A stretch of DNA of 52,052 bases from Bacillota bacterium (lineage in GTDB: Bacteria; Bacillota; Clostridia; Lachnospirales; Bianqueaceae): contig JAFRUE010000013.1 of the NCBI GenBank assembly GCA_017441925.1, forward strand, positions 1-52,052, in the 5' to 3' direction. A model generated the notes under the pieces. It worked only from the letters and a program-made list of their open reading frames with translations, was not told where the DNA came from and made no database searches. The translations under genes were made by a program, and so were the position numbers. This document shows, piece after piece, positions 1 through 52,052 of this stretch (the first letter of the stretch is position 1; every line of letters begins with the position of its first letter).

Positions 1-524
1 GAGAACGCAGGAATTGTCAACGGAACGACGACCGGAACGGTAACGGTAACGGTAGTGGACAATCATGACGGAACGCTGACAGCTACGGCGGATTCGACAG
101 AGGCAAGCCCGCTGACATTCACGAACACGTACAATGTCGAACCGACGACAGTGCAGTTCCCTGTAAAGAAGGTAGTGGAATCCGCGACAGAGGGAACCGA
201 GCCTGAAGAGTGGAGTTATGACTTTGCGCTGACAGAAGGAACGACAGCGATTGAGACTGTAACGATCAGCGGAAGCGGAAACGAAGAAGGAACCGCGACA
301 TACGCAGCGATCAGCTACACAGCTCCCGGAACGCATACCTATACGATCACGGAGAGTGCGACAGAGGGGAGCGAGAACGCAGGAATTGTCAACGGAACGA
401 CGACCGGAACGGTAACGGTAACGGTAGTGGACAATCATGACGGAACGCTGACAGCTACGGCGGATTCGACAGAGGCAAGCCCGCTGACATTCACGAACAC
501 GTACAATGTCGAGCCGACGACAGT
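1..524 (+). repeat. Near-identical 372-bp tandem repeat in the surface-protein gene
   Basis: Bases 1-152 and 373-524 are identical except for one visible A/G change (base 141 against 513). The copies are offset by 372 bp, exactly 124 codons, so the array keeps the reading frame. The window begins inside a unit, so more copies may lie upstream. The third unit (from 523) is clearly diverged, which suggests recent duplication of the outer units only. Confidence 0.9.
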
Positions 525-2898
525 TTCCTTCCCGGTTGAGAAGATCCTTACACTTCCGGAAGGTATGACTGAGGAAGAGGAGTGGAACTTTGAAATCACC
601 GTAGCGGCCAAGGACGGAGCTCCTGCAGCTGAGGTGATGAAGGGAGCGGTAACGAATGAGAAGGCTACTGTAACCTTTGGACCATTCGAATATACCACAC
701 CTGGAACTTATAAGTATGATGTAACAGAGAGTGGAACTGTTGCAGGTATCACGAATGATGCGACTGCTACTAAGACTGTAACAGTAACAGTAGTGGACAA
801 TCATGACGGAACGCTGACAGCGACTGCGGACTATGATGAAAAGAGTCCTCTGACTTTCACCAACACGCGTGATACTGGAGATCTGAAGGTCACCAAGACT
901 GTTAAATCGGATCTTGCAGCAGATGCAAATGCGGAATTCAAGTTTACCGTTACTCTTGACTATAAGGGAATCAATGGTAAGTTTGGAGAGATGGAATTCA
1001 AGGACGGCGTTGCAAACTTCACACTGAAGGACGGCGAATCCAAGTCTGCAACCGGTCTGCCGACAGAAATGGGCTACAAGGTTACAGAGGAAGCGGCTGA
1101 TGGCTTCACCACTGAAAAGACCGGAGATACCGGAACAATCAGCAAGGAGAAGGCAGCTGAGGCGGCATTCACCAATACTCGTGAGACCGGCGACCTGACA
1201 GTTACAAAGACCGTTAAGTCTGACAAAGCAGCGGATAAGAACGTTGAGTTCGAGTTCACCGTAACCCTGGCAGACACTACGATCAACGGGACCTATGGCG
1301 ACATGACCTTCAAGGATGGCGTCGCGACCTTCACGCTGAAGGACGGCGAGAAGGCAACTGCTAAGGATCTGCCGACAACACTTGAGTACACGGTAGAGGA
1401 GAAGGCGGCTGATGGCTTCACCACTGAGAAGACCGGCGATACCGGAACGATCAGCAAGGAGAAGGCAGCCGAGGCAGTATTCACCAATACCCGTGTAACC
1501 GGTGACCTGACCGTTACCAAGAAAGTCGAGAGTGTTGTAGATTCTGACAAGACTGTTGACTTCACATTCACCGTAACGTTGGACGACACGACGATCAACG
1601 GAACCTATGGCGACATGACGTTTAAGGATGGCGTTGCAGAGTTTACGCTGAAGAACGGCGAGAGTAAGATCGCTAAAGGTCTGCCCACAACGGTTAAGTA
1701 TACCGTCGTTGAGACAGCTAATCCTGACTTCAAAACTGAGAAGACAGGAGATACCGGTGAAATCGCTAAGACAGCTTCCAAGGCTGAATTCACGAACACC
1801 CGAATTACGACTGACATCGAGGTTAAGAAAATCTGGGATGACGCGGATGACGTTGATGAATTCCGTCCGGCCAAGATCACAGTTCATCTGATGAACGGCG
1901 AAACCGAGGTCGATACTGCTGAACTGAACGCAGAGAATGAGTGGAAGTACACATTCAAGGATCTGCCGTACAGCGAAGGCGGTAAGGAAATCGTTTACAC
2001 GGTAACTGAGGATGCGGTAGCCGGATATACACCGTCTATCGACGGACTGGTTATTACCAATAAGCACATCCCGCTGACACCGGTAACTCATAATCCTCCG
2101 GTTCTGAAGGTTATCATCGGAGATGAGCCCGATGTCAAGGAGAAGTTCACCTTCACGCTGACAGCCATCAGCAATACGGCTGGCCTTGAGACCATGCCGA
2201 TGCCTGAGGGTGCGGTGGGTAAGGTTAAGACCGTTACCATTGAAGCCGGAGTTGAGTATGAATTTGGTGAAATGTCATTCAGCGTTCCTGGAACTTATGT
2301 ATACGAGATTGCTGAGTCTGACACCAAACTGGAAGGCTACAAGTACGATCCTTCCGTCTATACTCTGACTTATGTGATCACTAAGTCGCCTGATAAGACG
2401 CAGTTCGATAAGGCACTTACAGTAGAAAAAGATGGTAAGGTTGTAGAAATCTCCACCTACACCTTCGAGAATGAGTATACGGCTCCTACAGTCGAAGTCA
2501 AGGTCAACAAGGTCTGGGATGACGGCGATGACAAGGACGGTATCCGTCCCGAGAGCATCAGTGTCAAGCTGCTGGCCGACGGAGAAGATACCGGCAAGAT
2601 CGTCGAACTCTCCAAGGAGAACAACTGGACCTATACCTTCACCGGACTGAAGGCGAAGAAGGATGGTAAGGAAATCGTTTACACGGTAGCCGAGAAGAAG
2701 ATCGATGGTTACACGATCCACATCACCGGCGACATGAAGACCGGTTACACCATTACCAACCGTCATATCCCGCCGGAGACACCTCCGACTGGTGACACTC
2801 AGCCGATCGGCCTGTGGACCGGAATCATGGGTATAGCTCTCGCAGGAATCGGAATTGTCTGCTTCGAAGCCAAAAAGGACAAGAAGCGCCGCGCCTGA
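1..2898 (+). CDS. Cell-wall-anchored surface protein with pilin-type repeats (5' end outside window)
   Basis: The reading frame is open from base 1, so the N-terminus and signal peptide lie outside the window; 965 residues are visible. In order I see: the tail of one FctA/Spy0128-like domain (bases 1-150), a full copy (about 151-522), a divergent third copy (523-870), three DUF7601-like domains that each end in FTNTR (about 871-1806), a Cna-B-type domain (1807-2070), another FctA-like domain (2080-2490), a second Cna-B domain (2491-2775) and a sorting signal. The signal is PPTGD, a hydrophobic helix, then KKDKKRR, typical of sortase substrates although not canonical LPXTG. Recurrent Lys near the domain start, Glu in YTITE-like strands and Asn in TFTNT fit intramolecular isopeptide bonds. 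Role: probably adhesin or pilus-like stalk outside the cell. No sortase gene is visible. Confidence 0.85.
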   Translation, partial: ENAGIVNGTTTGTVTVTVVDNHDGTLTATADSTEASPLTFTNTYNVEPTTVQFPVKKVVESATEGTEPEEWSYDFALTEGTTAIETVTISGSGNEEGTATYAAISYTAPGTHTYTITESATEGSENAGIVNGTTTGTVTVTVVDNHDGTLTATADSTEASPLTFTNTYNVEPTTVSFPVEKILTLPEGMTEEEEWNFEITVAAKDGAPAAEVMKGAVTNEKATVTFGPFEYTTPGTYKYDVTESGTVAGITNDATATKTVTVTVVDNHDGTLTATADYDEKSPLTFTNTRDTGDLKVTKTVKSDLAADANAEFKFTVTLDYKGINGKFGEMEFKDGVANFTLKDGESKSATGLPTEMGYKVTEEAADGFTTEKTGDTGTISKEKAAEAAFTNTRETGDLTVTKTVKSDKAADKNVEFEFTVTLADTTINGTYGDMTFKDGVATFTLKDGEKATAKDLPTTLEYTVEEKAADGFTTEKTGDTGTISKEKAAEAVFTNTRVTGDLTVTKKVESVVDSDKTVDFTFTVTLDDTTINGTYGDMTFKDGVAEFTLKNGESKIAKGLPTTVKYTVVETANPDFKTEKTGDTGEIAKTASKAEFTNTRITTDIEVKKIWDDADDVDEFRPAKITVHLMNGETEVDTAELNAENEWKYTFKDLPYSEGGKEIVYTVTEDAVAGYTPSIDGLVITNKHIPLTPVTHNPPVLKVIIGDEPDVKEKFTFTLTAISNTAGLETMPMPEGAVGKVKTVTIEAGVEYEFGEMSFSVPGTYVYEIAESDTKLEGYKYDPSVYTLTYVITKSPDKTQFDKALTVEKDGKVVEISTYTFENEYTAPTVEVKVNKVWDDGDDKDGIRPESISVKLLADGEDTGKIVELSKENNWTYTFTGLKAKKDGKEIVYTVAEKKIDGYTIHITGDMKTGYTITNRHIPPETPPTGDTQPIGLWTGIMGIALAGIGIVCFEAKKDKKRRA

Positions 2899-2934
2899 TT
2901 CCTGACGAACGGCTGGTAAAAGCAACATAAAATT

Positions 2935-2970
2935 AAGGGTGCGTCCTCTTAAGAGGACGCACCCTTTTTT
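2935..2970 (+). terminator. Rho-independent terminator of the surface-protein gene
   Basis: A perfect 32-bp palindrome (2935-2966, arms AAGGGTGCGTCCTCTT and its complement, no unpaired spacer) runs directly into a T tract on the plus strand. It lies 37 bp after the stop codon. The complementary strand has AATTTTATG after the stem, so it may also stop the converging brnA transcript. Confidence 0.9.
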
Positions 2971-2985
2971 CGAGTGTCTCATCAG

Positions 2986-3309
2986 TTACAGACTTTTGGC
3001 AACCATCTGTGGATCATTGATAGCATTATCAAGCAGACGGCTTAAGAATCCGGTATAACCTTTTCCGGTAGCCTTTGCTTTATCAAGTGTATCAGGTGAG
3101 ATCCGGAGTGCAACAACAGGCTTTACATTTTTGATACGACGTGCCTTAGCTATTGCAGCCATCTCAGCATATTGTTCAAGAGTTAGTTCGGGTGCGTCTT
3201 CATCGGGAGTGATCGGTCGCAGCGAAGCTGCTTCAATCTCTTTGATCTGAGCTTCGGTAGGCTGTTGACCGACACGGACGACAGTACGTATGATTTTTTC
3301 ATTCGCCAT
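2986..3309 (-). CDS. brnA: BrnA-type antitoxin (orphan)
   Basis: A 107-residue protein resembling BrnA, the DNA-binding antitoxin of type II BrnT/BrnA toxin-antitoxin modules. The C-terminal half has the ribbon-helix-helix-like segment around PVVALRISPDTLDKAKATG followed by GYTGFLSRLLDNAI, as in this family. I chose the ATG at 3309 because a strong AGGAGG lies 8-14 bases before it on the minus strand. The frame stays open upstream into a BrnT remnant, so a toxin fragment could be translated in frame with it, but the internal site should dominate. BrnA normally binds its own promoter, and a strong promoter lies at 3487-3515. With the toxin destroyed it is an orphan repressor or decaying module. 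Confidence 0.8.
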   Translation of the reverse strand: MANEKIIRTVVRVGQQPTEAQIKEIEAASLRPITPDEDAPELTLEQYAEMAAIAKARRIKNVKPVVALRISPDTLDKAKATGKGYTGFLSRLLDNAINDPQMVAKSL

Positions 3310-3480
3310 AATAGATCCTCCTTTCGATAGAATTTGCCATGCGTGCTGAAATGAGTCGATCCGCTCCTCATCGGCAAATACTAAAGCAGCAGTTTCAAAA
3401 CTGATACCATGTTTCCTAAGGTTGGTACGATTCTTTTTGTCATTCCATTCGACTAAAGTCTCGTTGATTATAGTTCTCAT
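3310..3480 (-). pseudogene. brnT: BrnT toxin remnant, C-terminal half deleted
   Basis: The frame starting at 3480 encodes about 48 residues that match the BrnT N-terminus (WNDKKNRTNLRKHGISFETA, then ALVFADEERIDSF). It then passes without a stop into the brnA ribosome binding site and into brnA itself. BrnT proteins are about 90 residues, so roughly the second half of the RelE-like fold, which holds catalytic residues, is missing. The result is an in-frame toxin-antitoxin fusion frame of 164 codons. The fragment should not be an active RNase. Its ATG is almost at the expected transcription start of the upstream promoter, so it may be poorly translated. Confidence 0.75.
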
Positions 3481-3486
3481 GGATTA

Positions 3487-3515
3487 AGTATAACAAAAAG
3501 TATTACGTTTGTCAA
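3487..3515 (-). promoter_or_regulatory. Promoter of the brnT remnant/brnA
   Basis: On the minus strand there is TTGACA (3510-3515), a 17-base spacer and TATACT (3487-3492). It is close to the sigma-A consensus. The start would fall near 3480. An imperfect dyad (ATACAT...ATGTGTAT, 3520-3538) just upstream of the -35 box is a possible BrnA operator; this is inference. Confidence 0.8.
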
Positions 3516-3588
3516 TGCGATACATTTGCGATGTGTATAGCATGGATGAAATAGAGCAGCTTATCCCGGTGCTTTTCTCGCGCAGCTG

Positions 3589-3597
3589 TGTTATAAT
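3589..3597 (+). promoter_or_regulatory. Extended -10 promoter of the TIR gene
   Basis: TGtTATAAT gives a perfect extended -10 element 30 bases before the start codon of the TIR gene. No good -35 box is present at 17-18 bases. The ribosome binding site GGGGAGGA follows at about 3613. Confidence 0.65.
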
Positions 3598-3626
3598 GGA
3601 ACCAGGCTATTCGGGGAGGAACATCC

Positions 3627-6600
3627 ATGGACCTGCATTATAACGCTTTTATCTCCTATAAACATGCGCCGGCGGATATTGCCGTCGCAAAGGATATCCA
3701 GCATCAGCTGGAGCATTACCATATCCCTAAAGCGGTGCGGCAGAAGACAGGCAGGGACCGTATCGAGCGGATCTTCCGCGATCAGGAGGAGCTGCCGATC
3801 ACAAGCGATCTGAGCAAGGATATCGACGAAGCTCTGCAGGACGCAGAGTTTCTGATTGTGATCTGTTCGTCTTCGACAAAACTGTCCACGTGGGTGCCGA
3901 GAGAGATCGCGCGTTTTCTGGAGTTCCATGACCGGGATCATGTGCTGACCGTGCTGGTGGATGGTGAACCGAACGAGGTGATTCCTAAGATCCTGCTCGA
4001 GGAGGTCAGCACCGGGATCGACGAGAACGAGACAGAAGAAGAGCATAAGACCGTCTTTGAGCCGCTGTCCTGTGATTATCGCGGGAGTATCCGCCAGGCG
4101 AGAAAGACGGAGATCCCGCGTCTGGCAGCCGCGCTGTTGGGCTGCTCCTACGATGAACTGGTCATGCGGGCGAGGCAGTATAAAATGCGCCGGCTTACTG
4201 CGATCGGTACAGCGGCCGGGATCATGGCAGCGGTTGCGATCGGCTATCTGATCTGGAGCAACCGGCAGATCCGGTCAAATTATGAGCAGGCACAGGCAAA
4301 TCTGCTCGAGGCGCGGCGCAATCAGATCACGATGCTGGGAAACGAAGCTCTGGATGAGATTGGAGAGGACAATTATATCCTGGCCGCGCAGCTGGCTTTG
4401 TCGGCTCTGCCGGGAGAAGGCAGGGAAGACTGGCCGCGGATGGCTCTCCCGGAATATGTTCTGTCGCGCGCGGTCGGAGCATACAAAACTTACTTTTCCA
4501 CGGCGTCTTACAGTAATACCTGGGATATGGAGATGCGGGGGAATATCCTGGATTTCCAGGTCGAACGAAGCACGAACGTTGTGTACGCATATGACTTTTA
4601 CAATGATATAGCCGCCTGGAAACTGGACTCTTTTGAGAAGCTGTTCCATCTGGAGCCCGGACGGGAGATCGAGGCTGTCTACATCCTGAATCACGATGAG
4701 ACGACGGACCTCCTGGTCAATGATGAGGACGGCATTCATCTGCTGGACGGTATAACCGGCTCGGTAAAATGGACTTTTGACGCGGCCGGTGCGGCAGAAG
4801 GGGACCTGGTCAAGGTCTATTCCTGGGTCTCAGATGATTACGTACCGTTTGCCTTTGTCTGGAATACGGTGCGGGTGAATGTATTTGATTATTATTATAC
4901 GATGACGCTGTGCCGGCTGGATCCGGCGGACGGCAGCATCGTGTGGAAAAGCAAGCCGCTTAAAACAGAATACTGTGTTGATTACGTCTGCAGCCTCAGT
5001 CAGGAGGAGAATTCGTTCTATTTTGTACTGAACCGGAGTGATTCCTGTCTCCTTTACTGTGCGGATCTGAAGAACGGGCAGATCCGGCAGATCATACCGG
5101 AGACGGTTTTTGTCAAAATATATCATCTGTATCAGCCCAGGGACGGCCGCATGACCGTATTCGGCTGTACGGATAAGGAGCGGAACGGAGCTTACGGGCT
5201 GTACGGCAAGTATGTACTGAAGCCGCTTTACGGCACTTTACTGTGTATAGAAACAAGGAGCGGCAAAACGGTCTGGACCAATGATTTTACTTCCTGTGAT
5301 CTGAATTATCTGCAGCAGAAGAAATGGTGCCGGAGGCTCGATCATACGGATCCGCAGGGACAGCAGCGGTCATTGCTGCTCGTTCTGTACGGACATTCGG
5401 TCCGGTTTTATGATGAAGCTGACGGCAGTCTGTATGAGGAATTCAACCTGCCGTCTGAACTTGTCAGCGTCAATATCCGTGTCGACGGGAGCGGGTTCTA
5501 TTCTGTCCTGCAGAACGGGACCACGCTGAATTATATACTGGACAGAGGCAGTGCCTATCTGAATACGGATTTCCAGAAGACGATCAATCAGGCTGTCATG
5601 TGTTTCCCGCATGACGAACGGATGGGCTTTGTCTGCAAAACGGACCGCACAAAACTGCAGCTCTTTGAGGTCCTGTACGACAGTGAAAAGCAGTATTTCA
5701 CGAACGCGCAGAGTTATCTGCGCAATCCTGCTCAGACTGTTGTGATCAGAGACAGATTTCTGCTCGTAACGGAACAGCCGGACTATAAAGGCTACGGCTA
5801 TGCAGACTTGTATGATATCGAAGCAAAAGCATCCATCTGGCATATCGGGAAAGAATTTGAAGGCAAGATCACTCCGCTCGGTCTCGATGCCTCAGGGAAA
5901 TACGCGCTGATGTATCAGACATTTCCGTACCGGATCCTTGTATTTGATGTGGATCAGGAAAGTACGGAACCTGTGTTCAGCTATGATCTGGAAGAAGGGA
6001 CAGGCTTTTTCTTCGGAGACTGCTTTATGATCCGGGATCAGATCTGTGTGCTGCAGGGCAGGCATTCAGGACCGGAACTACTGTTTCTGGACGTTATGGA
6101 GGATGGATCTGTAGAGCCGGCCGGCAGAACGAGTGTACCGGATGATCCTGAACTGGATTTTCATACCGATCCGTGCGTGATGGACGCTGACAGCCGTTTT
6201 GTGCTGCTCATACAGCTTCCCAAGGAGGGATATGTTCCGGAGGATCCGCCGATACTTCGTATTTATGATCCGGATAACGACAGGTGGCTCCGGACGGATT
6301 TTGTACCGGACAGCGAAGAGGCAGCGCTTGATTATCTACCGGATCAGGAGCTGATGGCGATTACGGACACAAAGAAGGTTCAGGTATTCGATAGGGACAG
6401 TAAACTGATCTATACGATCTATGATCCCGCCAGAACGGTCAAGGCGATACATTTCTGCCCGGCCTCGCAGTCCGGGTTGAACGAAGATCTGCTCTTCGTT
6501 GTGAACCGCGATGAGAATTACCGTATGGACCGCTACAGGGCTTCAGACGGGACATTTCTCGGCAGTACTTCGCTCACCTATTATTCCAGTGATTCCATGC

Positions 6601-6881
6601 GCGCGCACTGGAGTATTGCGGAAGGGGAGGTCGTCCTTCAGCTTGATGATGTTGTCAATATTATCGATATGAAAGAGTGGATCCACACTGCACTGGCCGG
6701 CAGCTGCATCGTGTATTCTCCGTCCTGCAGGACGTTTGTATCTTATGAGAATCCGGATGACTACAATCTGGTCTGGTTTCCGCGCTACAGCATGGAGGAT
6801 CTGATCCGCAAGGGACAGGAATTCCTGCACGGGCTGGAGATGTCGGACAGCACCAAGGCCATTTACGGTATCAGCGAGTAG
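3627..6881 (+). CDS. TIR domain - transmembrane - beta-propeller protein
   Basis: A 1084-residue protein. Residues 5-130 are a TIR domain of the bacterial TIR_2 type: YNAFISYKH at the start, RIFRDQEELP in the middle and S-T-W-V-P-R-E with Glu93 at the position of the NADase catalytic glutamate. A single membrane helix spans about 190-210 and is followed by a coiled-coil-like stretch (about 212-245). The rest (about 250-1084) is rich in WD40/PQQ-like beta strands such as GSIVWKSK and SGKTVWTN, probably one or two propellers. With no signal peptide, TIR is expected in the cytoplasm and the propeller outside. The gene stands alone behind its own promoter. Such proteins are frequent in Clostridia; a sensing or defence role is plausible but unproven. 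Confidence 0.8.
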   Translation: MDLHYNAFISYKHAPADIAVAKDIQHQLEHYHIPKAVRQKTGRDRIERIFRDQEELPITSDLSKDIDEALQDAEFLIVICSSSTKLSTWVPREIARFLEFHDRDHVLTVLVDGEPNEVIPKILLEEVSTGIDENETEEEHKTVFEPLSCDYRGSIRQARKTEIPRLAAALLGCSYDELVMRARQYKMRRLTAIGTAAGIMAAVAIGYLIWSNRQIRSNYEQAQANLLEARRNQITMLGNEALDEIGEDNYILAAQLALSALPGEGREDWPRMALPEYVLSRAVGAYKTYFSTASYSNTWDMEMRGNILDFQVERSTNVVYAYDFYNDIAAWKLDSFEKLFHLEPGREIEAVYILNHDETTDLLVNDEDGIHLLDGITGSVKWTFDAAGAAEGDLVKVYSWVSDDYVPFAFVWNTVRVNVFDYYYTMTLCRLDPADGSIVWKSKPLKTEYCVDYVCSLSQEENSFYFVLNRSDSCLLYCADLKNGQIRQIIPETVFVKIYHLYQPRDGRMTVFGCTDKERNGAYGLYGKYVLKPLYGTLLCIETRSGKTVWTNDFTSCDLNYLQQKKWCRRLDHTDPQGQQRSLLLVLYGHSVRFYDEADGSLYEEFNLPSELVSVNIRVDGSGFYSVLQNGTTLNYILDRGSAYLNTDFQKTINQAVMCFPHDERMGFVCKTDRTKLQLFEVLYDSEKQYFTNAQSYLRNPAQTVVIRDRFLLVTEQPDYKGYGYADLYDIEAKASIWHIGKEFEGKITPLGLDASGKYALMYQTFPYRILVFDVDQESTEPVFSYDLEEGTGFFFGDCFMIRDQICVLQGRHSGPELLFLDVMEDGSVEPAGRTSVPDDPELDFHTDPCVMDADSRFVLLIQLPKEGYVPEDPPILRIYDPDNDRWLRTDFVPDSEEAALDYLPDQELMAITDTKKVQVFDRDSKLIYTIYDPARTVKAIHFCPASQSGLNEDLLFVVNRDENYRMDRYRASDGTFLGSTSLTYYSSDSMRAHWSIAEGEVVLQLDDVVNIIDMKEWIHTALAGSCIVYSPSCRTFVSYENPDDYNLVWFPRYSMEDLIRKGQEFLHGLEMSDSTKAIYGISE

Positions 6882-6911
6882 CATCAGAACAGCCCGGAAT
6901 GGTTCTGTTTC

Positions 6912-6940
6912 TTGACTTTTTCTCTGTAAATTCCTATAAT
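6912..6940 (+). promoter_or_regulatory. Promoter of the AEC transporter gene
   Basis: TTGACT (6912-6917), 17-base spacer, TATAAT (6935-6940). A short hairpin (CAGAAC 6885-6890 with GTTCTG 6902-6907) followed by a T-rich stretch lies just before and may end the TIR transcript. Confidence 0.85.
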
Positions 6941-7019
6941 AAACAGTAGAGACGATGCGGGCAAGAGTGGGGGCATCCATTCCTGCCCGTGTTTATTCAA
7001 GGGAAGGAAAAGCAGCATT

Positions 7020-7931
7020 ATGGATACTGTTTTACAACTGATCGGGCAGATCGTCATCATGTTCCTGCTGGCCGGGATCGGGTTTATCCTTTTCCGTACG
7101 GGCAAGATCACACAGGAAGGCAGCAAGACCATCGGAAACATGCTGATCTATATCGTCCTCCCGGCAGTCATCATCAAGGGCTTCCTGGTGGAGAGGACCC
7201 CGGAGCGGATGCTGGGGCTCGCGGTAAGCGCCGGGCTTGCGGCAGGCGCGCTGCTGATCTGCATTGTGATCTCGAGGCTCATGTTTCGTAAGGATCCGAT
7301 CGCGTCGTTCGCGTCATCGTTCTCCAACCCGGGATTCTTCGGAATTCCGCTGATCATCGCGATCCTGGGAAACGAATCGGTTTTCTACATCGCCGCTTAT
7401 GTCGGCTTCCTGAATCTGCTGCAGTTCACGTACGGCAAAGTGCTGATCACCGGTGACAAGAAGAGAATGAACGCGGTACAGGTGTTGAAGGCTCCGTTCC
7501 TGACCGCGATCGTGATCGGGCTGATCCTCTTCTTTACCCGGCTTCCGCTGCCCGGGCTCATCACAAAGACTCTGGACCATGTTGCGGGTCTGAATACACC
7601 GCTCGCGATGTTCACTGTGGGCGTTTATCTGGCACAGACAGATGTCAAGGCCATGTTCCGCAAAGTGTCCCTTTATAAGGTCTCGTTTGCAAGAATGATC
7701 CTGATCCCGCTGGTTGTCATGCTGCTGATGAAACTGATCCCGGAGACGTGGCATGCCTGTAAACTCGCGATCCTGATCGCAGCAGCCTGCCCGGTCGGTT
7801 CCAATATCGCTGTATATGCGCAGCTGTATGACCGCGATTACCGGTACGCGGTGGAAACGGTAATCATATCGACGATCCTGTCGATTGCAACAATACCGGC
7901 GATTGTATTTGTCGCCGAACATTTCTGGTAA
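7020..7931 (+). CDS. AEC family transporter (auxin efflux carrier-like permease)
   Basis: A 303-residue, very hydrophobic protein with about ten predicted membrane helices split into two halves by a more polar stretch (about residues 130-155). The N-terminus (helix, then FRTGKITQEGSKTIGNM, then a Pro-containing helix IYIVLPAVIIKGF) and the paired SNPGFFGIPL and CPVGSNIAVYAQ segments are typical of the PF03547 family, whose bacterial members move malonate, malate and other small organic acids. The start is supported by AGGGAAGGA about 12 bases upstream. It lies 13 bp before a nucleoside hydrolase gene, so the two probably form an operon; the substrate may be a nucleoside or breakdown product, but that is inference. 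Confidence 0.85.
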   Translation: MDTVLQLIGQIVIMFLLAGIGFILFRTGKITQEGSKTIGNMLIYIVLPAVIIKGFLVERTPERMLGLAVSAGLAAGALLICIVISRLMFRKDPIASFASSFSNPGFFGIPLIIAILGNESVFYIAAYVGFLNLLQFTYGKVLITGDKKRMNAVQVLKAPFLTAIVIGLILFFTRLPLPGLITKTLDHVAGLNTPLAMFTVGVYLAQTDVKAMFRKVSLYKVSFARMILIPLVVMLLMKLIPETWHACKLAILIAAACPVGSNIAVYAQLYDRDYRYAVETVIISTILSIATIPAIVFVAEHFW

Positions 7932-7944
7932 GGAGGCGTAACAC

Positions 7945-8913
7945 ATGTTGAAAAAAGGCTTAAAAGAGTACCCGTTTGACAAGTATGGCTATCCGGAGAT
8001 CCGCGTGATCGACGACACTGATTTTGCCTGCGAGGGCGATGATCCGTTTGCGACCGCGCAGCTTCTCCTGACCAGCAAGTTTGACGTGAAGGCGATTACA
8101 GCCGCCAATTATCTGCATCAGCTGGATTCTGTAGAGAACAGCTATAACAAGATCCTGGAGATGCTGGATGTGATGGGGATCCGGGATGAAGTGACAGTTC
8201 TGCGGGGCAGTCTGCCGATGCGCTCGGAGACGGATTACGACCGGTCCGAGGCGTCCGATTTTATTGTGGAAGAGGCCATGAAGGACGATCCGAGGCCGCT
8301 TTTCGTCTGTGTACAGGGTGCGATCACCAATGTCGCGGTCGCGCTGCTTACGGAGCCCGCGATCGCAAACCGCATGCATGTGATCTGGATCGGCGGCGCA
8401 CCGTATCCTGCGGGCGGCAATGAATTCAATCTCAGCAACGATGTCGTCGCTGCCCGGGTCGTGATGAATTCGGAGGTCGGGCTGTGGCAGGTCACGGCAA
8501 AAGCATATTCGATGATGCGGGTCAGTTTCGCCGAACTCTATGAGAAGGTCTACCCCTGCGGGAAGCTCGGGAAATGGCTCTGCGAACAGCTGTGGGACGT
8601 GAACGAGCGGTATGGAAAGATGCGGAACAGTATCCCGGACTTCAGAGCATCTCTCGCCGAACCTACTGCATACGCGCATTTTGCCTGCGGAGAGATGTGG
8701 TCTCTCGGGGACAATCCTGTGGCCGGACTGATGCTGAACAGCCAGAAACATGACGCAGTCATTACGGGAGCACCATATATCAATGATGACAGCACATATA
8801 CGCTGCGGCCGGACAATCCCCGGAAAATCGCGGTCTATGATACAGTCGACGCGCATTTCATACTGAATGACCTGTTCGCAAAGCTCCGCTATCAGTACGG
8901 GGACGAAGCCTGA
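7945..8913 (+). CDS. Nucleoside hydrolase-like protein (IUNH superfamily)
   Basis: A 322-residue protein that matches inosine-uridine nucleoside hydrolases, which split ribonucleosides to ribose and base. The Ca-binding N-terminal motif is recognisable but altered: D24-T-D26, then six residues, then D32-D33, two residues longer than the usual DTDxGxDD. GAITNVAVAL and IWIGGAPYPAGGNEFNLSND in the middle agree with the family. Near the C-terminus WSLGDNPVAGL takes the place of the usual catalytic HDP, so the His is not seen. Substrate range may therefore differ. AGGAGG precedes the ATG. It follows the AEC transporter by 13 bp and ends at a strong terminator. Confidence 0.8.
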   Translation: MLKKGLKEYPFDKYGYPEIRVIDDTDFACEGDDPFATAQLLLTSKFDVKAITAANYLHQLDSVENSYNKILEMLDVMGIRDEVTVLRGSLPMRSETDYDRSEASDFIVEEAMKDDPRPLFVCVQGAITNVAVALLTEPAIANRMHVIWIGGAPYPAGGNEFNLSNDVVAARVVMNSEVGLWQVTAKAYSMMRVSFAELYEKVYPCGKLGKWLCEQLWDVNERYGKMRNSIPDFRASLAEPTAYAHFACGEMWSLGDNPVAGLMLNSQKHDAVITGAPYINDDSTYTLRPDNPRKIAVYDTVDAHFILNDLFAKLRYQYGDEA

Positions 8914-8985
8914 TCCCGGACGGCAGGAGGTCAGGCGCGCTCAGTGACAGTTCTGTCAAAGCCGTACTGTCTGAACATAATAAAA

Positions 8986-9038
8986 CAGCCCTTAGCCTTG
9001 GTACCGCATCTGCGGAATCTGAAGCTAAGGGCTTTTTT
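8986..9038. terminator. Terminator between converging genes
   Basis: CAGCCCTTAGC (from 8986) pairs with GCTAAGGGCT (9024-9033) around an internal loop, followed by TTTTTT on the plus strand. It closes the AEC/nucleoside hydrolase operon. The minus-strand side has only a partial T run, so ending of the AraC-type gene here is less certain. Confidence 0.8.
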
Positions 9039-9070
9039 GTGAGGGTTGTGAAGGCCTGTACAGACAAGTT

Positions 9071-11347
9071 TTATTTCCCGGCGGCTGTCCTGGCCTGTTT
9101 CCTGTATTCGGCAGGACTGACGCCTTCCAGTTTCTTAAACGCGCGGGTCAGGGCCTGCGCATCCCAGAAGCCGACGGCTTTCGCGACATTGCTGACATTG
9201 TCCGAAAGCAGGAGCTCCTTGGCCTTGGCGATGCGCAGCGTCTGAATGTATTCCAGTATGTTGATGCCGTAACTGTCCTTAAAGGCGTGAGAGAGGGCAG
9301 AGACGCTGGTACCGAACTGTTCCGCGATGGAGCTGACGTTGAGTCCGGGGTCCGTCAGATGGTCCTGAATATACGTCTGTACGCGCTTCATATAGCTCTG
9401 ATCGTCTTTCTGACGGCTTCCTTCGGTATGGGCCGCCACCTGATCGACAACGTCGTGCAGGATCGTTTCTTTGTCGAGGATGTATCTGGATTCGAAATAA
9501 CGCTGCTCAAAATTCAGCGAACGGATATAGTTCCAGCCCTCGGGGTATTTCTGCTGGAGAGCCATCATCAGAACGATGGCGACGGTGTAGGCGCGGATCT
9601 GGGCGGTTGAAGCGTTCTCTTTGCCGGTCGGAATCGCGTGCAGGAAGATATCATTGATGGCTTCATGAGCGTTGGAAAGGCCTGATGTAATGATCGTGTT
9701 TTCGAGCTTCCGGACCAGATTGCAGTAGCTGACAAAATCCGCGTCCGAGATGATGTCGGAATCCTCCGGACGGAAAGGTCCCCAGACATTGAGGTAAGAG
9801 ATGTCCGTATAGAGGTCTGAAACGGTCTCTTCCAGGTCGGCTGTCCCGGTATTATAATGTATGGCTGTCTGGAAGAGAGCACAGCCCGTGCTTTCCGTGA
9901 AGCTTGTATGGATGCTTTCGCGGATCGTCTCGAGTTCCGGCAGATCCGCGGATCCGCAGGAGACGACGATTACATGCCAGTCTTTCAGGATCGTGGCACG
10001 TATACCGGTAAAACGCTGGAACAGCTGGTTGGACAGTATGATGGAGAGGTCTTCGTAGAGCTCCTGATCGGATGGAGAATCAGAGCCTTCGGTCCTGGCG
10101 GGGTAGGACTGGGCCCACATCGCATATCCCTGCTGCGGATAGATGTCGGCCATGTTCAGACAGAATTCCAGATTGGAAAGATTCTGCCGGTTCTCCGGAA
10201 AACTGTGAAGGCGGTTCATCGTGTTGCCGAGAGCCCAGGAGTTGAGGCGCAGATTATTGCGCTGCAGCTGGGAATTGGTCTGTTTCAGCATGGACAGCTC
10301 GGTGGTTACAGAACTGATCATCTGACTGATGTCCGTATCGGAAGACAGACGAGGCCGCCCAGTGGTCTGGGTGAGCCGGTGCAGCGGGATCAGGACTCTT
10401 TTGCTGACAAAGTGAACGATAAGCACAAGGGAAATGATAACGATCAGGGCGGTCGACACAAGCAGCAGGATTGAGTCAGAAGTGATCCTTTTTGTGAAAG
10501 CGGTGGAAATACCGGCCGTAACGAAGCTATTTGATAAGGTACAGGGGACTGTGACGGACTGGTATTCGACGTCGTTTAGTGTAAATAGACCGTTCAGACG
10601 GCTGCCGATCAGGGCTGCCCTGTAATTCTCCCTTGAGACAATATGCGTCGCGGTAAAGCAATCCGAGCTGTTCCCGAAGAATATGACGATATCGTCGCCC
10701 GAAGCTGTAAAAGTAGTTAAGAACGGGATCAGATTGAATTCCAGAAAGACATAGAACGCAGAACCGTTATCGGCAGAGCATCTGTTCAGGATCAGGTCCT
10801 TAGGGTTTTTCTCTGTGGCGGGGAACCAGGAAATGCCGCTTTTCATCAGAGAGAGGCTGTCGGAGGGTATTTCAGGGTAGTTGATGAAGAACTCCGCAGT
10901 CTCATCGCCTGTCAGATACCGGGACTGCGTGATGACCATCCCGACCTCGGGAAAGTAGAGCGCGAGGAAATTGATGTGTTCTCCGTAGAGTGTGACCTGG
11001 CTTGCAAGCAGCTTCTGGAGGTCATAAGCGTCCCGTGTAATGAGTGCACGGTCTGTGCTGTCATCATAGAGGGAGAAAGCCGTGACAAGACTGTTGGCGC
11101 TGATTACGTCAGAGAGAGTCTTATATCCGGAGACCAGGGATTCGGTCTGTTCAGAGATCGTTTCGATCTCGTGCTGTGAGAGCTCTCTCGAGCGCTGGAC
11201 GATCGAACTTACCCTCCGTATCAGGAAAACAAAAAGAATGATCAGTATGACGGCAACGAATACGAAGACGATCAGGATCCGGATGAAATCGCCGATCGAA
11301 CGTTTCTCAGGGACCGTATTGCCGCCTGCGGTGTTTTTTTTATTCAA
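9071..11347 (-). CDS. Membrane-bound AraC family transcriptional regulator
   Basis: A 758-residue protein. A membrane helix at about residues 21-43 and a second at about 291-313 enclose an extracytoplasmic domain of about 250 residues, probably a dCache-like sensor. A cytoplasmic linker follows, and the last 100 residues are two AraC-type helix-turn-helix motifs (LNVSSIAEQFGTSVSALSHA and NVSNVAKAVGFWDAQALTRA, ending VSPAEYRKQ). This layout is common in Clostridia beside carbohydrate or peptide ABC transporters. The start is a TTG at 11347 preceded by AGAGG; no ATG is available in frame. The gene is divergent from the binding-protein gene at 11626, so it probably senses the transported compound and controls that operon. 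Confidence 0.85.
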   Translation of the reverse strand: MNKKNTAGGNTVPEKRSIGDFIRILIVFVFVAVILIILFVFLIRRVSSIVQRSRELSQHEIETISEQTESLVSGYKTLSDVISANSLVTAFSLYDDSTDRALITRDAYDLQKLLASQVTLYGEHINFLALYFPEVGMVITQSRYLTGDETAEFFINYPEIPSDSLSLMKSGISWFPATEKNPKDLILNRCSADNGSAFYVFLEFNLIPFLTTFTASGDDIVIFFGNSSDCFTATHIVSRENYRAALIGSRLNGLFTLNDVEYQSVTVPCTLSNSFVTAGISTAFTKRITSDSILLLVSTALIVIISLVLIVHFVSKRVLIPLHRLTQTTGRPRLSSDTDISQMISSVTTELSMLKQTNSQLQRNNLRLNSWALGNTMNRLHSFPENRQNLSNLEFCLNMADIYPQQGYAMWAQSYPARTEGSDSPSDQELYEDLSIILSNQLFQRFTGIRATILKDWHVIVVSCGSADLPELETIRESIHTSFTESTGCALFQTAIHYNTGTADLEETVSDLYTDISYLNVWGPFRPEDSDIISDADFVSYCNLVRKLENTIITSGLSNAHEAINDIFLHAIPTGKENASTAQIRAYTVAIVLMMALQQKYPEGWNYIRSLNFEQRYFESRYILDKETILHDVVDQVAAHTEGSRQKDDQSYMKRVQTYIQDHLTDPGLNVSSIAEQFGTSVSALSHAFKDSYGINILEYIQTLRIAKAKELLLSDNVSNVAKAVGFWDAQALTRAFKKLEGVSPAEYRKQARTAAGK

Positions 11348-11417
11348 TGGAATGACCTCTTATGAAATATAAACAGAAAACTACGGGCTGAAACAGGAAA
11401 AAGCTCTCTTTATGCTC

Positions 11418-11446
11418 ATCATAGCAGTGAAACCGGACAGTGTCAA
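11418..11446 (-). promoter_or_regulatory. Promoter of the AraC-type regulator
   Basis: On the minus strand: TTGACA (11441-11446), 17-base spacer, TATGAT (11418-11423). It leaves a leader of about 65 bases before the TTG start. Confidence 0.8.
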
Positions 11447-11513
11447 TCTTTTTTTGAGGACTCTTCATTTTTTGAAAAAAGCAAATTCTCCGATTTTTAT
11501 CATTTTTTGAATA

Positions 11514-11542
11514 TTGTTTATATTTGATTTGCGGAATATGAT
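11514..11542 (+). promoter_or_regulatory. Candidate promoter of the ABC transporter/creatininase operon
   Basis: TTGTTT (11514-11519), 17-base spacer, TATGAT (11537-11542). The -35 is weak, which suits a promoter that needs an activator such as the divergent AraC-type protein. The very A/T-rich stretch 11455-11525 upstream could hold its binding site; I could not define a repeat there. Confidence 0.5.
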
Positions 11543-11625
11543 GGCTACAGTAACAGCCGGCAGCACGGACGAGTCCTAGCTGCATCCGGCAAAATCATAC
11601 TTATTCTATAAAGGAGAGTAAAGCA

Positions 11626-13209
11626 ATGAAGAGACAGTGGAAGCGTATCCTTGCGATGCTCCTTACAGCAGTTATGCTGATGGGCGTTCTCGCAGGCTGC
11701 AAATCCGGAAGCAGCGACGGAGGATCCAAGTCCGGAGACAAGGGCGGAGATCTTGTTTATACAACTGCTTTCAGTGAATTTTTCAACCCCTACAAGCAGG
11801 GCACACTGATCGGTTACGGCTGGCCTTGTTATGAGCCTCTTGCATGGTACAAGAGTGCGACACATGAGTTCACCCCCATGCTTGCTGAGAGCTGGGAACG
11901 TGATGAGGCGAACAATGCCCTCGTTATTCACGTACGTAAGGGAATCACGTTCTCTAACGGAGACGTGATGGATGCTACTGACGTAGCATGGACATTCCAG
12001 GCAAGACTGGATTACGGCACTCAGTCCACGATCGGTGCTCCTGAGAAGGTCGAAAAGGTCGATGATTACACTGTTAAGGTCTACTATCCCGAGTTCTCCC
12101 TGAACTGGGAAGTCTGGCTGCTGACACAGTACATCTTCTCTTATGAGACATTCGTAGAGCACGGCGGAGACAACGGCGGCGTTGACTGGTACATGAACAA
12201 TATGATGGGAACCGGTCCTTACGTACTGCAGGAATACACACCGGACGTTGTTCTGAAATTTGTCCGCAACGAGAAATACTGGGGCAAGGAAGTTCCTCAG
12301 TTCGAGACCTGCACATTCAACTATTCCTCTGACGGAACTGCTCAGCTCGCGGCATTCCTGAACCATGAGTCCGATCGTTTCACCACCAGTGATCCCGTTG
12401 TTATGGCTCAGCTGAAGGAAGCCGGCTATGAAGGAACAACCGGTGCTGCTGTCAGCGGCGTTCAGTACTATGCGGTACCGATCACCCTTGATCCGGATGC
12501 GCCTCTGTCCAACATTGATGTCCGTAAGGCGATCTATCTGTATGGTATCGACTGGGATAGCATGGCGAAGACGGTTGTAGGCGACAATGCTTATCACACC
12601 AGCGCGATCGGATTCCATGAGAGCCCGTATTACGATGAGAGCATTGAGAAGTGCGAGGTCGATTATGAAAAGGCCAAGAAGATGCTGGCTGACGCCGGAT
12701 ATCCGAACGGCTTCGATGTTCAGATCTATGGTATCGGCGCTATGGCCTCCGGTGTTGAGACCTATCTGCAGGCAGAGCTCAAGAAGATCGGCATTAATGC
12801 TGAGATCTCTGACACTGACTTCGGTACCGTACAGGGCAACTACCTGAGCGGTAAGGAAGCTCAGACCGGTATTGCCGTATGGGTACAGGCAATAAATGCT
12901 GACCAGCAGCTTGACAGATTCACCAAGCATTTCAATCCGAACGGAGCAACAGCTTCCGGATGCACCAACTGGACGGATGCTCTGAAGGAGAAGTGGACTG
13001 CTACCGCAACTGCTAAGACGAACGAAGAAATGGAGAAGAACCTTCTGGACTACTGCAACCAGTATGTCAACGAAGACTGCATGTTCTGGCCTTGCTATAC
13101 TTCAACTTCTATGGTGTACTATCAGGAGTACTATCATGAGAAACCGGAAGCGGCTGCTGTAAACTGCGGTTATGATCCCTTCTGCATCTCCAAGGACGCA
13201 GGTAAATAA
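11626..13209 (+). CDS. ABC transporter substrate-binding lipoprotein, family 5 (copy 1)
   Basis: A 527-residue lipoprotein: signal peptide with lipobox LAGC (Cys25), a short Gly/Ser/Lys linker, then a family-5 (DppA/OppA-type) binding protein. Typical family segments are PMLAESWERD, HVRKGITFSNGD, GTGPYVL and the late IDVRKAIYLYGID. It would sit on the outer face of the membrane and deliver a peptide or other solute to the permeases encoded at 15012-16875. GGAGAG lies about 9 bases before the ATG. It is the first gene of the operon, and a hairpin follows it at 13298-13347. A full paralogue comes next, which makes two binding proteins for one transporter. Confidence 0.9.
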   Translation: MKRQWKRILAMLLTAVMLMGVLAGCKSGSSDGGSKSGDKGGDLVYTTAFSEFFNPYKQGTLIGYGWPCYEPLAWYKSATHEFTPMLAESWERDEANNALVIHVRKGITFSNGDVMDATDVAWTFQARLDYGTQSTIGAPEKVEKVDDYTVKVYYPEFSLNWEVWLLTQYIFSYETFVEHGGDNGGVDWYMNNMMGTGPYVLQEYTPDVVLKFVRNEKYWGKEVPQFETCTFNYSSDGTAQLAAFLNHESDRFTTSDPVVMAQLKEAGYEGTTGAAVSGVQYYAVPITLDPDAPLSNIDVRKAIYLYGIDWDSMAKTVVGDNAYHTSAIGFHESPYYDESIEKCEVDYEKAKKMLADAGYPNGFDVQIYGIGAMASGVETYLQAELKKIGINAEISDTDFGTVQGNYLSGKEAQTGIAVWVQAINADQQLDRFTKHFNPNGATASGCTNWTDALKEKWTATATAKTNEEMEKNLLDYCNQYVNEDCMFWPCYTSTSMVYYQEYYHEKPEAAAVNCGYDPFCISKDAGK

Positions 13210-13297
13210 TACGTAAGAAAATCAAGAACCATACCGCTTCCTCGGAGCGGACAGGAGATCTGTCCCGGAGGAAGACGGAACGTCACTAAGATCATAG

Positions 13298-13347
13298 GGA
13301 AGCCGTTGTGCAGCAAAAGGACAGAGCAGTCCGAAACAGCGGCTTCC
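13298..13347 (+). terminator. Intercistronic hairpin between the two binding-protein genes
   Basis: GGAAGCCG (13298-13305) pairs with CGGCTTCC (13340-13347) and an inner arm GGAC/GTCC extends it. Only a short T-poor tail follows, so it is more likely a partial terminator or mRNA-stabilising 3' structure than a full stop. It would let the first binding protein be made in excess over the rest, as is usual for ABC importers. Confidence 0.55.
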
Positions 13348-13402
13348 TTCTTAGAATCAAAGATCTTCTGTAACAGGGACATCTACGGAAAGGGGGCATA
13401 TC

Positions 13403-14965
13403 ATGAAGAGAATCATGGCAATCGTATTGTTGCTGGTATTCTGTTTTCGTATGGTATGCTGCGCTCCCGGCCGTCCCGAAGAGCCGGAGATCTCGGAACC
13501 TGCGGCAGAGCGGGGCGGAGACGTTGAGCTCGCCTACAGGAGTATCAAGGAATTCTTCAATCCGTACAAGCAGAGTACAATGATCAGTTATGCCTGGCCG
13601 TGCTATGAACCGCTTGCCTGGTACAAGAGCGCGTCACAGGAATTCGTACCGATGCTTGCGGAGAGCTGGGAGAGGAATGACAGAGAGCATTCGCTGACTA
13701 TACATATCCGCAAGGGGATCAGCTTTTCCAACGGTGATCCGATGAATGCGCAGGATGTCTATTTTACACTGCAGTCGAGAATCGAGTTCGGGACGCAGTC
13801 CGTCATCGGTAATCCCAGACGCATTGAGGCCGTTGACGAATACACCGTCAAAGTATACTGGCAGGATTATTCCATGAACTATGAGCTCTGGGTCCTGACA
13901 CAGTATATCTTTTCCAAAGAGACGTTCGATGCCAAAGGCCTGGACTGGATGCTCAACAATATGGTCGGTACCGGCCCATATGTAATGGAAGAGTATACAC
14001 CGGACGTAGTGCTGCGGTTTGTCCGCAATCCGGAATACTGGGGAGATAAACTGCCGCAGCCGGAAACGATAACATTCCAATGTATAGCTGACGATACTGC
14101 GACAGTCGCTGCCTTTCTGAACGGCGATATTGACAAGATCTCCACTGCAGACGAAGTACAGATCCGGGAGATCCTGGATGCCGGATACAAGGAGGCAGAG
14201 TTAACGGAAACTCAAGGCTATCAGTATTATGCGATCCCGATCACGCTGGATGCGGAGGCACCGCTCTCTGACAGAACGGTCCGGCAGGCCGTTTTCCTTC
14301 ACGGGATCGATTGGGACCGGATGGCAGAGATGTGCGGCGGCAGCAAAGCGTATCATACAAACGTCATCGGGCTGCATGAATCTCCATACTATTCCGGAGA
14401 GATCGAACATTGCGCCTATGATCCGGATAAAGCAGCCAGAATGCTGTCTGAGGCCGGATATGGGGACGGATTCAAGATCGTGATCTACGGTATGGGCAAA
14501 GCGACCGCTCCGCTTGCTGCTTTCCTACAGTCAGAGCTTGAAAAACTGGGCATTACGGCAGAAGTCCATGATACGGATTTTACGACCGTGCAGGGAGATT
14601 ATCTGAGCGGCAAAGAAGCCGCGACGGGTATCGCGCTCTTTGCGCAGCAGATCGCAGCAGATCAGCAGCTGGACAGGTTTGTCAAGCATTTCAGTCCGTT
14701 TAACGCGACGGTATCCGGATGCACCGGCTGGACCGAGGAGATCAAGGACAAGTGGCATGCGGTACTCGCGGCCCGTTCGGAAGAGGAATTGGAAAAAGGG
14801 CTGCTGGATTACTGCCGCAGCTACATTAACGAAGAGTGCCTGATCTGGCCCTGTTATACGATTCCCAACGCGGTTTTTTTTCAGGACTCTTATACGGAAG
14901 AGAAAGAAGCCGCGGCTGTTAACTGCGGATTTGATCCCTTCTACATATTTAAGGATACAGAATAA
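13403..14965 (+). CDS. ABC transporter substrate-binding lipoprotein, family 5 (copy 2)
   Basis: A 520-residue paralogue of the preceding gene; the two align over their whole length (shared EFFNPYKQ, WPCYEPLAWYKSA, MLAESWER, QQLDRF.KHF and VNCG.DPF). The signal peptide is less regular: the hydrophobic core is interrupted by Arg16, and the lipobox is either FRMVC (Cys19) or MVCC (Cys20). GGGGGC precedes the ATG at 13403. Codon choice differs somewhat from copy 1, which looks more optimised, so copy 1 may be the highly expressed form. Duplicate binding proteins usually widen the ligand range of one transporter. A transporter role is sure; the ligand is unknown. Confidence 0.9.
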   Translation: MKRIMAIVLLLVFCFRMVCCAPGRPEEPEISEPAAERGGDVELAYRSIKEFFNPYKQSTMISYAWPCYEPLAWYKSASQEFVPMLAESWERNDREHSLTIHIRKGISFSNGDPMNAQDVYFTLQSRIEFGTQSVIGNPRRIEAVDEYTVKVYWQDYSMNYELWVLTQYIFSKETFDAKGLDWMLNNMVGTGPYVMEEYTPDVVLRFVRNPEYWGDKLPQPETITFQCIADDTATVAAFLNGDIDKISTADEVQIREILDAGYKEAELTETQGYQYYAIPITLDAEAPLSDRTVRQAVFLHGIDWDRMAEMCGGSKAYHTNVIGLHESPYYSGEIEHCAYDPDKAARMLSEAGYGDGFKIVIYGMGKATAPLAAFLQSELEKLGITAEVHDTDFTTVQGDYLSGKEAATGIALFAQQIAADQQLDRFVKHFSPFNATVSGCTGWTEEIKDKWHAVLAARSEEELEKGLLDYCRSYINEECLIWPCYTIPNAVFFQDSYTEEKEAAAVNCGFDPFYIFKDTE

Positions 14966-15011
14966 TACAGGACTGTGTCTGCAGTCCTGAAAATCATCAA
15001 AGGAGTTTTTG

Positions 15012-15956
15012 ATGGGTAAATATATACTGAAGAGACTTTTGCAGATGATCGTCGTTATGTTCCTGGTCTCTTTCCTGACTTACGTTCTCATCGGCATCAT
15101 GCCTCGTGATCCGATCTATTCACTGTACGGGTCGGATGTTACGCCTGCCGAGTACGAGGTCATCTATCACAGGATGGGACTGGACAAGCCCGTTATCGTA
15201 CGTTACTTTAACTGGCTGGTCAACTTCTTCAAGGGCGACCTAGGGACATCGTACGCATATCATATGCCGGTCATGGAAATCATCGGACAGAAGATCGGCG
15301 TTACACTGTATCTGTCCATCGTATCTACACTAATCTCTTTCCCGCTCGGCATGCTTTTCGGCATCATTACCGCCGTTAAGCGCGGAAAGTGGCAGGATAC
15401 GACGCTGACGCTCGTGGCGAACATCTCGGCAAGTATCCCGGGCTTTGTCATCGCGATCGCGCTGCTGTTCCTGTTCTGCATCAACTGGAAGATCCTTCCG
15501 TCCCGCGGATTCACCTTCCCGTGGGAGAATTTCGGAGATCATATCCGGCAGATCATCCTTCCGATGTTCTGTCTGTCGCTCGGCGGCATTGCCGGTATCA
15601 CCAGACAGACCCGTTCCAGCATGCTGGAAGCGATGCGTCAGGACTATGTCCGGACCGCGCGCTCCAAAGGTCTGCAGGAGAATTACATCATCAGCAAACA
15701 CGTTCTGCGGAACGGCCTGATCCCGATCATCACCCTGATCGGCGGCAGACTTGCCGGCATGATCGGTGGCTCGGTCTTCATCGAGAACGTTTTCTCGATC
15801 CCCGGCATGGGTACCCTGATGGTCAACTCTGTTAACCAGATCGATGTTCCGGTTATTCAGGCCTGCGTCCTGATGACATCAGGCTGCATGTGTCTGGCGT
15901 TCTTCATCACGGATATGCTGTATCTTGCAGTCGATCCGCGTATTTCGCTGAAGTAA
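15012..15956 (+). CDS. ABC transporter permease, DppB type
   Basis: A 314-residue inner-membrane permease of the dipeptide/oligopeptide/nickel family. It begins MGKYILKRLLQMI, the usual N-terminus of DppB/OppB, and carries six predicted helices, the TQTR-like segment around GITRQTRSSMLEAM, and the EAA loop DYVRTARSKGLQENYI that docks on the ATPase. I chose the ATG at 15012, seven bases after AGGAG, over an in-frame TTG at 15009. It lies 46 bp after the second binding protein and 13 bp before the partner permease. Confidence 0.93.
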   Translation: MGKYILKRLLQMIVVMFLVSFLTYVLIGIMPRDPIYSLYGSDVTPAEYEVIYHRMGLDKPVIVRYFNWLVNFFKGDLGTSYAYHMPVMEIIGQKIGVTLYLSIVSTLISFPLGMLFGIITAVKRGKWQDTTLTLVANISASIPGFVIAIALLFLFCINWKILPSRGFTFPWENFGDHIRQIILPMFCLSLGGIAGITRQTRSSMLEAMRQDYVRTARSKGLQENYIISKHVLRNGLIPIITLIGGRLAGMIGGSVFIENVFSIPGMGTLMVNSVNQIDVPVIQACVLMTSGCMCLAFFITDMLYLAVDPRISLK

Positions 15957-15969
15957 GGAGGCAGAGACG

Positions 15970-16875
15970 ATGAATACGAATCCTAATCCTGCCGTTAAGA
16001 AAACGGCAAAGCAGGTTCTGTCAGAGAAACTCACGGCCTTCCGTAAATTCATGCGGGTCATGACCAGCCGCAAGATCGTTGTCGTCGGCATTATCGGAAC
16101 ACTGTTCTTTATACTGGTAGCCATTTTTGCACCGGTCATTGCAACACAGGATCCCAACCTGATCACGACAGACGGCAAGCTCCTTCCGTTCTCATCCGCG
16201 CACTGGTTCGGCACGGACTATCTGGGACGCGACCTGTACTCCCGTCTTGTCTACGGTACGCGCGTATCGATCCTGACAGGCGTTATTTCCACACTGATGG
16301 CTGTTGTCGTCGGCTCCTTCCTCGGAATGCTGGCTGCGTACTGCGGCGGTATCGTAGACAAGATCCTGATCGGCTACTGTGAAGTCTTCAATTCGATCCC
16401 GGGCATCGCGCTTTCGCTGACGTTGATCACGCTTTTCGGCGGCGGCATGATGAATATGGCATTCATCCTTATGGTAACGGGTATTCCCGGCTTCTTGCGG
16501 ATGATGCGCGCCTCAAGTCTTACAGTCATGAACAGTGACTACATCCTGGCTGCGAAGCTGTCAGGACAGTCCCGGCTGAAACAGCTTTATAAGCACGTTT
16601 TCCCGAACGCGATTTCTCCGATCATCGTTATGGCGACGCAGCATGTCGGCATGACGATCATGATGGAATCCGGACTTAGCTTCCTGGGCGTCGGTATCAA
16701 GATTCCTACGGCTTCCTGGGGTTCCATTATCAATGAAGCAAGGCCTTACCTGATGGTCGATCCCTGGTACGTTCTGCTTCCGTGTATCTTCCTTGCACTT
16801 TTGATCATCAGCCTGAACCTGCTCGGTGACGGAATCCGCGACGCGCTGGATCCCTCGCTCCGCGGTGAGGTTTAA
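15970..16875 (+). CDS. ABC transporter permease, DppC type
   Basis: A 301-residue permease, partner of the preceding gene. Family features are the cytoplasmic N-terminus followed by one helix, HWFGTDYLGRDLYSRLVYGT, and the EAA-type loop SDYILAAKLSGQSRLKQLYK before HVFPN. The C-terminus LLGDGIRDALDPSLRGEV is the standard ending of DppC/OppC proteins. AAGGAGG precedes the ATG. It is 14 bp upstream of the double ATPase and clearly cotranscribed. Confidence 0.93.
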   Translation: MNTNPNPAVKKTAKQVLSEKLTAFRKFMRVMTSRKIVVVGIIGTLFFILVAIFAPVIATQDPNLITTDGKLLPFSSAHWFGTDYLGRDLYSRLVYGTRVSILTGVISTLMAVVVGSFLGMLAAYCGGIVDKILIGYCEVFNSIPGIALSLTLITLFGGGMMNMAFILMVTGIPGFLRMMRASSLTVMNSDYILAAKLSGQSRLKQLYKHVFPNAISPIIVMATQHVGMTIMMESGLSFLGVGIKIPTASWGSIINEARPYLMVDPWYVLLPCIFLALLIISLNLLGDGIRDALDPSLRGEV

Positions 16876-16889
16876 GAGGAGGCAGTCAA

Positions 16890-18959
16890 ATGAGTGATAA
16901 CAACGTTGTTCTGAATGAAGCTTATACTGTCTCCGAAGGCAATCTTGTGGAGGCGAGGAATATCGTAACGACCTTCCCTTACGACAGGGAGAGAAAGATC
17001 ACGGCTGTCGACGGAGTATCCATTCATCTGAAGAAAGGAGAGATCGTCGGTCTGGTCGGTGAGTCCGGTTCCGGGAAGTCCGTAACGTCCATGAGCATCC
17101 TGCAGCTGATCCTGCCGCCCGGCAAGGTGGAGGGCGATGTCAGAATCGAGAATATGAAGGGCAATATGCTCGACTACGGGATGAATTCGGACGAAGCGCG
17201 TTCTGTACGCGGCGGCAAGATCGGCATGATCTTTCAGGAGCCCATGACCTCCCTGAACCCGATCCTTAAGGTCGGTTTCCAGATCCAGGAGAACATCATC
17301 ACGCATCTCGGCGTTTCCCCGGAAGAGGCCAAGACGCTCGCAATCGAGATGATGACCAAGGTCGGCATCGCCAACCCGGAGATCCGCTATAACCAGTATC
17401 CGGCAGAATTTTCCGGCGGTATGCGCCAGAGGATCATGATCGCGATGGTACTTGCGGCCAAGCCCGACGTACTGATCGCTGACGAAGCCACCACGGCCCT
17501 TGACGTTACAACGCAGGCGCAGATCCTGGAGCTGATCCAGAGTCTTGCCAAGACGGAAGATGTTTCCGTCATTATCGTTACACATAACCTTGGACTGGTT
17601 GCCCGCTACGCGGACAGAATCTATGTCATGTACGGCGGCAATATCGTAGAGTCCGGGGATAAGTATACGATCTTCGAGACTCCCGGACATCCGTATACGA
17701 GAGGCCTGCTTGCGGCCGTTCCGCGGCTTGACGACCCGAAGGACCGCCGGCTGATCCCGATCGAAGGCCTGCCGCCCACTCCAATCAATCTCCCGAAGTA
17801 CTGCAAGTTCTATGACCGCTGCAAGTACCGCGAAGACCGCTGTAAGGACGGAATGTGCGAACTCCGCGACGAGGGCAATGAGCACTATGTGCGCTGCGTC
17901 CTGACGAAAGATGAGATCGAGGCCAAGAAAGCTGCTGTCGAGACGGAGAGCGGTACAGTGCCTGAGAAGCACATCACGGACGAAGTCGTTCTTGAGGTCA
18001 AGGATCTCCAGATGTTCTTCCCGATCCTGAAGGGTATGATGAAGCGCAAGATCGGCGAGGTCCATGCGGTAGAGGATGTTTCTTTCAAGGTCCACAAAGG
18101 CGAAACCGTCGGTGTCGTAGGCGAGTCCGGATGCGGTAAGACAACGCTTGCCAAGTGCATCATGCGCGCACTTACGCCGAATGGCGGCGAGATCCTGTAC
18201 AAGGGACAGAATATCGCGCACATGAAAGAAAAGGAACTCAAACAGTTCCGTTCCAAGATCACCATGATCTTCCAGGATCCGTTCTCCTCGCTGAATCCGC
18301 GTCAGAAGGCCGGGGACATCGTCGGAGAGCCGCTGACCATCAACCATCTGACGGGCAGTCGTGCGGAATACAACGCCCGGATCGATGAGCTTTTCCGTCT
18401 TGTCGGACTGGATCCGCAGTACAGGACCCGCGTGCCGCGCGAGTTCTCAGGCGGGCAGCGTCAGAGGATCGGCATCGCGAGAGCGCTGGCATCCAATCCG
18501 GACATCATTGTCTGCGACGAACCAGTTTCCGCTCTGGACGTATCGATCCAGGCGCAGGTCATCAACCTGATGGAAGATCTGCAGTCTCAGTTGGGACTGA
18601 GCTATATCTTTATCGCGCATGATCTGTCCGTCGTAAAGCATATCAGCGACAGGATCGTAGTCATGTATCTGGGACGCGTCGTAGAAACGGCTCCGGCGGA
18701 ACTTCTGTATGACAACCCGCTGCATCCCTACACCAAGGCGCTGCTTTCCGCGGTTCCGATCACGGATCCGAAGGCGGACGAACAGCGTGAGCGTGTGAAG
18801 CTGATCGGCGAGGTTCCGAGCGTTATGGAGCGTCCGAGCGGATGTCCGTTCGCGGACCGCTGCCAGTACGCGACGGAGCGCTGCCACAAGGAAGTACCGC
18901 AGCTTAAGGATTACGGCAACGGCCAGCAGGCCGCCTGCTTCCTCTGCGACGAGAAGTAA
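16890..18959 (+). CDS. Fused ABC transporter ATPase (DppD-DppF fusion)
   Basis: A 689-residue protein with two complete ATPase domains, so it replaces the usual separate DppD and DppF. Domain 1 (about 18-345): Walker A GESGSGKS at 57-64, signature FSGGMRQR, Walker B LIADEATTALD, then an oligo_HPY tail with paired Cys (YDRCKYREDRC). Domain 2 (about 365-689): Walker A GESGCGKTT, signature FSGGQRQRIGIARAL, Walker B VCDEPVSALD, and again a Cys-rich tail (CPFADRCQYATERC). It powers the importer from the cytoplasmic side. GAGGAGG precedes the ATG. A hairpin with a short T run follows at 19002-19035, before the hydrolase array. Confidence 0.93.
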   Translation: MSDNNVVLNEAYTVSEGNLVEARNIVTTFPYDRERKITAVDGVSIHLKKGEIVGLVGESGSGKSVTSMSILQLILPPGKVEGDVRIENMKGNMLDYGMNSDEARSVRGGKIGMIFQEPMTSLNPILKVGFQIQENIITHLGVSPEEAKTLAIEMMTKVGIANPEIRYNQYPAEFSGGMRQRIMIAMVLAAKPDVLIADEATTALDVTTQAQILELIQSLAKTEDVSVIIVTHNLGLVARYADRIYVMYGGNIVESGDKYTIFETPGHPYTRGLLAAVPRLDDPKDRRLIPIEGLPPTPINLPKYCKFYDRCKYREDRCKDGMCELRDEGNEHYVRCVLTKDEIEAKKAAVETESGTVPEKHITDEVVLEVKDLQMFFPILKGMMKRKIGEVHAVEDVSFKVHKGETVGVVGESGCGKTTLAKCIMRALTPNGGEILYKGQNIAHMKEKELKQFRSKITMIFQDPFSSLNPRQKAGDIVGEPLTINHLTGSRAEYNARIDELFRLVGLDPQYRTRVPREFSGGQRQRIGIARALASNPDIIVCDEPVSALDVSIQAQVINLMEDLQSQLGLSYIFIAHDLSVVKHISDRIVVMYLGRVVETAPAELLYDNPLHPYTKALLSAVPITDPKADEQRERVKLIGEVPSVMERPSGCPFADRCQYATERCHKEVPQLKDYGNGQQAACFLCDEK

Positions 18960-19001
18960 GAGTAACAAATGGCTGTAAAGCCTGTGCACTAAGATAGGAA
19001 T

Positions 19002-19035
19002 CCGGCTGTCTCCGAATCCGGAGGCAGCCGGTTTT
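19002..19035 (+). terminator. Terminator or attenuator between transporter and hydrolase genes
   Basis: CCGGCTG-T-CTCCG (19002-19014) pairs with CGGAG-G-CAGCCGG (19019-19031) around a four-base loop, followed by TTTTG. The T run is short, so partial read-through into the creatininase array is likely. No clear promoter is seen between here and 19067. Confidence 0.7.
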
Positions 19036-19066
19036 GTAAAAAAGAGTAACAGGAGGGTAAGAAAGG

Positions 19067-19957
19067 ATGAGAACAAGGATTCTGAACAAGATGCTGGCGT
19101 CGGAGGTCGAAGAGTATCTGGCGCGCGGCGGCAACACGATCTTTATGGCGACAGGTGTCGTTGAGGTTCATGGAATTATCCCGATCGATGTGGAACAGAT
19201 CGTTCCCGAGGCGTATTCTGTATGCCTTGCGGAGGAGTTTGACGGACTGGCATTGATCAACAATCCGTATTTCTTCCCCGGCGGGACCATCGTCAGCAAT
19301 GCTACGGTGCAGATGAGTGTCCGCGACAGCATCGATTATCTGATGAAAATCTGGCACTCTCTGGTCGCACAGGGATTTAAGAAGATTTTCATTGTCGACG
19401 CGCACGGTCCGGCCACCCTGTATGTGGACGCGGCTGTCCGTGATTTCTTCCAGGAGACCAAGGTCATGGTCTGCCACATCAACATGAGATCCGCAAGAGC
19501 CGAGTATAATAAGAGACACGGCATCCCGCAGATGTCCATGGAGCAGATGATGGCCAGAATGAGAGATCCGGAAAATATGAAAGCAAAGCGCGTGCAGGAA
19601 TACGGTGCTTACAGAATTATGGGTCAGGAGGAATATCTGCCGGTCGTTCCGGGCGGAAAAGGCATTCCGGTCGAGATGGCGGTTGCCGACCCGCGTCTTA
19701 CCGCTCTGCAGAAAGCCTGCCGCGACTGTGGAGTCAAGGCCGCTTATTATTTCAGCAAGCCAGAAGAGCATCTGGGATATGATGATCCTGCCCAGAGTGT
19801 GGAAGAGAGGGATGCTCTCTGCGCGCAGGGCGCGGCCGAGATCCGCGAGATCGCGAGTCTGATGCCGATCAAGGAGCTGCAGGACGCGTTGGACGAGTAT
19901 GAGGGATATATCAAGGATGTGCAGGAGAAGTACCCTCGTCTGAAGGGCATCTATTAA
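19067..19957 (+). CDS. Creatininase family protein, copy 1 of 4 (most divergent)
   Basis: A 296-residue protein of the creatininase fold, whose members are metal-dependent hydrolases (creatinine and formamide hydrolysis, MftE peptidase, and as I recall the cyclitol hydrolase IolN). Visible metal-site elements are Glu33-V-His35-G, Asp41/Glu43 after Pro39, the PGGT segment at 71-74 and His113 in DAHGP. The usual NGHGGN is thus altered to DAHGPA. It is the least similar of four tandem copies: it has NNPYFFPGG where the others have NLPYNFPGG, and a longer insertion (about residues 144-170, rich in Met and Arg). AGGAGG and a good spacing support the ATG. First hydrolase after the ABC transporter. 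Confidence 0.8.
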   Translation: MRTRILNKMLASEVEEYLARGGNTIFMATGVVEVHGIIPIDVEQIVPEAYSVCLAEEFDGLALINNPYFFPGGTIVSNATVQMSVRDSIDYLMKIWHSLVAQGFKKIFIVDAHGPATLYVDAAVRDFFQETKVMVCHINMRSARAEYNKRHGIPQMSMEQMMARMRDPENMKAKRVQEYGAYRIMGQEEYLPVVPGGKGIPVEMAVADPRLTALQKACRDCGVKAAYYFSKPEEHLGYDDPAQSVEERDALCAQGAAEIREIASLMPIKELQDALDEYEGYIKDVQEKYPRLKGIY

Positions 19958-19973
19958 GAAGGAGGAAGACAAG

Positions 19974-20822
19974 ATGAGAACAAGAATCTTAAACAAAATG
20001 CTGGCGTCGGAGGTCGAGGAGTATCTGGCACGCGGCGGCAATACTATTTTTGTAGGAGTCGGCGTTGTCGAGGTTCACGGCGGCATGCCGGCGGATGTAG
20101 AGCAGATCGTTCCGGAAGCAATGGCTCTTGCTATGGCGGAGGAGTATGACGGACTGGCGCTGATCAATCTGCCGTATAATTTCCCCGGCGGCACGATCGT
20201 CAGCAACGCCACCGTTCAGATGAGCGTCCGAGACAGCATCGATTATCTGATGAAGATCTGCCATTCCCTTGTGGCGCAGGGCTTCAAGAAGATCTTTATG
20301 CTCTCCGCTCATGGCCCGGCAAGATTGTATATTGACGCGATGGTCCGTGATTTCTTCCAGGAGACCAAGGTTATGGTATGCAACATCAACACGATGCGTC
20401 CCATGATGACCTATAAGGATGAGAACGGCGAGTCCTACGGTCTGGGCATCCTTCATATGATGGCGTACGGTGGCTATAAGATGCTGCATCAGGAAGCTTA
20501 TCTCCCGGTTGATCCGAACGGCAAGCCGATTCCGGAAGAACTGACCGTACAGGATCCGAGACTTGTCCGAATGATGGACGCTGCCAGAGCATGCGGTGTC
20601 GGTGCCTGCATCCTGTTTGGCAAGCCGGAGGAGCACGGAGGCACGGATGCTCCGTTTAAGAGCATCGAGGACAGAGACGCGGCCTGTGCCAAGGGAGAGA
20701 AGATTATTCACGACATCGTCAAGAGCATTCCGATTTCCGATCTGCAGGCGGCACTGGACGATTATGAGGGCTACATCAAGGATATACAGGAGAAATACCC
20801 GCGTCTGAAGGGCATCTATTAA
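19974..20822 (+). CDS. Creatininase family protein, copy 2 of 4
   Basis: A 282-residue creatininase-fold protein that shares almost its whole sequence with copies 3 and 4. Metal-site elements are retained: VEVHG (Glu33, His35), PADVEQ after it, NFPGGT, and SAHGPA with His113. The conserved MSVRDSIDYLMKICHSLVAQ helix and DFFQETKVMVCN strand follow. The region after residue 140 (TYKDENGESYGLG) is the main variable part and may set substrate choice. AAGGAGG lies 9 bases before the ATG; the gap to copy 1 is 16 bp. Probably cytoplasmic, since there is no signal peptide. Substrate unknown. Confidence 0.8.
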   Translation: MRTRILNKMLASEVEEYLARGGNTIFVGVGVVEVHGGMPADVEQIVPEAMALAMAEEYDGLALINLPYNFPGGTIVSNATVQMSVRDSIDYLMKICHSLVAQGFKKIFMLSAHGPARLYIDAMVRDFFQETKVMVCNINTMRPMMTYKDENGESYGLGILHMMAYGGYKMLHQEAYLPVDPNGKPIPEELTVQDPRLVRMMDAARACGVGACILFGKPEEHGGTDAPFKSIEDRDAACAKGEKIIHDIVKSIPISDLQAALDDYEGYIKDIQEKYPRLKGIY

Positions 20823-20837
20823 GTCGGAGGACATGCG

Positions 20838-21683
20838 ATGAGAACAAGAATCTTAAACAAAATGCTGGCGTCGGAGGTTGAAGCGTATCTGGCGCGCGGC
20901 GGCAATACGATATTTATCGGCGTAGGCGTTGTGGAAATGCACGGCAACATGCCCGCGGATGTCGAGACGATCATGCCGGAAGCAATGGCTCTTGCCATGG
21001 CGCAGGAGTATGACGGACTGGCGCTGATCAATCTGCCGTACAATTTCCCCGGCGGTACCATTATCGGCAATGTTACGGTGCAGATGAGCGTCCGCGACAG
21101 TATCGATTATCTGATGAAAATCTGCCATTCCCTGGTCGCTCAGGGCTTTAAGAAGATCTTTACACTCTCCGCGCATGGTCCGGCCAAGCTCTATCTCGAC
21201 GCGATGGTCCGCGATTTCTTCCAGGAGACCAAGGTTATGGTCTGCAACATCGACACGATGCGTCCGATGATGAGCCTTAACGAACCCGGGAAGCCGATGG
21301 ACTTTACCATCATCCACACGATGACGGCCGGTGCATACAAGATGATGCACCAGGAATGCTATCTTCCGGTTGATCCGGACGGCAAAGCCATTCCCGAGGA
21401 GGAAACGGTGCAGGATCCGAGACTCGTTCGTCTGTCGAACGCTGCAAGGGCCTGCGGAGTGCCTGCCTGCACGGTTTATGGCAAACTTGGAGAGCACGGC
21501 AGCACCGACGCTCCGTTTAAGACCGTGGAAGAGCGCGACGCGGCCTGTGTTAAGGGCGAGGGTCTGATCCGCGAAGTCGTAAAGAAAATCCCGATCGGAG
21601 AGCTGCAGAAAGCGCTGGACGATTATGCGGAATACATTAAGGACATGCAGGAAAAATACCCTCGTCTGAAGGGAATCTATTAA
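20838..21683 (+). CDS. Creatininase family protein, copy 3 of 4
   Basis: A 281-residue copy with VEMHG in place of VEVHG, PADVET, NFPGGT and SAHGPA, so the expected metal ligands are all present. It differs from copies 2 and 4 mainly in the variable middle (SLNEPGKPMDFTIIHTMTAG) and late segment (VYGKLGEHGST where the others have FGKPEEHGGT). These differences lie in otherwise fixed sequence, which suggests functional specialisation and not decay. GTCGGAGG precedes the ATG with 15 bp to copy 2. The frame is intact throughout. Confidence 0.8.
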   Translation: MRTRILNKMLASEVEAYLARGGNTIFIGVGVVEMHGNMPADVETIMPEAMALAMAQEYDGLALINLPYNFPGGTIIGNVTVQMSVRDSIDYLMKICHSLVAQGFKKIFTLSAHGPAKLYLDAMVRDFFQETKVMVCNIDTMRPMMSLNEPGKPMDFTIIHTMTAGAYKMMHQECYLPVDPDGKAIPEEETVQDPRLVRLSNAARACGVPACTVYGKLGEHGSTDAPFKTVEERDAACVKGEGLIREVVKKIPIGELQKALDDYAEYIKDMQEKYPRLKGIY

Positions 21684-21698
21684 GAAGGAGGGCATGCG

Positions 21699-22547
21699 AT
21701 GAGAACCAGAATCTTAAATAAAATGCTGGCGTCAGAGGTCGAAGCGTATCTGGCACGCGGCGGCAATACGATTTTTGTCGGTGTTGGCGTGGTCGAGGTT
21801 CACGGCGGCATGCCGGTCGACATCGAGCAGATCGTTCCCGAAGCTTTGGCCTTGGCCATGGCGGAGGAGTATGACGGACTGGCGCTGATCAATCTGCCGT
21901 ACAATTTCCCCGGCGGCACGATCGTCAGCAACGCGACCGTTCAGATGAGCGTCCGCGACAGCATCGATTACCTGATGAAGATCTGCCACTCACTGGTCGC
22001 ACAGGGATTCAAGAAGATCTTTATGCTCGCCGCGCATATGCCCGCGCCGCTGTATATCGACGCGATGGTCCGTGATTTCTTCCAGGAGACCAAGGTCATG
22101 GTCTGCGACGTCAACATGATGAAGCCGATGATGAGCTATAAGGATGAAAACGGACAGCCGTACGGTTTCGGCATTCTGCACGCGATGGCTTACGGCGCGT
22201 ACAAGATGCTGCATCAGGAGGACTATCTGCCGGTCGATCCGAACGGCAGACCGATTCCGGAAGAACTGACCGTACAGGATCCGAGAATGATCCGTCTTAC
22301 CAACGCGGCAAGAGCCTGCGGCGCTAACGCCTGCATCATTTTCGGCAAGCCGGAGGAACACGGCGGCACCGAAGCTCCGTTCAAGAGCATCGAAGAACGA
22401 GACGCGGCCTGTGCCAAGGGTGAGAAGATCATCCGCGGAGTTGTGAAGACAGTCCCGATTCCGGAGCTGCAGGCAGCGCTGGACGATTATGAAGGCTACA
22501 TTAAGGACATGCAGGAAAAATACCCTCGTCTGAAGGGAATCTATTAA
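21699..22547 (+). CDS. Creatininase family protein, copy 4 of 4
   Basis: A 282-residue copy very close to copy 2. Glu33 and His35 (VEVHG) and PVDIEQ are kept, but the second metal-site segment reads AAHMPAP: the Gly after His113 that is fixed in the other three copies is Met. The variable middle is SYKDENGQPYGFG. If the loop still coordinates metal, substrate access should differ. AGGAGGG lies before the ATG and the gap to copy 3 is 15 bp. The next gene, a ChbG/YdjC-type protein, starts 12 bp after the stop codon, so the operon continues. Confidence 0.8.
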   Translation: MRTRILNKMLASEVEAYLARGGNTIFVGVGVVEVHGGMPVDIEQIVPEALALAMAEEYDGLALINLPYNFPGGTIVSNATVQMSVRDSIDYLMKICHSLVAQGFKKIFMLAAHMPAPLYIDAMVRDFFQETKVMVCDVNMMKPMMSYKDENGQPYGFGILHAMAYGAYKMLHQEDYLPVDPNGRPIPEELTVQDPRMIRLTNAARACGANACIIFGKPEEHGGTEAPFKSIEERDAACAKGEKIIRGVVKTVPIPELQAALDDYEGYIKDMQEKYPRLKGIY

Positions 22548-22559
22548 GAGGTGAAAACG

Positions 22560-23381
22560 ATGGCAAAACTGATTCTTCAGTCCGATGACTACGGCATTAC
22601 CCCGGCAGTCGCAAGCGGTATCATCTACGGTATCGAGCACGGCGCGATCCGCAACACAGGTTTCTTTACCAACATGCCCTGGGCGGCAGAATGCGCGGAG
22701 ATGATCAAGCCCTATCTTGACAAGATCGCTCTGGGCATTGACTTCAATCTTTGCAACGGATTCCCGGTATGCGACCCCAAGGATGTCCCGACACTGGTCG
22801 ACGCAGACGGACGTTTCATCGACATGAATACGCACCGCAGGCGCTTCGCGGAAGACAATCCGGACGCGAAAGCTCCCTGGGCGCCCGGCAAAGATCACTG
22901 TGATCCGGCGGATGTCGAGCGTGAATTCCGTGCGCAGCTGGAGCGTTTCCGTGAGCTGATCGGCAGAGATCCCGATTATTTCCACGCACATGCTTACGCT
23001 CCGACGCAGCATTCCGAGATCATCCTGAAGCTGGCCGACGAGTGCGGGAAACCCAGTTCCCTGAGAATGCGTGATTATGCCAACGTCGGCTCGACGATGG
23101 GCTGGTATATCAATCCGCCGACCTATGAGAACCAGATGAAAGCCGACATGCTCGGATTCCTGACGGATCCCAAGAATTCTGCGGATCTTCTTGACAAAGA
23201 GTACATTTACATCATCTGCCACTGTGGTTATGTCGATGAGCCGCTCTTCCACGAGGGCAACTTCAATGTCGTCAGAACGCAGGATCTGCGCAGCGCGACT
23301 TCTCCCAAGCTCTTCAAATGGATGGAGGAAAACGACATCGTCCTGTCTGATTTTCGTGAATTCGCGGCTTCTCAGAAATAA
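22560..23381 (+). CDS. ChbG/YdjC-type carbohydrate deacetylase-like protein
   Basis: A 273-residue protein of the ChbG/HpnK family (TIM-barrel-like, metal-dependent deacetylation of N-acetylated sugars). The N-terminal SDDYG (Asp9, Asp10) and the HAHAYAP segment (His142, His144) are present. At the position of the usual metal-binding His61 in the consensus GxHxxL it has Asp61 (LGIDFNL). That may change metal or reaction, so deacetylase activity is not certain. I chose the ATG at 22560, six bases after AAGAGGTG, over an in-frame GTG at 22551. Last gene of the plus-strand run; a 17-bp stem hairpin follows. Confidence 0.75.
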   Translation: MAKLILQSDDYGITPAVASGIIYGIEHGAIRNTGFFTNMPWAAECAEMIKPYLDKIALGIDFNLCNGFPVCDPKDVPTLVDADGRFIDMNTHRRRFAEDNPDAKAPWAPGKDHCDPADVEREFRAQLERFRELIGRDPDYFHAHAYAPTQHSEIILKLADECGKPSSLRMRDYANVGSTMGWYINPPTYENQMKADMLGFLTDPKNSADLLDKEYIYIICHCGYVDEPLFHEGNFNVVRTQDLRSATSPKLFKWMEENDIVLSDFREFAASQK

Positions 23382-23420
23382 GCGAACACGGTAAATTATC
23401 GATAGAATCCGCAACAAACG

Positions 23421-23465
23421 CAAGAACTCCCTGCGGCTCGTACCTCATGCCGCAGGGAGTTCTTG
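23421..23465. terminator. Hairpin between converging operons
   Basis: A perfect 17-bp stem (CAAGAACTCCCTGCGGC at 23421-23437 with its complement at 23449-23465) and an 11-base loop sits between the two converging gene sets. The T runs on either side are poor, so it is a strong structure but a weaker classical terminator. Confidence 0.7.
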
Positions 23466-23513
23466 TATTGTCATGAATGATCTGGCAGAGTCTGTAAACC
23501 CGCTACAGAGACT

Positions 23514-24341
23514 TTACAGTCCCAGAACGTCCCTGATGTAGATCCGGGACACTTCAGCAGAGTGGAAGTTACCGACCTCTGGCCGGTCGAGCTCGACGCA
23601 GAGCACGCCGTCGTAGCCTTCTTCCTCCAGGGCAGCTTTAACACCCTTGAAGTCCACGGTCCCATGCCCTAGCGCTCGGAAAGTCGCCATCTTGGCGCGG
23701 CCTTCGGCTTTCTTCAATTCGAAGGTGTCGACGTCTTTAAGATGCATGAAGCCGATGCGCGACCCGATTTTGTGAATCAGGGCGACAGGATCCATGCCGG
23801 CGAGGGTCGTATGGGCCGTATCGATGCAGAAGGAGACGAATTCCGGGTTTGTATGCTCCAGCATGTAGTCGATATCGCTCTCATTGAAAACGCAGGTCCC
23901 GTAATGCGGATGGAAGCAGAGCGTCACGCCGACGGATTTGGCATACTCGCCGACAGCATTCGCGATCGTGCAGATCTTGTCGAGCATCTCGGGATTGGTC
24001 GGACGCTCGGACGGACCGTCGTCGCCAAAACCGCCGTTCTGGCAGTTGAACCACTTGCCGCCGATATCGGCGATGAATTTGACCTGCTTTTTAGCCCGCT
24101 CGATCTCGGCTTCCACGTCAAATGTGAAATGTCCGTAGAGATTACAGAGATATACGCCGCAGCGTTTGGTCATCTCGACGAGCTCCTGCGGATCCGGGAA
24201 ATAATCCGCGATGAACGCGAAATTCTCGATGTAATCATATCCGAGGAATTTGCACTCCCGGAATGATTCTTCCAGCTGACGCTTGGCGCCTTCGGGTGTT
24301 CTGTCCTTGATCCAGGTCCAGGTCGTATAACAGGGTTTCAT
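23514..24341 (-). CDS. Sugar isomerase/epimerase TIM-barrel protein, IolE-like
   Basis: A 275-residue protein of the xylose-isomerase-like TIM-barrel (AP endonuclease 2) family. FHPHYGT, then a stretch with SDIDYMLEHTNPEFVSFCID, TAHT, MHLKDVD and VELDRP give the usual His, Asp, His and Glu metal ligands in the usual order. The FHPHYGT to CIDTAHT block is close to what I know of IolE (inosose dehydratase) and relatives such as IolO-type epimerases. It lacks a signal peptide. AAGGAGG precedes the ATG on the minus strand. It is the last gene of a three-gene minus-strand operon behind a Gfo/Idh oxidoreductase, which is a common pairing in cyclitol and sugar acid pathways. Confidence 0.8.
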   Translation of the reverse strand: MKPCYTTWTWIKDRTPEGAKRQLEESFRECKFLGYDYIENFAFIADYFPDPQELVEMTKRCGVYLCNLYGHFTFDVEAEIERAKKQVKFIADIGGKWFNCQNGGFGDDGPSERPTNPEMLDKICTIANAVGEYAKSVGVTLCFHPHYGTCVFNESDIDYMLEHTNPEFVSFCIDTAHTTLAGMDPVALIHKIGSRIGFMHLKDVDTFELKKAEGRAKMATFRALGHGTVDFKGVKAALEEEGYDGVLCVELDRPEVGNFHSAEVSRIYIRDVLGL

Positions 24342-24373
24342 AGTAATCCTCCTTATGATATTCGTCAGATTGT

Positions 24374-25564
24374 TCAGGCATCCAGCACACCGTGCAGCGG
24401 ATTGTTCTGCATGATCGCAGGACGGGTATAGCGGGTTTTGAGCTCAAGGAATTTACCGCTCTCGGAGGCTTTGGAGAAACCGGTCATGATCTCGAGCACA
24501 TGATGCTGCTGGCGGAAATCCGCTCTCCAGGCGCGTCCGGTCTCGATGGCCTTGCACATGTCCGCAAGTCCGAGCGCGCGGGAATTCTCCCGGTAATCGA
24601 ACATCAGCGGTACCTGGCGGAATTTCGTATACGGGTCGAAAACCATCTTGCGCAGGGCGGGATCGACGGCCGGACCGGCTTCGTAATCTTCGGGACGGTA
24701 GATCATGATCGGTCCTCCGAAAGTGTTCGGATCCGGGACGGCCAGCGTCCCCTTTGTGCCGTATACTTCAAAATGCGACTGCTGCGTATAATACACGTCA
24801 AACGTCGTAAAGATCTGCGCGATGGCGCCGTTCGCGAACAGAATATTGCCGGCGAGATAGGTGTCGACGTCAACATTGATGATCTCGCCGCTGTGCGGTC
24901 TGGATGTGATCAGACGCTGCGGGAAGCTGCGCTTGGTCATGCCGGTCAGGGCTTTTGCTTCGCCGAGAAGATTGACCAGCGCGGTCACATAATACGGTCC
25001 CATATCGAGCATGGGTCCGCCGCCTGCTTTGTAATAGAACTCCGGATCCGGATGCCAGGTCTCATGGCCGTGCCCGATCATGGAAACGTTCGCGCCGATG
25101 ACATCTCCGATATAACCGTCGTCGATCAGCTTGCGGCAGGTCTGGATGCCCGCGCCCATGAAGGTGTCAGGCGCGCCGCCAAGGTGCAGGCCGTTCTTTA
25201 CGGCCAGTTCGACGAGCTCGTCGCCTTCCTCCATCGAGATGCCGAGCGGCTTCTCGGAATAGACGCTTTTGCCGGCGAGCAGGGCATTCTTTGTGACGTC
25301 ATAATGCTCATAGGGACGGGTCAGATTCAGGATGACCTGTACTTCCGGATCATTGAACGCTTCGTACATGTCCTTGTAGATCTTCGGAACAGGAGCATCC
25401 GCGCCTTCCTTGATCGCGTCCTTAACGTAATTCTGCGCGCGCAGGGCTCGTTCAGGGATCAGATCGCAGACGCCGATAAGCTCGACTTCCTTAAAGGTCC
25501 ACGTCAGATTCTTCAGATAGATGCCGGAGATATCTCCGCATCCGATCAATGCAGTCTTAACCAT
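24374..25564 (-). CDS. Gfo/Idh/MocA family oxidoreductase
   Basis: A 396-residue NAD(P)-dependent oxidoreductase. The N-terminal Rossmann fold starts IGCGDISGIYL (GxGxxG-like), and SEKPLG contains the family catalytic Lys105. The second conserved block reads DMGPYYVTAL (Asp187, Tyr191-Tyr192); in many members a His stands here, so this belongs to the DMGPYY subgroup. It probably oxidises or reduces a sugar or cyclitol hydroxyl. GAAGGAGG precedes the ATG. The stop is 32 bp before the TIM-barrel gene and the start is 20 bp after the dehydrogenase gene, so all three are cotranscribed. Confidence 0.87.
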   Translation of the reverse strand: MVKTALIGCGDISGIYLKNLTWTFKEVELIGVCDLIPERALRAQNYVKDAIKEGADAPVPKIYKDMYEAFNDPEVQVILNLTRPYEHYDVTKNALLAGKSVYSEKPLGISMEEGDELVELAVKNGLHLGGAPDTFMGAGIQTCRKLIDDGYIGDVIGANVSMIGHGHETWHPDPEFYYKAGGGPMLDMGPYYVTALVNLLGEAKALTGMTKRSFPQRLITSRPHSGEIINVDVDTYLAGNILFANGAIAQIFTTFDVYYTQQSHFEVYGTKGTLAVPDPNTFGGPIMIYRPEDYEAGPAVDPALRKMVFDPYTKFRQVPLMFDYRENSRALGLADMCKAIETGRAWRADFRQQHHVLEIMTGFSKASESGKFLELKTRYTRPAIMQNNPLHGVLDA

Positions 25565-25584
25565 AGTGCCTCCTTCTATCCGGT

Positions 25585-26550
25585 TTATTTCCTGTAATCG
25601 TAGAATCCTTTGCCGGCGTTGACTCCGGTCTCGCCCTTGTCGATCTTCTCCTTGAGCAGGGCGCCGATCCGGTTCGTCAGAGAGCCTTCCACTTTGGCAT
25701 CCGGCTTCATCTGGTTGATATTGTAAGCGGTCTCCAGGCCGACGACATCAAGAATCTGGAAAGGTCCTGCCGGCGCGCCGGTCGCGAGTCTCCAGGTCAG
25801 GTCGATAGTCTCCGTATCCGCGACTCCGTTAGCCCACAGAGCCTGCGCGGCGCTCAGGAAAGGCACGAGCATTGAATTCAGAATGTATCCCGGCTGCTCC
25901 TTGTACAGCTTCAGCGGAACCATACCGATCTGCGCGGCAAATTCGACGACCTTGTCATATACGGCCGGATCTGTTCCCGGATGCCCCATGACTTCTGCAG
26001 TGTTGTTCTTCCAGATCGTATTGGCGAAATGCAGAGCGCAGTATCTGTCCGGGCAGCCGGTATAGGACGCGAACGTGCTCGGAAGCATGGTGGAGGAATT
26101 GGTGCAGAGGATCGTCTTCTCAGGGAGCAGATCCTTCATGGCGGTATACATACCGATCTTGGCCTGAGGATCCTCAGTCATGGACTCGATAACGATATCC
26201 GCGTCCTCAAGCGCCTTGGCAAGATCCAGCTCGATATGGACCTTTGTGGCGAAATTATTCTTTGCTTCCGCGATCTGCGCGTCGATGCTCTCAGCCGTGG
26301 CAGCTTTCCAGTCGCGGATCAGGCCTTTCGGATAGACAAAAGCACCCATCGGTGTGCCGACAAGAGCTTTTGCTTTAGCCAGATCCTCCAGCATCAGAGC
26401 GGAGTAACGGTCGATCTTAGGCTGAGTTCTGCCGATAGAGCTCTCCGACCTCAGCCAGAAAGTCGTATCGAATCCATAATAAGCGCTCATCAGGCCGATC
26501 TGCGTGCCGAGAACGCCGCCGCCGGTGACGACAACTTTGTTGATAGCCAT
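25585..26550 (-). CDS. 3-hydroxyacyl-CoA dehydrogenase-type NAD-dependent dehydrogenase
   Basis: A 321-residue two-domain dehydrogenase: an N-terminal Rossmann fold with TGGGVLGTQIG, the NSSTM and ALHFANT segments of the 3-hydroxyacyl-CoA dehydrogenase N domain (His in the latter is the catalytic position), and a helical C domain ending GKGFYDY. Length fits both 3-hydroxybutyryl-CoA dehydrogenase and the L-gulonate 3-dehydrogenase/lambda-crystallin branch. Beside sugar-type oxidoreductases the latter, acting on a sugar acid, seems at least as likely. I chose the ATG at 26550 because AAAGGGG lies 9 bases upstream; an in-frame ATG at 26583 would put that site inside the gene. First gene of the minus-strand operon. 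Confidence 0.82.
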   Translation of the reverse strand: MAINKVVVTGGGVLGTQIGLMSAYYGFDTTFWLRSESSIGRTQPKIDRYSALMLEDLAKAKALVGTPMGAFVYPKGLIRDWKAATAESIDAQIAEAKNNFATKVHIELDLAKALEDADIVIESMTEDPQAKIGMYTAMKDLLPEKTILCTNSSTMLPSTFASYTGCPDRYCALHFANTIWKNNTAEVMGHPGTDPAVYDKVVEFAAQIGMVPLKLYKEQPGYILNSMLVPFLSAAQALWANGVADTETIDLTWRLATGAPAGPFQILDVVGLETAYNINQMKPDAKVEGSLTNRIGALLKEKIDKGETGVNAGKGFYDYRK

Positions 26551-26604
26551 TGTGTGTATCCCCTTTCGATATTCAGTTTGCATTTACTGCATGTTTCTGA
26601 ATCG

Positions 26605-26634
26605 ATTATACAGGAGAAGGAACGGACCTGTCAA
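26605..26634 (-). promoter_or_regulatory. Promoter of the minus-strand dehydrogenase operon
   Basis: On the minus strand: TTGACA (26629-26634), 18-base spacer, TATAAT (26605-26610). Both boxes are perfect consensus. It is divergent from the equally perfect promoter at 26658-26686. Confidence 0.85.
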
Positions 26635-26636
26635 TA

Positions 26637-26651
26637 TGAAAATGATTCGCA
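26637..26651. promoter_or_regulatory. Possible second Fur-family box
   Basis: TGAAAAT-G-ATTCGCA resembles the 7-1-7 pattern TGAtAATnATTaTCA of Fur-family regulators, with weaker agreement on the right arm. It lies between the two divergent -35 boxes, so it could affect either promoter. Supported only by similarity. Confidence 0.35.
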
Positions 26652-26657
26652 AATCCA

Positions 26658-26686
26658 TTGACAGACAGACCGGACCGGACTATAAT
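26658..26686 (+). promoter_or_regulatory. Consensus promoter of the Fur-family/metal transporter operon
   Basis: TTGACA (26658-26663), 17-base spacer, TATAAT (26681-26686): a full consensus promoter. Such strength suits an operon that is held off by a repressor and released quickly. Confidence 0.9.
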
Positions 26687-26701
26687 TGAGAATAATTATC
26701 A
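26687..26701 (+). promoter_or_regulatory. Fur/Zur-type operator at the transcription start
   Basis: TGAGAAT-A-ATTATCA is a 7-1-7 inverted repeat with one mismatch from the Fur-family consensus. It directly abuts the -10 box and covers the expected start site, so a bound repressor would block RNA polymerase. The gene just downstream encodes a Fur-family protein, which points to autoregulation. Whether the metal is zinc, iron or manganese cannot be read from the site. Confidence 0.7.
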
Positions 26702-26722
26702 GATTTCAATATGGAGGCAGCA

Positions 26723-27136
26723 ATGAATACCCATTCCAAATATAAAACGAAACAGAAAGACATTCTGATCAATTATCTGAAGACGGTCCCGGGAGTTCAT
26801 ATCACGGCCAGAGAGGTATGTTCGTATTTTGCCGGACAGGGCGCGTCCATCAGCCAGGCTACGGTCTACCGTCATCTGGAGGAGCTTGTGGACGAAGGGA
26901 TAGTCAGCAAATATACTGTCGACGGCAACACCTCGGCCTGTTTTGAATATATGGGGACAGAAGCTCATGTGCATGCGGAGGTATGTTATCACTGCAAATG
27001 TGTAAAATGCGGGAAACTGATCCATCTGCATTGTGACGAGGTCGGCTCGCTGCAGAATCATCTGCTGGCGGAGCACAGTTTCAAAATGGATCCGCAACGG
27101 ACCGTTTTCTATGGCCTGTGCGGGGACTGTATCTGA
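26723..27136 (+). CDS. Fur family metal-responsive repressor (probably Zur-like)
   Basis: A 137-residue regulator. The N-terminal winged helix contains ISQATVYRHLEELVDEGIV, the DNA-recognition part of Fur proteins. The C-terminal domain has HVHAEVCYHC, CVKCG and a final CGDC, i.e. the two CxxC motifs of the structural zinc site plus extra Cys in CYHCKCVKC. I chose the ATG at 26723, just after GGAGG, over an in-frame ATG at 26711. Its genes downstream are a metal-type ABC ATPase and permease, hence a Zur-like role is most likely. It probably represses itself through the box at 26687-26701. Fur, Zur and Mur cannot be separated with certainty by eye. Confidence 0.85.
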   Translation: MNTHSKYKTKQKDILINYLKTVPGVHITAREVCSYFAGQGASISQATVYRHLEELVDEGIVSKYTVDGNTSACFEYMGTEAHVHAEVCYHCKCVKCGKLIHLHCDEVGSLQNHLLAEHSFKMDPQRTVFYGLCGDCI

Positions 27137-27150
27137 CGGGAGGATCTGAC

Positions 27151-27921
27151 ATGGCTTTACTGACCGCACGGAATCTGTCGCTCGGCTACGATGGACAGAC
27201 TATCGTGGAGGGGCTGAATTTCACTGTGAACGCAGGGGACTATCTCTGCATCGTGGGTGAGAACGGTTCCGGCAAAACGACATTGATGAAGACGATCCTC
27301 CGCCTGCAGGAGCCGCTTGGAGGAGAGATCGTGATCGGTGGTGGGCTGAAACGCAGCGAGATCGGCTATCTGCCGCAGCAGACCATCGTTCAGAAGGATT
27401 TCCCGGCATCCGTCAGAGAGATCGTCCTCTCCGGATGCCTGAGCCGCAGCGGGCTGAGACCGTTTTATAATAAAGAGGAGAAACGTCTTGCGGAGGAGAA
27501 TATGCGGCGAACGGACATCCTGCCGCTTGCGGACCGCTGTTACAGGGATCTGTCAGGCGGACAGCAGCAGAGAGTGCTCCTCGCGCGGGCGCTTTGTGCC
27601 ACGCGCAGGATCCTGCTGCTTGACGAGCCGGCGGCCAGTCTTGATCCGATCGTCACGGCTGAGATGTACAGCCTGATTTCCGGACTGAATAAGGAAGGAA
27701 TCACGATCATCATGATCTCTCATGATATCACGGCAGCCGTCACGTACGCGGACCATATCCTGCATATCGGGAAAGAGATCTTTTTCGGGACAAAAGAGGA
27801 ATATCTTGAAAGCTCCGCGGGCAGATTCTTCCTGCAGGAGAAACCTGTCGGGTCCGGAGAGACCGATGCAGCCGTGCAGTCCGGAGAGGCCAGTCAGGAA
27901 GGAGGCGGAGAAAATGTTTGA
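27151..27921 (+). CDS. Metal ABC transporter ATP-binding protein (ZnuC/AdcC type)
   Basis: A 256-residue single ATPase: Walker A GENGSGKTT, signature LSGGQQQR, Walker B ILLLDEPAASLD, then the H-loop His in SHD. The segment IGYLPQQT and overall length fit ZnuC/MntB-type importers of zinc or manganese. The extra tail of about 25 residues (ETDAAVQSGEASQEG) is not needed for the fold. I chose the ATG at 27151, preceded by GGGAGGA, over an upstream in-frame start inside the repressor gene. It overlaps the permease gene by 8 bases, a sign of translational coupling. A substrate-binding protein is not encoded nearby. Confidence 0.87.
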   Translation: MALLTARNLSLGYDGQTIVEGLNFTVNAGDYLCIVGENGSGKTTLMKTILRLQEPLGGEIVIGGGLKRSEIGYLPQQTIVQKDFPASVREIVLSGCLSRSGLRPFYNKEEKRLAEENMRRTDILPLADRCYRDLSGGQQQRVLLARALCATRRILLLDEPAASLDPIVTAEMYSLISGLNKEGITIIMISHDITAAVTYADHILHIGKEIFFGTKEEYLESSAGRFFLQEKPVGSGETDAAVQSGEASQEGGGENV

Positions 27922-28750
27922 GAAACTCGCTCTGTATCTGCAGTATCCTTTTGTCCGCTACGCGCTGATCGTCGGCGTACTGATCGCGCTTTGTTCTTCA
28001 CTGCTCGGCGTAACGCTCGTGCTGAAGCGCTTTTCCTTTATCGGAGACGGACTGAGCCACGTTGCGTTCGGCGCGATCGCGATCGCCGCGGTGCTGAATC
28101 TGACCAATGAAATGCTGCTTGTCCTGCCTGTCACGATCGTAAGCGCGGTTCTGCTGCTGCGGACGGGACAGAATACCCGGATCAAAGGGGACGCGGCCAT
28201 CGCGATGATCTCAGTAGCTGCGCTCGCATTCGGTTATCTGCTCATGAATCTGTTTTCGACGTCGCCGAATCTGTCGGGGGATGTCTGCAGTACCCTGTTC
28301 GGTTCCACGTCGATCCTGACGCTGACCTCGCGGGAAGTCTGGCTGTGCATCGGACTGTCCCTCGCCGTGATGGCGATATTTGTTGTATTCTATAACAAAA
28401 TCTTTGCGGTGACATTTGACGAGAGTTTTGCAAAAGCATCGGGGATCCGGGTAGAGGCGTACAATCTGCTGATCGCGGTGGTCATCGCAGTGATCATCGT
28501 ACTGGCCATGAACCTGGTCGGATCACTCCTGATCTCCGCACTGGTGATCTTCCCGGCGCTGTCGGCGATGCGGCTTTTCCGTAGCTTCCGGTCTGTCACG
28601 ATTTGCTCAGCCGTTCTCTCCGTCTGCTGCGCGCTGATCGGTATCATCGTATCGATTCTTGCAGGAACGCCGGTCGGATCCACGATTGTGGTAGTTGATG
28701 CGCTGGCATTTGCGGCCTGCTGGATCATCGGAACCATGCGTCGCGGATAA
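27914..28750 (+). CDS. Metal ABC transporter permease (ZnuB type)
   Basis: A 278-residue membrane protein with about eight to nine helices, matching the ABC-3 family (PF00950). Family segments include FSFIGDGLSHVAFGA near residue 45, KASGIRVEAYNLL, and the conserved NLVGSLLISALVIFPALSAM. It moves zinc or manganese across the membrane with the preceding ATPase. The ATG at 27914 follows AAGGAGG. The binding lipoprotein (ZnuA) that normally completes the system is missing; the lipoprotein gene that follows is unrelated in sequence, so the partner must be elsewhere. Confidence 0.9.
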   Translation: MFEKLALYLQYPFVRYALIVGVLIALCSSLLGVTLVLKRFSFIGDGLSHVAFGAIAIAAVLNLTNEMLLVLPVTIVSAVLLLRTGQNTRIKGDAAIAMISVAALAFGYLLMNLFSTSPNLSGDVCSTLFGSTSILTLTSREVWLCIGLSLAVMAIFVVFYNKIFAVTFDESFAKASGIRVEAYNLLIAVVIAVIIVLAMNLVGSLLISALVIFPALSAMRLFRSFRSVTICSAVLSVCCALIGIIVSILAGTPVGSTIVVVDALAFAACWIIGTMRRG

Positions 28751-28760
28751 GCGGGAAGAC

Positions 28761-28789
28761 TTGTAAAGCCATAAAGGCTATGATATGAT
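28761..28789 (+). promoter_or_regulatory. Candidate promoter of the lipoprotein/lgt-like operon
   Basis: TTGTAA (28761-28766), 17-base spacer, TATGAT (28784-28789), about 70 bp before the lipoprotein start. No terminator is seen between the permease stop and this site, so read-through from the metal operon is possible. Confidence 0.6.
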
Positions 28790-28858
28790 ATAAACAGAGT
28801 TCTTACTTAACAGAAAAAAGCATGATATGTTTACAATATGAAACACAGGAGGGGCGAT

Positions 28859-31315
28859 ATGAAAGAGTATGTGAGTGCTTTCGGGAAAATCATAAGAAAA
28901 CGGGGCAGGAGTATTCTTGGCCTCGTTTTGATTCTGTGCCTTCTGGCGGGCTGCGTCAGCACTCCGGCCGGAAAAGAAGGCTCTTCCTCGCAGAATGTAT
29001 CCGGCAGTACGGCCTCTGCGGACAGCAGCAAGAGCGGTTCCGGCAAGTCCGAATCCACAGGAAAAGCCGAGTCTTCAGAGAAAGCCGAGTCTGCAGTGGA
29101 ATCTGAAGCGGAATCTGCCGTAGATTCTGAAAAAGCCGAAAGCTCAGAGCCTGCTCCGCCGGAGGATCCGAAGCTTATGGTTTCAGCAGACAACCTCTCT
29201 GTGACGGATGAGACCGGTGTCAGCCTGGATCTTTCTTATCTGCTTTTTGACTATGACGAGGAGCTGGAAGTCACGGTCGAACCTGCCGGTGTTGAGACCG
29301 CCGAGAACGGCGAATGGCAGATCACGGCATATGATATCGGGATCGGGGATCTTAAGGAACTGGATACCTGGATCGATATCCGTATCCCTTATGCAGGCAC
29401 GTTCTGCAGCAAAGGCGAGGATCCGGCCGAGTGCGTCGGAGCCAAGTATCTGAACGAAGAAACCGGCGAGTGGGAAGACGTCCTGTTTGACGTGGATGCC
29501 GCGGCGAAGGAAGTCATTATCCACACGGATCATCTGTCCATTTACGGGTGTATCGAGGTCGAGAATGCCGGACTGCGGAGCGCCTATATCACACGGGTGG
29601 ATTCTTTTGACCTGAATATGTCAGCCGAGAGGATCGATCTTGAGAAATGTACCGCAGCTCTTGCGGAATACGCCACGAGCGGTGCGTCCAGCGAGGAATG
29701 CTTTAAACTCGGCGAGCTGGCTCTGACAGACGTTTTCCAGGAGATCGCGAACGCGGTCAGCAAGGTCAACGATACAGGCACCGCGCTGCAGCTCTCGGAT
29801 CTGTTCTTCTTCACTGAGAAATACGCGTCCTTCAACGAAGGCTTCTGGAAGAAGATGGGCAACGTCGGGCTTGCCTGCGGAGCGATCAATCTGGGGCTTG
29901 AGATCATGAAGTCCGACAAGACGCCGGGAGATATCCTGACGATTTATAAAGACGCGGGATTGTATGCGCTCGGCATCGCCGGCGATACCGCCATGGGAAT
30001 CAGTCTGGTCGGCGTTTCCCTGATCGATAAGACGATCAACGAATTCGGCAAGGCGGCACAGGGATACGTGGCCGAGAGAATCAACAACATCTATCTCTAC
30101 TATAATGACAGCTTCCCCGGCGGCGTTGATTACAATACGAATCACGTCGCACGCACTTCCAAAGAATGGCGCAACATCGTCGCCAAGGCCGTACAGGATT
30201 CCAAAGGCGACGAGACGGTCTTTAAGACGATCATTGAAAATGAGATCGACACGTACGCACGCAAGTTCTGGAACGAACCTGAGTCGGTCGCATGGCAGAT
30301 CCAGACTGATTTTGCCGAGCATTTCTCAGGCGGACGGCTCGGGACCGTCACCGCAGACCAGAAGGACGAACTGATCGCCAGCTATAAGCAGCGCATGTAT
30401 CAGAGGCTGTCCGGCGCCATACTCAAGGAGATGGAGAAGGATTATCAGCGCAGGGTACAGGCGAGGCTGCTTAAGAATATGAACGAGGTCAAGGCGGAGC
30501 TTAACAGCGAAATAACCTTCAAGATCAGTGAAGATATGGAGGGTAAGGAGAAGCCGGCTCTGGCCGGTTATCAGATCCGTTTCTCCAAGCTGAGCAATCT
30601 GGCCGGCACGAAGGAAGCTGTCAAGACGTGGACGGCGACGCTTGGCAAGGACGGAACGGTCAGCCTGAAGGCAACGGTGATCGGCTATATCCTCGCGGGA
30701 CTGCCTGACCATATTGACGTCTATGAGCCGAAAGCGAATCTCGACAAAGACAAACCGGTTCTCTCGGTCAGGTTTACATTTAAGTATCCGACGGCGAATA
30801 TCATCCTTAAGGGGGCGGAGTATCCTACACTTGAGGAGATCGCCGGCTACTATGCGGACGGACTTGCCACGGTTACCGAAGTCGGTCCGCCGGAGGTCCT
30901 TGAAGCCATGAAGGCTGCGGCAGCGGCTCAGAAAGAAGATGATGACGAAGGCTGTGATTTTGACCTGTCACAGCTGATCGGACAGTCCGGAGAGGTGCCG
31001 TTCTCGATCGTTCAGATCGGACCGGATACCGCCAACATGGTTCCGGAAGACGCGGATGCAGACGAAGAGGAGTTCGATATCACCGCGCAGGTCTTCACCT
31101 ATGATGAAGAGACCGGGATTCTCAAAATGGAAGATGCCGTTACGGAAGAAGGTATCGCGTCGATCTCATTCCAGTGTACGTATACGGACGCGAAAAAGAC
31201 CGGTATTACGCTGAAAGGTACACTTAGGGAGGAGTTTACGGATAGTGAAACAGCGGGTCTGTACATCGTCGCGAAGCTAACGGCTACGAAGCCTCTTGAA
31301 GAAAGCGGCGGCTGA
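28859..31315 (+). CDS. Large lipoprotein of unknown function
   Basis: An 818-residue protein I do not recognise. Signal peptide with lipobox LLAGC (Cys32) is followed by a low-complexity Ser/Glu/Lys linker (about 38-100, with repeated KAESS and ESEAES) that would hold the rest away from the membrane. Residues about 105-225 look beta-rich, about 235-470 alpha-helical with Gly-rich small helices (GIAGDTAMGISLVGVSL), about 480-560 charged helices, and the last 250 beta-rich again with an acidic stretch (EDADADEEE). ATG 28859 follows AGGAGG; an in-frame ATG at 28838 lacks a site. Its stop overlaps the start of an Lgt-like gene (TGATG), so the two are coupled. Confidence 0.75.
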   Translation: MKEYVSAFGKIIRKRGRSILGLVLILCLLAGCVSTPAGKEGSSSQNVSGSTASADSSKSGSGKSESTGKAESSEKAESAVESEAESAVDSEKAESSEPAPPEDPKLMVSADNLSVTDETGVSLDLSYLLFDYDEELEVTVEPAGVETAENGEWQITAYDIGIGDLKELDTWIDIRIPYAGTFCSKGEDPAECVGAKYLNEETGEWEDVLFDVDAAAKEVIIHTDHLSIYGCIEVENAGLRSAYITRVDSFDLNMSAERIDLEKCTAALAEYATSGASSEECFKLGELALTDVFQEIANAVSKVNDTGTALQLSDLFFFTEKYASFNEGFWKKMGNVGLACGAINLGLEIMKSDKTPGDILTIYKDAGLYALGIAGDTAMGISLVGVSLIDKTINEFGKAAQGYVAERINNIYLYYNDSFPGGVDYNTNHVARTSKEWRNIVAKAVQDSKGDETVFKTIIENEIDTYARKFWNEPESVAWQIQTDFAEHFSGGRLGTVTADQKDELIASYKQRMYQRLSGAILKEMEKDYQRRVQARLLKNMNEVKAELNSEITFKISEDMEGKEKPALAGYQIRFSKLSNLAGTKEAVKTWTATLGKDGTVSLKATVIGYILAGLPDHIDVYEPKANLDKDKPVLSVRFTFKYPTANIILKGAEYPTLEEIAGYYADGLATVTEVGPPEVLEAMKAAAAAQKEDDDEGCDFDLSQLIGQSGEVPFSIVQIGPDTANMVPEDADADEEEFDITAQVFTYDEETGILKMEDAVTEEGIASISFQCTYTDAKKTGITLKGTLREEFTDSETAGLYIVAKLTATKPLEESGG

Positions 31316-32076
31316 TGTATCCCGTCATCAACCTTTTCGGATGGACGGTCAAGTCCTATACATTGTTCGCGGCGATCGCAGCACTGACCGGTATGATCCT
31401 GGCTTACAGGGCGATGAGAGGCCTCCGGCGGACACAGAGGATCCTGCTGCTTATGGCAGTCAGTATCGTATATTTGCTTGAGGCGCGGCTGTGGAATGTC
31501 GCGGTCAACCCGGACTCATTCGGTCCGGACCGTCCCTGGTATGTCCTGAGAATGACGGGCTTCTCGCTGTACGGTGGGCTTGCGGGAGCGGTTCTTGCCG
31601 TATTCCTGTATTCGCGGATATCCGGGAACAGACTGAGCCTCATTCTGGACGCTTTTGTCGTACCGTTCGGCGTAGCCTTTTGCATCTCACGGATCGGATG
31701 TTTCCTGAACGGATGCTGCGGCGGGATCAGGACAGATCTGCCGTGGGGAGTCGTTTTCCCGACAGGAATAGAGATCCGTACAGCTCTGATAACCTTAAAA
31801 AGCCCGCATGTGCATCCGACACAGATCTATGAACTGATTGCGGCGCTTGCAGGGCTGCCGCTGTGCCTGTATCTTGCAAAACGCTGCAAGGCAGGGGACG
31901 GAGGCCTTTTCAGCCTGTACGGGGCGTGGTTCTGCCTGATGAGACTGGCGATCCTGCCGCTGCGCGCGCTGCCGTATGCCGAGGTCATTACTAAAATCGT
32001 TTATCCGGCTGTTTACGCGGCTCTGGCAGCACTGGGACTGGTGCTTTTCATCCGGTCGCGCAGGCAGAAAAACTGA
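31315..32076 (+). CDS. Lgt-like prolipoprotein diacylglyceryl transferase
   Basis: A 253-residue membrane protein with about seven helices. It has the Lgt signature in the form SRIGCFLNGCCGG (usual GRxGNFxNxE-like), GFSLYGGLAG for the HGGL region, and HPTQIYE near residue 165. Lgt adds diacylglycerol to the lipobox Cys. The NGCC variant marks a Lgt-like branch often found as a second copy. The start codon overlaps the stop of the lipoprotein gene, with no ribosome site of its own besides the coupled end. A special partnership with that lipoprotein is tempting, but it may simply be a general enzyme. A GH95-like gene follows 21 bp later. Confidence 0.82.
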   Translation: MYPVINLFGWTVKSYTLFAAIAALTGMILAYRAMRGLRRTQRILLLMAVSIVYLLEARLWNVAVNPDSFGPDRPWYVLRMTGFSLYGGLAGAVLAVFLYSRISGNRLSLILDAFVVPFGVAFCISRIGCFLNGCCGGIRTDLPWGVVFPTGIEIRTALITLKSPHVHPTQIYELIAALAGLPLCLYLAKRCKAGDGGLFSLYGAWFCLMRLAILPLRALPYAEVITKIVYPAVYAALAALGLVLFIRSRRQKN

Positions 32077-32097
32077 ATCAGAGGAGTTATATCTATA

Positions 32098-34509
32098 ATG
32101 GACAGATTATCCTATGTAACCGGCCGGTACGGCCTGTGGGACGCACCGCCGCGTATGGTGCCGGCAGGCGCGAGCGACGTCTCGGGAAACGGCCGGTGGC
32201 GTATCTGGGAGTTTGCCGGGACAAAGATCGATGCCCCGGTTCTTGGGAACGGAGATCTCCTGGCGGCTTTTGCCGGGCCATCGCGTTATCCGCAGTTCTG
32301 GCTGACTACGAACGATTTCTGGCAGATGGAGTCCAACCCGAACTATGAGTTCTTCCATGACAATGCGGTCGCGAAGCGCGATCCGCCGGTCGCGATGGGA
32401 AGCCCCAGGCCGCTCGGACGAATCGTTTTCGATATTCCGGAGTATGAAAATGCTGCGTATGAGGTGCGTCAGGAGTACCTGACGGCAGATACGAAAGCCT
32501 GTCTGACCGCGGATGACGGCAGCCGCCTGACGATCCGTAGCTGGGTCGCCGCGACGGAGAATGAACTGATCATCGAATTCACGTCGACAAAACGCTGCGA
32601 GCTATCGTATGAGTTCTTCTTCCCGAATGAGCTGGGCAAGGGGTGCGATGTCGGAGTCGACTGCATGGGCGACTGCGAAGACGACGAGATGCTGGTGGGC
32701 ACATTTAAGGGACTTATCGGCGGACGCCCGCTGCAGGTCCGCAATACCGCGAAAAGTCTGATATGGGGTTACAGAGAATTCTCCGATCATGTGGACGTGC
32801 CGACAAAATGCGCGTTCGGCGCGCGGATGCTGGACGCTTCATCGACAACGGTCACATTGGAGCCGGACCGGAAATACACATTTGTGGTTGCGGTGAGAAG
32901 CTGGGCCAAAACGGCCCGCCCAATGGAATACGCACGTTCCCGCGCGCGGTGGATCACGGAAAACGACATCAGGATCCTCAGAGAACTGCATGTGAAGTGG
33001 TGGGAGGATTTCTGGGCCGTATCGGGTGTGGAATTTGACGATGAGCTTCTCATGCGGGCTTACTGTACATCTCAGTACATGCTGGCCAGCGTCTCCCGGG
33101 ATCCGGAATATCCGCCGAATATACTGGGAATTTCGACCTATGACAGGATGGCATGGAACGGCAACTATAAGATCAATTACAACCATCAGACGCCCTATCT
33201 CGGGCTGCTTGCCTCCGGGCATTTCGCACAGGCGGATCCCCATGACGCGCCCTATCTGGCAATGATGGACATTGCCCGTGAGATGAGTCTGAGGCTGCTG
33301 GATCACGAGGGGACATATCTGCCGCTCGGACTCGGTCCCAAAGGGATGGTGAGCGAAGCCCTGCTCCTGCATATGAAGTCGCAGGGCGTTCACGGCGCTC
33401 TGAATATGCTGATGCGCTGGCGGTTGTCCGTGGACAGGGAATATCTGATGAAAGTCTATCCGTATCTGCTTACGGTCGCGGAGTTCTGGGAGCAGGACCT
33501 TGTGGAGCGGGACGGAGTGCTGCACGTTGTGGCGGACGGAATGCACGAGCGCACGACACAGAATATCATAGACGACGGAGTGCCGGAGGATCCGACAAAT
33601 ACGCTCGGATATCTGCGTACTTTCTTCAGCGAAATGCAGAATGCGGCGAAGTCCCTGGGCCTGAGCGCGGAGAAACTGCCTGTCTGGCAGAGCATTCTGG
33701 ACCGCCTGGCTCCGTATAAGGTGGGACGGATCAGTGAGATCAGCGATAATCCCACACTCTGGAACGAAGGGCAGGCTTCGCTGGAAGAACTGCTGTCCGA
33801 CGAGGTCCGCAGCCTCCCTGTGTTTTTCAACGAAACGAAAGGCAATGCCTGGTCGCTGCATTTCCCGGCAAATATCATGCAGATCTATCCGGGCGGCGCA
33901 ATAGGCCTCGGCTCTGATAAAGAGGAACTTGAGATTGCACGCAATACAGTCTATGCGCTGTCCGAAATGGAGCGCGCGTTCCGGAATCCCGCCAGGGAGC
34001 AGGATAAAAACGCGCAGGTCACGGCGCGGGGTGCCTGGAACGCCACGAATCTTGGCGCGCTGTTCTTTGTTGCGGCTGTACGTGTCGGATTTGATCCGGA
34101 AATGATCCTTTACGAACTGCATCGCAAGATCGAGCTTTATGGCCTGCCAAACGGCTATCTGAACAATAATCCGCACGGCATCGAGAATCTGTCGGCCGTG
34201 CCCAACACATTGCAGGAGATGATGCTGCTCTCGCACGAAGGAGTGCTGCGCTTCTTCCGCGTTTGGCCAAAGGAAACACATCCTGACGCAAGGTTCTTCG
34301 GGTTAAGAGCTTACGGCGGCTTTATCGTGGACGCGGAGCTTAAGAGCGGGGAAGTGGCCTGTATCCGGATCCTGAGCACTGCGGGCGGGAAGCTGACGTT
34401 TGAAAATCCCTGGCCGGGCGGAGTATCGGTAGGCGGCCGCGTTCTGGAAGGCCGGACAATCTCCGTCGAAACAGAACCCGGCGAGAAGATCACGATTACG
34501 CAGGCCTGA
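32098..34509 (+). CDS. GH95-like glycoside hydrolase, (alpha/alpha)6 barrel
   Basis: An 803-residue protein without signal peptide. N-terminal about 300 residues are beta-rich (super-sandwich-like), the middle is an alpha/alpha barrel, and the end is a small beta domain. N-Y-N at 360-362 (within KINYNHQTP) lies where GH95 enzymes carry their catalytic Asn pair, and the C-terminal segment SHEGVLRFFRVWPK followed by GLRAYGGFIVDAELKSG is typical for GH95 and relatives. GH95 enzymes cleave alpha-L-fucosides and related sugars by inversion. The sequence is distant, so another alpha/alpha-barrel family is possible. AGAGGAG precedes the ATG. Third gene of the lipoprotein/Lgt operon. Intracellular action would need imported oligosaccharides. 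Confidence 0.7.
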   Translation: MDRLSYVTGRYGLWDAPPRMVPAGASDVSGNGRWRIWEFAGTKIDAPVLGNGDLLAAFAGPSRYPQFWLTTNDFWQMESNPNYEFFHDNAVAKRDPPVAMGSPRPLGRIVFDIPEYENAAYEVRQEYLTADTKACLTADDGSRLTIRSWVAATENELIIEFTSTKRCELSYEFFFPNELGKGCDVGVDCMGDCEDDEMLVGTFKGLIGGRPLQVRNTAKSLIWGYREFSDHVDVPTKCAFGARMLDASSTTVTLEPDRKYTFVVAVRSWAKTARPMEYARSRARWITENDIRILRELHVKWWEDFWAVSGVEFDDELLMRAYCTSQYMLASVSRDPEYPPNILGISTYDRMAWNGNYKINYNHQTPYLGLLASGHFAQADPHDAPYLAMMDIAREMSLRLLDHEGTYLPLGLGPKGMVSEALLLHMKSQGVHGALNMLMRWRLSVDREYLMKVYPYLLTVAEFWEQDLVERDGVLHVVADGMHERTTQNIIDDGVPEDPTNTLGYLRTFFSEMQNAAKSLGLSAEKLPVWQSILDRLAPYKVGRISEISDNPTLWNEGQASLEELLSDEVRSLPVFFNETKGNAWSLHFPANIMQIYPGGAIGLGSDKEELEIARNTVYALSEMERAFRNPAREQDKNAQVTARGAWNATNLGALFFVAAVRVGFDPEMILYELHRKIELYGLPNGYLNNNPHGIENLSAVPNTLQEMMLLSHEGVLRFFRVWPKETHPDARFFGLRAYGGFIVDAELKSGEVACIRILSTAGGKLTFENPWPGGVSVGGRVLEGRTISVETEPGEKITITQA

Positions 34510-34582
34510 TCTTCTGAACAAAAAACAAGGCTTTTCCCTCGTTTTGATCATGCCGGCAGTGCCTCCGGCTGAATTTATGAAA

Positions 34583-34640
34583 AAAAACAGAAATTGTTCA
34601 GTACTTGGCGCCTTCTCTGTACTGAATAATTTCTGTTTTT
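34583..34640. terminator. Bidirectional terminator
   Basis: AAAAACAGAAATT-G-TTCAGTAC (34583-34604) pairs with its complement (34619-34640) around a 14-base loop, with A/T runs at both ends. It stops both the GH95-like gene (plus) and the M55 peptidase gene (minus). Confidence 0.92.
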
Positions 34641-34712
34641 GTATTAAAATTCTGCTCCGAAGCCCGGAGAAAGGCTGTGCGACAAGGCAGTGTTTTTTAT
34701 ATATTGTCCGGT

Positions 34713-35510
34713 TTACAGTACGAAATTCAGCATGCGCAGGACGTCCATCCAGTCGTCGGCTTCGTATTCAACGGATGCCGCGCCGGTCTGCAGGACGCCC
34801 GGATAAGCTGCGGCGCTCTTCGCGCGATAGTGATCCTTGAAGGAGATCTCCACTTTGAAATGGTCCGGCAGCGGGAACATGCAGTCCGCGGCAGGTTTTG
34901 CCATGGCACGGCAGGCGGCTTCGCGGATCAGTCTAAGAGCCTTGTCGGGATGAATGGAGATGCTCCCGCGGCCGCGTCCTTCGCTGACAGCCACGGTCTC
35001 AATATTTGAATTAATGGCATGCATCCAGTCGCAGAGCCCTTTGTCGCCTGTCACAAGCCGCACCGGCACGCCGAGATAGGCAGCGGTCAGGCTGTTGATC
35101 ATCAGCTCCGGAGCGATGAGCCCGTTGATTTTCACATAGTTGTTGCGGGTGTTCATGGTGTGGGAGAGGGGATTGGTATCCATGCCTGCAGCAGAGTGGT
35201 ATCCTGTGAAAAAGACACCGTCATAGCCGCTCTCAAGGCCGGCCATCATGCTCATGACATCAGCGCCCCAGCCGCGGAAAATGCGGATCTCCTCAGGCAG
35301 CATGGCGGGGATCAGGTTGCAGGCGCTGTCGTGAGCGTCCTTGACCAGGATCTCGCTGCAGCCCGCGTCCAGAGCGCCCTGACAGGCTGCGGCAACTTCT
35401 TTGCTCATCTGCTGCTGGAAATAGGCATAGCGGGAATGACCGTTTTCCGTTTCGTCCCAGAGCGTAATACCGGTGGTTCCTTCGATGTCGGCTGAAATAA
35501 AGAGTTTCAT
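34713..35510 (-). CDS. M55 family D-aminopeptidase (DppA-like)
   Basis: A 265-residue zinc peptidase of family M55, known from Bacillus DppA, which removes D-amino acids from the N-terminus of peptides. The metal ligands are visible at matching positions: Asp8 and Glu10 (ADIEG), His60 (DAHDS), His105 (GYHSA) and Glu135; His117 lies in LSHTMN. No signal peptide, so cytoplasmic. AAGGACATAAAGCC lies before the ATG; the first four bases overlap the stop codon of the upstream S58 peptidase gene (ATGA), so translation is coupled. Together they would complete breakdown of D-containing or unusual peptides. Confidence 0.92.
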   Translation of the reverse strand: MKLFISADIEGTTGITLWDETENGHSRYAYFQQQMSKEVAAACQGALDAGCSEILVKDAHDSACNLIPAMLPEEIRIFRGWGADVMSMMAGLESGYDGVFFTGYHSAAGMDTNPLSHTMNTRNNYVKINGLIAPELMINSLTAAYLGVPVRLVTGDKGLCDWMHAINSNIETVAVSEGRGRGSISIHPDKALRLIREAACRAMAKPAADCMFPLPDHFKVEISFKDHYRAKSAAAYPGVLQTGAASVEYEADDWMDVLRMLNFVL

Positions 35511-36508
35511 GGCTTTATGTCCTTTCTTGTATTTAAGTATTCCTTTAGCGAGGGGATCCGGCTGCCGTCAAGAGCCGTGTCCGGCTCCGCATGCCACATG
35601 GACTGCAGAATGGCTTCTTCCACGCATTCTCCGGCCGCGCGGAAGGGGATGTTCATGTATTCTTCCCGCAGCAGGGTCTGCGTCAGGAAGCCGGAACCGG
35701 CGGGTTCAGGTCTTGCGGTCGTGAAGCCCACGGCGATCTCACCGCTCCCGTGGCCGATGTAGGAGCCGAGCCGCGCCATGCCGACCGACGTCCGCCGCAG
35801 CACACGCTTGAGCTGACGGGCGGAGAGGGGAAGGTCGGTAGCGAGGATCAGAATGATGCTGCCCTGGTCTGATTCCGCAAGTCCTGGAGGAAGCAGAGCA
35901 TCGCGGAAATCCGCTGAAGCACCGTAGTTTGACTGCACCAGCACACCCATGGTGAAGACCTTTCCGTCGATATTCATCAGGCGGGAAGAGGATCCGATAC
36001 CGCCTTTCATGCCATAGCATACAGTGCCGCGCCCGGCGCCGACCGCACCCTGGGCAAAATCCTCCGAGGCGGTCGCGATGGCGGATAGGACTTCCGCTTC
36101 TCCGACAGGCCGTTTGATGATGTCGCTGATGCGGCTGTCATTGCATTCGCACACCACCGGATTTACGGAGGTCAGTGTGACACCGTCTGCCCGGCACAGA
36201 TCAGCCATATAGGAGACCATAGCGTCATGTACCTTACCCACGTTCAGGGTATTGGTCAGAGCGATCGGTGTCTCCAGTGTGCCCAGTTCATCTACTTGCA
36301 CGAGCCCCAGGGTCTTGCCGAATCCGTTAAAAACACAGGACGCCGCAGTGAGCTTTTCCGTAAAAGGATTGTGCCGCGGCGGCAGCACCACGGTAACGCC
36401 GGTGTGACAGTTACCCTGATCGATGGTCGTATGTCCCACACGGACACCCGGCACATCACTGATCAGGTTCTTTTCCCCGTGGCGCAATTTGCCTATGGAC
36501 ATATTCAT
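35507..36508 (-). CDS. P1 family (S58) aminopeptidase, DmpA-like
   Basis: A 333-residue protein of the DmpA/BapA family of self-processing N-terminal nucleophile aminopeptidases, which accept D-amino-acid amides or beta-peptides. Typical segments are ISDVPGVRVGHTTI near the start, NPVVCECNDS, GAVGAGRGTVCYGMKGGIGS (nucleophile region of the autocleavage site in GSSSR), and GHGSGEIAVGFTTA towards the end. Length fits the unprocessed proenzyme. GGGGGAAC precedes the ATG. It overlaps the M55 gene by four bases. A symporter remnant lies upstream and shows that this operon once included a transporter. Confidence 0.9.
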   Translation of the reverse strand: MNMSIGKLRHGEKNLISDVPGVRVGHTTIDQGNCHTGVTVVLPPRHNPFTEKLTAASCVFNGFGKTLGLVQVDELGTLETPIALTNTLNVGKVHDAMVSYMADLCRADGVTLTSVNPVVCECNDSRISDIIKRPVGEAEVLSAIATASEDFAQGAVGAGRGTVCYGMKGGIGSSSRLMNIDGKVFTMGVLVQSNYGASADFRDALLPPGLAESDQGSIILILATDLPLSARQLKRVLRRTSVGMARLGSYIGHGSGEIAVGFTTARPEPAGSGFLTQTLLREEYMNIPFRAAGECVEEAILQSMWHAEPDTALDGSRIPSLKEYLNTRKDIKP

Positions 36509-36570
36509 AATGTTCCCCCGTATAGAGACGGCCGCCGTCGATCAGGACAGCGGCCGCTGATTTCATATTC

Positions 36571-36598
36571 AGTATATCTCAAAATCCGGAATATGCAA
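36571..36598 (-). promoter_or_regulatory. Promoter of the peptidase operon
   Basis: On the minus strand: TTGCAT (36593-36598), 16-base spacer, TATACT (36571-36576). It lies between the symporter remnant and the S58 gene, so the peptidases can be expressed even though the gene ahead is destroyed. Confidence 0.6.
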
Positions 36599-36623
36599 GA
36601 GTTAATGCAATGCCTGCGAGGAC

Positions 36624-36849
36624 TTATTTCTTCCCGGAGATCTCTGCGAAAGTCTCCTGGACTTCGGCGGACGGTGCGGGCGTCAGCAGACTGACAACGA
36701 CGTTCGCTGCGGCGCCGATTACGGCCGCCCAGGTAGAAATCTCCGGAACTCGCCCCGCTTCCCTTGCGGTTAAAGTGGAAACCGATCAGAAGCATCGATC
36801 CCAGATAGATAATGATGGTTGCGATGATGAGAAATTGAGCAGTAGTCAT
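36624..36849 (-). pseudogene. Sodium:solute symporter remnant with large internal deletion
   Basis: From an ATG at 36849 with good AAGGAG the frame encodes about 43 residues of an SSS-type N-terminus: one helix, then a polar stretch ending in DFYLGGR. From there a second frame continues as TWAAVIGAAANVVVSLLTP and ends EISGKK-stop at 36624, the usual C-terminus of such transporters. Roughly 400-450 residues between are missing. The join lies within ACCTGGGCGGCCGT (minus strand of 36721-36734), which can be read in both frames, so deletion through a short shared sequence is likely. The result shifts frame and cannot make a transporter. Intact related family member: 46240-47814. Confidence 0.82.
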
Positions 36850-36875
36850 GACAGATCTCCTTAGGACTAAGATCT

Positions 36876-36896
36876 ATTGCATATTCGAAATGCAAT
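36876..36896. promoter_or_regulatory. Inverted repeat at the remnant's start site
   Basis: ATTGCAT, seven bases, ATGCAAT. It covers the expected start site of the promoter at 36907-36934 and looks like an operator. The regulator is unknown. Confidence 0.5.
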
Positions 36897-36906
36897 ATTA
36901 TAAAGA

Positions 36907-36934
36907 ATTATAGCATATAATTCACATTTTACAA
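36907..36934 (-). promoter_or_regulatory. Promoter of the symporter remnant
   Basis: On the minus strand: TTGTAA (36929-36934), 16-base spacer, TATAAT (36907-36912), in a very A/T-rich region. Still intact although the gene behind it is not. Confidence 0.65.
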
Positions 36935-36965
36935 GGATTATCTGAATAAAACAGAAAAAATATGC

Positions 36966-37002
36966 AAAAAAACACCTCCGCGGCATAAGAGCTGCAGAGG
37001 TG
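36966..37002 (-). terminator. Terminator of the UMF1 transporter gene
   Basis: On the minus strand CACCTCTGCAGC pairs with GCCGCGGAGGTG (two mismatches, six-base loop) and is followed by seven T. It lies 41 bp after the stop codon. Confidence 0.8.
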
Positions 37003-37042
37003 CCTGTGTCATTTGGAGGACAGGAAAAGCCGGAAAACGCTG

Positions 37043-38317
37043 TTATTCAGCGTTCTGGCGGTTCAGAGTCGGCTTGCTGTCTGAGATCTTCAGGAAGACG
37101 AAGCCGAGCAGGAAGAAGACTGCCAGAGAGGCGACGGCGATATTGATCGTGCCGCCGGCAAGCTTGACGGTCGCGATAACGGCAGAGCCCAGGAAGGACG
37201 CGCCTTTGGAAAAAATATCATAGAGCCCGAAGTATTCGCCGGAATTCTCTGGCGGGATGATCTTGGAATAGTACGAACGGGACAGAGACTGGATCGAACC
37301 CTGGAAGCAGCCGACGCCGAAAGCCAGGATGCCGAAGTCCCAGATCGTGTGCAGGAACAGCGCATACAGACAGACGAGGAAATAGCCCAGGATGCAGACC
37401 AGGATCAGAGGGACGGTTTTGTGCTTTTTGGAAAGTCTCGCGAAGGTCAATGAGCCGAGCCAGGCGACGACCTGCGTCGCGAGGAGAAAGATGACCTGTC
37501 CGACCGTGTTCAGTCCCAGATCCGTTCCGATATTGATGCAGTTATCGATGATTGTTCCGACACCGTCGATGTACAGGAAGAAAGCGATCAGGAAGAAAAG
37601 GACCTTTTTGTCGGTCAGCGCGATTCGCTTCAGAGTGCCGAAGATCTTACGGAACGTTTTGCGGACAGCGCCTTTTTCCGTTTCGACGTAATTGATCTGC
37701 TTATAGTTCCTGATCAGGGGCATTGTTACGCAGAACCACCAGATACCGGTTACAGCAAATCCGATGATGCGGGACAGATTGCCGGGGATCTTGCCCAGCA
37801 TATCAGGCCCGAGAACATATGCGCCGAGCGCGACAAGGAACGGGATGCAGGATCCGATATATCCCCAGGCAAAACCGTAGGATGATACCCGGTCCATACG
37901 GTCCTCAGTCGTTACATCATTCAGCATGGAGTCGTAGAATGTAAGCGATGCCTGATAGCAGACTTTTGCGAGGATATAGATGATGATGAATACGGTCCAG
38001 GACGTTGCGAAGCCGTTCAGGATACAGCCGGTGACACCGAGCGACACGGCAGTCGTAAAGAAGATCTTCTTGGTATCCTTATGGTCCGCGATGGCTCCGA
38101 GGATCGGGCCGAGCAGTGCGATGATGATGGTGACGATAGAGATCGCGATGGAATAATAAGCCGTCGCTCTGTCTGAAGTGATCTGTCCCGGGTTCGTACC
38201 GATCGCCAGACTCTTGAACCAGATCGGAACAAGAGAGCAGGCGAGCATCGTAAACGCGGAATTGCCGACGTCATAAAGGACCCAGGCTTTTTCCTGTTTG
38301 GTCAGGTCTTTGAACAT
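37043..38317 (-). CDS. MFS transporter, UMF1 (Atg22-like) family
   Basis: A 424-residue membrane protein with about twelve helices. The N-terminus EKAWVLYDVGNSAFTML and the segments GAIADHKDTKK, YDSMLNDV and QSLSRSYYSKIIPPENSGEYFG are characteristic of the UMF1/Atg22 group of MFS proteins. In yeast, Atg22 exports amino acids from the vacuole; the bacterial substrate is unknown. I chose the ATG at 38317, eight bases after AAAAGGAG; the longer frame upstream has no such site. A candidate -10 (TATACT at 38400-38405, minus) lacks a clear -35. The leader between holds a G/C-rich inverted repeat (CGGACC/GGTCCG, 38362-38391). Single-gene unit. Confidence 0.9.
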   Translation of the reverse strand: MFKDLTKQEKAWVLYDVGNSAFTMLACSLVPIWFKSLAIGTNPGQITSDRATAYYSIAISIVTIIIALLGPILGAIADHKDTKKIFFTTAVSLGVTGCILNGFATSWTVFIIIYILAKVCYQASLTFYDSMLNDVTTEDRMDRVSSYGFAWGYIGSCIPFLVALGAYVLGPDMLGKIPGNLSRIIGFAVTGIWWFCVTMPLIRNYKQINYVETEKGAVRKTFRKIFGTLKRIALTDKKVLFFLIAFFLYIDGVGTIIDNCINIGTDLGLNTVGQVIFLLATQVVAWLGSLTFARLSKKHKTVPLILVCILGYFLVCLYALFLHTIWDFGILAFGVGCFQGSIQSLSRSYYSKIIPPENSGEYFGLYDIFSKGASFLGSAVIATVKLAGGTINIAVASLAVFFLLGFVFLKISDSKPTLNRQNAE

Positions 38318-38485
38318 AATGTCTCCTTTTTGGTCTATAATGTATGAAAATCCGAATGCGCCGGACCGCGGGAACGCGCGGATCCGGTCCGTTAAGAAAA
38401 GTATAACACATTTTCCGCAAAAAAAGAAACATTTTATTATGAATACCGGAAAAGATCCTGAATTCTGAATTTGTATTCCGGAGAC

Positions 38486-38514
38486 TTGAATTCCGGGAAT
38501 TGTTTTTATATAAT
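38486..38514 (+). promoter_or_regulatory. Promoter of the trmL-pro operon
   Basis: TTGAAT (38486-38491), 17-base spacer, TATAAT (38509-38514). It leaves a leader of about 90 bases before trmL. No other promoter is evident before proA ends. Confidence 0.75.
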
Positions 38515-38612
38515 GAAGATAGGAGCGGTCCGATCGGAAGACCCGTGCCGCGATTTTCTTAAAGATGAACCGGACCGGTATATTCATACGGACCGGCCAA
38601 TGGGAGCAAGCA

Positions 38613-39116
38613 ATGAACATCATCCTGCATGAACCGGAGATCCCCTGGAATACGGGTAATATCGGAAGGACCTGCGTAGCGACACATTCCACGCTGCATC
38701 TGATCCGGCCGCTTGGTTTCTCCGTCGACGACAGATCGCTAAAGCGCGCGGGGCTCGATTACTGGAAGGATCTGGACGTGCAGTATTACGACAGTTTTGA
38801 GGATCTTACACGCAGACACCCGGAAGCGCATATCTATATGGCGACGACCAAGGCGCACCAGATCTATACGGATGTGCATTACAAGCCGGATGACTGGCTG
38901 ATGTTCGGTAAGGAAACAGCGGGGATACCGGAAGAAATCCTTGTGGACCATGAAGCGGACTGCATCCGGATCCCGATGTACCAGGATTACCGATCGCTGA
39001 ACCTGTCGAACGCTGTGTCGATCGTTCTGTACGAGGCGCTGCGCCAGAACGGTTTTGCGGAACTTGAGGAATACGGGCAGCTGCACAGGCTGCAATGGAA
39101 AAGAACGGAGGACTGA
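38613..39116 (+). CDS. trmL: tRNA (cytidine/uridine-34 2'-O)-methyltransferase TrmL
   Basis: A 167-residue SPOUT methyltransferase. The three family motifs are present: HEPEIPWNTGNIGRTC near the N-terminus, LMFGKETAGIP (motif 2) and IPMYQDYRSLNLSNAVSIVL (knot and cofactor site). TrmL methylates the ribose of the wobble base in certain tRNA-Leu. I chose the ATG at 38613 that follows GGGAG at a spacing of six; an in-frame ATG at 38565 lacks a site and adds residues not found in the family. First gene of an operon that continues with a propeller protein and three proline genes; the next ATG is 3 bp after the stop. Confidence 0.93.
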   Translation: MNIILHEPEIPWNTGNIGRTCVATHSTLHLIRPLGFSVDDRSLKRAGLDYWKDLDVQYYDSFEDLTRRHPEAHIYMATTKAHQIYTDVHYKPDDWLMFGKETAGIPEEILVDHEADCIRIPMYQDYRSLNLSNAVSIVLYEALRQNGFAELEEYGQLHRLQWKRTED

Positions 39117-39119
39117 AAC

Positions 39120-41198
39120 ATGGGCAGAACAGATGAAACAGTACTGTTCCGGGATGATTTCAAGGGATTTGCGATCGGTGAATTCCCGTATGACAGGGAC
39201 CATTCCGCAACGGGAGAGTATCACTATGTAACGGAAGCCGGATTCCACGGGGCGTGGTATGATCCGGTCTGCAATTATACCTGGAATGGTTCCGGCCCGT
39301 CCTGGATCATTACGGAATGGCAGGGACGGCATTTCATGGAATCACAGCGGATCGAGAAGAACCGTCCGCACCGGACTTTCCCGACGCTTGAGACAGGGAG
39401 TCCGTTCTGGAAGCACTGTACGGTATCCGTCAGACTGCAGCGCCTTTCCACAAAGGGAATGGCGGGAGTGGTTTTTTCTGCCAGGGACAGTATCGACTGT
39501 CTGGTCCTTTCGCTGGAAGGTCCGAAAAACGGTCCTGCTGCCGGTCCGGACGGAGAAGCGGATTACCGGATCCGTTTGGCTTACCGTCATAAGGAAGAAG
39601 TACAGGCCCTTGCGGAAACGCGATTCGCGCAGGACTGCGATACAGAATATCTGCTTACGGCGGAGTGCGGGGACGGTATTGTCAGCTGTTATGTTGGCGG
39701 CGTGAAACTCCTGGAGTGCAGGACAGAACTTGCGGACCGGGAAGGACGGGTCGGAATCACAGCCGATTGTCCGGCACGTTTTACGGATTTTGAAGTGCGG
39801 ACGGAGCCGGAGAATGCCGCGGATATTGAAGCGAGCAAAGCGGTAGCCGCCGCGCGGGAGGCTGAAGTGATGCGGCAGCATCCGAAGATGAAGCTCTGGA
39901 AGACGATCGATCTGCAGAACTTCGGGACAAGCCGGCAGGTGCGTTTCGGGCATCTGACAGGCGGAGACAAGTGGTACGCGGTTTTTGCGCAGATCCAGAA
40001 GAGGGTCAACAGGGACGCGTATGGTTTTATCAGCTGTCTGACGGCGATCGACCTGGACGGCAATATTCTCTGGCAGCTCGGCGAGCCTTCGGAGAATTCC
40101 CGGACGATCGGCAAGGTCTCGGCGGATATGCCGTTCCAGGTCTATGATATTGATGGGGACGGGATCGACGAAGTCATCTGCGGACGCAATTTTGAGATCC
40201 AGATCCTGGACGGCAGGACGGGAGAGGTCAGGAAGAGCGCGAAAATGCCTGTTTCCGACGATGACGATGCTTCGCTGATCGGCGTCCCGTACAATATCTA
40301 CGCGTTTGACCGGATCAACCCGGACGGCATCCGGATCTGCAATTTCCGCGGACTGGACAAGCCGGCCGACATTCTTGTCAAGGACCGTTACTGCCGTGTC
40401 TATGCGCTGGATTCGGATCTGAATCTGATGTGGAAATACAGGAGCCCGAAAAATACGGGACATTGCCCGATGCCTGTCGATGTGAACGGGGACGGTAAAG
40501 ACGAGCTGCTGGTCGGCTATACGCTGCTGGATCCGCAGGGCAAAGAGCTTTGGACATATCCGATCACGGACGATCATACTGATGAGATCGTCGCCGGTAA
40601 GTTCCGTGGGGACGGAAAAGGATATTTCGCCTGCGTCTCCGGAACCCAGGGATTTTTCATCGGAGATATGCACGGAAATATCGTCGCGCGGGACATGATC
40701 GGCCATGCACAGAGGGTTTCGGTTGCGAATTACTGCCCGGACAGACCGGGTTATGAGATCGTCGTGTCCAATTTCTGGGGACATGCCAGCGTGATCTATC
40801 TCTATGACGCAGATGGCAATGAGATCTGGGAGATGGAAAATACGATGAACGGTAATATCCTCGCGCCGGTCAACTGGGACGGGAACGGCAGCGAGCTGAT
40901 CCTGACGAACGCAGATGCCGCGCATGGCGGCCTGATCAACGGTGACGGGGTCCGCGCGGTGGCTTTCCCGGATGACGGACATCCGGATATGTGCGTGGAA
41001 GCGATCGATCTTACGGGGGACGAGAGGGACGAACTGATCACCTGGGATTATCATAAGATGTACATCTACACGCAGGAGGACAATCCCAGGCCGCAGCACT
41101 ATCATCCGGTCAAGTTCCCGAATTATAACGCTTCCAACTACAGAGGCGAGTATTCCTATCCGGACAGTTCGCTGCTGGAATTCAAAGAAGAGGTGTAA
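39120..41198 (+). CDS. FG-GAP-like beta-propeller protein of unknown function
   Basis: A 692-residue protein. Residues about 8-235 form a jelly-roll-like domain as in laminin-G/3-keto-disaccharide-hydrolase-like sequences (FRDDFKGF at the start, RFTDFEVRTEPE at the end). Residues about 260-680 form a propeller with Ca-binding repeats: DIDGDGIDEVICG, DVNGDGKDELLVG, WDGNGSELILTNAD and LTGDERDELITWD. The same plan is found in polysaccharide lyases such as rhamnogalacturonan lyases of PL11, but I do not see enough to name an activity. No signal peptide. The ATG follows GGAGG; the gap to trmL is 3 bp and to proC 2 bp, so it belongs to the trmL-pro operon. Confidence 0.75.
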   Translation: MGRTDETVLFRDDFKGFAIGEFPYDRDHSATGEYHYVTEAGFHGAWYDPVCNYTWNGSGPSWIITEWQGRHFMESQRIEKNRPHRTFPTLETGSPFWKHCTVSVRLQRLSTKGMAGVVFSARDSIDCLVLSLEGPKNGPAAGPDGEADYRIRLAYRHKEEVQALAETRFAQDCDTEYLLTAECGDGIVSCYVGGVKLLECRTELADREGRVGITADCPARFTDFEVRTEPENAADIEASKAVAAAREAEVMRQHPKMKLWKTIDLQNFGTSRQVRFGHLTGGDKWYAVFAQIQKRVNRDAYGFISCLTAIDLDGNILWQLGEPSENSRTIGKVSADMPFQVYDIDGDGIDEVICGRNFEIQILDGRTGEVRKSAKMPVSDDDDASLIGVPYNIYAFDRINPDGIRICNFRGLDKPADILVKDRYCRVYALDSDLNLMWKYRSPKNTGHCPMPVDVNGDGKDELLVGYTLLDPQGKELWTYPITDDHTDEIVAGKFRGDGKGYFACVSGTQGFFIGDMHGNIVARDMIGHAQRVSVANYCPDRPGYEIVVSNFWGHASVIYLYDADGNEIWEMENTMNGNILAPVNWDGNGSELILTNADAAHGGLINGDGVRAVAFPDDGHPDMCVEAIDLTGDERDELITWDYHKMYIYTQEDNPRPQHYHPVKFPNYNASNYRGEYSYPDSSLLEFKEEV

Positions 41199-41200
41199 AA

Positions 41201-42001
41201 ATGGCTGATACGACGATTGCTTTTCTGGGATGCGGCAATATGGGCGGAGCGCTTGCACGAGCGGCAGCGCAGAGGACCCGGAACATCATTCTGACGAGCG
41301 GGAGCGGAGCGACGGCGGCAAAACTGGCGGAGACGCTTGGCGTCCGCTGCGGGAGCAATAAAGAAGCAGCGGCTGAGGCCGGGATGATTTTCCTCGGTGT
41401 GAAACCGCAGATCATGCCGTCGCTTTTCGACGAGATCCGGGACGTGCTCGCGGCGCGCGAAGGCCGTTTTATCCTGGTATCCATGGCAGCAGGGCTTACG
41501 GTCGCGGATATCCGCCGGCTGGCCGGAAGAGAGTATCCGCTGATCCGCATCATGCCGAATACGCCGGCTGCCGTCGGGCAGGGCATGATCCTGTACTGCG
41601 GGGACGGAGTCACGGATGAAGAGATGAACGGATTCCTCGGGTTGATGGAGGCTGCGGGACAGTTTGACGAGATCGCGGAGAAATATATGGACGTCGCGGG
41701 AACAGTTGCCGGATGTACACCGGCATGGGTCTGCCAGTTCATCGAATCGCTTGCGGACGGTGGAGTTGCCTGCGGTCTGCCCCGGGCAAAATCGCTTCGG
41801 TATGCTGCGCAGGCTGTGCTCGGAACGGCTGCGCTCTATCTCTCCGGCGACGAGCATCCCGGAACACTTAAGGATGCGGTCTGTTCTCCGGGCGGAGCCA
41901 CGATCCAGGGCGTGCGCGCGCTGGAAAAAGGCGGTTTCCGCAGCAGCGTGATGGAGGCCGTGATCGCGGCATACGAGAAGACGCTGAGTCTTGGAAAGTG
42001 A
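41201..42001 (+). CDS. proC: Pyrroline-5-carboxylate reductase
   Basis: A 266-residue enzyme for the last step of proline synthesis, NAD(P)H reduction of pyrroline-5-carboxylate. The Rossmann motif FLGCGNMGGAL, the segments FLGVKPQ, MAAGLT, RIMPNTPAAVGQG and the C-terminal signature DAVCSPGGATIQGVRALE all match ProC. Length is normal. AAGAGGTG precedes the ATG. The gene follows the propeller gene by 2 bp and precedes proB by 7 bp. With proB and proA the whole route from glutamate to proline is encoded here. Confidence 0.96.
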   Translation: MADTTIAFLGCGNMGGALARAAAQRTRNIILTSGSGATAAKLAETLGVRCGSNKEAAAEAGMIFLGVKPQIMPSLFDEIRDVLAAREGRFILVSMAAGLTVADIRRLAGREYPLIRIMPNTPAAVGQGMILYCGDGVTDEEMNGFLGLMEAAGQFDEIAEKYMDVAGTVAGCTPAWVCQFIESLADGGVACGLPRAKSLRYAAQAVLGTAALYLSGDEHPGTLKDAVCSPGGATIQGVRALEKGGFRSSVMEAVIAAYEKTLSLGK

Positions 42002-42008
42002 GGAGACC

Positions 42009-42782
42009 ATGCGAATCGTAGTGAAAGTCGGAACGTCGACACTGACGCATAAATCCGGCCAGCTGAATATCTTTCAGTTCGAGCATCTGTGCAAGGTCCT
42101 GAGTGACCTTAAGAACGCGGGCCATGAGATCGTGCTGGTATCGTCCGGCGCGATCGGAATGGGCGTCGGGAAGCTTTTCCTGCCGGGACGACCTGCCGAC
42201 ATGCCTACGAAACAGGCCGCGGCAGCAGTCGGACAGTGTGAGCTGATGTATCTGTACGACCGGCAGTTTTCGGAATACAATCACGTTGTCGCGCAGATCC
42301 TCGTGACCGGAGAGGAAATGAAACAGCCCGGACTGCGGCAGAATTTCGAGAATACGCTGTCCCGCCTCCTTGAGCTGAAGGCGCTGCCGATCATCAACGA
42401 GAACGATACGGTAGCGACAGAAGAGATCGCGGTGGGCGATAACGATACGCTGAGCGCGATCGTGGCGACAGGTATTCATGCGGATCTGCTGGTGCTCTTA
42501 AGCGACGTTGAAGGGCTGTATTCCGCGGATCCCAGGAAAGATCCGGACGCCAGGATCATCCCGGTGATCCGGGAGCTCACACCGGAGATCATGGCGCTTG
42601 GCGGAGACGCGGGCTCCGGACTCGGGACCGGCGGAATGCGGACCAAGCTTACTGCGGCAGAGATTGCGACGGAAGGCGGCGTCGACATGGTGATCTCGGA
42701 CGGCGCAAAGCCGGAGCTTCTGTACGATATTCTGAACGGCAGACCTGTCGGGACAAAGTTCCTGAAGAAAGAGAGAAAATGA
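42009..42782 (+). CDS. proB: Glutamate 5-kinase
   Basis: A 257-residue amino acid kinase that phosphorylates glutamate, the first and regulated step of proline synthesis. KVGTSTLT at the N-terminus, [23 protein letters not shown]-like [12 protein letters not shown], and GTGGMRTKL are all in place. It lacks the C-terminal PUA domain of the longer E. coli enzyme, as is usual in many Clostridia. I chose the ATG at 42009 after GTGAGGAG; an earlier TTG at 41991 would overlap proC. One base separates its stop from proA. Confidence 0.96.
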
Positions 42783-42783
42783 C

Positions 42784-44040
42784 ATGACTGTTAAAGAGAT
42801 GCTTGCAGGCGCTGTCGCGGTCAAACCTGTACTTGCGGCGCTGGATACGGATACCAAGGACCGTGCGCTGATCTGTATGGCCGACCGGATCGAAGCGGAG
42901 GCGGACGCGATCCTTACGGCAAACGCCCTTGATATGGAAGCAGCCCGGGGACGGATCACAGACGTGATGCTGGACCGGCTGAAGCTCGATAAGGGACGGA
43001 TCCACGGAATGGCGGAAGGAATGCGCGAAGTCGCGAATCTCCCGGATCCTGTGGGAAATGCCGTACGTACGATCGAAAGGCCGAACGGTCTTGTGATCGA
43101 GAAGACACTCGTCCCGATGGGCGTTGTTGCAATCATTTATGAGAGCCGGCCCAATGTGACCGCTGACGCGGCCGCTCTGGCATTAAAAAGCGGCAACGTC
43201 TGCGTGCTGCGGAGCGGTAAAGAAGCTCTGCGTTCAGCTGCCGCGATCGTGGCAGCAATGAAGAACGGCCTTCAGGAAGCAGGTGTGCCGGAAGCGGCTG
43301 TCAATCTGGTCGAGGATCCGACACATGCCGGCGCGAACGAGCTGATGACGGCAGTTGGTTACGTGGATCTCCTGATCCCGCGCGGAGGGGCAGGGCTGAT
43401 CCGCGCCTGTGTGGAGAATGCCAAGGTTCCCTGCATTCAGACAGGGACAGGAATCTGCCATGTTTATGTGGAGAAGACAGCGGATCAGGATAAGGCTCTT
43501 TCGATCATCGAGAACGCGAAGACGAGCCGTCCGAGTGTCTGCAACGCGGAGGAAGTATGCCTTGTCGATGAGGCGATCGCTGCTGAATTCCTGCCGAAGC
43601 TTTACGCGAAGCTGGTGACGGAACGTGCGGCAAAAGGCCTCATTCCGGTCGAATTGCGGCTTGACGGAGCCGCGGCTGCCATCATTCCCGGGACACCGGC
43701 GGGTGAGAAGGATTTTGATACGGAATTTCTGGATTATATTCTTGCGGTTCATGTTGTAAAGGACACGGACGAAGCCATTGCGCACATCGCGCAGCATTCC
43801 ACCGGGCATTCCGACGCGATCATAACGCGGGACGACGCGGCGGCAAAAGCCTTCACGACCCGGGTGGATTCTGCTGCGGTCTATGTGAACGTGTCGACAC
43901 GTTTCACGGACGGCGGAGAATTCGGTCTCGGATGCGAGATGGGCATCTCCACCCAGCGTCTGCACGCGCGCGGACCGATGGGTCTTGAAGAGCTCTGCAC
44001 CTATAAATATGTGATCCGCGGGGACGGACAGATCCGCTGA
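42784..44040 (+). CDS. proA: Gamma-glutamyl phosphate reductase
   Basis: A 418-residue dehydrogenase of the aldehyde dehydrogenase superfamily that reduces gamma-glutamyl phosphate to the semialdehyde. The catalytic Cys is in [10 protein letters not shown], with [18 protein letters not shown] and LIPRGG in the usual order; the C-terminus [20 protein letters not shown] is diagnostic of ProA. AAAGAGAG precedes the ATG. It closes the operon at a strong terminator. Confidence 0.97.
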
Positions 44041-44066
44041 TTTGAAAGCGGCATAATAACAAAGAA

Positions 44067-44107
44067 AAAGCTGTGAAAGAATGGTAAGTCATTCTCTCAC
44101 AGCTCTT
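44067..44107. terminator. Bidirectional terminator after proA
   Basis: AGCTGTGA-A-AGAATG (44069-44083) pairs with CATTCT-C-TCACAGCT (44090-44104) around GTAAGT, one mismatch, with a T run on the plus strand and AAAAAG ahead that serves as T run on the minus strand. It ends proA and the converging small gene. Confidence 0.9.
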
Positions 44108-44584
44108 TTATTTCCGGATGATGACACAGTCTTTGACGTAGTCGCCGTACCCGGCCAGAAAGCTTTCATAATCTGCTTTTTCCGTGATCCAGAAGATGAC
44201 CGGGACGTTCACTGCACCCAGATTCTGATAGGCCTGATAACGATGATTCCCGTCGTTCAGTTCGAAATCCCCGTTCACATAACTGACAAAAAGCGGCGGC
44301 ATATCCGTATCGTTCTGAATACTTTTCTCCAGATCGGAAACGTGACTGATCCACCAGTCTTTGTCGATTCTATACTTCATCCCGGGTTCCGGACCGGCGC
44401 ACCGGCGGATAAACCGGAGAGGAAACCATACCGGACTGAAATAGTATCGTTCCGTCAGTTTCAGACCGTCTGAAAAGGCAGGATTCCGTCCCTCTCTGTT
44501 CAGATACAGATGAATCCAGGTATCCAGCTCTCCCTCAGCGGCGTAAGACTGTGCGGAAGATAATGCGGCGCTGTATTCTGTCAC
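44108..44584 (-). CDS. Hypothetical protein with ParB-like motif
   Basis: A 158-residue protein. I do not recognise a full family, but LNDGNHRYQAYQNLG (residues about 112-126) resembles the ParB/sulfiredoxin-like nucleotide-binding fold, where xDGxHRxxAxxxLG is the key loop. The rest is polar, with several Trp and Tyr and no membrane helix or signal. The start appears to be a GTG at 44584, directly after the stop of the VOC gene, with only a weak ribosome site, so translation is probably coupled. A function in DNA partition is unlikely, as the protein is too short and stands alone. Confidence 0.6.
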   Translation of the reverse strand: MTEYSAALSSAQSYAAEGELDTWIHLYLNREGRNPAFSDGLKLTERYYFSPVWFPLRFIRRCAGPEPGMKYRIDKDWWISHVSDLEKSIQNDTDMPPLFVSYVNGDFELNDGNHRYQAYQNLGAVNVPVIFWITEKADYESFLAGYGDYVKDCVIIRK

Positions 44585-45007
44585 TTAATCTTTCAGCTGA
44601 TCGGATTCCGGCGTATATTCGTGGAACTCGATGGGGTTGTTGTCAGGATCAAGGACCCAGATCTGCCAGGATTTGTCGCGGCCGCGGCGGACTTCGCGCT
44701 CCGGCGGGAAACCGTTCTCTGTCAGGAATGCCGCAAGCGCGCGGATATCATCGACCTGCAGGCAAAGGTGCTGATAGCCGAGATGCGGTACTTTGCGGGG
44801 ATCCGTCTGCTCCGGCAGATTATCCGGATCATAGAAGAGCTCCAGGAACTGCAGCGGAGCGATCTCAAGATAGGTGATCCACGGCTCGCCCTTGTCATTG
44901 GTACGGTTGAATTTGACTTTCGCGCCGAGCAGATCGCAGTAGAAATGCTTACTGGCCTCCAGATCGTGTACTTTGTACGCAGCATGCGCGATTCTTTCGA
45001 TTTTCAT
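44585..45007 (-). CDS. VOC family protein (glyoxalase-like)
   Basis: A 140-residue protein of the vicinal oxygen chelate fold: two beta-alpha-beta-beta-beta units, with IAHAAYKVHDLEASKHFYCD opening the first and GYQHLCLQVDDI the second, and FLELF and NPIEFHEY as the metal-ligand strands (Glu). These are the marks of lactoylglutathione-lyase-like or methylmalonyl-CoA-epimerase-like proteins; the exact reaction cannot be told. AAGGAGG lies before the ATG. Its promoter at 45054-45081 diverges from that of the aldo/keto reductase gene, which could hint at a shared role in aldehyde metabolism. Confidence 0.87.
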   Translation of the reverse strand: MKIERIAHAAYKVHDLEASKHFYCDLLGAKVKFNRTNDKGEPWITYLEIAPLQFLELFYDPDNLPEQTDPRKVPHLGYQHLCLQVDDIRALAAFLTENGFPPEREVRRGRDKSWQIWVLDPDNNPIEFHEYTPESDQLKD

Positions 45008-45053
45008 GAAAATGACCTCCTTATGTGTTGTATGAAACGTTACGATTATTTAT

Positions 45054-45081
45054 ATTATAACCTGTTTTGCTGGTTTCGCAA
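45054..45081 (-). promoter_or_regulatory. Promoter of the VOC gene
   Basis: On the minus strand: TTGCGA (45076-45081), 16-base spacer, TATAAT (45054-45059). Confidence 0.6.
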
Positions 45082-45089
45082 GCCCCGGA

Positions 45090-45118
45090 TTGACAAATTC
45101 CTCGGAAATCTGTAGAAT
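45090..45118 (+). promoter_or_regulatory. Promoter of the aldo/keto reductase gene
   Basis: TTGACA (45090-45095), 17-base spacer, TAGAAT (45113-45118), 30 bp before the start codon. Its -35 box is only 8 bp away from the -35 of the divergent VOC promoter. Confidence 0.85.
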
Positions 45119-45147
45119 GGAGAAAATCCTGTTCAGGAGGAACACAA

Positions 45148-46146
45148 ATGTATACAGCATCGGAAAATCGTTATCAGGACATGACCTACAACCGCTGCGG
45201 CGCATCCGGGCTGCTGCTTCCGGCGGTTTCGCTGGGATTCTGGCACAATTTCGGCGACATCAGCGCGCCGGAGAACATGCGGACACTGATGCGCACGGCT
45301 TTTGACAACGGAATCACGCATTTTGATCTGGCGAACAACTACGGACCTCCGGACGGTGCCGCGGAGATCAACGCCGGCCGTATTCTTAAGGAAGATTTTG
45401 TGCCGTACCGTGACGAACTGATCATCAGCACCAAAGCCGGTTACTATATGTGGCCGGGTCCGTATGGAGACCACGGCAGCCGCAAATATCTGCTTGCGAG
45501 CCTTGATCAGAGTCTGAAACGTCTCGGACTCGAGTATGTCGACATTTACTATCACCACCGGATGGATCCGGATACGCCGCTCGAGGAGACGATGCTGGCG
45601 CTGTCCCAGGCGGTCGTGAGCGGCAAAGCGCTGTACGTCGGTCTTTCTAACTATGACGGAGCGACGCTGGAGAAAGCCTGCGTGATCCTGGAAGAGCTGC
45701 ACGTGCCTTTTGTCATCAATCAGAACAGCTACAATATCTTCAACCGTACGATCGAGAACAACGGCCTGAAAGAGACCTCGCACCGTCTGAAGAAGGGCAT
45801 CATCTGCTTCAGTCCGCTGGCGCAGGGGCTTCTGACAGATCGTTATCTGAACGGTGTCCCGAAGGACAGCCGCATTGCAAAGGATCCGCGTTTCCTGAGA
45901 GAATCCGCGCTTACAGAGGAGAAGCTGGCGCAGATCAAGGCGCTGAACGATATCGCGGCTTCCCGCGGACAGACTCTCGCGGAGATGGCTCTTGCCTGGA
46001 TCCTGAAGGACGGCATCGTAACCAGTGTCCTGGTTGGCGCGTCCAAGCCGGAACAGATCCTCGACAATATCGGAGCGCTCAAGAATACGCACTTTACGGA
46101 AGAGGAGCTGAAGGCGATCGACGAGATCTCGCTTCCGAAGGACTGA
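45148..46146 (+). CDS. Aldo/keto reductase (L-glyceraldehyde 3-phosphate reductase-like)
   Basis: A 332-residue NADPH-dependent reductase. The catalytic tetrad is Asp60, Tyr65 (FDLANNYG), Lys96 (STKAGY) and His137 (YYHHRMD). The opening MTYNRCGASGLLLPAVSLG and the WPGPYGDHGSRKY loop are typical of the YghZ/GPR group, which reduces L-glyceraldehyde 3-phosphate and methylglyoxal and is related to Kv-channel beta subunits. The ATG is preceded by CAGGAGG. It has its own promoter. The next promoter (46170) follows immediately, so it is probably monocistronic, with some read-through since no clear terminator is seen. Confidence 0.92.
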   Translation: MYTASENRYQDMTYNRCGASGLLLPAVSLGFWHNFGDISAPENMRTLMRTAFDNGITHFDLANNYGPPDGAAEINAGRILKEDFVPYRDELIISTKAGYYMWPGPYGDHGSRKYLLASLDQSLKRLGLEYVDIYYHHRMDPDTPLEETMLALSQAVVSGKALYVGLSNYDGATLEKACVILEELHVPFVINQNSYNIFNRTIENNGLKETSHRLKKGIICFSPLAQGLLTDRYLNGVPKDSRIAKDPRFLRESALTEEKLAQIKALNDIAASRGQTLAEMALAWILKDGIVTSVLVGASKPEQILDNIGALKNTHFTEEELKAIDEISLPKD

Positions 46147-46169
46147 TTTTCAGAATAATAAGTTTATAC

Positions 46170-46198
46170 TTGCATTTTTATAAATATAGGAGTATAAT
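46170..46198 (+). promoter_or_regulatory. Promoter of the symporter operon
   Basis: TTGCAT (46170-46175), 17-base spacer, TATAAT (46193-46198), about 40 bp before the symporter start in an A/T-rich gap. Confidence 0.75.
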
Positions 46199-46239
46199 CT
46201 TGGCAATTCTTTGAGTTTTTAGTCAGGAGGCAGTTTCTT

Positions 46240-47814
46240 ATGGCAGTGAAAATCATACTGGTTGTGGTATTCTTTGCGGCAATGCTTGCGGTCGGCATTC
46301 ATTTCCGGCGGCATAATACCAACGTTGACGGCTTCGTACTCGGCGGCCGTTCGGTAGGCCCGTGGCTTACGGCTTTCGCGTTCGGGACCTCGTATTTCTC
46401 TGCTGTTATTTTCGTAGGCTACGCAGGACAGTTCGGATGGGCATTCGGCATCGCGTCGACCTGGATCGGACTTGGAAATGCGTTTATCGGCTCGCTGCTC
46501 GCTTGGGTCGTTCTGGGACGGAGAACTCGTCTGATGACGCAGCATATCGGTTCCCGTACGATGCCGGATTTCTTCGGTAAGCGTTATGACAGCAACAAGC
46601 TGACAATAGCCGCTGCGATCATCACCTTTGTCTTCCTGATTCCTTATACGGCCTCTCTGTTTAACGGTCTGTCCAGACTGTTCGAAATGGCTTTTCACAT
46701 TGACTATGCATACTGCGTCATCGGAATGGCGCTGCTGACGGGACTTTACGTCATCATCGGCGGATATATGGCGACAGCGGTCAACGACTTTATCCAGGGC
46801 GTGATCATGCTGATCGGTATTGTCGCGGTCATTGCCGCGGTGCTTTCCCAGAACGGCGGATTCATGGGCTCGCTCGTAGAGCTCTCCAAGGTCGAATCCG
46901 ACGTCATGGGCGGCGCGTACGTAAGCTTCTTCGGACCGAATCCGGGTTATCTGTTCTTCGTTGTCATGCTGACATCCGTCGGCACCTGGGGCTTGCCGCA
47001 GATGGTCGGCAAGTTCTACGCGATCCGGGATGAAGGCGCGGTCAAGAAGGGTACGCTGATCTCGACCGCTTTCGCGGTGATCGTCGCCGGCGGATGCTAT
47101 TTCCTCGGCGGTTTCGGACGTCTGTTCTCGACCGCGGAGAAAGTGGCAGCGGAAGGTTTCGACAGCATTATCCCGCAGATGCTTTCCACGCTGCCGGATC
47201 TGCTGACGGCCATCGTACTGATCCTGGTGCTTTCCGCCAGTATGTCGACGCTGTCTTCACTGGTCCTGACGTCTTCTTCCACACTGACGCTGGATCTGAT
47301 CGATCCGATGACGGAAGGTAAGAACAGTGAGAAGAAGAACATGACGATCATGCGTGTCTTCATCGCGTTCTTCATCGTTGTGTCCGCTGTGATCGCGATC
47401 ATCCAGGCCCGCTCCAGAGTCACGTTCATTGCCCAGCTGATGGGTATTTCCTGGGGTGCTCTCGCCGGCGCTTTCCTGGCACCGTTCCTGTACGGACTGT
47501 TCTGGAAAAAAGCGACGAAAGCCGGCGCGGCCGCAAGTTTCATCTACGGCGTGACGCTCATGATCATCCAGCTCTGCATCTCACTCGGCTGGATCGCGGC
47601 GCCTGCCGGATTCCTGGGACTGGTCTTCCGGAATTCGCTCTACAGCGGTGTCTTCGCGATGTTCGGCGGACTGGTCATCGTACCGGTCGTCAGCGCGCTG
47701 ACCCGTAAACAGGTACCGGCCAAAGTGGATGACTATTTCAGCTGCTACAATGCTACTGTGGAAGTACCGGCAGCGACAGCTCTCGGCGAATCCGTCGAGG
47801 CTTCCGGAAAGTAA
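46240..47814 (+). CDS. Sodium:solute symporter family transporter
   Basis: A 524-residue membrane protein with about thirteen helices. FVLGGRSVGPWLTAFAFGTSY in the first part, GGYMATAVNDFIQGVIM and the SASMSTLSSLVLTSSS segment (Na site) are typical of the SSS/SLC5 family (PutP, PanF, sialic acid and sugar symporters). GTCAGGAGG precedes the ATG. It is the first gene of an operon with a DUF4432 sugar epimerase-like protein and an amidohydrolase, so the substrate may be a sugar or a cyclic amide derivative. The tail of about 30 residues (AATALGESVEASGK) is polar and unconserved in my view. Confidence 0.9.
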   Translation: MAVKIILVVVFFAAMLAVGIHFRRHNTNVDGFVLGGRSVGPWLTAFAFGTSYFSAVIFVGYAGQFGWAFGIASTWIGLGNAFIGSLLAWVVLGRRTRLMTQHIGSRTMPDFFGKRYDSNKLTIAAAIITFVFLIPYTASLFNGLSRLFEMAFHIDYAYCVIGMALLTGLYVIIGGYMATAVNDFIQGVIMLIGIVAVIAAVLSQNGGFMGSLVELSKVESDVMGGAYVSFFGPNPGYLFFVVMLTSVGTWGLPQMVGKFYAIRDEGAVKKGTLISTAFAVIVAGGCYFLGGFGRLFSTAEKVAAEGFDSIIPQMLSTLPDLLTAIVLILVLSASMSTLSSLVLTSSSTLTLDLIDPMTEGKNSEKKNMTIMRVFIAFFIVVSAVIAIIQARSRVTFIAQLMGISWGALAGAFLAPFLYGLFWKKATKAGAAASFIYGVTLMIIQLCISLGWIAAPAGFLGLVFRNSLYSGVFAMFGGLVIVPVVSALTRKQVPAKVDDYFSCYNATVEVPAATALGESVEASGK

Positions 47815-47876
47815 ATCAAAACGTATGGCCGGCTGCGGTTCTCCGCGGCCGGTCAGTTCATATCGGAGGGTAAATT

Positions 47877-48866
47877 ATGAATCCTTATATCGGGCACGAC
47901 AGTCAGGTGTACGGGATCGAAGAGCACAGGCTCGTCGGCGGCAAAGGCGACGGGATGCGGCTTCTTGAGATCCATAACGGGATCGGGCTGGATCTTGCGG
48001 TGACGCCGGACCGTTGCGGAGATATCGCGAGACTGCGCTATAAAGGCGTCAATATGAGCTATATGACACCGGTCGGATATGTGGCGCCGGCTTTTTATGA
48101 CAGGACAGAGGACAATTTCCTCAAATCGTTCACGGCCGGATTCCTGACGACCTGCGGACTGGAGAGTGCAGGAGCGCCGAGCGAGGATCTCGGAGTCCGG
48201 TATCCGATGCACGGCAGCATCGCGAATCAGCCCTGCGAACAGCTTTCCTGGGGGGAAGAGGGGACAGATCTTATCGTCCGCATGGCGGTGAAAGACGAGC
48301 GGCTTTTCGGACGCAAACTGCGTCTGGAGAGACGGATCGTTGTTTCTACAGTACAGAATGTTTTTGAGATCCGTGACCAGATCGTCAATACAGGCGATCG
48401 CAAAGAAGGCGTTGAGATCCTGTATCATATGAATATGGGATATCCGCTGCTCGACGAGGACAGTGTTCTGACGATTCCATCCGTACGCGTAGAGCCATAT
48501 ACGGACTGGGCGGCACAGGGGATCGGCGAATGGATGAAGATGACGAAGCCGCAGGCGCAGATCGAGGAGCAGTGCTACCGGCATGTTTTCGCGGACGGGA
48601 AAGGATACGCGAGGATCGCGCAGCCCAAGCTGGATACTGCCCTCACGATCACTTTCGACGCGAAGGATCTGGACGGTTTTACCGAGTGGAAAATGATGGG
48701 CGTCCGCGATTATGTGCTGGGGCTTGAACCCGGCAACTGTTATCCGGGTCCGCGCGGATGGATGCGCGAGACAGGAATGCTTAAGTATCTGGAAGCTGGC
48801 GAGTCACACGAATATGCGGTCCGGGTGGAGCTCGGATCCTGTACAGAGGAGGAGAAAAGCAAATGA
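47877..48866 (+). CDS. Aldose 1-epimerase-like protein (DUF4432)
   Basis: A 329-residue beta-sandwich protein resembling the galactose mutarotase superfamily, DUF4432 branch: LAVTPDRCGDIARLRYKG near the N-terminus, FTAGFLTTCGLESAG, GVRYPMHGSI with a conserved His, and VEILYHMNMGYPLL with the second His-containing motif. The late segment GLEPGNCYPGPRG is typical. These proteins bind sugars or sugar acids; activity is rarely proven. TCGGAGGG precedes the ATG. The last four bases overlap the start of the amidohydrolase gene (ATGA), so they are coupled. A leader of 62 bp separates it from the symporter. Confidence 0.85.
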   Translation: MNPYIGHDSQVYGIEEHRLVGGKGDGMRLLEIHNGIGLDLAVTPDRCGDIARLRYKGVNMSYMTPVGYVAPAFYDRTEDNFLKSFTAGFLTTCGLESAGAPSEDLGVRYPMHGSIANQPCEQLSWGEEGTDLIVRMAVKDERLFGRKLRLERRIVVSTVQNVFEIRDQIVNTGDRKEGVEILYHMNMGYPLLDEDSVLTIPSVRVEPYTDWAAQGIGEWMKMTKPQAQIEEQCYRHVFADGKGYARIAQPKLDTALTITFDAKDLDGFTEWKMMGVRDYVLGLEPGNCYPGPRGWMRETGMLKYLEAGESHEYAVRVELGSCTEEEKSK

Positions 48867-50002
48867 ATCTGAGAATTCTGAACGGGCAGGTCTACGATCC
48901 GGAGACGGGGAAGATCACGAAGCGGGATCTTTTTGTGAACGGAACGGTCATGGCGGAAGCTCCGGCTGAAGGACCGGATGCCGGAACACCGGTCACGATC
49001 GATGCAGAGGGCTGCATCGTAACCACGGGACTGATCGATAATCACGTTCATTTCTACAATTACGGGACGGAGAACGGCGTCAATCCAGACGCGTATGCTT
49101 TTCCCTGCGGGATCACGACGGCGGTAGATGCCGGATCGGTCGGCGCAGGGACGTATGAGGGCTTCCGCAGGACTGTCATGACGACCAGCGACGTGAAGAT
49201 CTATACGCAGCTGCATATGGCAAGCGGCGGACAGGCGGCGGAAGTCTATCCGGAAAACCAGCAGGCTAAGTATTTTGAACGCGCCAGGATCCGGGAGCTT
49301 TTCCGGACATATCCGGATAATCTCGTCGGTCTGAAACTGCGGCTGTCAAACGGCGTCCTTGATCCGCAGTACGCCGAGGAGACGCTTCGCGAGACGATCA
49401 AAATGGCGGAAGAAGTCGGCGGCAATGTGACGGTCCATATGTCGGATCCCTGCATCGATTCGGAGAAGCTGGCTTCGATCCTGCGGCCAGGCGACGTGAT
49501 GTGTCATATTTTCCACGGCAAAGGAGAGACGATCCTTGACGCGGACGGGCACGTGCGGAAAGGTATCCGCGAGGCACAGGAACGCGGAGTCATCATGGAT
49601 ATGGCCAACGGACGGACCAATTTTGACATCGTGGTCGGACAGAAAGCGATCGCGGACGGCATGCTGCCTGACATCATTTCAAGCGACATTAATCCCCCGG
49701 CCTATTATCTGCATCCGCTGCATTCTATGCCGAGGATCATGAGCAAATTCCTGGATTTCGGCATGACGCTGGAGCAGGTGCTCGCGGCGACGACCCGTGC
49801 GCCGGCAATGAATATCGGACATCCGGAACTTGCGACTCTCGCAGCCGGAACGCCTGCTGATCTCGCGGTCTTCAAACTGGTGCAGAAAGAAGTTCCATAC
49901 ACAGATTACAATGGCCATACCTTTACCGGACATCAGGTGCTCGTTCCGCAGATGACGGTCAAGGACGGCAAGGTCATGTACTGCCAGGCGGATTTCCAGT
50001 AA
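48863..50002 (+). CDS. Amidohydrolase/deacetylase family metallohydrolase
   Basis: A 379-residue metal-dependent hydrolase of the dihydroorotase-like amidohydrolase superfamily. Metal ligands in order: His61 and His63 (NHVHF), Lys158 (VGLKLRLS, the position that is carbamylated), His192 (TVHMSDP), His215 and His218 (CHIFHGKG) and Asp275 (SSDINPP). It acts on cyclic amides, N-acyl or related bonds; the family includes proteins annotated as amidohydrolase/deacetylase near sugar transporters. GAGGAG lies before the ATG inside the preceding gene. Ends at a strong terminator. With the symporter and DUF4432 gene it probably forms a small uptake and catabolic unit. Confidence 0.9.
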   Translation: MNLRILNGQVYDPETGKITKRDLFVNGTVMAEAPAEGPDAGTPVTIDAEGCIVTTGLIDNHVHFYNYGTENGVNPDAYAFPCGITTAVDAGSVGAGTYEGFRRTVMTTSDVKIYTQLHMASGGQAAEVYPENQQAKYFERARIRELFRTYPDNLVGLKLRLSNGVLDPQYAEETLRETIKMAEEVGGNVTVHMSDPCIDSEKLASILRPGDVMCHIFHGKGETILDADGHVRKGIREAQERGVIMDMANGRTNFDIVVGQKAIADGMLPDIISSDINPPAYYLHPLHSMPRIMSKFLDFGMTLEQVLAATTRAPAMNIGHPELATLAAGTPADLAVFKLVQKEVPYTDYNGHTFTGHQVLVPQMTVKDGKVMYCQADFQ

Positions 50003-50004
50003 TA

Positions 50005-50037
50005 AAAAAGGCCGGATCCTGTCAGATCCGGCCTTTC
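50005..50037. terminator. Bidirectional terminator
   Basis: AAAGGCCGGATC (50007-50018) pairs perfectly with GATCCGGCCTTT (50025-50036) around CTGTCA, with A and T runs at the two sides. It lies 4 bp after the amidohydrolase stop and 20 bp after the stop of the converging DUF1295 gene. Confidence 0.92.
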
Positions 50038-50055
50038 TGTTCCGTGTGAGACGGT

Positions 50056-50844
50056 TCAGCTTTTCTTAACGAGATGATATACGGGAATCAGCGGGAGCAG
50101 TATGGGCGTCCCGGACGCGTATTCCTTATAAGCGGCAAGAGAGCGGTATGTTTTGTTCTGACGGCGCTCCAGACGCTTGACGTTGCCGATGATGATGGAG
50201 AGGGCCAGAACATAGCCGATGGTGCTGATGACCCACTGCCATCCGCTGTAGACCGGGATTCCGGAGACGAACACGCCTGTCCAGACCAGAATATCGCCGA
50301 AATAACCCGGGAAGCGGGAGATCCTGTAGATGCCCGTCATGACCGGCAGATCCGGATTCGCGCGTTTTGACGCGGATTTCTGCGCGTCCGCGATGATCTG
50401 GATAATGAGACCGCACGCGGAAAGAGCGATACCTATATAAAGGAAGATATCGGAAGGCGCCTTTTCGGCACCGCGGTAGAGCATGGGCGTCATCTGGAGG
50501 ACGTAAAGGATCCCGAGAGAGATCCATACGAAGATGCGGACAAGGACCGTGATCGGCTTGGATGACTGAGTCGACTGCGACTCACGGTAATTCTTGTCAC
50601 CGTGTTCACGCAGGACGAGGAACAGAGCGAGCCGTATGCCGTATGCAGCGATCAGAGCACAGAAGGCAAGATAACAGATGTCCCGGCTGCCGTTCAGGTA
50701 TGCTGTAACAGCAAGCGCGATGCTCTGACCGGCAATAGCCGCGCCAAATCCGACGGACAAGAAATAAACGAATTTAATGAATCCCAGCGCGCAGAGCACC
50801 AGCGAAACCGCCAGAAGAATCCAGAAAGTAAAAGGAAAAGCCAT
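50056..50844 (-). CDS. DUF1295 membrane protein (steroid 5-alpha-reductase/isoprenylcysteine methyltransferase-like)
   Basis: A 262-residue membrane protein with about seven helices. The C-terminal RISRFPGYFGDILVW fits the RxxRHPxYxG-like motif of this superfamily, and the NKTYRSLAAYKEYA stretch near the end matches the usual final cytoplasmic part. YGIRLALFLVLREHGDKNYRE in the first half is typical of DUF1295. Function is unknown; relatives reduce or methylate lipids. AAGGAGA precedes the ATG on the minus strand. It has its own promoter, divergent from the SRAP gene. Confidence 0.87.
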   Translation of the reverse strand: MAFPFTFWILLAVSLVLCALGFIKFVYFLSVGFGAAIAGQSIALAVTAYLNGSRDICYLAFCALIAAYGIRLALFLVLREHGDKNYRESQSTQSSKPITVLVRIFVWISLGILYVLQMTPMLYRGAEKAPSDIFLYIGIALSACGLIIQIIADAQKSASKRANPDLPVMTGIYRISRFPGYFGDILVWTGVFVSGIPVYSGWQWVISTIGYVLALSIIIGNVKRLERRQNKTYRSLAAYKEYASGTPILLPLIPVYHLVKKS

Positions 50845-50875
50845 TTTATTTCTCCTTGATCTCTATTTTTCTGAA

Positions 50876-50904
50876 ATTCTATCATTATTTAACGGATCCG
50901 TCAA
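50876..50904 (-). promoter_or_regulatory. Promoter of the DUF1295 gene
   Basis: On the minus strand: TTGACG (50899-50904), 17-base spacer, TAGAAT (50876-50881). On the plus strand TTGATC (50856-50861), 18 bases, TATCAT (50880-50885) is a weaker candidate for the SRAP gene. Confidence 0.75.
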
Positions 50905-50938
50905 CCGTTTGAGGTACGGATCGGAAAGGAAGGCACAG

Positions 50939-51535
50939 ATGTGCTGCCGATATTACGGGGATCATGAGCTTGAGGAAGATATCAGTGCACAGATCCTGTA
51001 TAAAAAGACCGGTATCGGGACCGGGATCCCGACAGGCGAAGTGCGTCCCTCTGAGAGTCCGCTGATCCTGACGGAGCAGGCGGGGGCAGTTTTCGCTCGG
51101 CCGATGTCATGGGGATTCCGCAATCCGTCTCATAACGGTCTGCTCATCAACGCGCGGACTGAGAGCGCGGAGGAGAAGGTATCGTTCAGGGACAGTTTTG
51201 CACGGTTCCGCTGCATTGTGCCCGCCAGAGGCTTTTTTGAATGGGATCATGCGCATCAGCTCACTGGGTTTGAACGGGAAGACGCCGCGCCGATCTATAT
51301 GGCAGGGCTTTACCGTGTAGAGAAAAGGGACGGGAAGGACGTCTCTGTTTTTGTCGTACTGACCAGACCCGCAGACAGGATCGTATCACCGGTCCATGAC
51401 AGAATGCCTGTACTTCTGTCTGCTTCGGAAGCAGAGTATTATATGAAAGAAAAAACTTCTGCCCGTGATCTTCTGGCTGTCACGCCGCCTGCACTAAAAT
51501 GCATGCGTACATACGAACAGATCAGTCTGTTCTGA
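50939..51535 (+). CDS. SRAP domain protein (YedK/HMCES type, abasic-site crosslinking)
   Basis: A 198-residue SOS-response-associated peptidase family protein, which shields abasic sites in single-stranded DNA by forming a covalent link through its N-terminal Cys. Cys2 follows Met directly, so the start must be the ATG at 50939. Further key residues: Asn71, Arg73 and Glu75 (NARTES), Glu101 (GFFEW) and His153 (PVHDRMP). Length is a little short for the family. AAAGGAAGG lies about 10 bases before the start. Stands alone between a divergent membrane gene and a converging tRNA gene. Confidence 0.94.
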   Translation: MCCRYYGDHELEEDISAQILYKKTGIGTGIPTGEVRPSESPLILTEQAGAVFARPMSWGFRNPSHNGLLINARTESAEEKVSFRDSFARFRCIVPARGFFEWDHAHQLTGFEREDAAPIYMAGLYRVEKRDGKDVSVFVVLTRPADRIVSPVHDRMPVLLSASEAEYYMKEKTSARDLLAVTPPALKCMRTYEQISLF

Positions 51536-51587
51536 GACAGCTGTATACGGTCAGAAGCCATTCCTGCCTGCAAAAAGGCAGCAAAAA

Positions 51588-51659
51588 AGCGCGAGACGGG
51601 ATTCGGACCCGCGACCCTCGCCTTGGCAAGGCGATGCTCTACCCCTGAGCCACTCGCGC
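51588..51659 (-). tRNA. tRNA-Gly (anticodon GCC)
   Basis: A 72-base tRNA including discriminator U73; CCA is not encoded. Acceptor stem GCGCGAG/CTCGCGC is perfect, D arm GCTC-AGGGGTA-GAGC, anticodon arm TCGCC-TTGCCAA-GGCGA (anticodon GCC), variable loop of five, T arm GCGGG-TCCGAAT-CCCGT. The T loop has C at position 55 where almost all elongator tRNAs have U (pseudouridine). A run of T follows directly on the minus strand (51583-51588), helping termination. Confidence 0.95.
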
Positions 51660-51669
51660 GAACAAATGC

Positions 51670-51698
51670 ATTATACAACAACTTGTCCGGAAAAGCAA
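51670..51698 (-). promoter_or_regulatory. Promoter of tRNA-Gly
   Basis: On the minus strand: TTGCTT (51693-51698), 17-base spacer, TATAAT (51670-51675), 11 bases before the mature 5' end. Confidence 0.8.
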
Positions 51699-51734
51699 GC
51701 TGTTTTTTATATTTTGGCGGATCGATCCGCCAGA

Positions 51735-51796
51735 AACAAAAAAATCAAAAAACTTTTAAAAAGGGGGTTGACAGGGTAGGGGTGTAGTGATAGAAT
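51735..51796 (+). promoter_or_regulatory. Strong promoter with UP-like element, probably of an rRNA operon
   Basis: TTGACA (51768-51773), 17-base spacer, TAGAAT (51791-51796). Directly upstream lies an A/T tract (51735-51762) made of A and T runs, as in UP elements of rRNA promoters. The G-rich spacer is unusual for this window. Confidence 0.8.
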
Positions 51797-52052
51797 AGCA
51801 TTCGCGCACTTGAGAGATCGGGTGTACCACCCGATTGAACAGGTGTGATATTTTCCAGAGGGAAAGAGACCGGACCGGAGTCATGCAAAGGCGAAGGAAA
51901 GGGACAGACCCGATGAAGGAAAGCTTCCGGAAGGGAGCAAAGGGACCTTTGAAAATCCAACAGTGCAGCATCTTAAGCTAAAGTAGTGGTAAGACGAAAG
52001 AATTACCCGAAACAATTTTTTTGAGACCCAAAAAAACAGTAAACAACAGTGA
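51797..52052 (+). other. Untranslated leader, probably of a 16S rRNA gene beyond the window
   Basis: About 256 bases without a credible gene. It holds a hairpin (ATCGGGTG, TAC, CACCCGAT at 51817-51835), a purine-rich stretch with a CTTCCGGAAG palindrome (about 51924-51933), and CCTTTGAAAA (51946-51955), which resembles the boxA-like sequence of rRNA leaders in Bacillota. The end (AACAACAGTGA) is where I would expect a 16S gene to begin shortly. This is inference, since no rRNA sequence is inside the window. Confidence 0.65.

What the first reader, a model, noticed from the sequence alone, without database searches (positions are those of the whole stretch)
9071..26550. Possible undescribed catabolic locus built round four tandem creatininase-fold hydrolases
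A membrane-bound AraC-type sensor, a family-5 ABC importer with duplicated binding proteins and a fused ATPase, four paralogous creatininase-fold proteins and a ChbG-like protein face a convergent operon of IolE-like TIM barrel, Gfo/Idh oxidoreductase and hydroxyacyl-CoA-dehydrogenase-type genes. Seen: gene order, tight spacing and family motifs. Known: creatininase-fold enzymes hydrolyse amides, and as I recall one branch (IolN) opens a diketo-cyclitol ring in an alternative inositol pathway that also uses Gfo/Idh and IolE/IolO-type enzymes. Inferred: the locus degrades a cyclitol-like or amide-containing solute imported by the ABC system. A peptide-type importer for such a solute would be new.
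Basis: partly seen in the sequence, partly recalled or inferred. Interest (0 to 1): 0.78.

Follow-up and report, generated by a model that had tools for sequence, protein, structure and literature searches.

The report
Importer-linked array of creatininase-fold hydrolases
An uncultured clostridial bacterium carries four side-by-side copies of an uncharacterised branch of creatininase-fold proteins next to an ABC nutrient importer and its regulator gene; together they likely take up and hydrolyse a sugar-like nutrient that nobody has yet identified.

Summary
The gene content is confirmed: an AraC-type regulator with two hydrophobic segments, a family-5 ABC importer (two binding proteins, two permeases, fused ATPase), four tandem creatininase-fold genes, a YdjC/ChbG-type gene, and a convergent HCDH-Gfo/Idh-IolE-like operon.

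Importer, AraC gene and a tandem array stand together again in a distant Clostridia genome (three copies, 41-43% identity). The convergent operon is separable: a Gfo-IolE pair occurs without the array in another genome, and the distant array genome has no such Gfo. It has its own perfect promoter, back to back with that of a Fur-family gene, with Fur-type boxes between.

The four copies meet the tests for neither IolN, creatininase nor MftE. They form a distinct branch in which the aspartate of the first metal motif is always glutamate, the glutamate of the third motif is gone and another histidine is invariant. Most relatives examined sit near sugar transporters, sulfatases or sugar-phosphate enzymes, which favours a carbohydrate-like substrate; amide hints remain. 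Family-5 importers for sugars are known, and Agrobacterium also pairs one with a creatininase-family gene. Substrate and reaction are unknown: a new variant of a known kind, worth testing.

The parts
9071..11347 (-). AraC-family regulator, two predicted transmembrane segments flanking an extracytoplasmic region (TTG start)
   Evidence: PF12833 76.5 bits; hydropathy; homologue 26% identical over 751 aligned positions beside the importer in G764; 82% over 408 in sister
11626..13209 (+). family-5 solute-binding lipoprotein SBP1
   Evidence: PF00496 199.5 bits; 93% over 272 residues in sister
13403..14965 (+). family-5 solute-binding protein SBP2 (57% identical to SBP1)
   Evidence: PF00496 220.8 bits
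15009..15956 (+). ABC permease (OppB/DppB type)
   Evidence: PF00528; 67% identical in G764, 97% in sister
15970..16875 (+). ABC permease (OppC/DppC type)
   Evidence: PF00528, PF12911
16890..18959 (+). fused double ABC ATPase
   Evidence: two PF00005 and two PF08352 stretches; 75% identical over 667 positions in G764
19002..19031 (+). terminator-like hairpin between importer and array
   Evidence: 13 pairs, 10 GC, tail TTTTGTAAAA; consensus match only
19067..19957 (+). creatininase-fold copy c1 (with a 14-residue insert)
   Evidence: PF02633 41.4 bits; alignment
19974..20822 (+). creatininase-fold copy c2
20838..21683 (+). creatininase-fold copy c3
   Evidence: PF02633 53.9 bits
21699..22547 (+). 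creatininase-fold copy c4
   Evidence: PF02633 48.3 bits
22551..23381 (+). YdjC/ChbG-type protein
   Evidence: PF04794 126 bits; 86 bits to ChbG model, cut-off 227
23514..24341 (-). IolE-like TIM barrel (AP_endonuc_2)
   Evidence: PF01261 104 bits; IolE model 116 bits, cut-off 290; PDB best 3cny IolE, 56.5 bits
24374..25564 (-). Gfo/Idh/MocA oxidoreductase
   Evidence: PF22725 and PF01408; IolG model 64.5 bits, cut-off 355; PDB best DgpA1, 59 bits
25585..26583 (-). 3-hydroxyacyl-CoA dehydrogenase-type protein (likely start 26550)
   Evidence: NF006143/PRK08293 384 bits, over its cut-off of 312; PDB best diketoreductase 4dyd, 252 bits
26605..26634 (-). perfect sigma-70-type promoter of the HCDH operon
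   Evidence: 12 of 12, spacer 18; 0 perfect sites in 60 simulated windows; the sister has the same two hexamers with spacer 17
26637..26651 (.). Fur-type 7-1-7 box between the two promoters
   Evidence: 3 mismatches to a recalled consensus; 15/15 identical in the sister
26658..26686 (+). perfect sigma-70-type promoter of the divergent Fur-family gene
   Evidence: 12 of 12
26687..26701 (.). Fur-type 7-1-7 box at the Fur-family gene
   Evidence: 1 mismatch to a recalled consensus
26711..27136 (+). Fur-family regulator, followed by ABC/ABC-3 transporter genes
   Evidence: PF01475 62.9 bits; PF00005 and PF00950

Best explanation
The genes at 9071-23381 encode a two-hydrophobic-segment AraC-type regulator, a family-5 ABC importer, four tandem proteins of a distinct creatininase-fold branch and a YdjC/ChbG-type protein, which together likely sense, import and hydrolyse one class of carbohydrate-like solute. 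Inferred mechanism: the extracytoplasmic part of the AraC protein senses the solute and switches on the divergent importer; two binding proteins with different preferences deliver it; inside the cell the four metallohydrolases, whose ends are nearly identical but whose middle differs, each open a ring or cleave an ester or amide bond in related compounds; the YdjC-type protein removes an acyl group. The convergent HCDH-Gfo/Idh-IolE-like operon is a separable, separately promoted module that would oxidise a polyol or sugar to a ketone and dehydrate or eliminate it, in the manner of IolG/IolE or of the levoglucosan enzymes; that it acts on the products of the array is a guess from adjacency. Shown: gene content, fold, branch, altered motif residues, and regulator, importer and array side by side in two genomes, with the parts (on three contigs) in a sister. 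Inferred: induction, substrate class, all reactions.
For: Families and fold. Linkage: G764 has three tandem relatives, an AraC homologue and the orthologous importer in a row; sister G007 has AraC next to SBP1, SBP1-SBP2-PermB-PermC, and cre-cre-ChbG facing IolE-Gfo-HCDH, on three contigs, at 75-97% identity. Importer tracks the array clade: SBP1 relatives at E <= 1e-20 in 3 of 3 array-clade genomes (G000, G007, G764), against 1 of 4 genomes whose relatives fall in the other clade (G110, 27% identity; none in G006, G305, G555) and none in G650, whose relative was not placed in the tree. Branch: the 42 subfamily rows in the tree (26 of the 120 listed homologues used) lie apart from 13 creatininase-family references with 100/100 support. 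Carbohydrate-like context of relatives: MFS_2 sugar symporters (L021, L023), Amidohydro_2 (L021, L022), SBP_bac_1 importer with sulfatase (L020), class-II aldolase plus PFK plus sulfatase (L007). Non-peptide importer: the DppA/OppA motif aspartate aligns with N, A and P in SBP1, SBP2 and the G764 protein.
Against: No substrate is known and no reaction was tested. A terminator-like hairpin separates importer and array. Relatives outside the array clade occur without this importer, so proteins of this branch do not need it. The sugar-like context rests on 5 loci at 34-40% identity to c3, outside the array clade or on another contig; a sixth, L024, shows no sugar-type neighbour by eye (not scanned). 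ChbG, and the amidase genes beside two IolE orthologues, hint at an amide instead. The loss of motif residues could mean a changed or lost activity. The DppA comparison is at about 20% identity, so residue correspondence is unsure.
Confidence: 0.5

Rival explanations
1. Cyclitol catabolism: Gfo/Idh and the IolE-like protein oxidise and dehydrate an inositol-like ring and the creatininase-fold enzymes open the diketone ring in place of IolD or IolN.
For: Nearest NCBIfam models of the convergent operon are IolE (116 bits) and IolG (64.5 bits); IolE is the best solved relative of the TIM barrel; the genome has no IolD match and no KduI/IolB match at E <= 0.001; 50 of 57 subfamily members match the IolN model weakly.
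Against: IolN scores are at most 20.4 bits for c1-c4 against a cut-off of 245, and the plain creatininase model matches more members (57 of 57). Gfo-IolE orthologues occur where no creatininase relative was found (G122 as a pair, G036 on two contigs; G122 is only 86% complete), and G764 has the array without the Gfo at E <= 1e-20. IolE, IolG and IolO scores are all far below their cut-offs.
Confidence: 0.15
2. Amide route: the solute is an N-acylated amino sugar or cyclic amide; ChbG-type deacetylase and the creatininase-fold enzymes are C-N hydrolases acting in series.
For: ChbG/YdjC gene at the end of the array; creatininase acts on a cyclic amide and a further creatininase-family protein is a formamide hydrolase (PMC9478397, passages); amidase genes beside IolE orthologues in G036 and G122; the Agrobacterium analogue has an asparaginase-type and a polysaccharide-deacetylase-type gene beside creatininase and family-5 importer.
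Against: Motif residues of known members are altered throughout the subfamily; sugar-phosphate enzymes and sugar symporters flank other relatives, though two loci also have Amidohydro_2 genes. The amidase neighbours belong to genomes in which no array relative was found.
Confidence: 0.2
3. Glycoside oxidation-elimination: Gfo/Idh makes a 3-keto glycoside and the TIM barrel eliminates the aglycone, as in levoglucosan and C- or O-glycoside breakdown; the array hydrolyses acyl or lactone groups of the plant product.
For: DgpA enzymes are the first and third best solved relatives of the Gfo/Idh (59 and 51.5 bits); levoglucosan dehydrogenase model 49 bits; the Lgd pathway combines a Gfo/Idh/MocA-annotated dehydrogenase with two sugar-phosphate-isomerase-annotated enzymes beside ABC transporter genes (PMC7676230, passages).
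Against: Scores are low, IolG is somewhat higher (64.5 bits), the TIM barrel's best matches are IolE, and no second subunit of a C-deglycosidase was recognised in the Pfam scans of the window neighbours.
Confidence: 0.15
4. The convergent operon belongs to metal-starvation physiology: the Fur-family regulator (with ABC-3 importer, hence perhaps Zur) represses HCDH-Gfo-IolE from the shared intergenic region, and it has nothing to do with the array.
For: Two perfect divergent promoters, two Fur-type boxes, one fully conserved in the sister, Fur and ABC-3 genes divergent, conserved order in the sister.
Against: The box nearer the HCDH promoter has 3 mismatches, and sites of up to 3 mismatches arise about twice per window by chance (mean 1.88; 7 seen; 1 of 100 shuffles reached 7); the sister is a close relative, so conservation is weak evidence; a shared intergenic region does not prove shared control.
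Confidence: 0.3

Closest known systems
Creatininase (EC 3.5.2.10), PDB 1j2t, 1q3k, 3a6j; TIGR04448
   Different: 13-17% identity; 31-42.5 bits against a cut-off of 235; the aspartate of the first motif is glutamate, position of E122 is proline, glutamate of the third motif absent
3-dehydro-scyllo-inosose hydrolase IolN, NF041098
   Same: Same superfamily; weak match in two of four copies
   Different: At most 20.4 bits against 245; no IolO among the neighbours by score
MftE, TIGR03964, and formamide hydrolase BrbF (PMC9478397)
   Same: Creatininase superfamily
   Different: The two MftE references fall with the 13 outgroup proteins, 100/100; no mycofactocin or riboflavin gene among the window proteins scanned between 7020 and 34509. 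BrbF itself was not compared
Family-5 importer + creatininase-family locus of Agrobacterium plasmid pAtCFBP6625b (CP039913.1)
   Same: SBP_bac_5, two permeases, fused ATPase, creatininase-family gene, deacetylase-type gene, SDR-annotated oxidoreductase
   Different: Single copy outside this branch, other deacetylase family, winged-helix regulator (as annotated) instead of AraC
Levoglucosan (Lgd) and myo-inositol (IolG/IolE) modules
   Same: Gfo/Idh-type dehydrogenase with a TIM-barrel partner of the sugar-isomerase type; Lgd also with ABC transporter genes (PMC7676230, passages)
   Different: All these curated models score far below cut-off; extra HCDH-type gene; no IolD, no IolB in the genome

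Membership tests
Creatininase superfamily (PF02633) | Score over Pfam's gathering cut-off (31.3 bits) | tested here: met
   41.4, 51.1, 53.9, 48.3 bits
Creatininase superfamily (PF02633) | Creatininase fold | tested here: met
Creatininase (EC 3.5.2.10), TIGR04448 | Equivalog score 235 bits | tested here: not met
   31.0, 40.4, 38.1, 42.5 bits
Creatininase (EC 3.5.2.10), TIGR04448 | Metal-ligand set E34, H36, D45, H120, E122 (numbering recalled) | tested here: not met
   Aligned residues E33, H35, E43, H113, P115
Creatininase (EC 3.5.2.10), TIGR04448 | Hydrolysis of creatinine | not testable with these tools
   Needs enzyme assay
IolN, NF041098 | Equivalog score 245 bits | tested here: not met
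   20.4 and 18.5 bits for c2 and c3, none at E <= 0.001 for c1 and c4
IolN, NF041098 | Partner genes of the alternative inositol pathway (IolM, IolO; recalled) | tested here: inconclusive
   In the locus the IolE-like protein scores 22 bits to IolO (cut-off 300) and there is one Gfo/Idh; the rest of the genome was not searched for them
MftE, TIGR03964 | Score 172 bits, mycofactocin neighbours | tested here: not met
   No MftE match at E <= 0.001 for c1-c4; no mft-type gene among the neighbours scanned
IolE (TIGR04379) | Equivalog score 290 bits | tested here: not met
   116 bits; still the best-scoring model
3-hydroxyacyl-CoA dehydrogenase PRK08293 (NF006143) | Score 312 bits | tested here: met
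   384.4 bits; activity not tested, best solved relative is a diketoreductase
Peptide-binding family-5 SBP (DppA/OppA) | Aspartate binding the peptide N-terminus (role recalled) | tested here: inconclusive
   Aligned residue is N, A, P in SBP1, SBP2 and the G764 protein, at about 20% identity
Peptide-binding family-5 SBP (DppA/OppA) | DppA equivalog score (1005 bits) | tested here: not met
   SBP1 69 bits and SBP2 62 bits

The most novel reading that the evidence does not exclude
A separate branch of creatininase-fold enzymes has rebuilt its metal site (aspartate to glutamate, third-motif glutamate lost, another histidine invariant) for a hydrolytic reaction not yet known in the fold, and runs it as a recombining tandem array of three to four specialised paralogues fed by its own importer, so that one gene set breaks down a family of related plant- or host-derived ring compounds.
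Probability: 0.3. Interest if true: 0.65.

Novelty: new variant of a known kind. Interest (0 to 1): 0.45.

Why it matters
Creatininase-fold proteins mostly carry the default name 'creatininase family protein'. This branch has a clear residue signature, tandem arrays and a linked importer, so a binding assay of two lipoproteins could reveal the substrate and with it the reaction. If the reaction is new, it would add a step to gut and rumen carbohydrate breakdown and give a meaning to a family of at least 148 proteins; the 120 listed are nearly all unnamed, and the few names shown are 'creatinine amidohydrolase' or 'creatininase family protein'.

Tried and rejected
IolN identity: rejected on curated scores. 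One indivisible locus: rejected because the convergent operon and the array occur apart. HCDH orthologues were looked at in 5 of the 15 further genomes with a match at E <= 1e-70 (64-75% identity): none stood beside an orthologous Gfo, IolE or creatininase-fold gene; one (L036) has a Gfo-family gene of 26.6% identity about 6 kb away. In G764 only the Gfo was sought genome-wide; IolE and HCDH relatives were merely absent from its array contig. Viral contigs: 95 stretches matched a pattern, none encodes a relative. Phylum-wide sample with the deep alignment: only the own genome of 388 at E <= 1e-25. A taxon name was not found.

Observed but not decisive: the four copies are mosaic. c3 and c4 share the last 51 nt exactly and differ at 12 of the last 99 nt, while they differ from their sister orthologues at 12 and 13; this suggests gene conversion, but the stretch is short.

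Full report
What is there. On the plus strand from 11626 to 23381 stand two family-5 binding-protein genes, two permease genes, one gene for a fused pair of ABC ATPases, four creatininase-fold genes and a YdjC/ChbG-type gene. An AraC-type gene with two hydrophobic segments is divergent to them. A convergent operon (IolE-like TIM barrel, Gfo/Idh oxidoreductase, 3-hydroxyacyl-CoA-dehydrogenase-type protein) ends about 130 bp away. The four creatininase-fold genes are the only PF02633 matches in the 2.7-Mb genome. The nearest genome with a public record title is an 'uncultured Clostridiales' MAG with the isolate name RUG12817 (RUG for rumen is recalled).

The residue signature is the strongest fact. 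Among c1-c4 and the 120 listed homologues (124 rows), E33, E43, E48, H113, P115 and H221 are present in all and H35 in 99%. E33, H35, E43, E48, H113 and H221 stay invariant in the 57-row alignment with distant members. In eight references the position of E43 is aspartate in 8 of 8; in seven subfamily rows it is glutamate in 7 of 7. A third-motif glutamate, five residues after a histidine, is present in 7 of 8 references (not in the Priestia protein) and is glycine or alanine in 7 of 7 subfamily rows. In the alignment to solved creatininases, D45 falls on E43 and E122 on P115 (ligand numbers recalled). So the first ligands remain and the rest of the site differs. What this does to activity is not known.

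Conservation of the unit. Relatives of the branch are rare: 5 of 392 sampled genomes of the order and 3 of 391 of the class, each count including the own genome, and only the own genome of 388 in a phylum-wide sample at E <= 1e-25. Metagenome-derived databases hold more (148 proteins at E <= 1e-5). Several listed homologues share one contig length (three with 15,153 bases), which suggests further arrays, but those contigs could not be read. In G764 three tandem copies (41-43% identical to window copies) stand beside AraC genes and the orthologous importer, whose permease is 67% and ATPase 75% identical. In sister G007 AraC-SBP1, SBP1-SBP2-PermB-PermC, and cre-cre-ChbG|IolE-Gfo-HCDH lie on three contigs in agreeing order; the join of importer and array was not seen there. 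Of ten genomes searched with SBP1, four match at E <= 1e-20: the three array genomes and, at 27% identity, G110.

The convergent operon is a neighbour that can occur alone. IolE orthologues (64-66%) exist in 2 further genomes of 392: in G122 beside a 60% Gfo and an amidase gene, in G036 beside amidase pieces, with the Gfo on another contig near an acyl-CoA dehydrogenase gene. Neither genome, both in the order sample, matched the creatininase-fold profile at E <= 1e-20. G764 has the array and no Gfo at E <= 1e-20. HCDH orthologues in five genomes examined stand elsewhere. The operon has a perfect promoter (26634-26605), back to back with a perfect promoter for a Fur-family gene; no perfect site arose in 60 simulated windows. 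Fur-type boxes lie at 26687-26701 (one mismatch) and 26637-26651 (three mismatches, identical in the sister). Seven such sites in the window against 1.9 expected is only a modest excess. Control by the Fur-family protein, perhaps Zur given the ABC-3 genes, is inferred.

Substrate. For a carbohydrate-like compound speak the neighbours of relatives: MFS_2 sugar symporters in two loci (L021, L023), Amidohydro_2 in two (L021, L022), an SBP_bac_1 importer with sulfatase in the same genus (L020), and class-II aldolase, PFK and sulfatase in L007; L024 shows none by eye. In the Subdoligranulum record (L045) parts of another family-5 importer (26-50% identical) lie 2-7 kb downstream of the relative. 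For an amide speak ChbG, the amidases beside IolE orthologues, and the Agrobacterium analogue with asparaginase-type and deacetylase-type genes. Against a dipeptide speaks the missing aspartate of the DppA/OppA motif (low identity). Family-5 proteins named for agrocinopines or chitin oligosaccharides are among the solved relatives of SBP2, so a non-peptide ligand would be ordinary for this family.

Judgement. The finding is real and under-described, but it is a variant of a known kind: a regulated importer with dedicated hydrolases. The cyclitol idea is one option among several and the IolN link fails its test. The most valuable part is the branch itself, with its altered site and its arrays.

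Noticed in passing
26600-26710: Two perfect, divergent sigma-70-type promoters with Fur-type boxes between the HCDH operon and a Fur-family/ABC-3 gene set.
   Followed up: partly
19002-19031: Strong terminator-like hairpin (13 pairs) between the importer ATPase gene and the creatininase array; may lower array expression.
   Followed up: no
21633-21683 and 22497-22547: c3 and c4 share the last 51 nt exactly and are as close to each other over the last 99 nt as to their sister orthologues; possible gene conversion in the array.
   Followed up: partly
13403-14965: SBP2 is 75% identical to its sister counterpart while the permeases and SBP1 are 93-97%; the second receptor seems to evolve faster.
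   Followed up: no
3627-6881: 1084-aa protein with a TIR domain (ThsB_TIR/TIR_2) upstream of the locus.
   Followed up: no
32098-34509: 803-aa protein with a GH95-type catalytic domain (55 bits), near an Lgt gene (31315-32076) and an 825-aa lipoprotein-like protein without Pfam match (28838-31315).
   Followed up: no
7020-8913: Auxin-efflux-type (Mem_trans) transporter gene followed by a nucleoside-hydrolase-type gene, upstream of the AraC gene; a 43% identical Mem_trans gene follows another family-5 importer in G764 (L034).
   Followed up: no
L059:4604-13956: Agrobacterium plasmid locus pairing a family-5 importer with fused ATPase, a creatininase-family gene and a polysaccharide-deacetylase-type gene.
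   Followed up: partly
L026:11415-14207 and L027:8319-12433: IolE orthologues beside amidase-signature genes in two genomes of another family.
   Followed up: partly
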